From Nymphaea colorata (Eukaryota; Streptophyta; Magnoliopsida; Nymphaeales; Nymphaeaceae): a stretch of 64,000 nucleotides of DNA. Each line of letters opens with the position of its first letter. The stretch's first letter is position 1. Where the stretch lies: contig NC_045150.1 of assembly GCF_008831285.2 (NCBI RefSeq), forward strand, positions 9,312,001 through 9,376,000, written 5' to 3'. A program made the translations under genes and the position numbers. Below are positions 1 through 64,000 of this stretch, one piece after another. The notes under the pieces were generated by a model. The model did no database searches. It saw only the letters and a list, made by a program, of their open reading frames with translations, and had not been told where the DNA came from.

Positions 1-742
1 ATGTGAGTACAATAGCCTCAAAATAGTAAAATTATTTCAGAATCCTAGGAGAAGCAATTTCTTGAGAGATAAAGAAGATAAGGCATGAGCGGGATTGCAG
101 TGTCAGGAATCAGGATAAAAGATGAATAAGTACTAAGAAGCACAGTAATTAATATGGTGCATAACTAAGTCTAATCAGAAAGAAACATGTCAGGAGGAGT
201 TCCTGCATAGGCATATATAATGTCAAACATGAAGAGTATTTCACCATTTCCCACTTTCCAGATTAAAACAAGAAAGTTTGTCATCCCAAGATTCTACAAC
301 TTCTCAATAATGCTTCTTTTTGTAGTTAACATTGTTCTTAAGTAATCCTGGAACCACTAGAGATTGAAAAAGAAAAGTCGCACATGCTGAGGCTAGGCAC
401 TAGGCAGGCTTCTACCAGATTATGCTAAAAATATGCAACCCAATGTAAACTCTTGATCTCCTTAATGCTGACCAAGAAGCTCTTGTCAGCAGAATTATTT
501 TATAGCACTTTATTGTGCAATCATGAATAAACAACAATCTCAGAAGTTTTTAAGATATAAAAATTCAAGATAAGTACATTTAAAGTATGCAAAAAAGAAT
601 TCTTTTAAGAAAATTTACCATTACGCAATTTGGTGATATTATGAAAAGTTCATGATACCTTGCTAACATTGTCAGCCCGGTCTGAATTGCCATTTATCTC
701 AAGACTAAGTCATTTTCACAAGTCTTGCTTAACCTCTGGGAC
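1..742. other. AT-rich stretch without recognised exon
   Basis: I see no coding exon here. If the minus-strand epimerase gene continues toward position 1, this would be intron, but none of its remaining conserved exons can be read in this stretch. Confidence 0.4.
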
Positions 743-1113
743 CTATGTCACATGGGTGCGGGTACGGTAAGGGTTCGGGCACGGCAATTTCAAAAATTGT
801 GGGTATGCGAGTACGGTAAATTTTATATTCTAAAAAATGATCAAATGAAACAAAAACGTTAATAGTTCGCACTTTGTGTTATAATCCACAAAATTCTCAA
901 AATTAAAGAAAATGGGAGGAAAATGTAGAATGTTAGTGGAAGGGAAATATAAAAGAAGGAAAAAATCAAAATTAGAGAAAAAATAAAGTTTGAAAATATA
1001 ATTTTAAATGTTTTATAATGCAGCCATACGCAATTGTACCAACATACCCATGCTGCCATACCCACGTACCGACATGGGTACCTAGGCAAATTAGACTTAC
1101 CCGTGTCACATAG
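743..1113. mobile_element. hAT-like non-autonomous element (MITE), 371 bp
   Basis: The ends form an imperfect inverted repeat, ctatgtcacatgggt on the left and the complement of acccgtgtcacatag on the right, 13 of 15 matching. The flanking octamers tctgggac (735-742) and tcttggat (1114-1121) look like a decayed 8-bp target duplication, typical of hAT elements. The interior has GGGT/ACGG-rich ends and an AT-rich middle with no coding capacity. A truncated relative lies near 7000-7079. The family assignment is inferred from end structure only. Confidence 0.5.
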
Positions 1114-1488
1114 TCTTGGATTGATATGAGACTACAATGTAAAGATTCTGAATGAACTAGGTAATTACGAATCTGCTGAGGTATTTGCTGTATTTTTTTA
1201 CCAACAATGGGATGGAGTTTGACTTCAAGAGATAACGTCTGGCTGTATCATATAAAAATGAGGAAGCAATATGTTGAAACTATTGGCGCCTTGCTGAATA
1301 TGCTTTGAAAAAATTCTTGGTCACTGGTAGGGTCTCCAAAGTAGGAGAGATTTTGCCATGACGCAGGTTGATGCATTACAATTTCTTGGAAGATAAAATT
1401 GTTACTTATTTAGGAGCATTTGCTCAGATATTTTAGGAGCATCTGCTCAGGTGTGCTAATAAATGGTTTTGGTATCGTCAAGAAATAC

Positions 1489-2597
1489 CAGTGGGGCCAA
1501 CATCTCAGATCTTCTTCGGATGGTTTTAGTATCAAATTGATGGTAGATTTGCCATCACTATTAGTAGGATGAGTGGGTGGAGGGTTATCGTCGATCGCCC
1601 ATATCTTGTTCCTGGCAAATCCATGATGCTCCAAAGATCCACAGTTACCAAACTGCAAAAGCAAAAGCGTGTGGAAACAATCAGCTTACAAGTACACATT
1701 TGATGGAGCATTATGTACCCGACTAAATAAAGGATACCTGTGGAAAACAAATGGAAGTCCCTCCCCTTATTGCTTTTGGAGGCTTAAATATTGCCTGTTA
1801 GATAAACCAAGTATCTGTGAGCAGCCGACCAGTTGGATAAGGTGCAGTTCATCTCATGAATTAAATATGGTCGACATAAGGTAGGATAGTTGTTACAGTA
1901 TTAAAGATTTAAAAAAAAAACACATGATAAATCATACATCCTAAAAACGTCATCTTCTGCCAGAAAAAATGTAAATGTAATTGAAACAGCAAGAACAGTG
2001 AATTCTGTTCCAGGTTAATAGTTCTGATCCCCACAATTTGAACAGAAACAGACTAACCCTTAGTAGGAGCCAGATTTTATCGGCATCAAGAGCAACTTTC
2101 CCTTGCATATTTAAGAAAGAGATTACGATTTAAAGAATGTGCAGTCACCAGAGCAACGCATATATGCATATCAATAGTTAAGAAACAAGCCAAGACAAAC
2201 ACCTTGCTACTAGTGAAGAGAAGCTCTTCCCCCCTATCGTTTCTCCATGACATAACCTGCCCTCCATGCAAGCTCACCTGAAAATCAGACGGAAAGTTCA
2301 ACAAAACTACCTACTGATAATTTAATTTCAAGAAAAAGAGAAAAGGGAAACACTTTCAACCAGGTCTAAGCTAAATTGTAAAATACCAACTTCACAATGA
2401 GAAACGTTTGCAAGTGGGAAACCGAAACAAAGGGCTAGTCCACTTTGTGGATTCCACACGAACTACTGCAAATAGGGCAGAACACTGACCTGAGCAGACG
2501 CGCCTCGAGGTTCTCTAAGCATGATTTGATCTACACCATTCCAATCCTTTGCCACCTCCATGGAAGGCCTTTGATCGCAAGGACCACTATGACCCAT
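1489..2597 (-). CDS. Glucose-6-phosphate 1-epimerase-like (aldose 1-epimerase family), exons 1-4, 3' part missing
   Basis: Four exons join in frame: 2597-2490 (36 codons, starts MGHSG), 2277-2203 (25 codons), 1794-1738 (19 codons) and 1652-1489 (54 codons plus two bases). All borders are GT/AG. Together they give the N-terminal half of the plant glucose-6-phosphate 1-epimerase family, enzymes that interconvert alpha and beta anomers of hexose 6-phosphates. Recognisable pieces are LHGGQVMSWRNDRGEELLF in exon 2, AIFKPPKAIRGG and ICFPQ in exon 3, and FGNCGSLEHHGFARN plus KPSEEDLRCWPH in exon 4. The next exons, which should carry the catalytic His/Glu region and the C terminus, are not readable between 1 and 1488, so the gene either continues left of the window after a long intron or is truncated. 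Exon 3 reads GGTSICFPQ where I expect GGIPICFPQ. The start is the first ATG in frame with exon 2. Family call firm, functional status open. Confidence 0.85.
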
Positions 2598-4423
2598 CTC
2601 AGTAGCGGGGAACATAAGAAGAAGGGAATGCTGAAACGCAACTCCTTCTAGATGTTCAAATGAGCCGTCTTATAGTCCTTACACAGTCACGCGTGAATAT
2701 TGATATGCTCCCGAACAGTAAATGAACTACTGACAACCCAACAAACTCTATCTAAATCGAAATTCTGTACGCTCAAAAGCACTTTCATGTGACTGCAACT
2801 CAACCACTTGTGAACCAAAGCCTAAACCAGCTGCTTTCCACCTACCCCAAGCTTCGTTCCCAATCACAACTCAACAGTCAACAATGATAACTGCTCAAAA
2901 GCATTTACTGGAGGAAAAAGGAAACTGACGAGACAACTCGACAGCAACACAAACCAACAGGACTAACAAGACCTGCAGTGAGATGGTCCTAACTTTAGTA
3001 CAGTGCTGATTTCATACGAATCTAGTGGAGGGGTGTTCTAATTTCTAAGTGGAATATCTCATTATCAAGAGAGAGCCTTCAGAAAAACTACAACAGGAAA
3101 ATGAAGGAATACCAAGATTAACTTCTATGGATGGAGCAACCCGACGTAGTTCCTATTAGCTGTGGAAATCTTACTTGCCAGAAAGAATCTGATATCAACT
3201 TGTCTTTAGACCCCACATTAGGATCTCATGAATCTCAGCAATTTTTTTCGGCAGGAAATCAGAAACAGCCCACCATCCAAAACTCACACAACAAGGCCTC
3301 GACATCATCTAAACGCATTAACTTTCATTTTTGGGTCAACCCAGAAACCGAAAACTACCCAAGAACCCTACAACAACACCAAAACAAGAAAAAAAAGCAA
3401 ATAACAAGAGGAACCCATTTCTCATCTCCCTGTTCAAATATAACCCAAAACAGCCGCGCTCCCAAAGCCCGTTATGGCAAAATCATGGCAACAAATACAC
3501 GTCTATTATGCATACCAAAATCTCTGAGTTCGACCCCATTAATCTCCTCAATAAATAGAATTAAAGGAAGAAAAAAGAGAAAAAAAGAATTAAAGGAAGA
3601 AAAAAGAGAAAAAAACCAGCTCCCCATGAAAAGAAAAAAATCAAATGTCCTCCACGTGGGTCTCTTTCAAAGACTGGTTCGCAGTATTCTATATCCACCA
3701 GCTCAAAAAGCTCCCCACCTCATGAAAAGAGTCACAAAAAAGCAATGCACAGATCACCATAATGGCCATAGAAAAAAGAGATTCAACCACCTCCTTTCGT
3801 GCATTAAGATTTTAAGTACATGCATTCAAAACAAAATAAACAAATAAAAGTGGATCCTCATCCATTTTTTTTCTTTTGTTTAGTAGGGGTCAAGAAGAAT
3901 TTTGAAAGGTACAGCAACTGCACGGTCTGCACCAGCATTAGTTTGCGAGACCAATGAGTGGAAAGGGAAGCTGAAAGGTTAAAAATAAATGCAGTCACCC
4001 GGTTTAGTAATTGATTGGGGTGACTCCACTTTGGGAATTTTCGTCGCTCCTTCCTGAGATTTTTCTTTTCTCCTGTCTGCTTTTTCTAGGTGGGAGGGGA
4101 GATTCTACAGTATAGAGGGAAAAAGAAAGAAAAAAATAGACAGAGAGGGGGCGGGGTCGTCCCCAGGGAAGGATCACGTGGAGAGAGAACGGACTCTCAG
4201 CTACCGCAGGAAGATCCATGGATTTGATTCAGCGCGGTTTGATCACTAACCATAGGATCTCCCCAAGTCGGTTCATGTGACGCCAAGGAAAGACCACCAC
4301 ATTTTAGCTTTTTGGACTCTTTTTAGAAGATATTGACCAAAAGACAGATACATTTTTGGATTGTGTTACATTCATTTCATATAGTTCAATTTTTGAGAAC
4401 TCTGCCAGGAAAACGGACAAACC

Positions 4424-4425
<2 letters not shown>
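2598..4425. other. Intergenic region upstream of the epimerase gene
   Basis: This holds the presumed promoter side of the minus-strand epimerase gene. I found no confident core promoter. A 29-bp purine-rich unit (gaattaaaggaagaaaaaag...) is repeated twice in tandem from about 3558 to 3615. A long plus-strand open frame at 3131-3847 is rich in Lys, Ser and Asn, resembles no family I know and includes that repeat, so I do not call it a gene. Confidence 0.5.

Positions 4426-4509
<84 letters not shown>
4426..4509. repeat. Compound microsatellite (TA)n(GA)n
   Basis: About 54 bp of TA dinucleotides run straight into about 30 bp of GA dinucleotides. The apparent open frames across it (IYIYIY and REREREME-type) are products of the repeat. 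Confidence 0.97.
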
Positions 4510-4512
<3 letters not shown>

Positions 4513-6999
4513 AAAGGATTTTTTCAAACAAAACTATATCCAAGAGAATTGGATGTGAAAACAACAAATAGAATAAAAACTACAATAGAAAAACGCAAAA
4601 GATGTCATAAACTGAGGTGACCCAGTGGTGGGTGGCCCTGGTGCCCGTCACTTTTCGCAAATCTGACCTCATAAAATAAGGTTGGTTTGCATAAATTTAT
4701 ATGCATGCATCATCAAAATCTCAGATGGTTTTATTTCTTATTTTTGGAACAATATGAGGTATTGATTTTGATTCTTAATGAAATAAAATTTGTATATCTG
4801 TTTTGTTCTAACCAAATTTAAATTTCAAACAAACCAGCTGAAAAACAGTCACATGAGTTTGTGACAATGAGCAGGGAGGTTGAGATGACAGAAGTACCTT
4901 TGACCTTAGAAAAAGGTGAACCCATCTACAACAGTAAAAATGAAAAATAGAATAAGGTACTTTTTTCTATACCAAAAACAATTCACTCGAAAGCCTCCAT
5001 GGATCAAAGAGATAGAAACAAGAATAGTCTGCAAACCAAAAAAAAAAAAAATTGGTAAACGAGTTCAATAACCGGATTTAGATCTGGTACACAATTTCAT
5101 GGGAATCTGAATTCCAGTCCGAGACCTGATAGGATCGGACCGCAGAACCTTGTCCAGGTCAGATCCAAGTCTGATTTTAAAAGTTCAGGTCAAACTCTTT
5201 GATTTTCATCTGAGAAAATGAAATTGGGTCTCCAAGTTCAAGTTTAGTCCGATTAGAAGAATCTGACTAGATTGGATTTGATAATACCACTAGATATGAA
5301 CGGAGCTCCAACCATTTAGATCCCTAGTCTTGAAGAGAAGAAAAATCTTTGCGTTGCGGCTGGTGGCTCTTCCTTCTTGGCCGCCAAGGAGGGAAACACA
5401 AACACTTCCCGTGGATTTTAGGGACCATGTCTGCTTTTGAATCAACAATTTTTGTCCACCACCTTCATAAGACAAGAGAAAGAGCGGGGAATTTTGGTTC
5501 TAGTTTTCTTTTTTTAATAGAAATTTCAAAAGCAAATTTAAAGAAGTAGCAATAATAAGAAAACACACTTAGCCTTGTCGTTCAAAAGCTACGCGTATTT
5601 TATGATCAAATTTTCGAAAGTAATCATATGAATCCATTTGAATTTTGATGAACTATAATAACAATACGGAAAAAGTTAGATGTGCTTTTGACTAGTCCCA
5701 ATTTCTTATGTATATGTTTGATAAATTCCTTTTTGAGTTAAATTTATTCTCATGAAGTCAAGCGCTATAAGTTTAATTATGTTCAAGTGCGGTACAAGAA
5801 CATAGGCTGATCTCAAATCCGTGCGTTACGTGAAATCCACAGCTTAGGCAAACTACACATTTCTTGCATGTTTCAAACCCACATTACATTATAAAAGACA
5901 TGGATCATAGTTTTCCCTTTTATATTTTTTGTCCTGTTTGGTGGGGGCGGGGGGTCGGACTACATATCTACGTTCTAAGATCCATGCAGATCTATGGTAG
6001 TATCGGATTTAGGATCTGATATTGCTATAAATGAAACAACACGACCTACGTCGGGCTCAAGCTCTTAGTCGATCTGACTCCTAATAGTTTTAGTTTTAAT
6101 TGTAAAAAGAACTAATCACTTTAACAACTATCTTTATAAGCTCTTGAAGATATCTCACAATTTTTATTATGAAACTAAACTTTTAGGATATTACAATCCA
6201 CCCCCCCAGCCCTTTAAAGCACACTCATTTGTATGAGATCCTAGGTCCGAATATTGAACCATACTCTTATACCATTGAAATAACTTGACCCACACCAGGC
6301 TTAAGCTCCTTATCCGAAGGATCCCAACCTGTCCCTTACTAATTTCAGTTTCAGTTTCATACTTTCAGTACTAAAAAATCTAAAAACTAAGACAACTAAT
6401 CTATTATAAGCTTTGAAGGTCTTTTACAATCTTCAATGTGGTACTAAATTTTTGAAGTGTTACAATAAACCATAGCTAAAAAAAATTTAAAGACAATGAC
6501 ACATGAACAACAGAACACAAGGATTCTATTTCTTGCCACTGAGTCCAGTTAATCATCCTCTTAGTTTGCACTCAATTCAACAAAAAACTTGTCACATTCA
6601 ATATAATTCAGTTGAGTTTGACGTGCTTTAGACAACTTATGAAGTCCTATACAGTAAAATGAGACCACTACCAAGGTTGATAGAGAAATACCCTAAAAAT
6701 GTTGAAGCCCTTCCCATTTTTTTGACCACTGTAAAGGTTGATGGAGAGATACGTAAACGATGTTGAAGCCCTTACCATTTTTTCTTGTCCCTGAGGTCTT
6801 GGACTAGTTTGGAACTTTGGTAAACTTATGGTTACTCCTTTTTACCCAATAATAGAGTTTATTATTCTCCATCATAACCTTGTTTTTATCAGCATGACCA
6901 GCTATGCTATGCCCTTTCAGACTCACTGTTTATGCTAATAAAAGTTCGCCTTCCATCAAGGATTTTTCTCATTATGTCTAGTTTTTTTTTAGATAGAAC
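4510..6999. other. Intergenic AT-rich region with diverged tandem repeat
   Basis: No gene seen. Two diverged copies of a roughly 250-bp unit lie side by side at about 5960-6192 and 6215-6474. Both contain a ctcaagct/cttaagct segment, then a run ending in tataagct, a short tttacaat/ctcacaat box and a final attacaat/gttacaat. The source of the unit is unknown; it looks like old transposon sequence. Confidence 0.45.
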
Positions 7000-7079
7000 C
7001 TAAGCTGCTTGGGTGCAGGTGCAGGGTAAGGCTATATATGGTTGGACATGGTAATTTTAAAAATGAGAGTATAGAAGGT
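7000..7079. mobile_element. Truncated relative of the 743-1113 element
   Basis: The segment starting gcttgggtgcaggtgcaggg, followed by catggtaattttaaaaat, parallels the left end of the element at 743 (cacatgggtgcgggtacgg, then cacggcaatttcaaaaatt). No matching right end is seen. Confidence 0.35.
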
Positions 7080-7153
7080 AAAACAGTTTTGCTTGAATTC
7101 TTCATGTCGTAGTGAATTATTGGTTATGAATTTATTTTGCTTGAATTTTTGTG

Positions 7154-7210
<57 letters not shown>

Positions 7211-7243
7211 CTACGACATGAAGAATTCAAGCAAAACTGTTTT
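7080..7243. repeat. Perfect 34-nt inverted repeat around a (TA)n tract
   Basis: Bases 7080-7113 and 7210-7243 are exact reverse complements over 34 nt; the inner ends are gtcgtagt and actacgac. The 96-nt spacer is mostly (TA)n (about 7155-7207). The DNA could extrude a long cruciform, or it marks an inverted duplication made during repair at the TA tract. No gene lies within it. Confidence 0.93.
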
Positions 7244-8325
7244 ATAAGTTCATGCGTAACCCCTTGCAATTAAAGATAGAAAAATGGAAGCCTTCAAAAA
7301 AAAAACTCGAATCCGAGTTTGATTCACATTCAAACCTTGATGTACTTGATATACCATGAGTACTGAGACTAGTATGTCAACGAAGATGGATTACCCATGT
7401 GGCTTCGGCTACAAAAAGAACAATGTTTTCACTTCACATCTCCTTTAAACCTCCCTCTTAAGATCACGTCATCCATTCTACACATTATAAAATCACTTGA
7501 GTTACCTTTCTTCTTCCAAATTAAAAGGTCTACCATAAGTAGAAAAGAACAGGAAATGGATTTTAAGAATATATTATCAGCCAATCAACCTATCTATATG
7601 CTCCTCTTCTTCCTCCCAACTCTTTACAATCACTGCAGATCGGTTTATAACCTTTTCATAATGTTGTCTTCTTCCTCCTCTAACAAAGACTTTGGTTTTT
7701 AACGTGCAGAAATCCCCAAAACACAACAGAGAAAGCTTCTTGTCAACTTGTCTTCATAAAATTAAAATAAACCATGAGTCATTAAATGACAATTCTGACT
7801 ATCAAGAGCCCTCCAACTTACTTATGAGGCTATTTGATTGATCATAATGGATAGTTGAAAGAAAAATAAAGAAAAAAAAAGGGTGTAGATTAACATTAGA
7901 TGATGAAAATGCTGATCACTTTTTTCTCTTTGTTTTTCTCTCAACCGTTTATCACAATGAATAGGACAACCCTTATTAGTGAGATGGGTGGCTCTCAATA
8001 GCCAAGCAAAACATTAAGCCTATGAATGGTAGTGTACTATGAAGGCATACAATTTAACAGATCCTTTACCTTATTGGTGAAGCAAATTAGCCATTAAGCA
8101 TAAGAAAAAGCTATTCACAATGTAATTTGCAAACTAAAAGTTGAATTGTTGAAAGGAACCATTAAGCAGATGAAAGAAAGTTATGTGCACTTAACAAATG
8201 CAGGCAAAGTGAAAACAGTTGTAAACTTATTCGCTCATCATCAAGATTTGAGTAGATTCATTGAGTATGATATATATTACAGTATTTCATAAATTTACCT
8301 CAATCTTTAAATCAAATTCGTGGAA
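7244..8325. other. Intergenic, AT-rich, no gene seen
   Basis: At about 7845-7965 a short imperfect palindrome (cataatggatagttgaaag against tctcaaccgtttatcacaatg) resembles a small MITE. A related tttctttcaaccgttcatta segment appears near 20370. The small open frame at 7397-7702 resembles no family I know. Confidence 0.4.
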
Positions 8326-8388
8326 TAGTTTGTCACTTTCTCATTGGCCATGTTTGATGACCTTACTATCTTAGATCTCTTCCTCTAA

Positions 8389-8460
<72 letters not shown>

Positions 8461-8827
8461 AGATGGACCTTTCTCTCTCTCTCTCTTTTGTGGTAGTCTC
8501 TTGACAGATGTTGGTTACTCACCCTCAGGGGGAAGACTTACCAATATCTGTCAAGGGACTGCCTAGAGAGAGAGAGAGAGAGAGACAGAGAGAGAGAAGG
8601 CAGAGAGTCCGACCCTTCCCCTAGCTCCAAATCTTTGATCCGCAAACTTCTATTGACGTAAAACTCATGAATGGAGATCCCCTGTTTGTTAAACTTCAGA
8701 TCTGAAATCCAAAGCTAACAAACATGGCCTTAAAAGATTCATGTGTGGGCATAAATTGGACTTTTAGTTTGTCACTTTCTCATTGGCCATGTTTGATGAC
8801 CTTACTATCTTAGATCTCTTCCTCTAA

Positions 8828-8865
<38 letters not shown>

Positions 8866-9168
8866 AGATGGACCTTTCTCTCTCTCTCTCTCTCTTTTGT
8901 GGTAGTCTCTTGACAGATGTTGGTTACTCACCCTCAGGGGGAAGACTTACCAATATCTGTCAAGGGACTGCCTAGAGAGAGAGAGAGAGACAGAGAGAGA
9001 GAAGGCAGAGAGTCTGACCCTTCCAGCTCCAAATCTTTGATCCACAAACTTCTATTGACTTAAAACTCATGGATGGAGATCCCCTGTTAAACTTCAGTTC
9101 TGAAATCCAAAGCTAACAAACATGGCCTTAAAAGATTCATGTGTGGGCATAAATTGGACTTTTAGTTT
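8326..9168. repeat. Tandem duplication (about 440 and 403 bp) of a foldback unit
   Basis: Unit 1 (about 8326-8765) and unit 2 (about 8766-9168) are nearly identical. They differ mainly in (TA)n and (CT)n length and small gaps. Each contains a (TA)n tract, then CT-rich sequence, then a foldback: tcttgacagatgttggt (8499-8515; about 8908-8924 in unit 2) pairs with accaatatctgtcaagg (8540-8556; 8949-8965), leaving a 24-nt loop. The stem is extended by CT-rich against GA-rich flanks. I recognise no known microRNA sequence in the arms. Confidence 0.9.
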
Positions 9169-10121
9169 GGGAGTGAGCAAGAGGAGCATTTCATGCTACC
9201 ACCCACTTGAAAGAGGAAGGCCCCTACCCTTCTCCCTATTCTCCTAAGCTACTAGACCCAACACTTTCAGTGTCTTATAGTGACGCTTCAATGATGTTTC
9301 AACTTGAATATCAGTATCTCTCTTTTCGCTACAGCAAAAAGTTGACGTCATGGGAAACCGAAACGAAAACCAGTGATCCACCAACCCCGACCCTATCCAT
9401 CGCACCAACCGTCATAGGGATAGTCGCAAAATATTTTTGAATTGTGACATAATTAGTTTGTCTAAAAGAGAGAAACATGGGTTGTTGGGAATTTGACCGA
9501 CTATTCTTCGGTTCCTCGTCTTGTTGATAAGGGACTCTCATTTACTCGCAACCATCCACTTATCTCTCCCATTATTTGCAAACTTTACCATACACCACTA
9601 AACTGTAATGATGAAATTTCAATTCAAGAATTCTTGGTAAGACATGGCAGCTGGCCCAAGGCTTGTGGTTGTCATTTTTTCCAAAGTGCGGCCGTTGGTT
9701 CTTGCCGGTTGGCCTTAGGCTTGCGGCGTGTATGCGTTCATTGTACACAAGTCACGACAGTCCAAGACCTTGGAAGACTTTTCATGCCGCGCTGTCTAAA
9801 TCAATACTTAAATGAATTCCCCAGAAGATCCGTACCCAAGAATCTTGGTATCTGAACGCTACTGTTTTGAAATTAATTGAAATGATTTAAGTTTGAAATC
9901 CTCAAGAGTCCTCATGACGTCTCTAATTCTTGGATTAGAAAACTAGAAAGTAGGAAATTCCCTGTAAAACGAAGAAAATTTCTGAACAGTTTATACTTGA
10001 AGACAAGTCTACAAATCTATGAGAACAAAGTTCGGCATGATTAACTTTGACCTAATTGAAATGTATAAATGTGATCACTATTTGTTATTTCCATACTTTG
10101 ATTTGAATAAATAAATATAAT

Positions 10122-10160
<39 letters not shown>

Positions 10161-10396
10161 AGAAATTGGATCAAATGTTTAGCATAGCATGGGATATGTT
10201 TTCATTCTATCTGCTTAAGGAACATATCTAAGCATGGCAATAATCCGTTTTAATAGAGTTTCCCGGCGAAAATAATGAATAAAAAGTAGCCATATGGTTC
10301 TCATATTAGGTCGTGTGTGTGTTTATGTTCAGCCAGCGGTTCAAATTTTGGAACCGGCTGCACCATTCCACTGTTCCTAGATCTGGTTCTAATAAT
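9169..10396. other. Intergenic, no gene recognised
   Basis: Small plus-strand frames at 9207-9440 and 9493-9855 have no recognisable domain and no splice context. A (CA)n(TA)n microsatellite lies at about 10121-10160. Confidence 0.4.
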
Positions 10397-10560
10397 GATT
10401 ATATGAACAGGTGCTTTATATTCAATTTAGATTTGTCGATCCACGTATTGTATGTATGTAATTGATCAGAGACCCTTTGATGTACTTTTAGAGCTAAATA
10501 TTTTTTCGTCTGGAGTACTAATTCAAAAAATCTTGTAGTATCCTTCGACTACATAGTAAG

Positions 10561-10674
10561 ATGATTGAGGGGCATCAATACCTAAGCAAGCAAATAATTA
10601 AGAACAACCTATATGCATATCAGTATCTTCAGCGAGACCGTGTGGGCAACTGCCCCCACACAAGCCCACTTGTG
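10561..10674. repeat. Left arm of an inverted repeat flanking PUP copy 1 promoter and exon 1
   Basis: The arm begins atgattgaggggcatcaata and ends in the gtgggcaactgccc and cccacttgtg boxes. Its reverse complement recurs at about 11612-11724 inside intron 1. In the outer 48 bp about 42 positions match. A second, direct copy of the gtgggcaactgccc box lies at about 10707-10745. Confidence 0.8.
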
Positions 10675-11391
10675 TCTCTAGTTGCAGTAGAATTTATTTG
10701 CTCACATGTGGGCAACTGCCCCTATCAGCTAAAGCCCACATGTGCCCACACTATGCATTTATTTATAAGAAGAATGAAGAACATCACGCTTTCGGAACAC
10801 ATGTTCGGACAACATATAACATCATGTTTCTGTTTTAACATGATATATTAAGGCGTATACGGCTTCTCAATCAATGTTTCTTGGAACAAAATATATTGTT
10901 TTTGAAACACTTATTATAAGAATACATAATTAAATGATCCTTTAAAGGAATATTGTAACTCCCATGGGAAGATTCAGAGCTCAGCTGAGTTCATGGGGGC
11001 CCAATATGACTACTAATTTATACATTTCACTTGTCTGTTGCGGCATGGTGGGGCTCAATAATACAAGGACAGGACTTGAATATTCCCTTTCAGACAGAAA
11101 GAAAGGATGGGGATGGTGCTGTGGTCAAGCTCCAACAACCGCCCTCTCATGACTTAACCCTAGGGAACTGTCGGAACCTTTATAATTTGACCGGCACCGG
11201 GGAGAGTCGCCAAATGCCATTGCGCTCCGGTCCAAGTTGGCAAACTGCAGTTCTCGCTGTGGTGGAAAAGGACATGCTTACGAAAGTCATTGATGCTCAA
11301 GTCTTCTTCCTTCCAACTTTCCCGGTCATCTTTCTCCCTGTGCGTTCTCATAGTGGGATGGACCATCAGCTGCCATGCACTGGCTCATTGC

Positions 11392-11398
11392 TATATAA
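11392..11398 (+). promoter_or_regulatory. TATA box of PUP copy 1
   Basis: TATATAA lies 86 bp upstream of the ATG. The same motif at the same distance is kept in copy 2, within a well conserved stretch (gcactggctca, then TATA, then tgccctt). Confidence 0.75.
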
Positions 11399-11477
11399 TG
11401 CCCTTGCTGCTTCCCTGTGAAAGGCACCACATACTTCTCAAGCTTCGGCTCTCAGTTCTCATATTGAAGAGGTAGCC

Positions 11478-13277
11478 ATGGCTGAGCAAAGAGTCTCAGA
11501 GATATCCCCGGCCCACACCGCCATCCAATGTAAGCCATTAATACTACAGCAGTACTGGACTGCAAATTATTTTGTTCCCCAGTTTGTTCATGCTTCTGTT
11601 TTGGGGGCGAAGCCACATGTGGGCCTGTGTGGGCAGTTGCCCATATGGTAGAAAATTTTATTCGCTTAAGCATTAGTTGTTCTCAACTATTTGCTTGCTT
11701 ATAGATCGGTGCCCCTCAATCATTTTGCTAGATATTTGAAGAGTTTGAGATTTTTTTAATCAATGCCCTTTCGCCAAAAATTTTTTAGCTCCATAGTCAC
11801 TCTCTTTCATAGGAAGAAACATTTTCAATGCAAATTAGAAATATATGAACATTCTTGCCAGTGGGTGGTCAAAATTTCCAAACTGCCGGAATATCCAAGG
11901 CTTGGACAAATACACGAGTTTGAGCCACTGCCTAGGCGATTTCCTCTTGGTGACCATCAAATGTTGCCCTAGAGCAAATTCTTTCTATATGTATATGTAT
12001 GTATGTATCATGCCAACTATATTTTAAATGAAGTATTTTCAGGCATATTGATCTTCCAGCACATCATGGCTCTCTTCTTCTGTATATACAAAAGGTGGCA
12101 CTGGCAATTGACATATATTTTGTTCTTTTTGACAGTGGAGACCAATACAGCCACGGCCACCCCACACAGGAAACAGCAAGAAACGAAGCAAATGAAAGAG
12201 ACCAAGGGGAAGTGGAAGATGGGCTCAGTTGCATCAAGAACTGGCTTGGTCTATTGGGCTCTAGTCTTCGCCAACTACTTAGCCCTCTCCATTGGCCTGG
12301 TCTCATCTAACATGCTCTCCAGGTTCTATTTCATGCACGGAGGAAGCAGGAGATGGGTCACATCCTTAACCCAGTCGGGAGGCTTCCCCTTTCTCTTTAT
12401 TCCACTGGGAATTTCCTACTACATGAACCCAACTTCATCCTACAAGCCATTCTCCTGCTTCACACCAAGGATTCTTCTCTGCACCATAGTTTTAGGGTTG
12501 CTCATAGGCTTCGACAACTTCATCTACTCCTGGGGTGTCTCCTTCCTCTCCGCTTCCATATCTTCTTTGCTCCTTTCCACACAGTTGGCCTTCACCGCCA
12601 TATTCTCCTGCCTCATCGTGAAGCAGCCAATGAACTTCCCAACTCTGAACTGCATCATCCTCCTGACGTTGAGCTCTGCACTTGTTGGATTCACCAGCAG
12701 CAGCCAAAAGCCTCCTGGTGTCACCAACATTCAGTATGCCATGGGAGTGATCCTCACCATTGCTGCCGCGGCTCTCTATGGTCTATACTTGCCGTTGTTG
12801 GAGCTTCTGAACAGCAACCTGACGAAGAAGAAGAAGTTGGTAATCACGTTTAGGCTTGTGTTGGAGACGCAGATCGTGATCTTCGCTACTGCTACACTGT
12901 TTTCCGGCTTGGGACTGGTCATCAGCGGCGATTACCGGAGGATCAAAACGGAAGCGGCGGGGTTCAACGTTGGGGAGGTGAAGTACGTTCTGTGCCTGGT
13001 GTTTGGAGCTCTTGCATGGCAGATGGCCTTTGTAGGAACCGCGGGTTTGGTGTTCCTGACGAGCTCCCTGATGAGTGGCATATGCATAACTGCACTGATA
13101 CCGGCAGGGGTTCTGTCTCCGCTGGTTTTCTTCCATGAAGGTTTCAGTGCGGGGAAGGGCTTCGCCATTGTTCTTTCGTTATGGGCTTTCGCTTCCTACC
13201 TGTTTGGGGAGTACAAGCAAAAGAAAGCCGAGCCTGTGAATGAAGTAGAGTTGGGCAGCCAGAAAAATGATGGCTGA
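11478..13277 (+). CDS. PUP: Purine permease-like transporter (PUP), copy 1
   Basis: Two exons: 11478-11529 (52 nt, MAEQRVSEIS...) and 12136-13277, joined at t|gtaag and acag|tg in the same phase. The product is 397 aa, usual for plant PUPs of the drug/metabolite transporter superfamily. These membrane proteins carry purine bases, cytokinins and related alkaloids with protons. After a hydrophilic, Lys-rich N terminus (about residues 1-45) there are about ten hydrophobic segments. Typical family stretches are NMLSRFYFMHGGSRRW, FIPLGISYY, SFLSASISSLLLSTQLAF and FHEGFSAGKG. The C-terminal tail is short and charged. The start is supported by the TATA box 86 bp upstream and by conservation of exon 1 and its splice site in copy 2. 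The substrate cannot be told from sequence. The second exon is also open upstream of 12136 to 12003, but that part is intron. Confidence 0.93.
11612..11724. repeat. Right arm of the inverted repeat, within PUP copy 1 intron 1
   Basis: Reverse complement of the arm at 10561-10674; the outer end reads tgcccctcaatcat. The two arms enclose about 940 bp with the TATA box and exon 1. Confidence 0.8.
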
Positions 13278-14647
13278 TGAGTCTTAGAAGGATAGAGCAC
13301 TCTATTTGCTTTATTACAAGATTACATTTTTACAGCCTAAAATATGGGCTTCATAAGAGAGTTGCAACTGCATGTCTTTGTAACATACATATCTGCTGTA
13401 TTCAGTTTGTAAGTTAACAACCTTCACATTTACTATAAGATTTCATGAAGTTTAATTATCATATTCGCCATAAGATCTAATGATATATATATATATATAT
13501 ATATATGGGGAGAGAGAGAGAGAGAGAGAGATTGGTAAATCTCATGCACATGGTCAGGGAAAAGTCAGGCTCCTTAAAATTGATTATTGAAATACTTTTG
13601 TACACAATCGAATTATATAAAACGATCTTAAAAAAGTTTTGTTGCGAAGCATAAGTTAATTATCTTTTGAGTTTAAATTATTTTTTTAGCGATAAAAAAT
13701 GACCCATTTGTAACATCAAATTTTAATAGTAGAAAAGTCAATGACTTTCATAAACAAAACTTGAAATAAGATACGTTTTATGTTGAATTAGTATTTATCA
13801 ACACACTAAAATGTTCATATTTTGTTTAAGAAACTTTTTAATAAGAAATTAGGAGGCTTGATTTTTGTCCCATGACAAGATATACCAACTTTTCTCTCTC
13901 TCTCTCTCTCTCTCACTCTCTTTACAAACTAAAACACATCAAACGTCGGACATTACCGGACGGCTAAAAATTAAAATCTCACTATTCAAAACATTATGAA
14001 CTGTTGTTAAAAGTATCATGACCATTACTGCAGCATAAATTGTCACTAATGCTCCTATAATGGATATCTTTTAGCCACAGAACTTTAACTGTTAGATGTC
14101 CATCAATACCAAGCAAATTTGAACTCTCTCCCTCACACATGTGTGTGTGGGTGTCTAGTTTTGGTAAAAACAAGTCTTTAGGCAAGATACGAAAGCTAAA
14201 CCCCTTACTTTTGTGCAAGAAAATATTGTTAGCAAACCTTGAACATCCAAACATGTTCATAAACACTAATTTAGTATAAATCATATTTTAGTTCAAGTTG
14301 TTTTGTAAAAAAAAATTGATGCTTTCACTATCAAAATTTTGATGTTATAAGAGGCAATCTTTTTTTTTTATTATCCAAAAAATTATCAAGTCAAAAATGA
14401 CTAAGTGCATGTTCTTCATCAAATCACCCATAAGATCATATCCATAATGTTAGATTGCAAGAAAGAACATTTTAATAATTATTTTTAGTAGGTTTGATTT
14501 TTGTCTTTTATTTAAATGGTCAGTCTCATGTGTGTAGTGGTCATGGCCACTTGATGCAATGCATTGGACGGTTGTGATCAAACATACTGGCTAATACATG
14601 TGTTATGAGAGATAAGAGGATTTATCCATGCAAACTTAGGCAGAGAA
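13278..14647. other. 3' flank of PUP copy 1 and spacer
   Basis: This contains the 3' UTR region, a (TA)n(GA)n microsatellite at about 13483-13530 and a (CT)n tract near 13893-13920, then the end of the duplicated unit. No gene seen. The small minus-strand frame at 13994-14284 has no family signature. Confidence 0.5.
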
Positions 14648-14807
14648 AATATATGAATGGATGCTTTATATTCAATTTAGATTGGTTGATCCATGTGTTG
14701 TATGTATGTAATTGATCAGAGGCAGTTTCATGTACTTTCAGAGCTTTGTTTTTCTGTGGGGTACTAATTCAAGAAATCTTAAAAGTATCCTTCGACTACC
14801 TAGTAAG

Positions 14808-14920
14808 ATGATTCAGGGGCATCAATACATAAGTAGGCAAGTCATTAGGAACAACCTATATGTAAATCGGTAACTTCAGCCATACCGTGTGGGCAACTGC
14901 CCCACATAAGCCCACTTGTG
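14808..14920. repeat. Left arm of an inverted repeat flanking PUP copy 2 promoter and exon 1
   Basis: Begins atgattcaggggcatcaata and ends cccacttgtg. The inverted counterpart is at about 15758-15869. Present in both PUP units, so it predates the duplication. Confidence 0.75.
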
Positions 14921-15538
14921 TCTCTAGTTGCTGTAGAATTTATCTGCTCTCATGTGGGCATCTGCCTCTATCATATAATCCCACATGTGTGCCCCCTGCT
15001 ATGCATTTAATACGAAGAATATCTTGGTTTGGGAACACATATTCGGATGCTTTTGAAATGTGTATTATAAGAATATAAATGCTTCTTAAAAGGAAAATTA
15101 TAACTCCCATAGAAAGATTCAGAGCTCAGCTAAGCTCATGGGGTGGACCATGTGGGGCCAATATGACTACTAATTTATACTTTCACTTGTTTGTTAGGGC
15201 TCAATAATACAAAGACAGGACTTGAATACTCCCTTTCAGACAGAAAGAAGAAGGATGTGTATGGTGCTGTGGTCAAGCTTCAACCACTTCCGATCATGAC
15301 CTAACCTTAGAGCACCGTTGGACCTTTTCTAATTTGACGGCAACGGGGAGAGTCGCCAAATCCCATTGCGCTCCGGTCCAAGTTGGCACACTGCAGTACT
15401 CGCTGTGGAGAAAAGGACATGCTGAAGAAAGTCATGGATGCTCAAGTCTTCTCCCTTCCAACCTTTTTTTGTCATCTTTTCTCTCTGTGCGTTCTCATGT
15501 TGGGATGGACCCTCAGCTACCATGCACTGGCTCACTGC

Positions 15539-15545
15539 TATATAA
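15539..15545 (+). promoter_or_regulatory. TATA box of PUP copy 2
   Basis: TATATAA 86 bp upstream of the ATG, identical in position to copy 1. Confidence 0.75.
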
Positions 15546-15624
15546 TGCCCTTGCTCCTTCCCTTTGGAAGGCACCACATACTTCTCAAGCTTCGGTTCTC
15601 AGTTCTCACACTGAAGGGGTAGCC

Positions 15625-17492
15625 ATGGCTGAGCAAAAAGTCTCAGAGATATCTCCGGGACACACCGTCGTCCAATGTAAGCCATTAATACTGCAGTAGT
15701 ACTGTACTGCAAATTATTTTGTTTCTCAGGTTGTTCATGTCTTGTTTCGGGGTGAAGCCACATGTGGGCTTGTGTGGGCAGTTGCCAATACGGTGCAACA
15801 TTTTACTCGATTAAGCGTTAGTTGTTCTCAATTATTTGATTGCTTTTAGATCTGTGCCCCCTCAATCATTTTGCTAGATATTTGAAGGGTTTGAGATTTT
15901 TTAAACCAGTGCTCTTCGGCCAAAAAATTCTTGCCTCCACAACCTCTCTATTTCATAGCAAGAAACATTTCGAAAATATTGCAAAATTAGTTATCATTCT
16001 TGCTAGTGGGTAGTCTAAGTTTCCAAAGTGCCGGCAGTTCCAAGGCTTGGATAAATGCATGAGTTTGAGCCACTGCCTAGGCAATTTCCTCTTGGTGGTG
16101 ATCAAATGTAATCCTAGTGCGAATTGATATTTATGCATGTATGTATACATGTATCACGTCAATTACATTTAAAATGAAGTATTTTCACGCAGATACAATA
16201 ATAAACTTGCTTGTTTTTATAGCGGCCGTATTGGTCTTCCTGCACATCATGGCTCCCTTCTTCCCAAGCGGGTTATATACACACCCATGCGACGTTATAC
16301 TTGCATAAACAGAACCTGACACTAGCAATTGACAGATATTTTGTTCTTTTTAACAGTGGAGACCAACACAGCCACGGCCACCCCACACAGGAAAGAGCAA
16401 GAAACGAAGCAAATGAAAGAGACCAAGGGGAAGTGGAAGATGGGCTCAATTGCATCAAGAACTGGCTTGGTTTATTGGGCTCTAGTCTTCGCCAACTACT
16501 TAGCCCTCTCCATTGGCCTGGTCTCATCTAACATGCTCTCCAGGTTCTATTTCATGCACGGAGGAAGCAGGAGATGGGTCACATCCTTAACCCAGTCGGC
16601 AGGTTTCCCCTTTCTCTTTATTCCACTGGGAATTTCCTACTACATGAACCCAACTTCATCCTACAAGCCATTCTCCTGCTTCACACCAAGGATCCTGCTC
16701 TGCACCATAGTTTTAGGGTTGCTCATAGGCTTCGACAACTTCATCTACTCCTGGGGTGTCTCCTTCCTCTCCGCTTCCATATCTTCCTTGCTCCTTTCCA
16801 CACAGTTGGCCTTCACAGCTCTATTCTCCTGCCTCATCGTGAAGCAGCCAATGAACTTCCCAACTCTGAACTGCATCATCCTCCTGACGTTGAGTTCTGC
16901 ACTTGTTGGGTTCACCAGCAGCAGCCAAAGGCCTCCTGGTGTCACCAACATTCAGTATGCCATGGGAGTGATCCTCACCATTGCTGCCGCGGCTCTCTAT
17001 GGTCTGTACTTGCCGTTGTTGGAGCTTCTGAACAGCAACCTGACGAAGAAGAAGAAGTTGGTAATCACGTTTAGGCTTGTGTTGGAGACGCAGATCGTGA
17101 TCTTCGCTACTGCTACACTGTTTTCCGGCTTGGGACTGGTCATCAGCGGCGATTACCGGAGGATCAAAACGGAAGCGGCGGGGTTCAACGTTGGGGAGGT
17201 GAAGTACGTTCTGTGCCTGGTGTTTGGAGCTCTTGCATGGCAGATGGCCTTTGTAGGAACCGCGGGTTTGGTGTTCCTGACGAGCTCCCTGATGAGTGGC
17301 ATATGCATAACTGCACTGATACCGGCAGGGGTTCTGTCTCCGCTGGTTTTCTTCCATGAAGGTTTCAGTGCGGGGAAGGGCTTCGCCATTGTTCTTTCGT
17401 TATGGGCTTTCGCTTCTTACCTGTTTGGGGAGTACAAGCAAAAGAAAGCCGAGCCTGGGAATGAAGTAGAGTTGGGCAGCCAGAAAAAATGA
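15625..17492 (+). CDS. PUP: Purine permease-like transporter (PUP), copy 2
   Basis: Two exons, 15625-15676 (MAEQKVSEIS...) and 16357-17492, with the same splice phase as copy 1; 395 aa. It is a tandem paralogue of the upstream PUP. In the translated exon 2 I count six substitutions (for example V to I after KMGS, G to A in TQSGGFP, I to L in FTAIFS, K to R in SSQKPP) plus a changed C terminus, where one fewer base pattern ends the protein at GSQKK. Exon 1 has four conservative substitutions. Both copies look intact, with no stop or frameshift and all membrane segments. Same likely role as copy 1, proton-coupled transport of purine-type substrates. Nucleotide differences are unevenly spread: frequent in the first half of exon 2 and nearly absent in the second half. 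Confidence 0.93.
15758..15869. repeat. Right arm of the inverted repeat, within PUP copy 2 intron 1
   Basis: Inverted counterpart of 14808-14920. It contains catgtgggct, then gtgtgggcagttgcc, and ends ctcaatcat. Confidence 0.75.
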
Positions 17493-18572
17493 TGGCTGAT
17501 GAGTCTTAGAAGGATAGAGTACTCTATTTGCTTCATTAGAAGATTACATTTTTACAGCCTACATGTGTGGGCTTCATTAGAGAGTTGCAATTGCATGCCT
17601 TTGTAACATTCATATCTGCTGTATTCAGTTTGTAAGTTGACAATCATCACTTGTGTCATAAGATTTAATGAAGTTTTATTATCATATTTAGCATAAGGTC
17701 TATTGATATATACATGCATACATACATACATAGAGAAGGAGAGAGAGAGCCAAAAAATAATTCATGGGAAACATTGAAGAGACATGGATGGCAAGACAAA
17801 CAAAAATCAGAAACAAAAATGCTGAACGAATCTAGCAATAACATCAGGGAAAAACCAAGCTCTTCAAAATTGACAAATGACATACTTTTTGGCACAATCT
17901 TATTATATAAAACGGTCTTTAAAAAGTTTTTGATGAGAATCATAAGTTAATTATCTTTTGAGTTTTAATTATTTTTACAGTAATAAAAAGTAACCCCTTT
18001 ATAACATCAAAATGTTAATAGTAGGAAAGTCATTGATTTAAATAAAAACAACTTGAAAAAGAATACGCTTTATGTTGAATTAGTATTTATGAGCACACTA
18101 AAATGTTCATATCTTGTTTAGGAAACTTTTTAATAAGAAATTAGGAGGTTTGATTCTTGTCTCATACCTAACGGTACGAGATATACCAAGCTCTCTCTTT
18201 CTCTCTCCCTCTCCCTTCTCCTCCTCCTCCTCTCAGACATGTGTGTGGGTGTCAGTTTTTTGTCAATACATGACCATTTAGGCAATGTACAAAAGCTAGG
18301 CTGCTTAATTTTGTGTTAAAAAATATCATAAACAAAATATGAACATCCTAACGTGTTCACAAACACTAATTTAATACAAATCATGTTTTATTTCAAGTTG
18401 TTTTATAAAAAAAATTGATGTATTTATGCTATCAACGTTTTGATGTTAGAAATGGCAAACTAAATGCATGTTCTTCATCAAATCATCATAAGGTCACATC
18501 CATAATGTTAGACTGCAAAAAGAAACATTTTAATAATTATTTTTAGTGCGTTTGATTTTTGTCTTTTGGTAG

Positions 18573-19730
18573 TCCAATATATATATATATCATGAGTCAA
18601 AATCAATGGGGTCAGGTCGTGGTGGTAGGTGGTGGAACTTGAACCTTGGCCCTCACTGGCGTGCTATGGGAATTTCCATATGACTTTCGAGTACGTCTCG
18701 TCCGGCGTAGCTGGACGGACACCTAGTGCCTCGTGTTGACCCATTCACTGGATAAATCAATAGCGAGGAGAGCTTATACACTGCTCCTGTCTTCATCCTC
18801 CTCCCGACTTGGACCCATAAGGTCCGGTCTAAGTCTTGAGAACTCCAGTAAACCGCAGCAGATTATTGGATTTGGATCCACATGTTGACCTCCGTACCCG
18901 AATTTTCTATGGGGGTCAGACCTAACAATCTGATACTAATATCGGTCCAAAAAAAGTTAGCCCTACTGCAGTGTTTGACCAAACACCAAACTGTAACTAA
19001 TTTCCTTTTTTTTTTTCTTTTGGGTCCCCAAATTTCTTAAATGGATCAGTTGATCTGACCGGATCCATAATGTAAATATTAGGTCCATTGCATCTTCCTA
19101 GATATGAATTCAGCGAATTTTGGGGCCTCATAACATACGGTGCTTTGAAGCGTTGATAGGACCCACCCTCCCAAAAAACAAAAAATTTACTTGTAAATTT
19201 AAAAAAAATCATTTATTATGAAAAGTTTCTAGCTTCGCCCTTGCAAAATACCCATTAAAATATTAAAAAAAACTTTTTGACGTGGTGATGACTTCATATG
19301 CGTGCTGCGGTGCCGTGCACCACAATAGATGACATTTTCAAAGTAGAATTAGTTTAACATGATATGATATAAGATCGAATGCTAAAATAATCATTTTTTT
19401 TATCTTGTTGAATGTTTGAAAACACGAATTCTTTGAGTTGCAATATAAACTGCTCTTTCGCCAACCCTACATTGAAAGTCAGACACATAGATATGTTTTG
19501 ACCTTTTTTTTCCCTCCCACGGTCTTCCATTTCTTCTTTTTCACATTCACCAGACCTTAATATGTCATATTGGATGGGAATTCGCATCTAGATTGTTGAT
19601 TTTAACGATATAGGATGCTGAAAATTAAGTGGGAAAAATATAAATTAAGTTGCATTTTCAATAGGCAGAATACTCATCACATAACAAAACGAGTGAGTAC
19701 TGCTTACCTCCCTTTGAAGGGTATCTCTGG

Positions 19731-19764
<34 letters not shown>

Positions 19765-21397
19765 TCGAAAATATAGATTTGATTTTTCGTTTTTTTAAAC
19801 TTAATCTGATCTCTTCAAAATGAATAGTTCATGTGATCATCATTCTAACACATAAGGGTTTGGAAGCTTCCTATTTTTCTATACATAGATAACTTTGATA
19901 CTTGAAATTCAAACAAGGTAAAACAGATATTTAAAATACGCATATAAAAAACACAAAACTCTCTCTTGAAAATACAGGTTGGTTTCTATTTTTTTAACTC
20001 AAATGCCCATTACGTGCGCTTGTTAAAAATAAACAACTCGTGCGATTATCATCCAATCGAGTATACAAGGGTTTGGTAGCTACATATTTTCCTATACATA
20101 GATAATGTTGATACTTGAAATTTGAAACAAGGTAAGTGATAGTTTATATCGAAATATGCATGTAAATACCACAAACAAAAGTAAGTTTTTGAGTCCTTAC
20201 CCAAGAATCTTAATGAATTTGCTAAACACCAATTCATAGCCTTTAATTTTGAAGATCGTGCTATCCAGATTCACCCAAGTAGTTCATGAAGGTCGTCAAA
20301 TCAATAATTATGAATAATTTAAAGAAAAATAAGAAGAAGAAAAATATCTATCATCTTTTTTTCTTTGTTTTTCTTTCAACCGTTCATTATAATGGATATA
20401 GTAACCCTAAGTTCAATGAAAAACATATATATATATATAAAATAATGGGCGTGTGTTTGCATAATCAGAGAGTTCCGAATGGCACATTTCAAGAATAGTT
20501 TTCCTACTATTAAAAGAACAATAATTGGGAATGCCAAATAAAAATTTCTTATTACATTTTGAAAGACAATTTTGAAAGGTTTCTTCGGACCATGAGAGTC
20601 AACGGTAGAAGAAATTTTTTCTTACGCTGGACATATGTGTTCCTTTCCCACTGTATAGTTTAAATAGCTACATGTGCCGGAAGCCTTTAATCTTCAGCAT
20701 GAATTGTTTGCTTGCTTTGCTCTCACCATTCCGCAATTTTTATATTCAAATTTTTCAAGAGTAGATTTTATGGCCAAGAGTGGTCGGAAATAAGTTCTGA
20801 ATGAAGTTTTAAAATGTTTCAAATGCAATCTTCCAACGTTTAAACGAGTATTAGAGACTGCGTCAAGTTTGCCACACAAATGAGGCAGCAAACTGAAAGA
20901 TATTCAAATTTAAATAAATTTTGTTGTACATTTGAATATGCGAATAAGCTGACGGGTAGATCCTCCTTTGAAAAAACTTGTAATTTTAGATCAATTTTAA
21001 TGGGTGCGTCTGATTTGGGAAAGAAACGTTTTCAACGCCACAAATTTTCTAGCAGAAAAAATTTCATTCCGTTGACGAGGAAGATATTTGAACAAGTGAA
21101 GCTCTAATCCTCCTATAGATCAAACTTATTTGCCTTCATTGGCAATGGATAGAAATAAAAAGCTGTCATATGTACAAGAAATCTCGTACTTCCTCACGCG
21201 TAATGTCTTCAATGAAAGTGAACAAATGATAGCTAATAGTGAAGACCGACTCCAGCCTGCAGTTATCTGCCTCAAGGAAAAAATATTGCACTAGAACCAA
21301 GCTCACATTCTAATATTTGCCAACTCCCAAGGCTTATTCTCGGTTTTCCAAGAGAAGCCATCTCTGCCGCCTGAATGAAGCAACAGATCAAATACAG
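18573..21397. other. Intergenic region between PUP copy 2 and RNR1
   Basis: No gene seen. At about 18600-18960 lies a GC-richer anonymous segment (with gtcggtc/ggtccg-like words) that resembles transposon-derived DNA; it contains ggaacttgaacctt, the reverse of a Pol III B-box-like word. A (CT)n tract lies at 19734-19762. A tandem pair of diverged units of about 150 bp is present at about 19810-19960 and 20030-20175; both contain aagggtttgg, then cctatacatagataa or ctatacatagataac, then gatacttgaaat. Confidence 0.45.
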
Positions 21398-24300
21398 CTA
21401 ACTCCCACATGCCATGCACTCTTCTCGGTTTTCTAAGGAACAGACCATCTGCGCCATCTTGGTCTCAAGATCATCCTCCACTGCTGGTTTATCCTGATGT
21501 GTGCATTAGGTTAAATCGTATCAGTAGAGAAATCAAAACAGGGAAATAGAGGTTAAAGAACAATATAATGATATAAATTCTACAAAGAAAATGTTATCAC
21601 CTCAAGCATAGAAGCATCTACAGTGAATTTGATTGCATCAGCTGCAGGACGGGAGCGTAGATAATACATGCCCGTTTTCAAACCCTGCCAAGATGAACAG
21701 TTGATTTGAAGATATAACTAATTACTGAAAAATGAATTTTTCACGGTTTCACCTATAACACAGCTATGAGACTGTGATTAGCAAAAACCAGTCTGATTTC
21801 AGTATGAAAATTGTATCAATAGAATGACCCAAAGCATGAACAGCATGGTAGGGCAGGTCAACTCCTTGTGGAGTTTCACAAAGAATTTAGTATTTGGCGT
21901 CCTTCAGGCATGAGGGTCATTACCAAATTACTACAGAGGAAGAAGGCATCACTTGAGACGTGTTTTAGACCTTAGATCAAGTCCCAACCAAATCATTCGT
22001 ATGGTGCTGTAATAGTAAGCTTGGCAACAATAAAAGAGGTGAGGGATGGGGGCCAGAAATAGATTTGAAAAACTCCATCATGTATACACATGAACTGATG
22101 CCAATATCAAACTAGTGGACGTACATGACACACTAATCCAGATATCGTACCGCAGACCAAGCATAGAAATGCAAGGAAGTAAGTTTCCCATAATTGGGTT
22201 GGTCCATGTGGATGTTCAGACTCTGACTCTGATCTATGTAGCACCCTCGGTCAACAGCAAGGTCCACCAGATTTTTTTGTTTGATCTCCCAAACGGTTCT
22301 GAAAAAATAACATTGAGTTTAACTACCAAACTAGTAGCTAAATAGGAGGGACGAAAAGCACATAAATCGTAGGATATGAATCTCCATACTTGTAAATTGA
22401 TCTGAGATCAGCTGGAATCTCCGGGATTTTCTGAATGGAGCCATTCTCATATATTATTTTATTCTTTAGAGAAGGAGACCAAAGACCCATTTCGGTCAAG
22501 TCATTAAGAAGATGTTTGTTAACCACCACATATTCACCACTGCAAACAATAGCAAATTATCAGACAATTCTCAGATTCAGCTGAAAGAAAGAGAGAAAGG
22601 GAAATGCCTAGAAAACATACCTCAAAACCCTTCTACTGTAGATATTGGAAGTATATGGTTCAAAACATTCATTATTTCCAAGTATCTGACTGGTAGATGC
22701 TGTGGGCATCGGAGCAACCAGAAGGGAATTCCTTAAGCCATTGTTTGCAACCATTTCTCTTAAAGCAGGCCAATCCCAACGATTAGATGGCGTTACTCCC
22801 CACATGTCAGGTTGGAAAATTCCCTGCATGAAATAGAAAAGGAATGAGATAAATATATAATAACCAAAGCAGACTAAAATGCATAAAAATGAGTGTGGAT
22901 ATACATATAGCCTCAAAAAAACTTTAACCTGTTATAAATAGGCACACTGGCTGACACTGCTGAATCTAAACTGCTTGTGCAATGTTGTGCAACTGCACGA
23001 CAGAGCATTTGGTACTCATACCTAAGTTTTCAGCTCAGTTTTCATGCCTCGGCATAAAATTCTTCTTGTTCTTAAAGGCATCCAAATAATGTGGAGGATA
23101 GAATGTGAACAACAATGAAACACAGCAGTAGACATTATGGTTCATAGACAAACCTTGCTTGCAGGACTCCCATGGTATGTCTCATAAGGGCCTTCTTTGG
23201 CAGAAAGTTCAGAAGAGGCTTTCAGAGCATTATAATAAATAGTTTCAAAAATGTCCTTGTTCAGTTGACGAGCCTAAGGCCGAAACAAAACAAATTTGAA
23301 AACCAATCAGAAAAAGACAATAACTGCATGGGCACAATAGAGCAAGTTTGGTGCAGTAACTAACCTCCTGTGAATCAAAAGGCATCCCCAACAAGATAAA
23401 AGTATCAGCCAGTCCCTGAACCCCAATACCTATTGGCCTGTGTCGCATGTTTGATGTTCTTGCAGTCTCAGTAGGATAGAAGTTAACATCAATTATCTTA
23501 TTCAAGTTTGATGTGATTACAGATGTGACCTGATCAAAAAAGAGGGGGAAAATATCATGCTCACTGAACTGATAGACAAAGAAACTGATAAAAGTCATAT
23601 GAAGACACAAACCTCAGCAAGTTTGTCAAAATCAAAATATCGATTGTATGAACCCCTGCTGCCAACCAGCTTGGATGGCTGGGAGTCTTGTGGCAGACCC
23701 TGCAGAATGCCATAAGTTCAGACAACCAAAGAAATTGCAACTGTGATGCGCAACTAGAATATTTTAGAACATGCAAGTACCTTTTCCTTAACAAAACGAG
23801 GAAGAGCAATTGATGCCAAGTTACAAACAGCAGTTTCTGTTGGACTTGAATACTCAACAATTTCAGCACACAGATTAGAAGATTTTATTGTACCCAAGTT
23901 TTGCTGGTTGCTTTTTCGATTGCACGTATCCTGCAAAAGATAGCAAGCTACATAAGGATAAAAAAGTATTAACTTAAATCAATACTTATGATTAATAAAG
24001 TTTGAGCAAATGAAGACCTTGTAAAGCATATAAGGAGTCCCAGTCTCAATTTGTGAAACAAGGATAGAGAACCAAAGCTTTTGTGCCTTCACAACTTTTT
24101 TTGCCTTTCCCTAAAATGGAAAAATAAAACCAACATGTCAAACAAAACAACATTGTTAAAAACTTAAGATTGTACATAAGTGACAATCAAAAAACTTTGT
24201 AAAGCTGGATAACTTACTTCTGTCTCGTATTTAGTATATAGAGCTTCAAATTCTTCACCCCAGCAATCAGCTAGGCCTGGAGCCTCGCTTGGACAGAAGA

Positions 24301-26558
24301 GTGACCAAGTTTCATCATCCTGGACCCTCTTCATGAAGAGGTCAGGTACCCAAAGTGCATAGAAAAGATCACGGGCTCTGTTTTCCTCCTATAGTAACCA
24401 AACATCTAGGTTCAGTCGAGCAGAATCACAAGTGCTTTATTTAATAGAATATGGACATAATACAACGAGCAAACAGCCTGGCATCCACTTGCTTGCAAAT
24501 TTAATCGAATTCATTATGTAACCATGAAATCAAAATTTCAAAAAGCAACATTTTGAAAGCATGTATCTATATGTTAAAAAGTTCAAACAGATCAGTACCA
24601 AACCCTGGTCAAATTCTCAAGTCTATTTATGTAAAACTAAAGTTGTCAAGCAAAGAAAAACAGCTTTAAAAATTCAACCAGAAACATGAATTGAAGTCTA
24701 ACAGGTACATCTAAAGCAGCGCGATGCACAAAGCACGTGATAGCAGTGAATCCTCAGTCACACTCTAAGTTGCAATTTCACATACACAAGGGGGGGGTGT
24801 GTGTGTGTGTGTATGTACAGGGCATGTTATAATAACTGCTGCAAATACCTTTCCATGATTCTTTCTCAGATCAAGAAACTCAAAGATGTCCGCATGCCAT
24901 GGTTCCAGATACACAGCAAACGCACCTATAAGATGAAGAACCATCACTTAAATTCAAAAGAACAAGATAATAAGTACAACCCAAACTGCAGGATTCAAAC
25001 ATTGAATATCTAGGAACCTCCCCAACCAAGAAATTCTAATACCATTCAGCACTTAACATCAGGAGAAAGGAAGCAAGATAATGTTTTTAGGGAGTAAAAA
25101 TGTTACCTTTCCTTTTGCCGCCCCCTTGATCAACGTAACGAGCAGTGTCATTGAACACCCTCAACATAGGAACAATCCCATTTGAAGTACCATTTGTACC
25201 ACGAATATAGCTGCCCGTTGCACGAATATTATGGACAGAAACACCAATCCCCCCCGCAGATTTGCTAATGACAGCACATTCCTTCAGTGTATCATATATG
25301 CCTTCAATGCAGTCATCTTTCATGCAGATAAGGAAGCAGCTGCTCAACTGATAGAGAAATGGCCATTAAAAATAGAAAGAAAATCGCAAGTCCAAAGGAG
25401 CAGGAAAGCATTCACAGCTTAAGCACACAAAACATACTTGAGGCCTCGGTGTTCCGGCATTGAAAAGAGTGGGCGAAGCATGGGTGAACCAGCGCTGGGA
25501 CATTAAATGGTATGTTTTCAATGCAGAATCAATGTCTTCTTTGTGGATGCCAACGGCAACCCTCATGAGCATATGCTGTGGCCGTTCAACAACCTTCCCA
25601 CCAATCTTTAGGAGATATGATCTCTCTAGGGTCTTAAACCCAAAATAATCATAATCGGAATCTCTGTCGTATATGATTTCACTATCTAGAAGAGCAGCAT
25701 TCTGAAATAAGAACGGCATTCAAACAATCAGGAAAAAGAGGCTGTCATTGTTTTCATCCAAAATTAATTTAGAATAAGCAACTTTTTTTCTGTTTCTACG
25801 TTAAGAGAAAATCACCTAAATATATGCTCTTAACTCAAGTCAATCAGAATAAGAAAAAAATTATTCAAATAGCAAAAATCACACGATGGGCCAAAAACAG
25901 AAAAACATTTATTAAAGGGAATCAGGAAATAACAACAGAAAAAATAAGATAAATGGACCTTCATAATTATCTCATAAACATCGTCTGCAATCAAAGGCGC
26001 CTTTTGCCTTGATCTCAAATTTACATGATTGTACATATCCTTGATCCTGAAACGCACAAAACAGAAAAAAGAACATCAGCCTCCATGAACAACCGAAGAA
26101 AAGTCTTGTCGGTAAAAAAAAATTGTAGATAAGCAACTGGGTAATCTCACGTTTCCGAAAAGGACTTCTTTGTATTCTTATGCAGATTTGAAACAGCAAT
26201 CCTCGCCGCGAGCTTCACAAAAGAACCACACAGATTCAGAGAAAGACAACAAGAGCAAAATCAACGGGAACATTGTACTATAAGCCTAGGGAAAACGGAA
26301 AATTCTAGTGAGACATAGAATAGGAATTACAGAGGCATAGTCAGGGTGGTTGGTGGTCATGGCAGCAGCCGTCTCAGCAGCCAATTCGTCGAGCTGGGTG
26401 GTGGTGACGCCCGTGTAGACTCCAGCGCAGACCTTCTGCGCGACGCGGACCGGATCGCAGTGCTTCTCACTGAGGCCATAGCTAAGCTTCTTGAGGCGGG
26501 CGGTGATCTTATCAAAGTGGACAGCCTCCGTGCGCCCGTCCCTCTTGATCACGTACAT
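21398..26558 (-). CDS. RNR1: Ribonucleoside-diphosphate reductase large subunit (RNR1), complete, 17 exons
   Basis: Exons (minus): 26558-26331, 26212-26151, 26046-25959, 25701-25438, 25347-25107, 24925-24849, 24388-24218, 24110-24018, 23930-23781, 23699-23613, 23529-23365, 23273-23154, 22823-22621, 22539-22390, 22298-22151, 21684-21601, 21493-21398. They sum to 2427 nt, 808 aa, close to the usual plant length, with every junction GT/AG and in phase. The enzyme reduces ribonucleoside diphosphates to deoxy forms with the small radical-bearing subunit, supplying dNTPs for replication. Visible features: N-terminal ATP cone starting [10 protein letters not shown]218 and C444 (redox pair); N427, C429 and E431 (NLCAE, thiyl radical site), landing on the same numbers as in animal and yeast R1; tyrosines of GMYYLR at about 756-757; and a C-terminal CMACGS with the shuttle cysteines C803 and C806. 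The start is the first ATG; an in-frame TTG extension to 26618 is not credible. Exon 15 has an unusual donor, gcg|gtacga. Confidence 0.96.
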
Positions 26559-26788
26559 CTTCACCGACGGAGATCGGGGACCCTTCTTCCCTGAGTAATT
26601 CCGCCGAACACTTTGCAACTGCCACAGAAAAATAGAGAGAGAGAGATCGGGAGAGAAGGATAGATGAGGATGAGGAGGCGACGGCTAATGGCGGCCAAAG
26701 AAGAAGGAAGCGCAGCGGCTCTAAACAGGCGGGAGAGAAGGTAGGCCTCCTTTTCTTTTGGAAAATTTTCCCTTCTCCCTCCTTCTTG

Positions 26789-26796
26789 TTTCCCGC
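26789..26796. promoter_or_regulatory. E2F-type site upstream of RNR1
   Basis: TTTCCCGC matches the E2F consensus TTTSSCGC exactly, about 230 bp upstream of the RNR1 ATG. Further CCCGCC-type words lie nearby (ctcccgcct near 26807; aggcgggag near 26727 in the opposite sense). Plant RNR genes are known to be switched on at G1/S through E2F sites, so an S-phase role is a reasonable inference; binding is not shown. Confidence 0.6.
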
Positions 26797-28704
26797 CACT
26801 CTGCCCTCCCGCCTCTTCTCCCCACTTGGCCCAATTCCCTCTTTTTTCTCTCTTCTTAAAATCTTCCTCCTTTTCTTTATCTTCCCTTCTTCATTCATCC
26901 TTCTTACCAATTAAAGCGTATCAATGGTCGGACACGTCTTTAATGTCTCGTGTTTGATTATTGTAGGCAGAGCCGCCAATATAGGCCTGGCATGGGTTTT
27001 AGCCCTACTAAAAAAAAAACATCTAAATTTAATTTGTTTTATATAAAAAAATTAAAATTGATATTTTGACTTTAGTAAAAATTTTAATTCGATCATCTCA
27101 TCAAAAATTCATGACTTCGCCCCGGGAAAGTGGAATGTTGGATAAATTCAGAAACAATATTGATGAGGAAAGAAAAAATAAATACATCATGATTATCTAA
27201 TGGGAAAATATAATGATGGACTTAATGTTCTTGCGATGGGTTGTTTGGAGCAAACATTTGAATTAAAATAATCCAATAATGAAGCGGTCACTATCATTAG
27301 TATAGTATGCACTTGGTAACGATGGGCATGCCTATGGGGCAAAGCGAGCAGACTATTCCAATGGGTTGAGAGTGCACTTGGTAATACAAATAACTTCCTT
27401 GGTTCATCGTTGTCTCCTTGGCTTTTAGGAGTTGTTCACTTCAAATCTACCTGTTTCATTTCATTTTCAAAACAGTTTAACGTTGGTTCAAATCTCTTCA
27501 AACACAATTATGAACAATGTAATATCTGAATAAAGAACATATGTAACATCGGATTCAGATTCAAACATATAAAAGTATCAAATCGGATTCCAAATTAGAT
27601 CAGATTCAGATTCAGTTAGAAATAAATGTCATGTATCAATGCCCTTATAAATTGTAAATCGGCTAGATTCGGTTTAAATTTCAGATTCTGATTTATATGT
27701 GAATAAAAAGTAGGATTCAGATACAATTTAAATGGTGAAATCATATTTCATATTCAGATTCATACGTCTTTTCTTCACTAGCTAGTATTTGGATCTGAAT
27801 ACAAGAACACCCGAAAAAAATAATATAATTAAGAGTCTATTGGATTTGAATAAAATCCGTAGACATCCCTGATTCCCATGCTTAAGACTCAAACACATAA
27901 CCTCTTCAACATCCCTACTGCTTCAATTGAATTACAATATTGCTTTTTCAAGGAATCAAGCGCTTACTTGATTTTCTTATAGTGCAACTTCAAGGCTACA
28001 GTTTATTTTTTAGGTGCACAAGTTATGCTGCAATTAGGTGCTCGACTCGATTTCGACCTGTAATCAAGATTAGAGTCTATAAACATTACATAAACTCGGC
28101 TCCATTAAACTCAAATAGACTCGTGTAACTTCAGTATCTCAGATACAGTTATCATATATATATATATACATATATGTACCTGTAAATTATTGAATAGCGT
28201 AGAAGTAGATTATAGAATCTCGTCCTTTAACTAAAAAAGGTATATCTTCGGATAAGATATCAATTTATAGGATATATGAGTTAAGAATAAACACTTGATT
28301 CGAAAAAGAAAAAAAAAAGGTGCCTCCTCTGTAAATATCCAACGAAAATCTCCACGGCAACTACGTGTCTGGCTCAAGATGCCGGCGACGGTCACGTGTT
28401 ACAAGAAGAAACGATGTTTTTCACGTGAAACCCGTCTTCTCCGACGAGGACATTCAGTGGCAAATTGTGATTTGGAAACATTGGTGCTGGGTTTTGAAAA
28501 TATGAGTTATCTTCTGGGGGCTAAACTAGAGAGACCCGTAAAAGGAACACCGGTAAATAAACGACGGGCTAGAAATCCGGCGGCAATATCAGACACTCTC
28601 CATCTCTCTCTCTCTTGCCCTGTCTCCCTCTCGGTTCTGGGCGGAAGGAGCAGGAAATCCTGATCTGAGGCCATCGCGAACGTTGATTTCATCAACAGGT
28701 GAAG
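26797..28704. other. Intergenic region between RNR1 and VHA-E
   Basis: Bidirectional upstream region of the two divergent genes. About 27500-27800 is rich in repeated gattcagattc-type words, probably an old DNA transposon. The block 27836-28095 (ccgtagacatccctgattcc onward) recurs, diverged but collinear, at about 54228-54480. A (CT)-rich 5' UTR-like stretch lies just before 28650. The small frames at 27940-28128 and 28295-28663 are not supported as genes. Confidence 0.5.
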
Positions 28705-31700
28705 ATGAATGACGCAGATGTCTCAAAGCAGATCCAGCAAATGGTCCGATTCATCCGCCAGGAAGCGGAGGAGAAGGCCAGCGAGATCTCCATTTCCGCC
28801 GAAGAGGTACAGGGATCTCTATTATCGTGTTTTGTCGTGAATAACGAGCCTTCTTAATGGGGTCGATCGACTTCTTTCCTTTTCGTTAAATAATCTGTAC
28901 TCTAACCGTTTTTTCTCGTCATTGGTTTGTTTTGTCTATAGATCGCCTTTTCCCGCTTACTGTTTGGGCAACGAGTGGTACTTTAATGCGACGATTATAA
29001 CAAAGTTGGTTATCTTGAGTTATACAAAAAGAAGGTTCACTGCTCATTATTACACGACTGAATTTAAAACCTTGTTAGATTGTAAGGCTTCTTTGTTAGG
29101 TGCTGCAGTAATTTTCAAGTCTTATCTTGTGCCGATGTGGAGTGGATGGTGATGTTGCATATCAGAGCATGAAAGATAGGAAAAAGAGCTTTGCATGGAA
29201 ATAGCTGAATGCATGAGGTGATAATAAAGTAGCCTGCAAGTGGTGGATGCAATACTGGATCAGAGAATTGGAGAGCATCGGCAGAATCTAGCTTCACTAG
29301 AACGAAACCAATTAGTGAGATTAGTTCAGTTGTCACTCATTGCTGAACCAACACCGTATGCTCTCAGGAAATGATATCAGTGGTTATGATCTTGCTAGCA
29401 TAGTGGAATGTGGATGTGATCAAGAAACGGTTGACTTTGCTCGTTTTGAGCTAAGTCACATAAGAGTATCTGTTTTCTTATCCTCTTAAAAGGAAAACGT
29501 CGCCACCTTCACATCCAACTAGTCCTAGCCTTAAGCACGTCTCCGTTCTAAAACGAAGAACATGAGATATGTTCCCAATCTTTTCTAAGAGTAAACTATG
29601 TTACCATATTTTGCATGACTAGTGAAACTGTTTATGACACATCATGGTCAATGGTCATGCTCTTTTTGTGATGCTCAAATGTCTAAGCGTGTGGAGCATT
29701 TCTTTTAACGAGCGAAGGACAACTGCTTTATCCGCAGAGAGATATGAGTTTGCAACCTTATGGTGAGGAACGGAAAATTTAGGTCTTAGGACAATAAATA
29801 AATGATAAAAGTCAACTCAAACGCCGTATAGGAATTTACATCTGCTTTGTGTATGTAGGGCTGCGAATGCCTAATGATCCCTATCAAAAAAAAAGAAGAA
29901 GTAAAAACCACAGATTTCCTTGTGTTTTCAATCACTTGTCTGGGGTTCAAGTCTGCCCCTTTACTAAGTATTGAAGGATTCAATTATTTAAATGTCACTT
30001 TGTAACGGGAGTTTGTTTGTAATTCTTAGATGAGAGTTCCTTTCCTACTTTTTTATGCATAATGCTCAATTGTTAATCTTACTTATTAGGGACAAAGGAA
30101 GATTCTTTCGTCCAGGCTGCAACGTGAATATACATAATATGGAGCTTTTCTATATTGTGTGGTTCTGTGTCAACTTTTCAAAATTGTCTGGGTACTTGTC
30201 ATCATTGATATGGGGCTATTGCTGTTTTACTGTGTTACAGGAATTTAATATCGAGAAATTGCAACTAGTTGAAGCTGAGAAGCGGAAAATTAGGCAAGAA
30301 TATGAAAGAAAGGAGAAACAAGTTGAAGTTCGAAAGAAAATGTAAGTGTGAAACTACTCATTTTGCATTGGTAAACTGAGTTGCTTTTTTTCCACTCAGA
30401 CTATTTGCAGCATTTGGATTGCTCTTCAAATTTTTAGTATGTATACTTAGATTTTGTAGTTCATGTAGGACTTTTCTACATTAACTTTTGTTTGGTAGAA
30501 TAAGGAAAAGTAATGTCTCGTGCTGGTGAGGAAGGAAGGAAAACACTAATCCTTGGGGTGCATGTACATTGACTTCCAAGTGCTTTGTTCAGTCAGCTCG
30601 AGCCTGCTGCTCAAGCTGCCTAAAGGCTATTAAGCTTCGATTCTTACCAGTTGATTTCAAACTAAGTATATTAATGAATAAGCTATGATCTGTTCATCAG
30701 TTAGGACCCAGAATCATGATTTTTGCTGTTCATGAACAATATAAAGAAATAAATGAGCATGTTTATATAAAAATGTGGATAACAAAAGTAACTGGCCTTC
30801 TGTATAATAGAAATGAGTAATATTCTGTTTATTTCTAGATTTGTAATGGATGAGCACAAACAAAGCATCCAATGGATTGTAATCTCCACAAATGGATGGT
30901 CATTGGCCCGCCCCAGGGGGAATTACCAATTTCACCACTTCCCAGCCCTTACTGGAAACCTGTCCTTTTTTCATACCTTCGTATATGGAACGCACCTCTG
31001 TGCCTTCTCTACTTCCTGGCTCAAGCAAGAGCCACAGTTACTGGAACTGAATCAAGGAAAGCGTGAATGTAAATGCTTTGTTTGTGCATGCACCTGAAGT
31101 CAAAACTCAAAGCTGGTATATTTTTGATCTTTTGTTGCTTGGATGTTCTAATTGGTGTAATATTGACTTTGTCTACGAAGTTTTTAAAGGATAAACTGCA
31201 ATGAGGTTGTCAGTTGTAGTAGGCAACTTTAATAATCCTATTTTCATTAAAAAATGATGCTGGTAATTTTTAATTTATTGATTTTGTTATTGCCTATTGG
31301 TGCCTCATAAGTGGTTGATTTGCAAGACATCTTGCATATGATTATTTGATCTTTGAACCGTGTTTTCTATGCAGTGAGTATTCCATGCAGTTGAATGCAT
31401 CCCGAATCAAAGTTCTGCAGGCCCAGGATGATTTGGTTAATTCCATGAAGGATGCAGCAGCAAAGGAACTCCTACGTGTGAGCCATGATGCTGCTGCCTA
31501 TGGGAACCTTTTAAAAGAACTGATTGTGCAGGTACCAATGATCGAAACTGGTTATGGTAACACTGTTGTTCTTGAGCAAGATCATTTACGCAAAAGTCTG
31601 TCATTTTTTGTAGAGCTTGCTGCGACTAAAGGAACCAGCTGTCCTGTTGCGCTGCCGTAAAGCTGATGTTGAACTGGTTGAATCTGTGTTGCCTTCAGCA

Positions 31701-33864
31701 AAGCAGGAATATGCTGAGAAAATGAAGGTCCATGCTCCTGATATTATAATTGACAGTCAAGTATATCTGCCTCCTGCACCAAGTCATCATAATGAACACG
31801 GTCCTTCCTGGTAATCTCTCACCTTATCTTGGCTTTCACCTTGGAACGTCAATATTTTTCAAATATGTTTGTTGAAGTGAAGAATTATTCACGGCACATT
31901 CATGCTGTGAAACTATCTTATCTTGGACAGTAGTCCACATTGACTTTGGTCTAGGTCAAGTCGACCTATTTTATCTCGATGTTTTTTTTAAAGCTTTTAA
32001 GCTAATATTTGCTTTTTCGACCAATTAATGTGTATTTTATCTTCAAACGGCATGGTCTGTCTGTACCTTTTATGTTCAAATAACATTGTCTGATCACTCA
32101 GGGTTGATGGGGCCAACTGGAGAGCGGCCTATGAAGCATCTTTCATGTTCTTCCAGGCACTAGTTGGTCTTTGATGACAATGTCTCTAAAACTTTCACAT
32201 GGTTCATCTAGATATTCTTCTGTTTTGAACCAGAAAAGTATTAGATTTTTCAGTTTGTTTTGCTACCTTGATGAATGAACTCTGTACCTTTTAAGGTCTC
32301 TTGAAGAGCCAGGAATTTAAGATTCTGAGAATACTGTAATATTTCTGTGGGAGAAATGTTGTGAATAACGGACCATATGAATTGATCTGCTTCAAACTTT
32401 GTTCTATTTTTTCTCAGTGAAGCTTTTTCAAATGTTGTTATTTCTATAATTGGCTACATGTGCATATTAATCAACTTTTCTCAATTTAATGGTGTGTTTG
32501 TCCAGTGCTGGCGGGGTGGTGTTGGCTTCTCGGGATGGGAAGATTGTATGCGAGAACACACTTGATGCAAGGCTTGATGTTGTATTCCGACAGAAGCTAC
32601 CAGAGGTATCTGTTCCTTTTAAATTGATTATTGTTTAGTCACACGGGTGACACATTGTTTGGATGTTAGGACATCTAGTTTTTTGATGAATGATACAAGC
32701 AATATGGGAAATATATTCAACCCGTCCTCTCGTTCCTTTTCCTCTGTTACTTTCATCTACTTTTTTTTTTCTCCCATTCTTTTCCAATTTTCTTTTTCAG
32801 AATCATCGTCTCCACCCTAAGATTGGTGAATGCTAAGGAGGGAAAAGGACTAGTCTCATTTTGGGACTGATTTTTCATATATATATATATATATGTATAA
32901 TCCAAATAATGTTAATTCTAACAAACAAGGTTCTGGTTCAAATGGAATCTTTTTGCTAAATTGATCTTATGCAGTAAGTGGAACACAATTTTAGTGCAAG
33001 TGGGAAATCCCTAGGATCAAATGGCATGATACTTCTTGTTTACAGTGAATATACGTCTGCTGTATGAAAATTTTTGAGGGAATTGGCTTTGTATTTTCCG
33101 GAATTTCTGCTCTTTTTAGGGTGCCAAACTGTGCTTCAATTTTCATCTACATAGTCACAGAACCGTTGATCTGATATTTCATTGCATATAATGTAATACT
33201 GAAATTGAGTGGCAACTAGCTCAAGTCATAAATGTTTATATAACATACAGAATCTTCTCCCCTGCTTGTCCACCCATGCGTGGAGGGTGGGTGCATATAT
33301 GTGCATGTGTGTTGTCATCCTTTTTCTCATTTTGCCTTGCATATGTAGTTCAACCGTTGTAAAGAATTAGAATATGTCCAAATTTGACAAAATGTATGTA
33401 TACCACGTTAATGTTTCTCCATCACGCTTGAACTGTAGCTTTCTTTTGTTAGACATGGTCTTGAAGACAGCATTATCTATGTTTGGTCATGCTTGCAATG
33501 AACCTTTCTTGATGTACCACAAAGAAATATACAGGGAGATAAGTTCTCATGTTGTTAGGCACCTAGAAATTCAATGCTAATCAATTGCCTCGGTAGCGGA
33601 GAATGAGCCAACAAGTCTTGTCAACCTCTTTCTGATTATTTATAAGGACTTTCACCTCTTGGAGTGTGTTGCAGTCTTCTGCTTTTTAGACCAAACATTA
33701 TTTTATATTTAGAAGGATGCGGTGTGAGCTTCCATAGCGTGGTGCTTTTGTTCTTTCTGCTAGCGAATAACTGAGGCTTATTGGGGGATAGCTATTGTCG
33801 GTTAACACTTGACTTTCTGTCTGTGCAGATACGCAGGCAGCTTTTTGCAAAAATATCCGCATGA
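28705..33864 (+). CDS. VHA-E: V-type proton ATPase subunit E, complete, 6 exons
   Basis: Exons: 28705-28806, 30241-30341, 31375-31531, 31614-31810, 32506-32605, 33829-33864; 693 nt, 230 aa, the usual length of plant subunit E. All introns are GT-AG and phases agree. Subunit E pairs with subunit G to form the peripheral stalks that hold the V1 catalytic head on the V0 membrane sector of the vacuolar/endomembrane proton pump. The protein starts MNDADVSKQIQQMVRF, has a long charged coiled coil to about residue 90 (EAEEKA..., EKLQLVEAEKRKIRQEYERK), then a globular C-terminal half with SLLRLKEPAVLLRCR, VYLPPAPSHHN and GGVVLASRDGKIVCENTLDA, ending QLFAKISA. Intron 1 is about 1.4 kb and introns 4 and 5 are 0.7 and 1.2 kb. 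No frameshift seen. This is the only VHA-E copy in the window, although both neighbours have duplicated remnants. Confidence 0.96.
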
Positions 33865-36641
33865 TGAAACCTGCTCAGGTTAAAGCCCACAAGCTCATCC
33901 GCTCTATTGTGGTGCGAGCTGCGGATTGAAGCTGCTTCGCCTTTGCCTTTCTACTATTCTTAGAGATATTTATTTGTTTTCTTTTTTTCTTTTTTCCTGT
34001 GACTGCATTTCGAGATAAACTTCTAGCCTTCTTTACCATGCATGCCATTTGTGGCAAATAAAGGGAAAAAATAATGGAAGCTAAATGCTGCTTTTATTGC
34101 TTTCTTGCGGCCTGCCTTGTTCTCTTTCCTACTAATTCAAAGTTTCTGGATCGTCTTCATTTGTTGGATTGGATATCATGCATAGCCTGTGAGCTAGTTG
34201 TCACCTGTACCCCAGATTTTGTATTGTCGAGCTTCCCCATAGTTCCTTTCGGTGTTTGGGGAAAGCCTTGGTCGAGTGGAGCTAGTTTTAGGTGCCATAA
34301 CCTTCGTAGGAGAAGCTTCCCGACTGAGGAAATGGCTTTCCCAGCGCAGGCTGGGAAACTATCAATCTGAAGTTTTGTGGATTAAGAAGGTGGTGATGCT
34401 GTTAAACGTCCGAGGTGTAGACGTGCCTACCAGTGTGGGATTTTTTTCATCTAGTTAAAATTGCATCCTTCATGTTCCTTTTTTTAGTCTTTTAATTTTA
34501 TAAATTTTGATGATTTTGTTTCTTTTTTTCCCGTTCTTGTACTTTTGGAATATACTGAATCCGTTCATAGGCTCAGACTTTTGTTCTAGTGGCCAAAAGC
34601 AGTGGAATTAACCGAACACCCACCGGGCATCCGGAATTTTTGTACAGTTAAATTTAAGTTTTAATAGCAGCTAAATCTTGATTACTGTAGACATGATACA
34701 TTAAATAAAGAGAGGGAACGAGTATGTCAGGGAGTATCATTTTTCCACTTGTCAGGATTCAGTTTCTACGTGTATAGAAGGTAGATTTTGTGTAGGTACC
34801 ATTTCCTTATGAGAGTGAATTATGCTTTTCTACATTGTACATATCTTGTCTACTATTTTTGTAAGAATGAGCAACTTTCTCTCTTTTTTACTTTCACTAA
34901 CAAAAAGTTAAAGTTTGCACAAACAACGTATTTTCTTATTGAAAATTATATGATCTATATGCTTTATATATTCTTTAGAAAAACCAAATTCTTAGATAGT
35001 TGTGGAGTTGTAGTGCAGATATGGGCTTTCTCTCTTTTCTCATTTCTTAGACAGTACTTTGGTATGAAAACTTTGCTTAGCTACGATCCCCTGCATGTCT
35101 TGTGAATATGGGTCGACTCGTTTAGAGCTGCTATTAGCAGACGCTGCAGCAGAAATTTAAAGCATTGCCCTTCGAGCGGTTCCTTTTAGTTCCAAAAGAT
35201 TGGTCGAGATCAATTGAATGTGCACTGCAGTGGCGTAGCCTGATGCGTTCTGTTTTAAAGCGTTCTGTTTTAACTTTTTAATGGTTGCAAATGGGATCTT
35301 CTAATAAGGGAAAGGAGTGAATCACTCAGAATCTCCTTGCTTGCGACTCTAGTTCAGAATGGTACTCGTCATAATTGAACTAGGCAAAGAAAGGAAGCTT
35401 GATCACAAAATGCATTGGTGCACGGGGGTCTTGGTGTTTGGTGGGGAGCAATGTAACTTCAGAGAGCCATGGGGTTGCTTAGAAGCAATCTTTTTGTTAA
35501 AGTTGATTCATCTGGGAAGTGGCTGCGGATAATGGTGGTTGAGCTTGAGTGTTGTCTGAGTCAGGCACCATGAAAACAATCGGCCGGAATTAACTTCGAC
35601 GTCTGCCTCGATCCGGTAGAGTGGTTGAATCTTAATTTGGAAGGTAATGGTTTCTCACCCATTTGCTAACCGGAAAAAGGATTTGGGAGGCCTTCGATGG
35701 TCGTGATTTTGGATTTAAAATCAAAATTGTAAAAACAAAACCCCAGTTTTAACTAGAATTGGAATGACCGCAAGGGGTTGTAGCGCACCTAGCAGTAAGA
35801 CGGTCCACTTCAAAGGAGTCTGATGTTCAAATCTAGTGGTCGCTGTCACGACCCATTGCGCTGATTCTCTAGACCCTAATAGGTTTCATAACAAGTTCTA
35901 TGAGCCTTCAGGGTAATGGCCTAATGGGTAGAAAGATGACAGTTGCCTCTCTTTGTCAGAATTATAGTTTTGGTTTCTCTTCAAAATTGAAAATGAAGCA
36001 TGAGTTCAAATTTTAGAATGAATGAATTAAAGCTATCATGCATGTGCCTAGAAGAAATAAAAAAAAATTCTAAAATTCAAAAACCATAATTTTATTACGA
36101 AGGATTAACAATATAAAACAAAAGTAAATTTGACCAATTCTGTATTAGGTGCATTTACCTTTCACAGGTGAAGGGTAAATACAGTTAGATATAACCATAT
36201 GGATAAATCATATTTTTTAATTCATGCTAACCTTTACAACTGTCGGTGTCTCGTCCAACAATCTTCTATCCAAACACTGCATGCAATCAGGATCTACCAT
36301 TCATCTTCAAAATCAATGGTGGAGACACCGATCACTTTAAAATGTGATTTGGAAGACAGTAGATCTCATGCCACGGTTTCCTGCTTCACTTTCCCGCACG
36401 AAACGTTCAAGGCGTCATTTTCTTCACTCTGCGCTGCCACCACTCACTAGCTTCCACTAGTGAACAAAGAGTCCTGCTATCCCCACTTTCATTGTCCTCT
36501 TGCAAGTAAATAGTAGAAGATGGGCCTCACCTGCCGTTGCGAACCTTACATAAGCAGAGATTTCAGCTTCAGTTTCCGTCCATGGATGCTTGAATTCTTT
36601 GAAGAAGACCAGTTGGAGCTTCTTGGTGCCGGGTCCGGGAG
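33865..36641. other. Intergenic region between VHA-E and the GDSL gene
   Basis: This includes the VHA-E 3' UTR region and the GDSL promoter side. No gene is recognisable; the frames at 34074-34370 and 34788-35105 have no family features. A SINE-like segment lies at about 35770-35960. Confidence 0.5.
35770..35960 (+). mobile_element. Possible tRNA-derived SINE
   Basis: The segment starts ggggttgtagcgcacctagc, carries an A-box-like region, and about 45 nt later has gttcaaatct, close to the Pol III B box GTTCRANYC. A short non-coding body follows. No clear target duplication was identified, so the call is tentative. Confidence 0.35.
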
Positions 36642-39600
36642 ATGGGCTGCTTCCGTCCGAGAAACCTCGCCGTGTTCAGGCAATTGCTCCTTGCGGCGGG
36701 CCTGGTTCTGGCCCTGCATGCGAAAGTTCACCACATTGATGCCAAATGCGAATTTGATGCGATCTTCAACTTCGGCGACTCCAATTCCGACACCGGTGGG
36801 TTCTACGCGGCCTTTCCGGCACAGTCGAGTCCCTGGGGGATGACGTACTTCGGGATGCCCACCGGCCGGGCGTCGGACGGGAGATTGGTAGTCGATTTCT
36901 TGGGTAAGATATTTTAGGCTCTGTTTCACAGGAAGCAGCATTCATGAAAATTTCTGCCAGCAGCCCAACAAACAAAGGGCTGTGAGTTAAAAACCATGAC
37001 AAGCGTAGCAGCTTGGCTTCATTAGTAGCCTTCTCTCGGCTCGAGCTGCATCATTGGGCTATCAATTTGGCATTCGATCCCGTGAAACCTGCCCAAGTTC
37101 ACGATTTCCAGTGTCGGTTGCATGTCCCAAAACATTGCATTTCATGAATTCGTTCACATTTCATCTGATGGTGATGCACAATATTGCAAAAAATCTTCGC
37201 AATAATGGATGTAAGATTTGGAAACACGTGATCAGATTGGCACTACCTTACCCAGTTGTATTCAATCATTTTCGGTTTCCGGTGGGTGAGAGACACCCAC
37301 CACACGTTGATTGCCGAAACCCCATCCAACTTCTTGTCGCCTTCAGGCGGCTTGCTTTTGATGTCTCGGAATGCTCTTTCTCGGAATGCTCTTTCTCTGT
37401 TATGCTTTAGCTTGTGCATTGATAACCACTCTTTTGAAACATCTAGAGGATTCAAAACAAAGACTAAGATTACTTGGTTTAACAGCTCAGGCATTAGGTT
37501 TGCCGTTCTTGAGCCCATATCTTCAAGCCCTCGGCTCAGACTTTACGCATGGAGCCAACTTCGCCACACTGGCATCAACAGTGCTCTTGCCCAACACCTC
37601 CTTATTCGTGACCGGGATCAGCCCCTTCTCTCTTGCAATCCAACGGAACCAGATGAAGGAATTCAAGGCTCGGGTCACACAGCTCCGGTTCCAAGGTAAG
37701 TTCAGATATATAAGCAGCAGTTTGTTTATGATACGGTTTCGAATGAATTTGGGCCCATTGGACTTACAATAGGATCCGTTTGTGCATGAAGTGTTAATTG
37801 AAACGATCAACGAACATGGATCCCGAGTTGATCCCGTTCAGGGTCGTTTGACATCAAGGAAGTACTGTAAGTGTCCCATGAATCTGAACAAATACTAGGG
37901 TAGATTTATGACACTTGTTTTAGTGCTGCACGAATTTGTTCCGATCTTTAAACTAAATTCACGAGACACTCACATAGTGTTTCTACTGCCAAATCTAGTC
38001 ACAGTTTACTGTTTCAATACTTAGATTTGGAATATTGGATTCAAACTATATTGGGTAGGAAATCTGAATCCGGATGGTTCTGATGACTGGCTCATCGGGT
38101 CAAATGCCATCTCGAACACAGAAATGTCCCATGTTTTTCTAGGACATGGATTTTTTTAGTTTAAGAGCACATATGGACCACTTGTCTGTAGTTGGATCAA
38201 TCGGGCCAACCTTATCATAAACTGGGTCACGTTGGTGCAGGAAGGACCCTTTGTCCATGGGTTCCAACATGGAGGTCCGAATCATCTTGGATCAAGAGCA
38301 ACCGGACCCATGTCATAGCTAGAGAGGGTAAAGGTCCACAGGAAATCATTACAGATCAGATTATAGACAAGCACTTCTTAATAGTTAATACATTAGATCT
38401 ACTTCTGACCTATTGTTTTGGATTCGAGCTCGATACTGATTTGGATCTGCCATAATCAACTGAGTGGTTAATTTGATCTGCAATTTTCCTTCTATTACAA
38501 TACTTTTCAGGCAAAGACACAAAAGGCCTTCCACCATTGAACGTGTTTGGCAAATCACTGTACACCTTCAACATCGGACAGAATGACTTTACATCAAATT
38601 TGGCAGCCATTGGAATAGAAGGAGTAAAGCAGTATCTACCTGATGTTGTTAATGAGATTGCATGGACTATCAAAGTATGTGATCCCATCTCAACTCTCGT
38701 CAATCAGATAAAGGACATGCCATGTTCATTTGTGAAAACTAAAGAGTTGTTATTCTGTTACTGTCCCGTGATCCTGCGCCAAAAAAAAAAAAATGCACAG
38801 ACTGATGAGATAATAACAGTCTCTCTCAACTACCAATTTACATATTTACATCTGCCTTTCACTTGAATTTACGGCCACGCGATTGAGCCTAGTTGTTGCA
38901 GTCATACCAACCAGACTGGGTTCGATTAGCAGCCAGATGACCCGCCGCTTTATTCAGTTGATCCTTGGGTTGCACAGGTCCTTTATGATGAAGGCGGCCG
39001 GACGTTCCTGGTGCAGAACCTGGCACCCATTGGCTGCTACCCGGCGTTCCTGGTGGAGCTGCCCCACGGCCGGTCCGACCTTGATGAGTACGGATGCATG
39101 ACCTCCTACAACGATGCGGTCTCCTATTACAACAGCTTGCTCAAGGGGAGGCTCGATCAGCTCAGGCCACAACTCCCCCAAGCCTCAGTGATCTATGTGG
39201 ACACACACACCGTCGAACTTGAGCTCTTCCGGAACCCAACCCACCACGGTAAGCCTCTAAGTCCCTCTCTATGCACAAGTAAAATGATAAATGCCGCTAA
39301 ACATCCCGTCATGGTACAGTAGGCCTGCGTCCCGACTCCCGTATGACCTCTTTCGTGTCTCACATCAGACTGTAACTTGTATTAATGGTTGGTTGCTGGA
39401 TCTTTTAAAACTCAAGATTTTTTATACGAAAAGATGAATGATAAGGGCTCCCGGTCACCAATGTATGTGAAAAAGTCCTGCACTCTCTTAATTTAAGTAC
39501 CTATTCCTGCCAGAAGTTAAAAATTAATATCGGTCTTAGAGCATCTAGTGGGCTGAGAAAGTACCCCATTAACATGGGGCAGCAAAAAGGTGGTGGTTCA

Positions 39601-40684
39601 AACATGGTAGACAGGTTGGGCTTTGTTGAGGTCGGAGGGCAACGGTCTGTTATCCTTCCACCGCTCTGTCATCCTTCCACTGCCGAGAGCGGCAGAGGTG
39701 CAGACGGTGCTCTGTAACGAGGTCTCCTCCACTCTTAAGTAATAAATATCGCACACAACCGTCTCTTCGACCGGCTGCGCTGGAACGGAATGGGCAGTCC
39801 GTCAAACGCACCTACAACCTCGCTGAACCTAACCAGAGATTGCGGTTCCACCATCTTTTGTGTGCCTTCACCTGAGTTACAACCATGCGTGACCATGGTC
39901 GGAAAGTTTGTGACCTCAAAACGCCATAATCTTATATGCTATTTGATCTTCTTAAAAAGTTTCGATACAGGACTAAAGCAGGCCTCCCCCCCTCTCATCT
40001 AACTTGTCTGGATGGACTTCAACATGGTCCATCGGTTAAGGACTAACGGAGACAGATTTTTTTTTTATCAAATATATCAAAATATTAATATATATATATA
40101 TATATAAAGCTAATTTTGTGAGGCTGGTGTGTGCGATCCTACCAGAGCAGCCACGCCATTGAGTGAGTTCAAGGGGAGACAAAAGATGAATCGTTCAGAA
40201 TTTTCATTTCTAGGGAAAAAAGGAGTCCTTGAACCATCTACTTTGAGGTATCATGTTAGATTGGAATGGATCATGGTCGGATACAGAAGATAGAGATTAA
40301 GCGTTGAGTGACAGGAGTTTCCTCAGATTTCACTCTCAGGATGATGCCAATGTTTAATCTAATTTCATTCTCCTTTTTTTTTGTTGGATTTCATGGTGGT
40401 TAACCTGTTTGTTAGGGTTGAAGTATGGAACAAGGGCGTGTTGTGGGCATGGCGGCGACCCCTATAATTTCGATCCAAGAGTTTTCTGTGGAAATACAAA
40501 GGTCATCAATGGCAGCACGGTGACGGCATCCGCCTGTTCCGATCCTCAGAACTATGTCAGTTGGGATGGAATTCACTTCTCAGAAGCAGCAAACAAGGCC
40601 ATAGCCTATGCAATCCTTAGTGGCGACTACTTCTCTCCTTCCTTCCCCATCGGGAAGCTCTGTGATCTGCAACCCATCGGCTGA
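36642..40684 (+). CDS. GDSL esterase/lipase (FXG1-like, secreted), complete, 5 exons
   Basis: Exons: 36642-36903, 37486-37695, 38511-38674, 38978-39248, 40416-40684; 1176 nt, 391 aa. A hydrophobic signal peptide (about residues 9-27, LAVFRQLLLAAGLVLAL) suggests secretion to the cell wall. SGNH/GDSL family blocks are complete: GDSNSDTGG with nucleophile S47; G110 in HGANFA; GQND with N182; and DGIH with D353 and H356. The overall pattern (AQALGLPFLSPYLQ, LLPNTSLFVTGISPFSL, SWDGIHFSEAAN) matches the plant subgroup that includes proteins annotated as alpha-L-fucosidase 3/FXG1; the true substrate is uncertain, and esterase activity is the general family role. Phases agree at each GT-AG intron. 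Intron 3 contains a tRNA-like SINE candidate close to the exon 4 acceptor. Intron 4 (about 1.2 kb) and exon 5 have a broken copy at 54.5-55.4 kb. Confidence 0.94.
38876..38950 (+). mobile_element. Possible tRNA-like SINE head in GDSL intron 3
   Basis: The words gagcctagttgttgcag (A-box-like) and gggttcgatt (B box) lie about 30 nt apart, as in tRNA-derived SINEs. The segment ends only about 30 bp before the exon 4 acceptor at 38977. No tail or target duplication identified. Confidence 0.35.
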
Positions 40685-42939
40685 TTTAGTTTCAGAAAAG
40701 AATCGGATGACGAAGAGACGTGATGCTTGAATTGCTAGAAACAAAAGAAGCAGAAGGCAATTTCCATGATTATAATGCTTGAATTGCTTATAATAAACCC
40801 ATAAAGGTTAGCCTTATTAATATTGTCGCTACTTTATGAACTTTATAATCGATCTGCAGTTATCTTGGAAGATCTCATGTGGTGGTTCTTTTATGGTAGG
40901 ATGAAGATGTCGTTGAGTTGAAGTTGGGTTCTCGTGTGTTTTACAGAGTGTTAAAACGGTTTTTTTTTGAGAGCTATCATTCATTGGTTAAAGGTGATCA
41001 GAACTCCTATATTTGTTTACTACTAAGGCTTGTTGACATGATGCCGAACTGAGGCAATTATTAGAGACTGGAACTTTTGGAAGAAACTTAATCCGTTTCG
41101 CTCAAGGTCGGTAACCAGCAGTTAACTTTATAACACATCTCCAAACTTTATTATTAATGATGATGCTCATTGTACGCACCCCAAATTGTAATAGAAAAAT
41201 GATAGGAGCAGGGACGGAAGGAAGGGGGTCTGTGCCCACCCTGCCCTAACTCTTGGGGGAAAGAGATTATCTGTATATTTTTTAAAAAATTAATTTGGCC
41301 CATGTAAAATTTCTGAAAAATATTGTTCGGCTCATTTACAAATTTGAAAATACTATTCAATCCTTCAAAAAAAAAAAAATCTAGCTCCATCCCTGGTTGT
41401 ATTTTCTGCAGGATGCAAAAGGCCAGTTTCCCTAGAAATAATCCTAGATTTAATCCATAACACCGAATATTTAACTGATACAGCTTGAGGACGGAATAAG
41501 TGACTGAACTGCGCCTACATGTAACTGTTTATGCGGAGGATATGAGGCAAGGATCTGTTTATATTGATTTTTACAACTTAGACGTGATTAAGAAGAATAA
41601 AGAAAATCGACGACAAGGTAATAAAAATTAAGTTATAATTTCGACCTGATAAGAATAGCAAAAGGAAAAGCTGACACTTGAGAATGTATGCGTAGAGAGA
41701 GAGAGAGAAATAAGTTTACAACCCACTACCCCAACTAAGGCCCAAAGTCCTCCCCTGCCCCCACCCCTTCTTGACAGGATAGGCATGGTAGTTTAAGAGG
41801 TTAATGTGTAAAACTTAATCTAGTTTTTTTTTTTCCTTTTAGAGCTAGTGGCAGGTTCAAAATTTGGCTTTCTTTAAATTTTCTCCAAGAATGGAGACAG
41901 ACATAAAGCATCCTTGTCCTTGTCAGAAGACAGTTTCCAGTTACAAACCATCCATGACAAGAAAAGTGTGTTGCATAGCGTGTGGAAATTTCTCAGCTCT
42001 TCATTTGATTGGAATTCAGAAGGATTATCAATGAGAGAGCAAAAAAATTGAAGCTTGGTGATGAAAATGGAGAAGATTAAATTGAAAATTTGTTAGACAC
42101 TGCCAGCTAAACTTTTTATTTCTACTTTATTTATCTGTTACCACATATAGGGGGTCAAAATTGAGGGAGGAAAAATGTAAGCCCATTCACATGGCTGGTT
42201 TTTCACCTTCTTTGTTCTCTCAATGTTTTTTGGACTTATTTCATTTTCTTTTACATAATCATTCTCCTCTTGAAAAAGACTCTCTTGGGTTGCTTTGACA
42301 TGTTCTAGCGACAGAATGTACATTTTGGCATGGATTTTAGGGACATAAAATAAAAAAAAAACTATCCGATCACGAAGGGGCTGGTTTCAAATTTCTTAAA
42401 TATAAATAAATATTTTGTACCACCCCCTTTTAGAATGCCAGTATCGCGAAACAAATTGGGTATGTGCCTACATGTTGATAAATCAAAACTAATGAATTAA
42501 TCTTTATCCTTAATTCAGCATTTACCAATGATATTGCCCGATGCATATCAGCGGCATACATCAGTTTTCAAATAATCGAGTATGATTTAGATTTTGATAT
42601 CTGGGAATAATGCTTATTCACTTTAGCGGGAATATGAAATCCTTTTTAGCAGCATGGATGTGAGAGGGAGAGGCCCAGACTTCAAATACCAGAAATCACC
42701 TCTTCTCTGATTAGTAGTTAAAATGCCCTACAAGGCTATATTTGATAGTCTCATATCTAAGATTCGAGGCTGTGATTATTTTAGGTGAGCTCAACTGTTT
42801 GGAACAAATAATGGATTTCACAACTCTTAATATGAGATATGCATTACATTATGGAAACATAAATTTGTAATCCGACTTTTTGTCTGAGGACAGCCGATAT
42901 ATCCACCAAATAGCCTGCGGGATTGGTATATGCCCTCTT
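40685..42939. other. Intergenic, no gene seen
   Basis: 3' flank of the GDSL gene followed by AT-rich DNA. Homology to the broken GDSL copy ends about 40 bp past the stop codon (near 40724, matching 55366). The small minus-strand frames at 41154-41390 and 42138-42323 have no recognisable domain. Confidence 0.5.
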
Positions 42940-44560
42940 GAGGATGTTAATGGCTCTTTACTAGCAAGCAGAGTTTGCTCTTCCTTTAATAACAACTCCA
43001 TCTTTACTCAGTGGTACAGGGCGAGATATCTTAAATCTAAGAGTTTGTGGACCGTGTGAAAACCATGGAAGGGCTCTTGGGCTTGGAAAAGCATAGGAAA
43101 AGGCTTGGAAAAGATAGAAAGTTAGGTGAGGTGGAAGATTGGTGATGGCAAATCAGTGTCTTTCTGGTGGCATTACAAAATTTTGGTGAAATCAATGAGT
43201 GGCGAGGAATATAGTGTCATAATTGATCAGTTAAAGCTTTCAGTGGCTGAGGTTAAGGAGATGAGTGAGGTTAGACTAGCTCTACTGAGCAAGGCATTAG
43301 CCAAGATTGGTCATATTCAACTAGCTAGTGGGGCTGACCAACTGGTTAGCAAATGCCCAGGAACTCAAGGATCTAAGCTCTAGGTTGATCTAGGAAGCCA
43401 CAAGGCAGAAATGATAGTCACGAAGGCTGGCAAAAGGGTATATGGAACAAACATATCCCAACTAGAGCAAGTTGGACTACTTACATTGCCAGCCACATGA
43501 GACTAACCACTAAAGGCATATTACAAAGGCACATAGTGCATTTGACAAATAAATGCCATTTATGCAAAAGGGAGGAAGAGAGCTACTTGCATGTCTTGCT
43601 CAAGTGTTTGGTAGTGCAAATGGTGTGGAGCAAGGCAATTTCAAAGTTTGGCAAGAATAGGATCCATGGCAAAGTATAGGTAAAGAAATCTATTTTTGGA
43701 GTAATTGGTAGTCATGAAGGCTGGCAAAAGGGTATATGAAACAAACATATCCCAACTAGAGCAAGTTGGACTACTTACATTGCCAGCCACATGAGACTAA
43801 CCACTAAAGGCATATTACAAAGGCACATAGTGCATTTGACAAATAAATGCCATTTATGCAAAAGGGAGGAAGAGAGCTACTTGCATGTCTTGCTCAAGTG
43901 TTTGGTAGTGCAAATGGTGTGGAGCAAGGCAATTTCAAAGTTTGGCAAGAATAGGATCCATGGCAAAGTATAGGTAAAGAAATCTATTTTTGGAGTAAAG
44001 CGCCCTTCAAGGCTAAATGGGAAATGTTGGATGATGCTATTCTCAATCATGGTGTGGAAGTTGTGGTGGTTTAAAAATGAAGTGGCGCATGGGAGAGCGG
44101 CCACATTTATGACAGAACAGATTTTCTCTGCTGTTTGGTGCGCAACAAAGGAGACTTGTCAAAGTCTGCAGCTGCAGCTGGAGGACGAGGAACGTAAGGC
44201 CATGTTGATTTGGTTGCTGATTGGAATTCTGTGTGAGGCCAGCCTCTCAAGCTTAAACATGGAAGCCAATGTGCTTCAAATTGTCACTTACAAAAGGGGT
44301 GTAAAAACCATAGTGATGGGCATGTGGAGATTAAGAGGTATGAAATCTAATCAGGCCCTTTTTACTGAATCTCTTTAGGGACGATGAGGCTGAATTGCAC
44401 ATGCGGCATGGCTGGCTGCAATTATGGAGAGAGTTAATGGTAATTTTGAGATCATAGCAAACAATGAAGGCTAGAAACGTAGGCTTAGAGCTATGCTGAA
44501 AGGCAAAAGTGTGATTAATAAAAAATAGCAACACATTAGGGCACTCAGCCACTGTTTAAG
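42940..44560 (+). pseudogene. LINE remnant, 3' part of ORF2 (zf-RVT region), with internal tandem duplication
   Basis: Broken plus-strand frames carry signatures of the C-terminal part of plant LINE ORF2: RWKIGDGKSVSFWW near 43126, then a zinc-finger-like region WNKHIPTRASWTTYIASHM... with C-x2-C (NKCHLCKREEES) and a later Cys (LLKCLVVQMVWS). Stops and frameshifts break it up (for example a stop before KPWKGSW near 43060). The zinc-finger section occurs twice, at 43414-43704 and 43708-43998. Further 3' a frame with LWWFKNEVAHGR (about 44031) continues the LINE-like tail. No intact reverse transcriptase domain is present in this piece. Confidence 0.75.
43414..43998 (+). repeat. Tandem duplication of 294-bp period within the LINE remnant
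   Basis: The two units (43414-43704 and 43708-43998) are almost identical; a 60-residue frame within each is identical. Only a few substitutions are seen at the edges, such as agtcacgaagg against agtcatgaagg and tatatgga against tatatgaa. The duplication is therefore recent compared with the decay of the element. Confidence 0.95.
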
Positions 44561-44619
44561 GGTACTTTGCCAACTGCCTACGTAGAGTGTGTCAATATGG
44601 GAAAAGGGATGGGAGGGAT

Positions 44620-45735
44620 TAGGCTGGGCATCGAGCCGGGCCGGCCTGACCCGTTTATGAAACGCCGACAACAATTAAATTTCGGGTAGGGCTGGGTATT
44701 GGGCCTACTCAACCACATCTGGGCATCGAGCCGGGCCGGCCCAACCCGTTTATGAAACGCCGACAACAATTAAATTTCGGGTAGGGCCAGGTACTGGGTC
44801 TACTCCCTGGCCCTTTTTTTTCTTTACCTATAGAGGATACCTGTGGGGAACTCAACAATGTTTTTCTTTGGCTTCTTAGGGTAAGTTCCTCGTTGAAGTT
44901 AAGGAGACAATGGTGTCAAGAGTTCAGCACCAACAAGCACGGCAAAGAAGGCAGCAGCGGGAATGCTTTCGGTGCAGTTTGGAAGATTAAGGGCTCCAAA
45001 ATTTCAAATTCAAGAGAAGAAGTGTCAACGGCAAAGACGATGCTGCTACATCTGCTATCCTCTTGATAGCTTGACCTGTGCTCAGATTGTGCATATTTTT
45101 TTTTGTGTTGTTCCTTTCACAGTGAGCAATTCGTTTTCTTGCTGTGAAGTTTCAAACCAAACACCCCTTTTGTCAAGTTGCTTTTGTTCTCAGATGTCAA
45201 GATCCCAAACCTCTACGGCGAAGCAATGAAAACAGAGGTTGGTACCAAAAATTGAAACGATTGGGTCCCAAGCTTCAGTGTTCCACTAGATGAAGAGAGG
45301 TTGCGGCGACAATGGTGATGACAGACCGGTGGTGCAGCTACTACGTGTTGGGCATTGGCGTGATGTAGTCAGGGGAAACCCTTACATGTTATTTGTTTTA
45401 GGAGCAGCGACGGCAGCAGCAGTGCAGCAGTGCAGTGGTAGTGGGGGTGGCAGTGCGGTGACAGCGGCGATGGAGGACCGGCGATGATGCGACAGTGACG
45501 ACACAATGATGTCTCAAAGCTTCGGCTTTTGCTTTTGTTTTAATTTCGAAGATTTTGACCTAAATGGCATCAACGGGCCAGGTCAAATAACTCAGGTCCG
45601 ACCTGTTATGATGTTGGGCCGGCCAGGCAAGGCTGGGCGTAGAGCTCGACCTTGAAAATCTTTTACCTGGACCTGGGTCTTTACAAGGCCGGGTACCTGG
45701 TACCCGCCAGCGACCCGACTTGATACCCAGGCCTA
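44620..45735. mobile_element. hAT-type non-autonomous element, 1116 bp
   Basis: The terminal inverted repeats are taggctgggcatcgag on the left and cttgatacccaggccta on the right (imperfect). The flanking octamers ggagggat (44612-44619) and agagggat (45736-45743) match at 7 of 8 bases, the target duplication length of hAT elements. The ends are GC-rich (gccgggccggcc). The interior has no transposase but includes a duplicated roughly 90-bp segment (about 44627-44714 and 44720-44810, each with cgtttatgaaacgccgacaa) and a CAG/GCG-rich stretch near 45400-45490. Confidence 0.7.
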
Positions 45736-45767
45736 AGAGGGATGATGGTGGCTACTCCTATCTAAGC

Positions 45768-46047
45768 TAAGGGTGGGCATCGAGCCTACCAGGCCCAATA
45801 AGAACTGGGTTCGAGCTTACTTGATGTCTGAAACTCGGGTCCGGGCTTGATACCCGAAACCTGGGCCCAAGCCCAGCACGACCCAATTATAATAAAAAAT
45901 ATTTTTTTTAAATATAAATTTTTTTAATAATAAAATCTATTCATAATAATTTTTTTTTTAAGTTATGGGGTCGGATTGGGCCACGTTGAGCCCTTACCTC
46001 GGCCGCGCCGGGTTCCTGCCAGCGTCCCGAGCTTGCACCCACCCTTA
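45768..46047. mobile_element. hAT-type MITE, 280 bp
   Basis: The ends taagggtgggca and tgcacccaccctta are inverted repeats. The flanking octamers atctaagc (45760-45767) and atgtaagc (46048-46055) match at 7 of 8. The centre is AT-rich and non-coding. It sits only 32 bp from the end of the 1116-bp element and has similar GC-rich ends, so the two are likely relatives. Confidence 0.8.
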
Positions 46048-46744
46048 ATGTAAGCCTTACAACTACTGTTGTGCTCAGTGGTAGACGGGGCAGCTGGGTT
46101 ATGCTTCCCTGGGGTTTTTATCTCGTGATTTCTATATCTTTTTTCTACGTGTACTCATATTGATTTTTCTGCAAAGCCTATCTCCCAGCAACCGTTTTAG
46201 CGACAGTATCATTGTTGCTTTACCATTTTACTAATTTATCCAGTTTAGTTTCCCTGGTTTAAACCTCTATAGTGCTCGGAAAAGCGTCCAATAACCGAGT
46301 GAGCAGTTCATGCGTTATGAATAAAAGAGCATGAAGGTGGTGAACTTGCGTATAAGATGGAGAAATGCGCTCAGACATTCAACGGTTGGGTTGGAAATGC
46401 TTTGAGATCAAGTGGACCATGGTTGGGGAACCTTCAACATGACAGCCCAAGGATACAAGCAAACCTTTCAAGCATGCGCTCTTAAAAGGCAAATCCCTGC
46501 CATAAAATAAAAGAGAACGTGTCGTTCCTGCTATGCGAATCAGGGTTCCGCTTGGTTTAACTTAGGGTTGTAGCAATTTGTAAACCTGGGTTTGGATGAC
46601 GAAGACAGAAATAAAATGCCTTATTTATGGTTATTTATCAATCTACAATGCAACAGGAGAAGAGTGATGCAATTACCAATTATTGATCCTAGGGATATGT
46701 TTAGAACGCAGTAAGCATGCACTCGTTGGACATTTGAATGTAAA
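46048..46744. other. Intergenic, no gene seen
   Basis: No coding or repeat structure that I can name. Ends at the start of the 3' flank shared with the RNR1 copy at 61.2 kb. Confidence 0.4.
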
Positions 46745-46976
46745 AGTTTGATTTCCTTTTTTTGTTACTGTAAGTTGGTGAACAGCAAGCTAATGAGCTC
46801 CAATTACTTGACAATTTCAAAATTGCAAGCCAAGTCTCACAGTTTACTGTATATTATCTATTTTAAACAATCTATACTTTTATTGTCGTTCCTTAAAAAA
46901 AAAACATTGTCAAAACATCATAGATTCACTAACTAACCAGTGAGAATAACCAAAGATAATCGACATACAAATACAG
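46745..46976. repeat. 3' flank shared by the two derived RNR1 copies
   Basis: From about gttactgtaagttggtgaac to the RNR1 stop, this matches 61228-61466 closely (shared gaacagcaagctaatgagct and gtgagaataaccaaagataa). The intact RNR1 at 21.4 kb has unrelated sequence beginning about ten bases past its stop codon. Confidence 0.85.
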
Positions 46977-47276
46977 CTAAGTCCCACATGTCATGCACTC
47001 TTCTTGGTTTTCTAAGGAACAAACCATCTGCGCCATCTTGGTCTCAAGATCATCATCCTCCACTGTCGGTTTATCCTGATGTGTGCATTTAGTTATTTGG
47101 TATCAGAAGAGAAATCAAAACAGGGAGATAGAGGTTAACATAGAGGTTAAAGAACAATACTATGATATAAATTATACGAAAGAAATGTTATCACCTCAAG
47201 CATAGAATCATCTACAGTGAAATAGATTGCATCGGCTGCAGGACGGGAGCATAGATAATATAACCGTTTTCAAACC
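46977..47276 (-). pseudogene. RNR1 pseudogene fragment A (last two exons)
   Basis: Counterparts of RNR1 exon 17 (47075-46977, one extra Asp codon, stop kept) and exon 16 (47276-47195, 82 instead of 84 nt). A 2-nt deletion in exon 16, where the intact gene has atacatgcccg and this copy atataaccg, shifts the frame and creates stops. Homology to intron 15 continues to 47492 and is cut by a transposon. Exons 15 to 5 are missing before the N-terminal fragments at 48.5 kb. Confidence 0.9.
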
Positions 47277-47492
47277 CTGCCAAGATGAGCAGTTGATTTG
47301 AAGATATAACTAATTACTAAAAAAATGAAATTTTCACCTATAACACAGTTATGAACAGTGATTAGCAAAAACCAGTCTGATTTCGGTATGAAACTTGTGT
47401 CAGGAGAATGACTGAAAGCATGAACAACATGGTAGGGCAGGTCAACTCATTGTGGAGTTTCACGAAGAATTTAACATTTGGAGTCCTTTAGG

Positions 47493-47935
47493 CCCGGTTT
47501 GATGGCACATAATTTTTTTGAGGGGAGATTTTTTCAAGGAAAAAAAATGCAAGGTAAGTGTACCGTAAGGAAAAATTCACTTTTTCCAATCCAAGCCATG
47601 TTTGATGGCCTAAAATTTTTTGAGAAAAAAACTTCGGTGTTTGCTGGACACAAAATTTTTTTTGCAGATTAACATGTCAAGCCAGAACAGAATGACAAAT
47701 TTTGGTCACATGGAGGAAATTTTAGTTTTTCTAGGGCTCGGCCCCAGGCCCGGTTACGGGTCAAAGAAAACCCGGTCCGGCCGGGGCCGGCCTGTTGAGG
47801 ATTGAAATTTTTTTTTGTTTTAATAATATATATTTTATTACTAAAAATTATATATTTTTTAAAAAATTTATTTCATAATTTTTAAAAAAATATTTTTTTA
47901 TAAAAACCGGACCGGGCCTGCCCGAGCTGACTCTC
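47493..47935. mobile_element. Truncated hAT-like element in RNR1 fragment A intron 15
   Basis: The left end cccggtttgatggcacataa matches the left end of the element at 61918 and is inserted at the same intron position, after cctttagg. The interior has a GC-rich then AT-rich part (47740-47920) also seen in the other copy. No right terminal repeat is found, so this copy is truncated or its end is lost. Confidence 0.7.
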
Positions 47936-48464
47936 AAAAATTTTCTTAGTTAGGGATTATGTCGATCGCAATCAGGGGAACAACATCATCGACGTCATCT
48001 TTGCATCCTGTGTCAGAGCGGAATGATGGAAATGACATCACCAGCGACACCGTCGGAGAATGGATAAGGGCAATGGTGAAGGTTATGCTGTGATGGTGGG
48101 TTTTTCCCATCTTAGGCTATCAGGGAAGCTTACTGGCAGAAAATGAATGAATTTTACGGTGTGGTCGTTAGAGCCACCCACATCAGCATCGATGCCCTCA
48201 CATACAACAAAAATGGGGATTTGTGATGGAGGTTTTGCCCTAGTTCGATGCTGTGTTTAATTGAAGACGAATAAGAATAAATCTATTAATGGTCGTCAGA
48301 ATGGAGAGAACAAACCAAATCATGAAGCGAGAGGGAGAGGTTTCGACGGAAGAACAATCACACTGCCGCAGCATGCCTTGCTGACAAAAGAAGGAAAACA
48401 GCAATCCTAAACAAACTCATATCGGTAAAAAAACAAATATATATAAGCATCTAGATCATCTCAC
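47936..48464. other. Unassigned sequence between RNR1 fragments
   Basis: No gene or recognisable repeat. It replaces what should be RNR1 exons 15 to 3 if fragments A and B come from one duplicated gene. Confidence 0.4.
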
Positions 48465-48850
48465 ATTTCCGAAAAGGACTTCTTCGTATTCTTAATCCAG
48501 ATTTGAAACAGCAATCCTACCCGCAAACTTCACAAGCTTCACAGAAGAACAAGAATCAGAGAAACAAAAAATTTTTTTGAGAAAAATCCACCGGATCATT
48601 GTACTATAAACCCAGGTAAAACGGAAAATTCTATGGAGACATAGAATCGGAATTACCAAGGCATAGTCAGGGTGGTTGGTGGTCATGGCAGCTGCCATCT
48701 CAGGGTGGTGACGCCGGTGCAGACCTTCTGCGCGGCGCAGATGGGATCGCAGCGCTTGTCACTGAGGCCATAGCGAAGCTTCTTCAAGTTAGTGGTGATC
48801 TTATCAAAGTGGACAGCCTCATTGGGCCCATCCCTCTTGATCACGTACAT
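48465..48850 (-). pseudogene. RNR1 pseudogene fragment B (exons 1-2)
   Basis: The exon 1 counterpart starts with a preserved ATG at 48850 (MYVIKRDG, then NEAVHFDKI). It lacks about 40 bp around the [11 protein letters not shown] region, which shifts the frame. The exon 2 counterpart (from about 48530 to 48465) has an in-frame stop where the intact gene reads NLHKN. Intron 1 homology is kept between them. Sequence upstream of exon 1 follows the intact gene only to about 48970, then changes to sequence shared with fragment C. Confidence 0.9.
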
Positions 48851-48969
48851 TTTGGCCGACGGAGATTGGGGAATTCCCAGAGCAATTCAACCGAACACTT
48901 TGCAACTGCCACACAGAAAGCGAGAGATCTGGAGGGAAGGATAGATAAAGACAAGGATGAGGAGGTGAT

Positions 48970-49336
48970 GGCATATGCAGAGCTGCTATGAAGGTTTCAT
49001 GGACCAAACATTGTAGCATGTACTTTAGAAGTTAATTATGTGCATGCCATTTACAGATGCCATTAACAAACGCTCAAAGCAGAAATTTAAAGCTATGTCA
49101 CTTAGTGCAGGTGCCAGCGATACATCTCAAAAAATTTTGGTGTGGTGGTGCGATGATGATTATTATTATTAATTTTTTATTATTATTATATTCTTTTATG
49201 GTTTTACCTTCAAAGTTCAAAATATTTTTTTTTAAATATAACAAATTTAAGAATAGATAGTCAGCATAGTTCACTTTTAGTCATAAATGGACAAATGCAC
49301 TTGCACTTTTAGACATGCTCTCTTGCACTTTTAGAC
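48970..49336. other. Spacer between RNR1 fragments B and C
   Basis: About 48970-49080 matches 50350-50455 (shared gaaggtttcatggaccaaac-type sequence). The rest is AT-rich with a (TTA)n-like run near 49160. Nothing coding. Confidence 0.5.
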
Positions 49337-50233
49337 ATGCTCTCTTTAGGGTCTTAAACCCCATATAATAATAATCAGAATCTCTGTCGTATATGATTTC
49401 ACGGTAGCTGCATTCTGAAATAAGAATGAAATTCAGACAATCAGGAAACGAAGGCTGCAGTTGTTTCCATCGAAAATTAATTTAGAATAAGCAATTTTTT
49501 TTTGTTTCTACGACTAGAGAAAATCACATAAATATATATTCTCAACTCAAGTGAATCAGAATAAGAAAAAATTTACTCAAATAACAAAAGTCGCACGATG
49601 GGCCGAGACAGATTGAAGGAAACTAGGATATGACAACAGAAAAAAATAAGATAAAGGGACCTTCATAATTATCTCATAAACATCGTCTGCAACCAAAGAA
49701 GCCTTTTGCCCTCATCTCGAATTTACATGATTGTACATATCCTTGACCCTAAAACACACAAAAAAGAAAACGAGAAAAAAAAGAACACGAGCCTCCATGA
49801 ACAACCGAACAAACTCGTATCGATAAAAAAAACAAATGTATATAAGCATCTAGTTAATCTCACATTTCCGAAAATGACTTGTATGAAACAACAATCCTAC
49901 GCTCTAGCTTCACAGAAGAACAAGACAGAATCAGACAAACAAAAAAAATAAAATTTGAGAAAAATCCATAGAGTGATTGTACTATAAACCATAGAATGGG
50001 AATTACCAAGGCATAGTCAGGGTGGTTGGTGGTCATGGCAGCTGCCGTCTCAGCAACCATTGGTCGAGTTGGGTGGTGGTGACGTTGGTGTAGACTCCAG
50101 TGCAGACCTTCTGTTCGTCACGGACGGGATCGCAGTGCTTCTCGCTGAGGCCATAGCTAAGCTTCTTCAAGCTAGCAGTGATCTTATCAAAGTGAACAGC
50201 CTCCTTACGCCTGTCCCTCTTGATCATGTAGAT
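49337..50233 (-). pseudogene. RNR1 pseudogene fragment C (exons 1-3 and start of exon 4)
   Basis: Counterparts are exon 1 (50233-50007), exon 2 (49907-49864, 44 instead of 62 nt), exon 3 (49748-49661, full length) and the first part of exon 4 (49414 down to about 49337). The ATG is changed to ATC (complement gat at 50231-50233). A single-base deletion in exon 1 turns LDELAAE into LDQWLLR, out of frame, and exon 2 has an 18-nt deletion. The fragment stops inside exon 4. Intron sequences are still recognisable, so this is a DNA-level duplicate and not a processed copy. Confidence 0.9.
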
Positions 50234-53220
50234 TTTCGCCAATGGAGATCGGGGACGCTTCTTTCCAGAGTAATTCAGCCGAACACTTTGGAACTGCCAT
50301 GGAGAGAGAGATCAGCAGAGAAGGATAGATAAACATGAGGATGAGGAGGCGATGGCATATGTTGAGCTGCTATAAAGGTTTCATGGACCAAACACTGTAG
50401 CATATATTTTAGAAGTTAATTCTGTGCATGCCATTAACAGACGCTCGTAGCTGACCCAACCGACGTCTCCAGCAATTCTGGCGGCGATCCACTCCTCCGA
50501 TCGACAAATTCTTTGGGATCTTATTACGGGCAAGTGTCAGTCACTCAAACCGGCCTTTCCTGAATTTAGATCTCATAGTTTGAGCGAGATATGGAAATCA
50601 TGAGCGGAGCAGACGAGTCTAGGAAAAACTCAAGCGTCCTCTGGCTCCTTGTGTCCAACCGAAAGTTACATCGTTTGTGGAAGCTTTAGATCTGTGTAAT
50701 TTTGTCGCTTTCTATTAGCACTTTGATCGTAATTGTATTGCGATAGAATTGGAATTGATTTGCTTGTCGAATTATCGTTTGAGAGCCCAAATTCTCAATC
50801 CTACGACTCAAATTCATCACCTATCGCTGACAGAGGGAATTCGGCGTGTCTCTGTAATTCCGATCATAAGAGGCGAATCTGATGACTGATTGTGTTCCTG
50901 TACATGTCGTCACATCCCATGGAATTCACCCGAGCAAACTGAGACAACTTGGTGCTGAATTGGAGAAGAAATTGAGGACGACGAAGGAGCTATCAGAATC
51001 CAGAAAGCGGCAGCAAGTTACCGCCTGTTCTTGGCGGTAAATTTTGTCAGCGTTGTCAAATCCGACCATTGCAGCTGTCGAGAAAGAGTTCAACAGAATT
51101 CTGGACATCTGTAGATCAATCCAGAGCAATTACCAAATTTATGGAGCCGATTAAGAGGAGCAAATGATTTTTGAAGTTCCGTCAGTGTTCGGACGTGTTT
51201 TGTAGCTGCCGACGGTGAATCACCATCTGTTTCCTCTTTTCTTTTCTAAGATTGATCTTTTATTCCTCTTTATATGAAATCTGGGACGATAAGCTCGTCT
51301 GAGACAAAGAACGACGAAACTCCTGTTGCTGTGAACCAGGGAACGATTGCGATTGAGATGAGGGCGATCCCTCGACGGCTTCCCCATTCTTTCAAAGATT
51401 GGGTCTTTCCTTACATTCAGTGAAACATTCAATCCTGTGTAATTATTGAAAAATTTATGCTCGAATTGTGATATCCAATGTTGTCTGTGAGGCAATTGCA
51501 GATTCAGGCTACCTGCACACGTGAAGGAGCATGAGGAGTCGGAGGCAGTGACTGAATGGGTGAGACCCAGTGCGTGCTGGCGCATATCCGGTGATTGCAT
51601 CCCCAATTCCACACAAAGATTGGGTTTTTCCACACTCTCACGACACAATCCAACATTGAACTTTACTATTACTCGGTATGTTGAATTGCGAGCTGACAGC
51701 AACTGTAATACATGCTGTGAGTGAGGAGGACTGAGACCAATGTGTCAGGTGATAGTAAACATGTGTTGAACCTTCACACGCCGGTTTCTGTGAACAAGAG
51801 AAGAACTGAAAGTCGACTGGAGCCCTGTTTCAGTAGCAGTCTGTTGCTTAATCGACTTAATTGAAGGAGACAACCTGCAGTGGACCAATTGATCTCGGGT
51901 GTAGCAGGGAACAGTCACTGATCGCTGGTGACTGTCTGGCCAAAGTTCCCCAATCTCTGTTGCAGAATTGGAAAAGTCGATAACCTGGTGACATGTTCTA
52001 CAACCGTGCTCATTTACATTCATTGCTGAGTTGAATAGAAGTCTATTGATCTAGATTTGCCTGTGTCTATACTCTCGGCTTGGAGGACAATTTGCTGATT
52101 ACTGTCGAGGATTGCAGCGGCTGAGACTTGCTGTGCAGTCTGTCAACTGCATAGCTGCTGAAGCTGACACTCTTGCGGTAGCAGACTTGCAGAGGTCCAC
52201 GAGAGCTGATTCTACCTCTCTTGGACTTCTTATTATCGCAAGAGGAGTCGCCGGGCGAGGACCTGGTAGGTGAGCTCTTAAACCCCTATAGCAAGCAGGG
52301 TATCGGGGTGGTTATGGCTGCGGCCGAAGAGACCGACTCGCTGAAGGCTTCTAGAGCTGGAGGTCTAGTCCCTTCTCTCAACCCTTGACGAGGGGCAGGG
52401 TGTGGCGTGGTTTGGCCGCTTAAAGATTGCATGGAATGGTTTTATCGATGGTTTGATGCTTGATACGAACGTGGTTTGCTGAGTGAGATGAGCGTAATAT
52501 GTATCGAAGACAAGCAACTAAATCTTTAGAGTGATAGTCATGGCTACGTATTTCTCTAGTTCTAGTAGTCAAAGTGATGTTATGCTTACCTTTATATTTG
52601 AACGTTGGTAGTTATAAATGCTTCCTAGACTCGGCCCTTTCAGGGGACCAGGGCACATGATGTATATGAACTATTCAATAGCCGGTACATATACAAACAA
52701 CTTGCCATGCCACCCTTTGATGCTATTCGATTGCATATTAAAATCTTTGATGCCTTATTGATCCTCACTAGTCCCAATTTTTCTCATTGGGTGCTATGCC
52801 ATCATATACATATATCATACATGTGAAAAGTACATTTTGTAGAAGAAGAAGATAGCACAAGAATCAAAGAAATGGCTTATGTGTCTTATATGTAAAGACT
52901 GAGACATTTCTTAAACAATTTGCACAATAAGCAAAAGTATATTAATGTATGAGAAACAATTTATATGGTTATGAATGCTCAGGTTTTATAATTTATCAGT
53001 TTTCCTAATGTTTGACTATGGCCCGGCTTGGGATGGTTTTGGAAGCAAAATGAAAAGTTGGTCAAATGCAAAAAAAGTCAATGGGAAAGAACACTCTATT
53101 TTGGACTGACAGGTGTCATGAGGATATACTCATAGAGTGAATCAATGGAGAAGATTACATTAATGTCTCTAGGCAGTTGAAGCTATAGTAGCTGAAGCTC
53201 AAAGGAATCACAATGTGGTG
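50234..53220. other. Anonymous region, probably transposon-derived
   Basis: The first about 220 bp are the former RNR1 5' flank plus the segment shared with fragment B. The rest, to about 52450, has near-balanced base composition unlike the AT-rich surroundings. It has frequent gaccgac/tgcggcc words but no conserved domain in any frame; the 160-codon minus frame at 51220-51702 looks random. From 52500 on it is AT-rich with nothing recognisable. Confidence 0.35.
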
Positions 53221-53470
53221 GCAAGCACTGTAATAGGAAAGGAATCATTGGAATGTGGAGGGGAACTTTCTGGAGGCCAACAACTCTTGCAAGAGCAAGC
53301 CGGACCATATTTCTTGTAAGCCGCAATAGATTGTTTGCCATTGACACGTTGAAGAAACATGAGATTCCTTTGCCGAATAGGTGTTTTCTCTGCAAAAGGC
53401 TGAGGAGAGTAATCAGCACAAATTTTGTTGACCGTGATGTTGCTAAGCATATATGGAAGTTGATAAGTTT
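53221..53470 (+). pseudogene. LINE remnant (zf-RVT region)
   Basis: A short plus-strand frame reads VSRNRLFAIDTLKKHEI, then PNRCFLCKRL, then in a shifted frame DRDVAKHIWKLI. This is the zinc-binding region found at the end of plant LINE reverse transcriptases. No other LINE domains are directly attached. Confidence 0.65.
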
Positions 53471-53530
53471 AGCAGGAAAGGAATGTTATCTAATTTTGGC
53501 TGTTCCAGTGACATTTATCTTCATTGTAAG

Positions 53531-54070
53531 ATGCAGTTAATTAAATTTTATTATAAACAATTCTATGAAGGTGAAGCATATGAGTACGTATGTCCAATAA
53601 AAAACTATATTTGTGATCTTTATAATGAGTACAAGACTGTTTATGCATCAAAGATGCCTTCTACTAGTTATATTACTAATATTAGAATAACGATATGTTT
53701 AACTTCACTTCATCATTCAAGTTTTTTTTTTTCTCATAAAAAGCCTATAACCAGTGTATTAGATGATTTTCTTGAAGAATCTTCATAAAGTCAGCATATG
53801 AAATCAGATTTAAAGTTGTATTTGAAGGAACCTATTTATCAAAGAAAAATCCAATGGATATTTTGATATGGTGGAAGCTAATGCATCAAAATACCATGTA
53901 TTATCTAAAATGAGGTATAATATTTTGGCAATTCATGTATCAACCATCACATCAGTGTCAACATCCAATATAGGAGGGCACATTCTAATTGATATAAAAT
54001 TCTATTGGGTGTAAAGATCGGAAAAGCTTTGATATGTGCACAAGATTGGTTGCACTGTCAAAGTGAAGGT
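53531..54070 (+). pseudogene. hAT transposase remnant (C-terminal region)
   Basis: Pieces of a hAT-family transposase in three frames: MQLIKFYYKQFYEGEAYEY and YNEYKTVY (near 53531-53645), DLKLYLKEPIY (near 53810), MDILIWWKL (near 53853), KYHVLSKMRYNILAIHVST (near 53890-53945) and KALICAQDWLHC (near 54025-54060). The order matches the family's C-terminal dimerisation region, which normally reads like FDIL.WWK...YP.LS.MARDILAIP.ST and ends in an Asp-Trp motif. Frameshifts and stops make it non-functional. Confidence 0.8.
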
Positions 54071-54227
54071 AATAAGCTATACTCACATTTTAAAATTATT
54101 AAACATAGTTTTTTTTATGCTCATTTACATGTCACACACCTTTGTCAGAAAATGTTGCACTAGTTACAACGATGTACACTGAAGCTGATGGATAATCTGG
54201 AAGTATGGTACTTTTCCATGTTCATTA

Positions 54228-54520
54228 GCATTCCGTAGACATCCGTGATTCCCATGTTTAAGACTCACACACATAACCTCTTGAACATCCCTTCCGCTTC
54301 AATTGAATTAAAATATTGTTATTTTCCAAGGAACCGGTAATTGTTTTTTCAAGGAATCAAATGCTTTACTTATTTTCTTAAACGTAAAATATAAGTTGTG
54401 CAACTTCAAGGCAACAGTTTCTTTTTTAGGTATGCTTATTTTGCAATTAGGTGCTGGACTCGATTTCAACCTGTTTGTTGACCTTAAACCTGAATAAAGA
54501 TTAGATTCGGCTCCATTAAA
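54228..54520. repeat. Diverged copy of the RNR1-VHA-E intergenic block (27836-28095)
   Basis: Starts ccgtagacatccgtgattcc and matches 27836 onward in order and orientation (gtttcaattgaatta-like and caattaggtgctsgactcga segments), with small insertions. It lies directly before the broken GDSL copy, with no trace of VHA-E between. Confidence 0.8.
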
Positions 54521-54524
54521 CATG

Positions 54525-55365
54525 TAGTAAACCTGCGTCTCATATGACCTCTTCCCAGCAAGAGTGAAGAGGTGGAAGGGAGCAAAAAGGTGGTGGTTCG
54601 CACATGGTAGGCGGGTTGGGCAACGGTCTGTTATCATTCCACTGCCGAGAGCGGGAGATGTACGCTGCTCTGTGAAACCAGCCTCACGCGGTCCCCTCCA
54701 CTCTAAGTAACATCATGCCCATCCCTTCGACCGGGGGCGCTGAAACAACTCCTGGCTTGGAGAACAGGGCAGTCCGTCAAATGCATCTTCAACCTCGTCG
54801 AACCTGACCAGCATGGGGTCCCACCAACTCGTGTGCCCTCACTCGAGTTACAACCGTGCGTGACCACGGTCGGCGGACTACAGGCCCTGGCCACAAGTTT
54901 ATATGTTATTTCTTTTTCTTACAAACTTTCGATACAGGACTAAAGTTGGCCCTCTCACCCTATCAGTTTTTTTATTTATAGGGAAAAAACGAGTCCCTGA
55001 ACCATCTGCTTTGAGGTATTATGTTAGATTGGCATGGTCGTAACTTGTTTGTTAGGGTTGAAGTATGGAACAAGGGCGTGTTGTGGGCATGGCGGCGACC
55101 CCCTATAATTTCGATCCAAGAGTTTTCTGTGGAAATACAAAGGTCATCAATGGCAGCACGGTGACGGCATCCGCCTGTTCCGATCCTCAGAACTATGTCA
55201 GTTGGGATGGGATTCACTTCTCGGAAGCAGCAAACGAGGCCATAGCCTATGCAATCCTTAGTGGCGATTACTTCTCTCCTTCCTTCCCCATTGGGAAGCT
55301 CTGTGATCTGCAACCCATGGGCTGATCTAGTTTCAGAAAAGAATCGGATGACGAAAAGACATGAT
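54525..55365 (+). pseudogene. GDSL esterase pseudogene fragment (intron 4 and exon 5)
   Basis: Positions 54533-55055 parallel GDSL intron 4 with gaps, for example gcaaaaaggtggtggttc at 54580 against 39582. Positions 55056-55325 parallel exon 5 including the acceptor and stop. One extra C (gcgaccccctat against gcgacccctat) shifts the frame right after GHGGDP and gives an immediate stop, so the DGIH block cannot be read in phase from the exon start. Exons 1-4 are absent. Confidence 0.9.
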
Positions 55366-55949
55366 GTGTATTGGTTCTTTTTACCAGGAGAAACGCTCTA
55401 TATGTTATTACTTGCGATCTTTTCAGGAATCGGATGCTCAAGATGGTTGAGCAGCTGACGTCTGCACCTTATACCAAAAGTGCAATACTGTCCACATGAA
55501 CTCATAAATGGAGTGAAGAACTTTCTGAAAACGTCACTAGCCATTGAGATTCCGTTAACGAATCCATTTTTCATTTGTTTATTGAAGCACTATTAGCCTA
55601 TGTTTGCCTTTAGGCGTGTAAACTAAGTAGAGATGCAAATGGCTCCGATTTCGAATAGCTTGGTCATTGGTAGCTGGTTCTGGATCAGATCATGTAACGG
55701 GTCAGGTTGGGAGAGCTCAACTCATTCAAATGAGTCGATTTCAAGCTAAAATTCAAGATTCACCAAGTAAAAGAACTGAGTTTGAAGCGGTATATAGCAC
55801 TGTAGCTTGCATAAGCTTGGCTAGGCTTTGCAAAAAAGTTAAGAAGAAATATGGTACTTTTCGCATTCAAATCACAATCATTCATTTGAGGCAACGAGCG
55901 TACGTATGGCTTTTACGCGAAGGCCTCCTGTTTCAGGACTTTCCGTTGG
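55366..55949. other. Spacer, no gene seen
   Basis: The sequence leaves GDSL homology at about 55366 and continues without a recognisable feature to the LINE remnant. A frame at 55667-55954 has no known domain. Confidence 0.4.
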
Positions 55950-56850
55950 ATTGAGGACTTTCGGCCCATTGCCCTTTGCAATAGCCTTTACAAGGTGATT
56001 GTTAGAGTTATGGTTGAATGCATGAAAAAGATCCTGCCTCTAGATTGATTGGGAACTCAAGGGGCCTTTATTAAGTCTAGGGTGATCCACAATCAGATTG
56101 TTAGGACAATGAGCTGGTCCATCTATTTGACAATAGGAAAGAGGCAGTAACTTGTCTCCTTCTTTATCTTAGATTTCACCCATCATGGGTGCAAAAGCTT
56201 ATGGTTTGTGTCTCCAATGTCTCCTATGGCTATGAAGTGATGATTAATGGAGAGGTAGGAAGAAATTTCACTCCTAAGAGCGGTGTTAGGCAAGGCGACC
56301 CAATGTCCCCCTACCTATTCATCCTAGTAATGAAAATTGTAGCTAGGAGCTTTAAGGGGCAAATAATGAGGAGGGCCATTTGCCTCCCCTCCTTAGTTAG
56401 AGCCATATCAATGTCCACTGCCTAATGCTTGCAGATGATCTCTTGCTGTTTAGTGTAGCTTCAGTCAAATCGTACTAGATCAAGAGAATCCTCAACCAGT
56501 TAGAGAGAGTGAGTTTCATAATTAATACTCCAAATCCTCTCTGTTTACCTTTAATGCTAGCGCTTATCTACAGCAAAGACTGGGCAACGTTAGTGGCTGA
56601 CAGGAGGTTAAGCTGCCCTTGGGATATCGGGGAGTTCTTCTTTTTACCAGGAACTTAAATGTGGAGCAATGCGCGGGGCTGATTGCTAAATTTGAAAAGA
56701 AGATGTCTCTTTGGAAATCCCAACTCCTATCTTATGCAATCCTTCTCTCTCCCACGTGGTGTAGTAAAGAAGCATGAAAGATGCATGACCGGTTTCCTTT
56801 GGCCTGCCACCAACTTCACTGTAGAATGGAGTCCACGAGATTTCGAGAAA
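55950..56850 (+). pseudogene. LINE reverse transcriptase remnant
   Basis: Frames carry reverse transcriptase blocks in order: FRPIALCNSLYKVIV (about 55958), GTQGAFIKSRVIHNQIV, INGEVGRNFTPKSGVRQGDP and MSPYLFIL (about 56240-56325), LMLADDLLLF (about 56427, the catalytic DD box, in a shifted frame) and LPLGYRGVLLF-like sequence near 56615. A stop in ILPLD* near 56047 and several frameshifts inactivate it. It is a non-LTR retrotransposon of the usual plant LINE type. Confidence 0.85.
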
Positions 56851-59800
56851 CCTGCACTATGATGTTATGCTTAAGTGAATGATGTTCGTGATGACGATCT
56901 AAAACATTGTAGTTTCAAGCCGAGCATAAGGTCTTGGTTGTAGAAAACCATCAAGGACTTTCTAGATCTGTAAAATATTGAACAACTCACCCTGCATGAA
57001 CCTTTGATCCCCTTGCACACAGAATATAGAATTTTGAAAAAATAGCTTCAATTAGGATATGCTCTTCACGGTGCATGGTTCCACTTCTGTTCTTTTAAAT
57101 ATTGCAAACGTGCAAAGTCACGAAGAGAACGCTCTCAGATGTTGCTCCTTGGGTTGAACCCATGTTATCAGTGAAACATATGACATGAAAAATTTAGGAC
57201 TTCCACTTTTTAGAGAATATTGCTCAGTGGTATTAATCCTTTGAAGATAATGTAAATATAATTAAGCACCATGATTTCTATGACTTGCACTTAGAGGTGG
57301 TTTATGTTGATAGACCATATTGGAAATAATTGCCATGTTTATGTTGATCTTCACTCAAATAAATATCATATTACCGAAACGAAAATCCTTGTCAACAAGG
57401 TGAAGCAGCTGACGATTCAATTCGACGCCTCATCCTCTTCCAGTCGGTGGCTCACTAGCTCCGATATGAGGATCGTACATGCCACCATTTGTAGAGGAGT
57501 AGCGTCAACATGAACCAAACTAGCGAGCGAGCTCTCACCAGTCCTTCGGCCCAACGAGCTATGCTACGGCCTTTAGGACTAATAAATATAGTACTGAATG
57601 GGGTGTATGTGCTATTTATGGACCCACAGCAGCCCTTGATCATGTTTCTATCCGGACTAGCTATGTCATATGACTACTAATATAGCTGACTATTGTTTCA
57701 AATGTTAATTCACACTCTCACACACACAAAGAGAGAGAGAGAGAGAACACCTACTCATATCATTTCAAATTCATCCTTGATTTAGAAGCAATTAACGACA
57801 CATCCACTGTTCCTTCTTTATTGTAAATGATAAATCCAGTTCTATCAATTGCATGTTTAAGGGATATTCATAGTTTAGTTTGTTGAACTAACGCAAGGGA
57901 CAGCTTACCAGAGTTGAGTACCCATTAGAAAATGAGTTTCTAGATGTAGATTGATTTCTTCTAATTGACTTTATTGAAAGAAAGGTAATTATAATCTATT
58001 GAAAATTTTAGCTTCCCTCAACAACCGGTTTGAAAAAATTGAGTACATGGGCCGATGCATGTGTGAATATAAAACTTAAGCCAGCGGTGGATTCATTGGT
58101 CGAGTTGTAAGTTAGGATTATACCTGATGAATGAATAAAATAAAACCATGTCTCTTTAATTTATTACCAGAATCGCATGAGAAATTATTCTTCAAGCATA
58201 TTTTTAGCAAACATAAAGTGGGGACCTTTTGATCGAGATGAACGAATTAAGAACAGCAGTCAAGTTAAAATCTGGTTGTAAGAGTAATTCCTACTGGAGC
58301 TTGTTAGTATCTTTCCTGCTCCGCTCAACCTGCTTTCTTGCTGAGCAACCCTTGGAGCTACAACATCTGTAATAACCTCTGTGATTCCAAAAACCAAGTC
58401 TGATCAGTACCTGTTGGTTTTACTTATATAGTCCTTGTGAATCATCTTTTGTAGTTCTTTACAAGTCACCATTGGCATCGTACAGTTTTCCCACTTCTCA
58501 TAAACATATAAGCACAATTAAAAGATAATCATGTAAAACAAACAAAACAGACAAAACGTCTCCCAAAAGTCCACTGAATGAAACTCAAAAAATTAAACCT
58601 GTCAAGGAAGTCAAGTTTAAGAGCGTGAAAAGTTCAACACCGAGAGGGTGGCTTTGTTTTCAAATTTTTAATTATACCACATATTTCAAAAATTAAATTT
58701 TATATTGAAATGATCAATTTCATATAATAATCAGGTTTTACCTGCTTCTATAATATATGCCTTCAATGTTCACCATGATTTTCACAAAATAAGACGGACC
58801 CCTTGGTTTCTTGAGAAGCAACTGTAATGGAATAGAAACCTAAAATTGAAATGAAGGCAATGCCCGGTGCTATGAAGAGGGCCAATACTTTTGTGGTTGT
58901 ACTTCTTTGTTTCCTTTTCTTTCTTGATGTGCAACTTAGACCACCAAATATTTTGAATATATCATATTTTATCAGCTTCAGTGATTAAAAAAAAAAAGAA
59001 ATCTAGTTTTTCTCTCCTAGCTAGGTTCTTGCTTGAAAACTCATGAGTAATTTTAGTGGATAAAAAACAAGAAAGGAAAGAAGATCACTATGAATACTGT
59101 TTTCTTTTACTGGTCATTTTCTCTTCAGTTTTCTACTTTAGTGTAGATTTTTAATTATTGCACCCGTCCTTTATTTTGAAACTTGCAATTGCAAATGATA
59201 CCTCGGATATGGAGATCCTTTGATGGGTTTTCGGCCAAATTTCCTCCATACCCATAGATCTGAAAGGACATCTTCTCCACTTGGTCTGTTACTGGCTGCT
59301 GCAGGGAATTATGAACACAAAAGCTTAGGAAATGCATTTATAAACAAGCACGACTTTAACTTTTGTGCTTGTTGAAATTCCTTGATGCTTTATACACTAG
59401 TATAGATGTTGATTTGCAACCATAACATGAGCCCTCCTCGGCATCATATTTACATTAAAATTTACTTATAGTTTAAAGAGACAGGCCTACTGTCTCAGAT
59501 TAGATACATGCAAAAGTATATTCTGGAGCCTGCATGCCGATCCATGTATTAGTTGCATTCAAGCTTACACATGTGAAGCACCTTGGTCAAAATTTTCCAT
59601 TTCCAGACCCAAATTACAGGTCTGCTTAGGTACCCAGCACTTTCACATCCTTTTTTCTATTTTTAACGCCATTTGTTTCTTGTGGACACAATCAAATGGA
59701 GTAAAATTGCCATTAGTTCAGGGCTCCTATATTACTTGTACCAAGTATTGTTCCTCACAACCCTGTCAATCTATGATGCCTATGCTATCTTATTTCTGCA

Positions 59801-60407
59801 GCTCATATCTTAGATATTGTATACATTGTTTTTTTTCATTAGGCAATCGGAATGGCGAATTGATGCCTTTGGTGCGGTATGATTAGTGGTTTAAATTTGG
59901 TCCAAATTAGGTTATATACCACAAAAATTAATAGATAAATATAAATTTATAACTGATCGTGTTGATGTTAAAACGAACTTCTTCATTGTTCTGATATCAT
60001 CCCAACGGGCCTTTAAGAACTTCATCACACTCAGTGCTTTGTTATATTAATCTTCAAAAAAGTGGAATGAAGAATGAGAAGAAATAATCAATTTGAAACT
60101 TTTTCTTTTATCCTTCTAGTCTGCAGTTTTTGCGTTTTGGTGTTAGGTATAAAACCAACAGACAATGAAATTAAAGCACATAAATGGAGACCCCAAGTGC
60201 TTTAATTCTGGCTGTCCAAACGCAAATTTAGGTAGTCTAAACTATATTAGTTGTTGAAGAGGCTTCTTCATGCAAACAATTTGACTTCATTTTGTATGTG
60301 ATAAATGCATATGCTTAAAAATATAGCTCGATTGAGTCAATTTGGATATTTGGTTTAGACATAATAAACCAAGTATATGGATTAAGACGCGAACCATCAC
60401 TTAATTT
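56851..60407. other. Long intergenic stretch, no gene recognised
   Basis: AT-rich and largely structureless. A CA/GA microsatellite lies at about 57718-57747. At 57590-57620 a plus-strand reading WGVCAIYGPT resembles the endonuclease region of LINEs but is too short to call. The small frames at 57304-57513, 59155-59337 and 59680-59886 lack any known domain. Confidence 0.4.
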
Positions 60408-61188
60408 GAGTGTTTAAAAACTCGCTTTGACTCCGCCCTCTAATGAGTCAACCCAGTAAGAAGACTTAGTTTTTGTCGAAATTCATTTTGACTCGCCATG
60501 GCTCGGCCATGACTCTTTTGGAACTCGGTTTGACTTGTCCAAAACTCACTCATTTGATTCAGTTAATCTAGTGATAAATTTGTATTTTTGTAAGACAAGG
60601 ACATTGGTTTAATAATTACTTAACTTTTGACATGAATCTTCTAACTTATGAAATATAGCAATTTATAATTATTGTTCATTTATTAAATTTACATGTTACA
60701 AATGAAAAGATAAAACTAATTTAGTTTGACTTCTTATATGGTGTATTTATTTCTAGTTTTAGGACATCGGACTTTTACTTTTGGATTTTTAGTTTTATAT
60801 GATATTAACATATATGTAGAATTTGCTAACCATTAGATAGCTGTAAATGTTGAATGTGGTAATCTTAGTGTTTGATTTTTATTGACTTGTTTTTCTTTGA
60901 TATATTGATTCATGCCACACAGTTTTCTTAGAAAAATGCAATTATAGATCTTGTTATCAATTTCTTGTTATCCAAAGAAATGATATAACTTAATTATTAC
61001 TTGATGGTATGAATTATACATGGATTCAAGTCATTGTACAATTTTTTATATTTAAATGACAAGCCATCTATTGTTTTTCTTTAAAACAATAGGTAACGAA
61101 AACTGGCCTGAGTCACCAAGTAAACCCACCGAGTCATGAGGCTAGAACGAACGAGTCGAGTCCCCAGTCACCGGGTTTTAAAACATTG
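60408..61188. mobile_element. hAT-type non-autonomous element, 781 bp
   Basis: The flanking octamers cttaattt (60400-60407) and cttaatat (61189-61196) match at 7 of 8. The ends gagtgtttaaaaactcg and (complement) caatgttttaaaacccg are imperfect inverted repeats. Both ends carry gactcg/gagtc-rich sequence and the interior is AT-rich and non-coding. Confidence 0.65.
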
Positions 61189-61227
61189 CTTAATATCAAA
61201 TCCAACTCACAACAAACTCCATTTTAA

Positions 61228-61466
61228 AAAGCTTGATTTCTTTTTTTTCGTTACTGTAAATTGGTGAACAGCAAGCTAATGAGCTACAATTACTTGACAG
61301 TTTCAAAAATGCAAGCCAAGTCTCGCAGTTTACTGTATATTCTCTATTTTAAACTATCTATAGTTTTTTCGTCCTTTACACACACAAAAAAAAAAGAGCA
61401 TTGTTAAAACATCATAAATTCACCAACCAGTGAGAATAACCAAAGATAATCGGCATACAAATACAT
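61228..61466. repeat. 3' flank shared with RNR1 fragment A
   Basis: Direct counterpart of 46745-46976, in the same orientation, about 14.5 kb away. Confidence 0.85.
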
Positions 61467-64000
61467 CTAACTCCCACATGCCATGCACTCTTCTCGGTTT
61501 TCTAAGGAACAAACCATCTGCGCCATCTTGGTCTCAAGATCATCATCCTCCACTGCTGGTTTATCCTGATGTGTGCATTAAGTTATTTGGTGTCAGTAGA
61601 GAAATTGAAACAGGGAAATAGAGGCTAAAGTACAATATAATGACATAAATTATACAAAGAAAATGTCGTCACCTCAAGCATAGAGGCATCTACAGTGAAT
61701 TTGATTGCATCGGCCGCAGGACGGCAGCGTAGATAATGCATGCCTGTTTTCAAACCCTGCCAAGATGAACAGTTGATTACCAGTGATTAGCAAAAACCAG
61801 TCTGATTTCAGTATGAAACTTGTATCAAGAGAATGACAGCAAGCATGAACAGCATGGCAGGGCAGGTCAACTCCTTGTGGAGTTTCACAAAGAATTTAGC
61901 ATTTGGAGTCATTTAGGCCCCGTTTGATGGCACATAATTTTTTTGAGTGGAGATTTTTTCAAGGAAAAAAAATGCAAGGGAAGTGTACGGTCAGAAAAAT
62001 TCACTTTTCCCAAATCCCTGTTTGGACACGAAATTTTTTTTGCAGATTAACATGTCAAGTGGAAAGAAACCCCAAGCTGCAGAAGGAGGGAAGATTGGAG
62101 CTCGTCGTCCATTGCTAGCCAACTTTGGCAACACAATGGCAAATTTTGGCCACATAGTAAAAAGTTGGAGGAAAGATGATCCATTTTTCACCTCACTAAG
62201 AGTTTTTTCCAACAACGCTAATAGGCGGTCAGTTTTTCTTACAGCCGGGTCCCCGGGCTGGGCCCTCCACTTGTTGAGGGCCCGAAAACAGCAAAAAACC
62301 TGGCCCAGCCCATTAAGGATTAAAAAATAATTTTTTTGTTTTAATGATATATATTTTATTACTAAAATTATATTTCATATTTAAAAAATTTATTTTATAA
62401 ATTTTAAAAAATATTATTTTATTAAAACCGAGCCAGGCCTAACAGGCAAAAAGAAATGAACCAAAGGGTCCGACTTTTTTCCAAGGTAAAGTTACCCTCA
62501 TCGGGTGATTTTGGCAGGGATAAATTCCCTGCGTTTGATGTCGTCGTGGAAAGCCGTACAAAAAAGTAAATTTTATTTGATGCACAGTAAAATCCATGCT
62601 CATCAAACGGGCCTTAGGGATGCGTGCCATTACTAAAGAAGGCATCATTTGACCCGTGTTTTAGACCTGAGATCAAGTAAAGCTTGGCAACAATAAAAGA
62701 GGTGAGGGATGGAGGCGAGAAATAGATTTGAAAAGCTCCATCATGTATCCACATGCACTGATGCCAATATCAAACCAATGAACGTACATGACTCGCTAAT
62801 CCAGATATCTTACCTTAGACCAAGCATAGAAATGCAAAGAAGTAAGTTTCCCAAAATTAGGTTGGTCCATGTAGATGTTCAGACTCTGACTCTGATCTAT
62901 GTAGCACCCTCGGTCAATAGCAAGGTCCACCAGAATTTTTTGTTTGATCTCCCAAACGGTTCTGAAAAAATAACATCGAGTTTAACTACCAAAATAGAAG
63001 CTAAATAGGTGGGACGAGAAACACGTAAATAGTAGGATATGAATCTCCATACTTGTAAATTGATCTGAGATCAGCTGGAATCTCTGGGATTTTCTGAATG
63101 GAGCCATTCTCATATATTATTTTGTTCTTTAGAGAAGGAGACCAAAGACCCATTTCCGTCAAATCATTGAGAAGATGTTTGTTAACCACCACATATTCAC
63201 CACTGCAAACAATAGCAATTATCAGACAATTCTCAGATTCAGCTGAAAGAATGAGAGAAAGGGAAATGCCTAGAAAACAAACCTCAAAACCCTTCTACTG
63301 TAGATATTGGAAGTATACGGTTCTGGTAGATGCTGTGGGCATCAGAGCAACCAGAAGGGAATTCCTTAAGCCCTTGTTTGCAACCATTTCTCTTAAAGCA
63401 GGCCAATCCCACCGATTAGAAGGAGTTACTCCCCACATGTCAGGTTGGAAAATTCCCTGCATGAAATAGAAAAGGAAGGAGATAAATATATAGTAACCAA
63501 AGCATATTAAAATGCATAAAAATGAGTGATGATATACATATAGCCTCAGAGCAACTTCAACTTATTATAAACAGGCACACTGGCTGACATTCTGCTGAAT
63601 CTAAACTGCTTATGCATTGTTGTGCAAATGCACGACAGAGCATTTGGCCCTCATGCCTAAGTTTTCATGTCTCAGCATATAATTCTTGTTCTTAAAGGCA
63701 TCCAAATATTGTGGAGGATAGAATGTGAACAATAATGAAACGCAGCAGTGGACATTACGGTTCATAGACAAACCTTGCTTGCCGGACTCCCATGGTATGT
63801 CTCATAAGGGCCTTCTTTGGCAGAAAGTTCAGAAGAGGCTTTCAGAGCATTATAATAAATAGTTTCAAAAATGTCCTTGTTCAGTTGACGAGCCTAAGGC
63901 AGAAACAAAACAAATTTGAAGTCCAATCAGAAAAAATACAATAGCTGCAGGGCACAATAGAGCTAGTTTGGTGCAGTAACTAACCTCCTGTGAATCAAAA
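61467..64000 (-). pseudogene. RNR1 copy D (exons 11-17, runs off window), broken by a 29-bp deletion
   Basis: Counterparts of RNR1 exons: 17 (61565-61467, one extra Asp codon), 16 (61756-61673), 15 (62961-62814), 14 (63202-63053), 13 (63456-63283), 12 (63893-63774) and part of 11 (from 63985 past the window end). Splice sites are kept, and exons 12, 14, 15, 16 and 17 are open in the expected phase. Exon 13 lacks 29 bp between 63322 and 63323, the stretch coding for most of [10 protein letters not shown], which removes conserved residues and shifts the frame. Other changes are GMYYLRSR to GMHYLRCR, losing one of the paired tyrosines, and NIHMD to NIYMD. At the exon 15 donor this copy reads aag|gtaag, nearer consensus than the intact gene. 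It is a young pseudogene, or at best a gene coding a damaged protein; its 5' part lies outside the window. Confidence 0.92.
61918..62611. mobile_element. hAT-like non-autonomous element in RNR1 copy D intron 15, about 694 bp
   Basis: The ends ccccgtttgatgg and catcaaacggg are inverted repeats. It interrupts sequence that is continuous in the intact RNR1 intron 15 (gtccttcaggcatgagg at about 21899). Flanks catttagg on the left and ccttagg on the right fit an 8-bp target duplication of ccttcagg with later changes. The interior has a GC-rich part (62245-62310) and an AT-rich part. The same insertion is seen, truncated, at 47493. Confidence 0.8.

Follow-up and report, generated by a model that had tools for sequence, protein, structure and literature searches.

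The window analysed here, a stretch of 64,000 nucleotides of Nymphaea colorata DNA, contains three neighbouring protein genes that are intact between 21.4 and 40.7 kb, followed downstream by collinear remnants in the same orientation. RNR1, which encodes the large subunit of ribonucleotide reductase, lies on the minus strand (21398..26558), while VHA-E, encoding V-ATPase subunit E (28705..33864), and a gene for a GDSL esterase/lipase (36642..40684) lie on the plus strand. Their open coding exons number 17, six and five, respectively. RNR1 was judged intact from its exon peptides and junctions; visual inspection of the flanks gave the GT-AG junctions, and some exon ends were moved by a few bases to fit the phase. 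Exon 5 of RNR1 matched RNR large-chain structures with E values from 1.9e-40 (1zyz) to 3e-38 (3hnc), and the frame of exon 4 matched Pfam Ribonuc_red_lgN. VHA-E matched the V-type ATPase subunit E chain 7uw9_G (E=1.6e-26). A broken splice site at GDSL exon 1 was considered and ruled out, as the donor reads TGG|gtaaga and the exon joins exon 2 in frame.

Layout and decay of the array

With the sequence beyond the window included, four tandem units can be delimited: A (21.38-46.96 kb), B (46.96-61.46 kb), C (61.46-72.86 kb) and D (72.87-84.9 kb). The initial annotation had described the intact block and DNA-level tandem copies of it that decayed collinearly, an account that the comparisons support. 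Its matches were recovered by self-BLAST, all on one strand: 21378-21909 with 46958-47493 and 61458-61918, 22017-23380 with 62680-64000, 25613-26690 with 49333-50361, 27856-28110 with 54232-54521, 39659-39997 with 54621-54965, and 40379-40734 with 55019-55373. Dinucleotide shuffles of 45-64 kb gave no match at E<=1e-3 in 20 out of 20 cases. Best matches to unit A were assigned to 44 segments of 46.7-104 kb, and 43 of them had the orientation of A; one of these 43 was a trivial self-match, the removal of which leaves 42 of 43. Introns are retained in the copied units. The annotation had counted three units and held that order is kept throughout; this is true of B and C, but a fourth unit, D, emerged from the sequence past 64 kb, and D is partly rearranged, with an RNR1 piece again after the intergenic block and with repeats of 0.6 kb.

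A common sequence marks each internal unit start. The flank left of RNR1 copy B (46742..46957) is shared with C and D and absent beside A; its self-match left of RNR1 copy C (61227..61457; 46742 against 61227) bears out the earlier report of a 3' flank common to both derived copies. The 3' flank of RNR1 in A, at 20483-21062 (one 97-bp piece inverted), instead matches the sequence 3' of a paralogous RNR1 on contig C11. Because only A keeps this flank, whereas B, C and D carry the common junction, sequence comparison identifies unit A as the native copy. The intergenic block between RNR1 and VHA-E (27856..28110 in A; 54232..54521 in B) occurs once in each of the four units within the array. Distances among the B, C and D blocks are 0.10-0.11, and those to A are 0.18; taking C=D as reference, there are 12 A-only versus 3 B-only changes.

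RNR1 is broken in every derived unit. Copy B (46977..50233, minus strand) retains exons 17, 16, part of 4, 3 and 1 with stops and a frameshift, and a second exon-1 piece lies at 48.66-48.85 kb. The further RNR1 copy that had been noted from 61.5 kb is present as a pseudogene (61470..64000, minus strand, running on to about 67.2 kb beyond the window); it has a 29-nt deletion in exon 13, and the first half of exon 1 was not found by tblastn in the sequence past the window. D is broken as well. The dN/dS value was 0.12 for A-C over six exons (12-17) and 0.43 for A-B, the latter leaving out exons 2 and 5-15, which are absent or unaligned in B. Two RNR1 pieces showed more B-only than A-only changes (14 to 7 and 27 to 16).

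The copy of VHA-E in unit A is the only one found in the array. Across 114 kb, sequence past 64 kb included, tblastn (E<=0.01) gave no second match to GDSL exons 1-4 or to the queried exons 1-5 of VHA-E, the sixth exon of which has 12 codons. This upholds the reported absence of VHA-E from the derived units. The missing interval is about 11.4 kb in B and C and spans VHA-E together with GDSL exons 1-4. Its ends in A coordinates are 28110 to ~39577 in B and 27980 to 39412 in C; these endpoints differ, and a single shared deletion is unproved. The remnant of GDSL exon 5 in unit B (55058..55325, plus strand) is identical to A at 261 of 267 aligned bases and has one 1-nt insertion, which shifts the frame. 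Among the 16 matches listed in a genome search with this exon, only A and B exceeded 55% identity.

A 7SL gene inside GDSL intron 4

The 54.5-55.4 kb segment had been read as GDSL intron 4 and exon 5. The exon stands, and the conserved intron homology is largely a plant 7SL (SRP RNA) gene (Rfam RF01855) that lies in antisense orientation within the intron. Copy A (39586..39903, minus strand) is degenerate with a damaged apical domain and scores 71.7 bits (E=7.3e-18), below the curated cut-off of 105 bits. Copy B (54586..54874, minus strand) scores 155.5 bits, above that cut-off, and is the best-kept in the array, although about 19-20 nt of the 3' strand of helix 5 are gone. In C, the gene is deleted.

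Upstream sequence elements (USEs) precede both copies on the minus strand, at -69 in A (39963..39973; GTCCTGTATCG) and at -66 in B (54930..54940), where a TATA-like box lies closer to the gene. Plant Pol III snRNA genes have a USE near -70 and a TATA box near -30, as described in PMC9845283, and the elements of B lie at such positions. The USE agrees with the published consensus at 8 of 11 positions, which is weak alone: a score of 8 or more also turned up in 313 of 2000 random stretches matched for length. A 14-base motif, TTTAGTCCTGTATC, was found upstream of A, B and all eight chosen reference 7SL loci, two of which are 99% identical tandem copies; it is absent upstream of the other seven of the 17 copies whose promoters were compared. 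Unit C contains a second exact USE, at 69.24 kb, but no 7SL match follows it. The array genes resemble plant SRP RNA (RF01855) in full-length match, USE/TATA placement and a T-run at the 3' end; they differ in that A is under the family cut-off and B is without part of helix 5. Some miRNA candidates were weak matches, all below cut-offs, and were dropped.

The genome holds at least 20 7SL matches (27 of 2152 candidates were scored), among which B ranks tenth, under nine of 180-213 bits. Promoters were compared for 17 of the 20. The references were chosen for high score and full length; the others are A and B, the near-identical L015, L016, L018 and L019 (upstream sequence 7SL-like), the partial copies L020 and L021 on C2/C15, L017 (comparison only) and, outside the 17, a third tandem copy on C4 and two weak C2 matches. 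No RNR1, VHA-E or GDSL exon was found at E<=1e-3 in the stretches fetched around the other loci, unlike A and B, located in intron 4 of GDSL and in what remains of it, respectively.

The two copies have decayed unequally. Taking L022=L025 as outgroup, the count over 220 columns was 31 changes private to A and 9 private to B (p=0.0007); it drops to 15 and 7 (p=0.13) when the apical region, in which A is difficult to align, is left out. At differences between A and B, B retains the Rfam consensus letter in 20 cases, A does so in 11 and neither copy in 11. The raw divergence (218 of 263 positions identical, plus nine gap tracts) is no lower than that of introns (four stretches, 82-88% identical). 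B has nine mismatches at the 180 columns invariant in the eight references, similar to the leave-one-out values of two type II references (11/191 and 15/195). It also has gaps at nine of the 180, against none in each of eight leave-one-out controls.

Folding of B alone had suggested a dead RNA, a reading that gave way to one main lesion when the genome's own 7SL copies were compared. The enforced SRP-like fold of B lies 32 kcal/mol above its own minimum (22 unenforced), against 6-8 for three reference copies, and 87 of 123 consensus pairs are standard, against 99-102. Pairs are kept in the Alu domain (14/15) and helix 8 (14/17), and helix 5 is struck by the deletion. The folding z is about 0. 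The helix-5 deletion probably disables copy B.

Weighing the explanations

Taken as a whole, the locus is very probably best explained by a plant chromosomal unit that was amplified in tandem and then decayed. The amplified unit would have begun some 10-20 nt beyond the stop codon of RNR1, ended near 46.96 kb and carried RNR1, the intergenic block, VHA-E and GDSL with its antisense 7SL gene, and unequal recombination would have produced at least four tandem units. In an ancestor of B, C and D, a deletion (or two overlapping events) would then have taken VHA-E and most of GDSL. After the death of its host gene, B's 7SL gene may have remained constrained for some of the time, with the helix-5 deletion later, and insertions and further deletions would make up the rest of the decay. 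Scattered insertion, as opposed to a tandem unit, is a scarcely credible origin for the fragments at 47-55 kb. Retroelement and transposon traces do occur in the spacers (zf-RVT at 53.2 kb exceeds its Pfam cut-off, whereas RVT_1 at 56.1 kb and a hAT-like trace at 53.4 kb do not reach theirs), but orientation is preserved, in contrast to the mixed orientation named in the initial annotation as a sign of scatter, B and C also preserve the order, and the same junction stands at every internal unit start.

The initial annotation had also hinted at dosage, by which VHA-E would have been lost selectively from the extra units as an unbalanced V-ATPase subunit is harmful. None of the five queried exons was found in B, C or D, and a genome search with exon 4 gave only one match besides this locus (C9:2754476), as this view would predict. 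However, VHA-E was not lost alone while its neighbours remained, and RNR1, also a subunit gene, is likewise broken in B, C and D. The dosage account is very unlikely, and it is needless because GDSL exons 1-4 and everything between are missing with VHA-E as one interval; we infer that a large deletion accounts for the loss without selection on VHA-E. Somewhat less improbable, though still unlikely, is that B's 7SL would be a working gene today and the reason for the persistence of the B remnant. Its score, its USE and TATA-like box, its Alu-domain and helix-8 pairs and its mismatch count all fit such a role, and a reference of 179.7 bits (L014) likewise has a folding z close to zero (-0.46). 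Against this stand the gaps at invariant columns, the lesion in helix 5, the poor SRP-like fold and the nine higher-scoring copies. A division of jobs, in which A kept the protein genes while its 7SL decayed and B lost the protein genes but kept a free-standing 7SL, possibly working despite the deletion, is a little less doubtful, yet still unlikely. The tandem array is an ordinary decaying one, with a modest case of nested-gene partition.

Comparison with known systems and meaning

Tandem segmental duplication with pseudogenisation is well known in plant genomics. The array shares its head-to-tail units, unequal crossing-over joint, deletions, transposon traces and single intact copy; it departs from the typical case by carrying a nested Pol III RNA gene whose retention or loss did not follow that of its host. 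Nested LRRTM/alpha-catenin pairs are described as duplicated pairs with an antisense intronic guest, with later loss of the host in one place and of the guest in another (PMC3933685). To that extent the two systems are alike. However, the guests described there are protein-coding, in vertebrates and from inferred whole-genome duplications, whereas here the guest is a 7SL RNA gene in a plant tandem array, and the guest that survived seems itself to be damaged. Literature searches on 7SL genes within introns of GDSL or other plant genes, on copies of plant SRP RNA genes and on reciprocal loss of nested genes brought up no such case among the entries listed; one may still be in print.

A dosage explanation for the loss of VHA-E is no longer needed. 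For annotation, the "GDSL intron 4 relic" becomes a "7SL gene or pseudogene", and an apparent fragment of an old intron can persist because of a hidden RNA gene inside it. The series of 7SL copies, wrecked in A with the host intact, nearly kept in sequence in B with the host gone and deleted in C, illustrates the fate of a nested guest when copies of its host die.

Layout and origin of the tandem array

The window (C13:9312001-9376000) was extended by 40 kb to the right and 10 kb to the left (114 kb in all), and the genome (408 Mb, 783 contigs) was searched. The genes in the window and the way their exons are arranged point to a plant source. The internal matches listed in the initial annotation were reproduced by self-BLAST on a single strand and in collinear order; 20 of 20 dinucleotide shuffles gave 0 matches at E ≤ 1e-3. 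The array consists of successive copies (units A to D) of a segment with RNR1 (minus), an intergenic block, VHA-E (plus) and GDSL (plus). It runs past the window end to about 84.9 kb; unit A starts at 21378, B at 46958, C at about 61458 and D at about 72869. When 46.7–104 kb was painted by best match to unit A, 43 of 44 segments were oriented as A; with one trivial self-match among them set aside, the count is 42/43. With the common joint at the starts of B, C and D, this upholds the proposed origin as DNA-level tandem copies, except that D is internally rearranged, as an RNR1 piece reappears past the block in the painting. The right part of the unit is confirmed by pieces of A's region right of GDSL (41.5–46.96 kb), which are present again in C at 69.5–72.86 kb, one of them inverted. 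Only the last 0.2 kb of this region was found in B; the remainder there is different sequence, in which a reverse transcriptase was matched below threshold. Also downstream of GDSL lies a 294-bp tandem duplication (43409–43998, about 99% identical). A second tandem duplication in the window (10400–13912 and 14650–18213, 83% identical) carries a purine-permease-like gene; in both copies a long open frame gives a match to Pfam PUNUT.

At the internal starts, B, C and D share one 0.2-kb flank beyond the RNR1 stop codon, from which A diverges about 9–20 nt past the stop. Judged from sequence, A is the native left-end copy, because its own flank (20483–21062, one 97-bp piece inverted), unlike that of B, C and D, can be matched to sequence 3' of an RNR1 gene on contig C11; B, C and D have the kind of joint that tandem duplication would leave. 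All 17 exons of the C11 gene were found, and the stretches matched contain no stop. With C11 as outgroup, the array RNR1 pieces were nearer each other than to C11 in 4/4 pieces compared (smallest margins: 0.123 vs 0.127 and 0.137 vs 0.142), and the array thus postdates the C11 split. In the 40 kb fetched around C11 RNR1 (25 kb on the 5' side), neither VHA-E/GDSL exons (E ≤ 1e-3) nor 7SL (E ≤ 0.01) were found.

Loss of VHA-E and decay of the protein genes

Copy A is intact, with 17 exons in RNR1, six in VHA-E and five in GDSL, their family identity coming from Pfam and PDB searches. No second match to the five VHA-E exons queried was found in the 114 kb. Homology of B to A jumps from 28110, the end of the block (27856–28110 in A; 54232–54521 in B), to about 39577, with some 50–65 unassigned bases between; that of C jumps from 27980 to 39412, with 46. 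This fits one deletion of 28110–39412 in a common ancestor, trimmed later at different ends, or a pair of deletions that overlap. Block distances (0.10–0.11 among B, C and D; 0.18 to A) lean towards a common ancestor of the three. The dosage reason offered earlier for the loss of VHA-E is unnecessary, since GDSL exons 1–4 vanish with the same interval. The VHA-E exon-4 query had two genome matches only, the array and a gene on contig C9; the latter resembles the array gene in its exons and the sequence next to them, and appears to be an older paralog. Among 16 genomic rows for GDSL exon 5, only A and B exceed 55% identity. There B is identical to A at 261/267 positions (98%), and late conversion or late loss is possible because A–B dS is 0.07 vs 0.22 in the RNR1 pieces.

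RNR1 of B carries stops and a frameshift (A–B dN/dS 0.43, five exon pieces). That of C has a 29-nt deletion in exon 13, and the first half of its exon 1 was not found; as A–C dN/dS is only 0.12 (exons 12–17) despite these lesions, it may have been broken late or converted by A. Exons 6 and 12–15 of the D copy were missing by tblastn. At 73.7–78.7 kb (stretches L009/L010, past the window end), D holds a run of about eight 0.53–0.63-kb repeats in which RNR1 exon 1/intron 1 is fused to other unit sequence, with eight exon-1 matches and 86–91% likeness among six repeat units compared; the run amounts to a small satellite-like array derived from a broken gene. A 313-bp tandem repeat in D (83.4–84.9 kb, L010; 4.8 copies) is related to 35262–35636, between VHA-E and GDSL. 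The end of RNR1 exon 15 reads TCTGCG/gtacg in A (22154) vs TCTAAG/gtaag in broken C (62817); A's Ala there is Gln in 3hnc and Lys in 1zyz, two of the matched RNR structures. An RNR1-like gene on a 22.9-kb contig (L037, C439:2777-5085) shows 81% identity over one exon; its exon matches follow one another with no intron between, and it is possibly a contaminant.

An SRP RNA gene nested in GDSL

What had been described as conserved GDSL intron 4 is indeed conserved between A and B, but the conserved stretch is an antisense plant SRP RNA (7SL) gene. Copy B (54586–54874) scores 155.5 bits against a cut-off of 105, and copy A (39586–39903) scores 71.7, below it. Copy A has lost helix 8 and other parts of the apical domain and contains a short internal duplication; in C only scraps of the gene remain between the flanks. 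The genome yielded at least 20 matches, at least 17 over the cut-off, and the nine best scores among the matches listed were 180–213. About 70 bases upstream of A, B and 8/8 chosen reference copies stands TTTAGTCCTGTATC, with a TATA-like box near −30 in the copies carrying it; it is absent upstream of the other 7 of 17 printed copies. In both A and B a T-run follows the gene's 3' end. Positions of the upstream sequence element (USE) and TATA box in plant Pol III genes are treated in PMC9845283; plant telomerase RNA genes have USE, TATA and terminator, the one point for which PMC6765143 is cited here. Because the upstream promoter accompanies it, such a copy would be a DNA-level gene and not a retrocopy. 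The fetched surroundings of the other 7SL loci yielded no RNR1, VHA-E or GDSL exons. Four near-identical matches (L015, L016, L018 and L019, on C5, C3, C5 and C14) have upstream sequence that is itself 7SL-like, as if rearranged copies had dispersed.

That copy B is still alive is favoured by the derived changes since the A–B split, 31 on A vs 9 on B over 220 columns (p=0.0007; Alu 6:0, 5' arm 7:4, apical 16:2, 3' arm 2:3). Without the apical part, however, they stand at 15 to 7 (p=0.13), and raw A–B divergence equals that of introns. The mismatch load of B at invariant columns resembles that of type II references, yet nine such columns are gapped in B and none in each of eight references. The SRP-like fold of B lies 32 kcal/mol above its own minimum when enforced (22 unenforced), against 6–8 in three references. 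Its folding z of about 0 also speaks against a living copy, though reference L014 is likewise near zero (−0.46) and damaged A is at −2. The reading preferred here is that copy B was kept longer than A and is now probably disabled by a helix-5 deletion.

A promoterless 7SL match, L017 (C11:14619051-14619346), looks like the other 7SL type at its 3' end and is possibly a chimeric retrocopy. As it clusters with B (FastTree support 0.81) and begins at the RNA's first base, it faintly suggests that the L017/B lineage was once transcribed. According to the passages on LRRTM/alpha-catenin in PMC3933685, duplicated nested pairs there lose host or guest, and the present array may be likened to that system, host or guest being lost from a duplicated nested pair.
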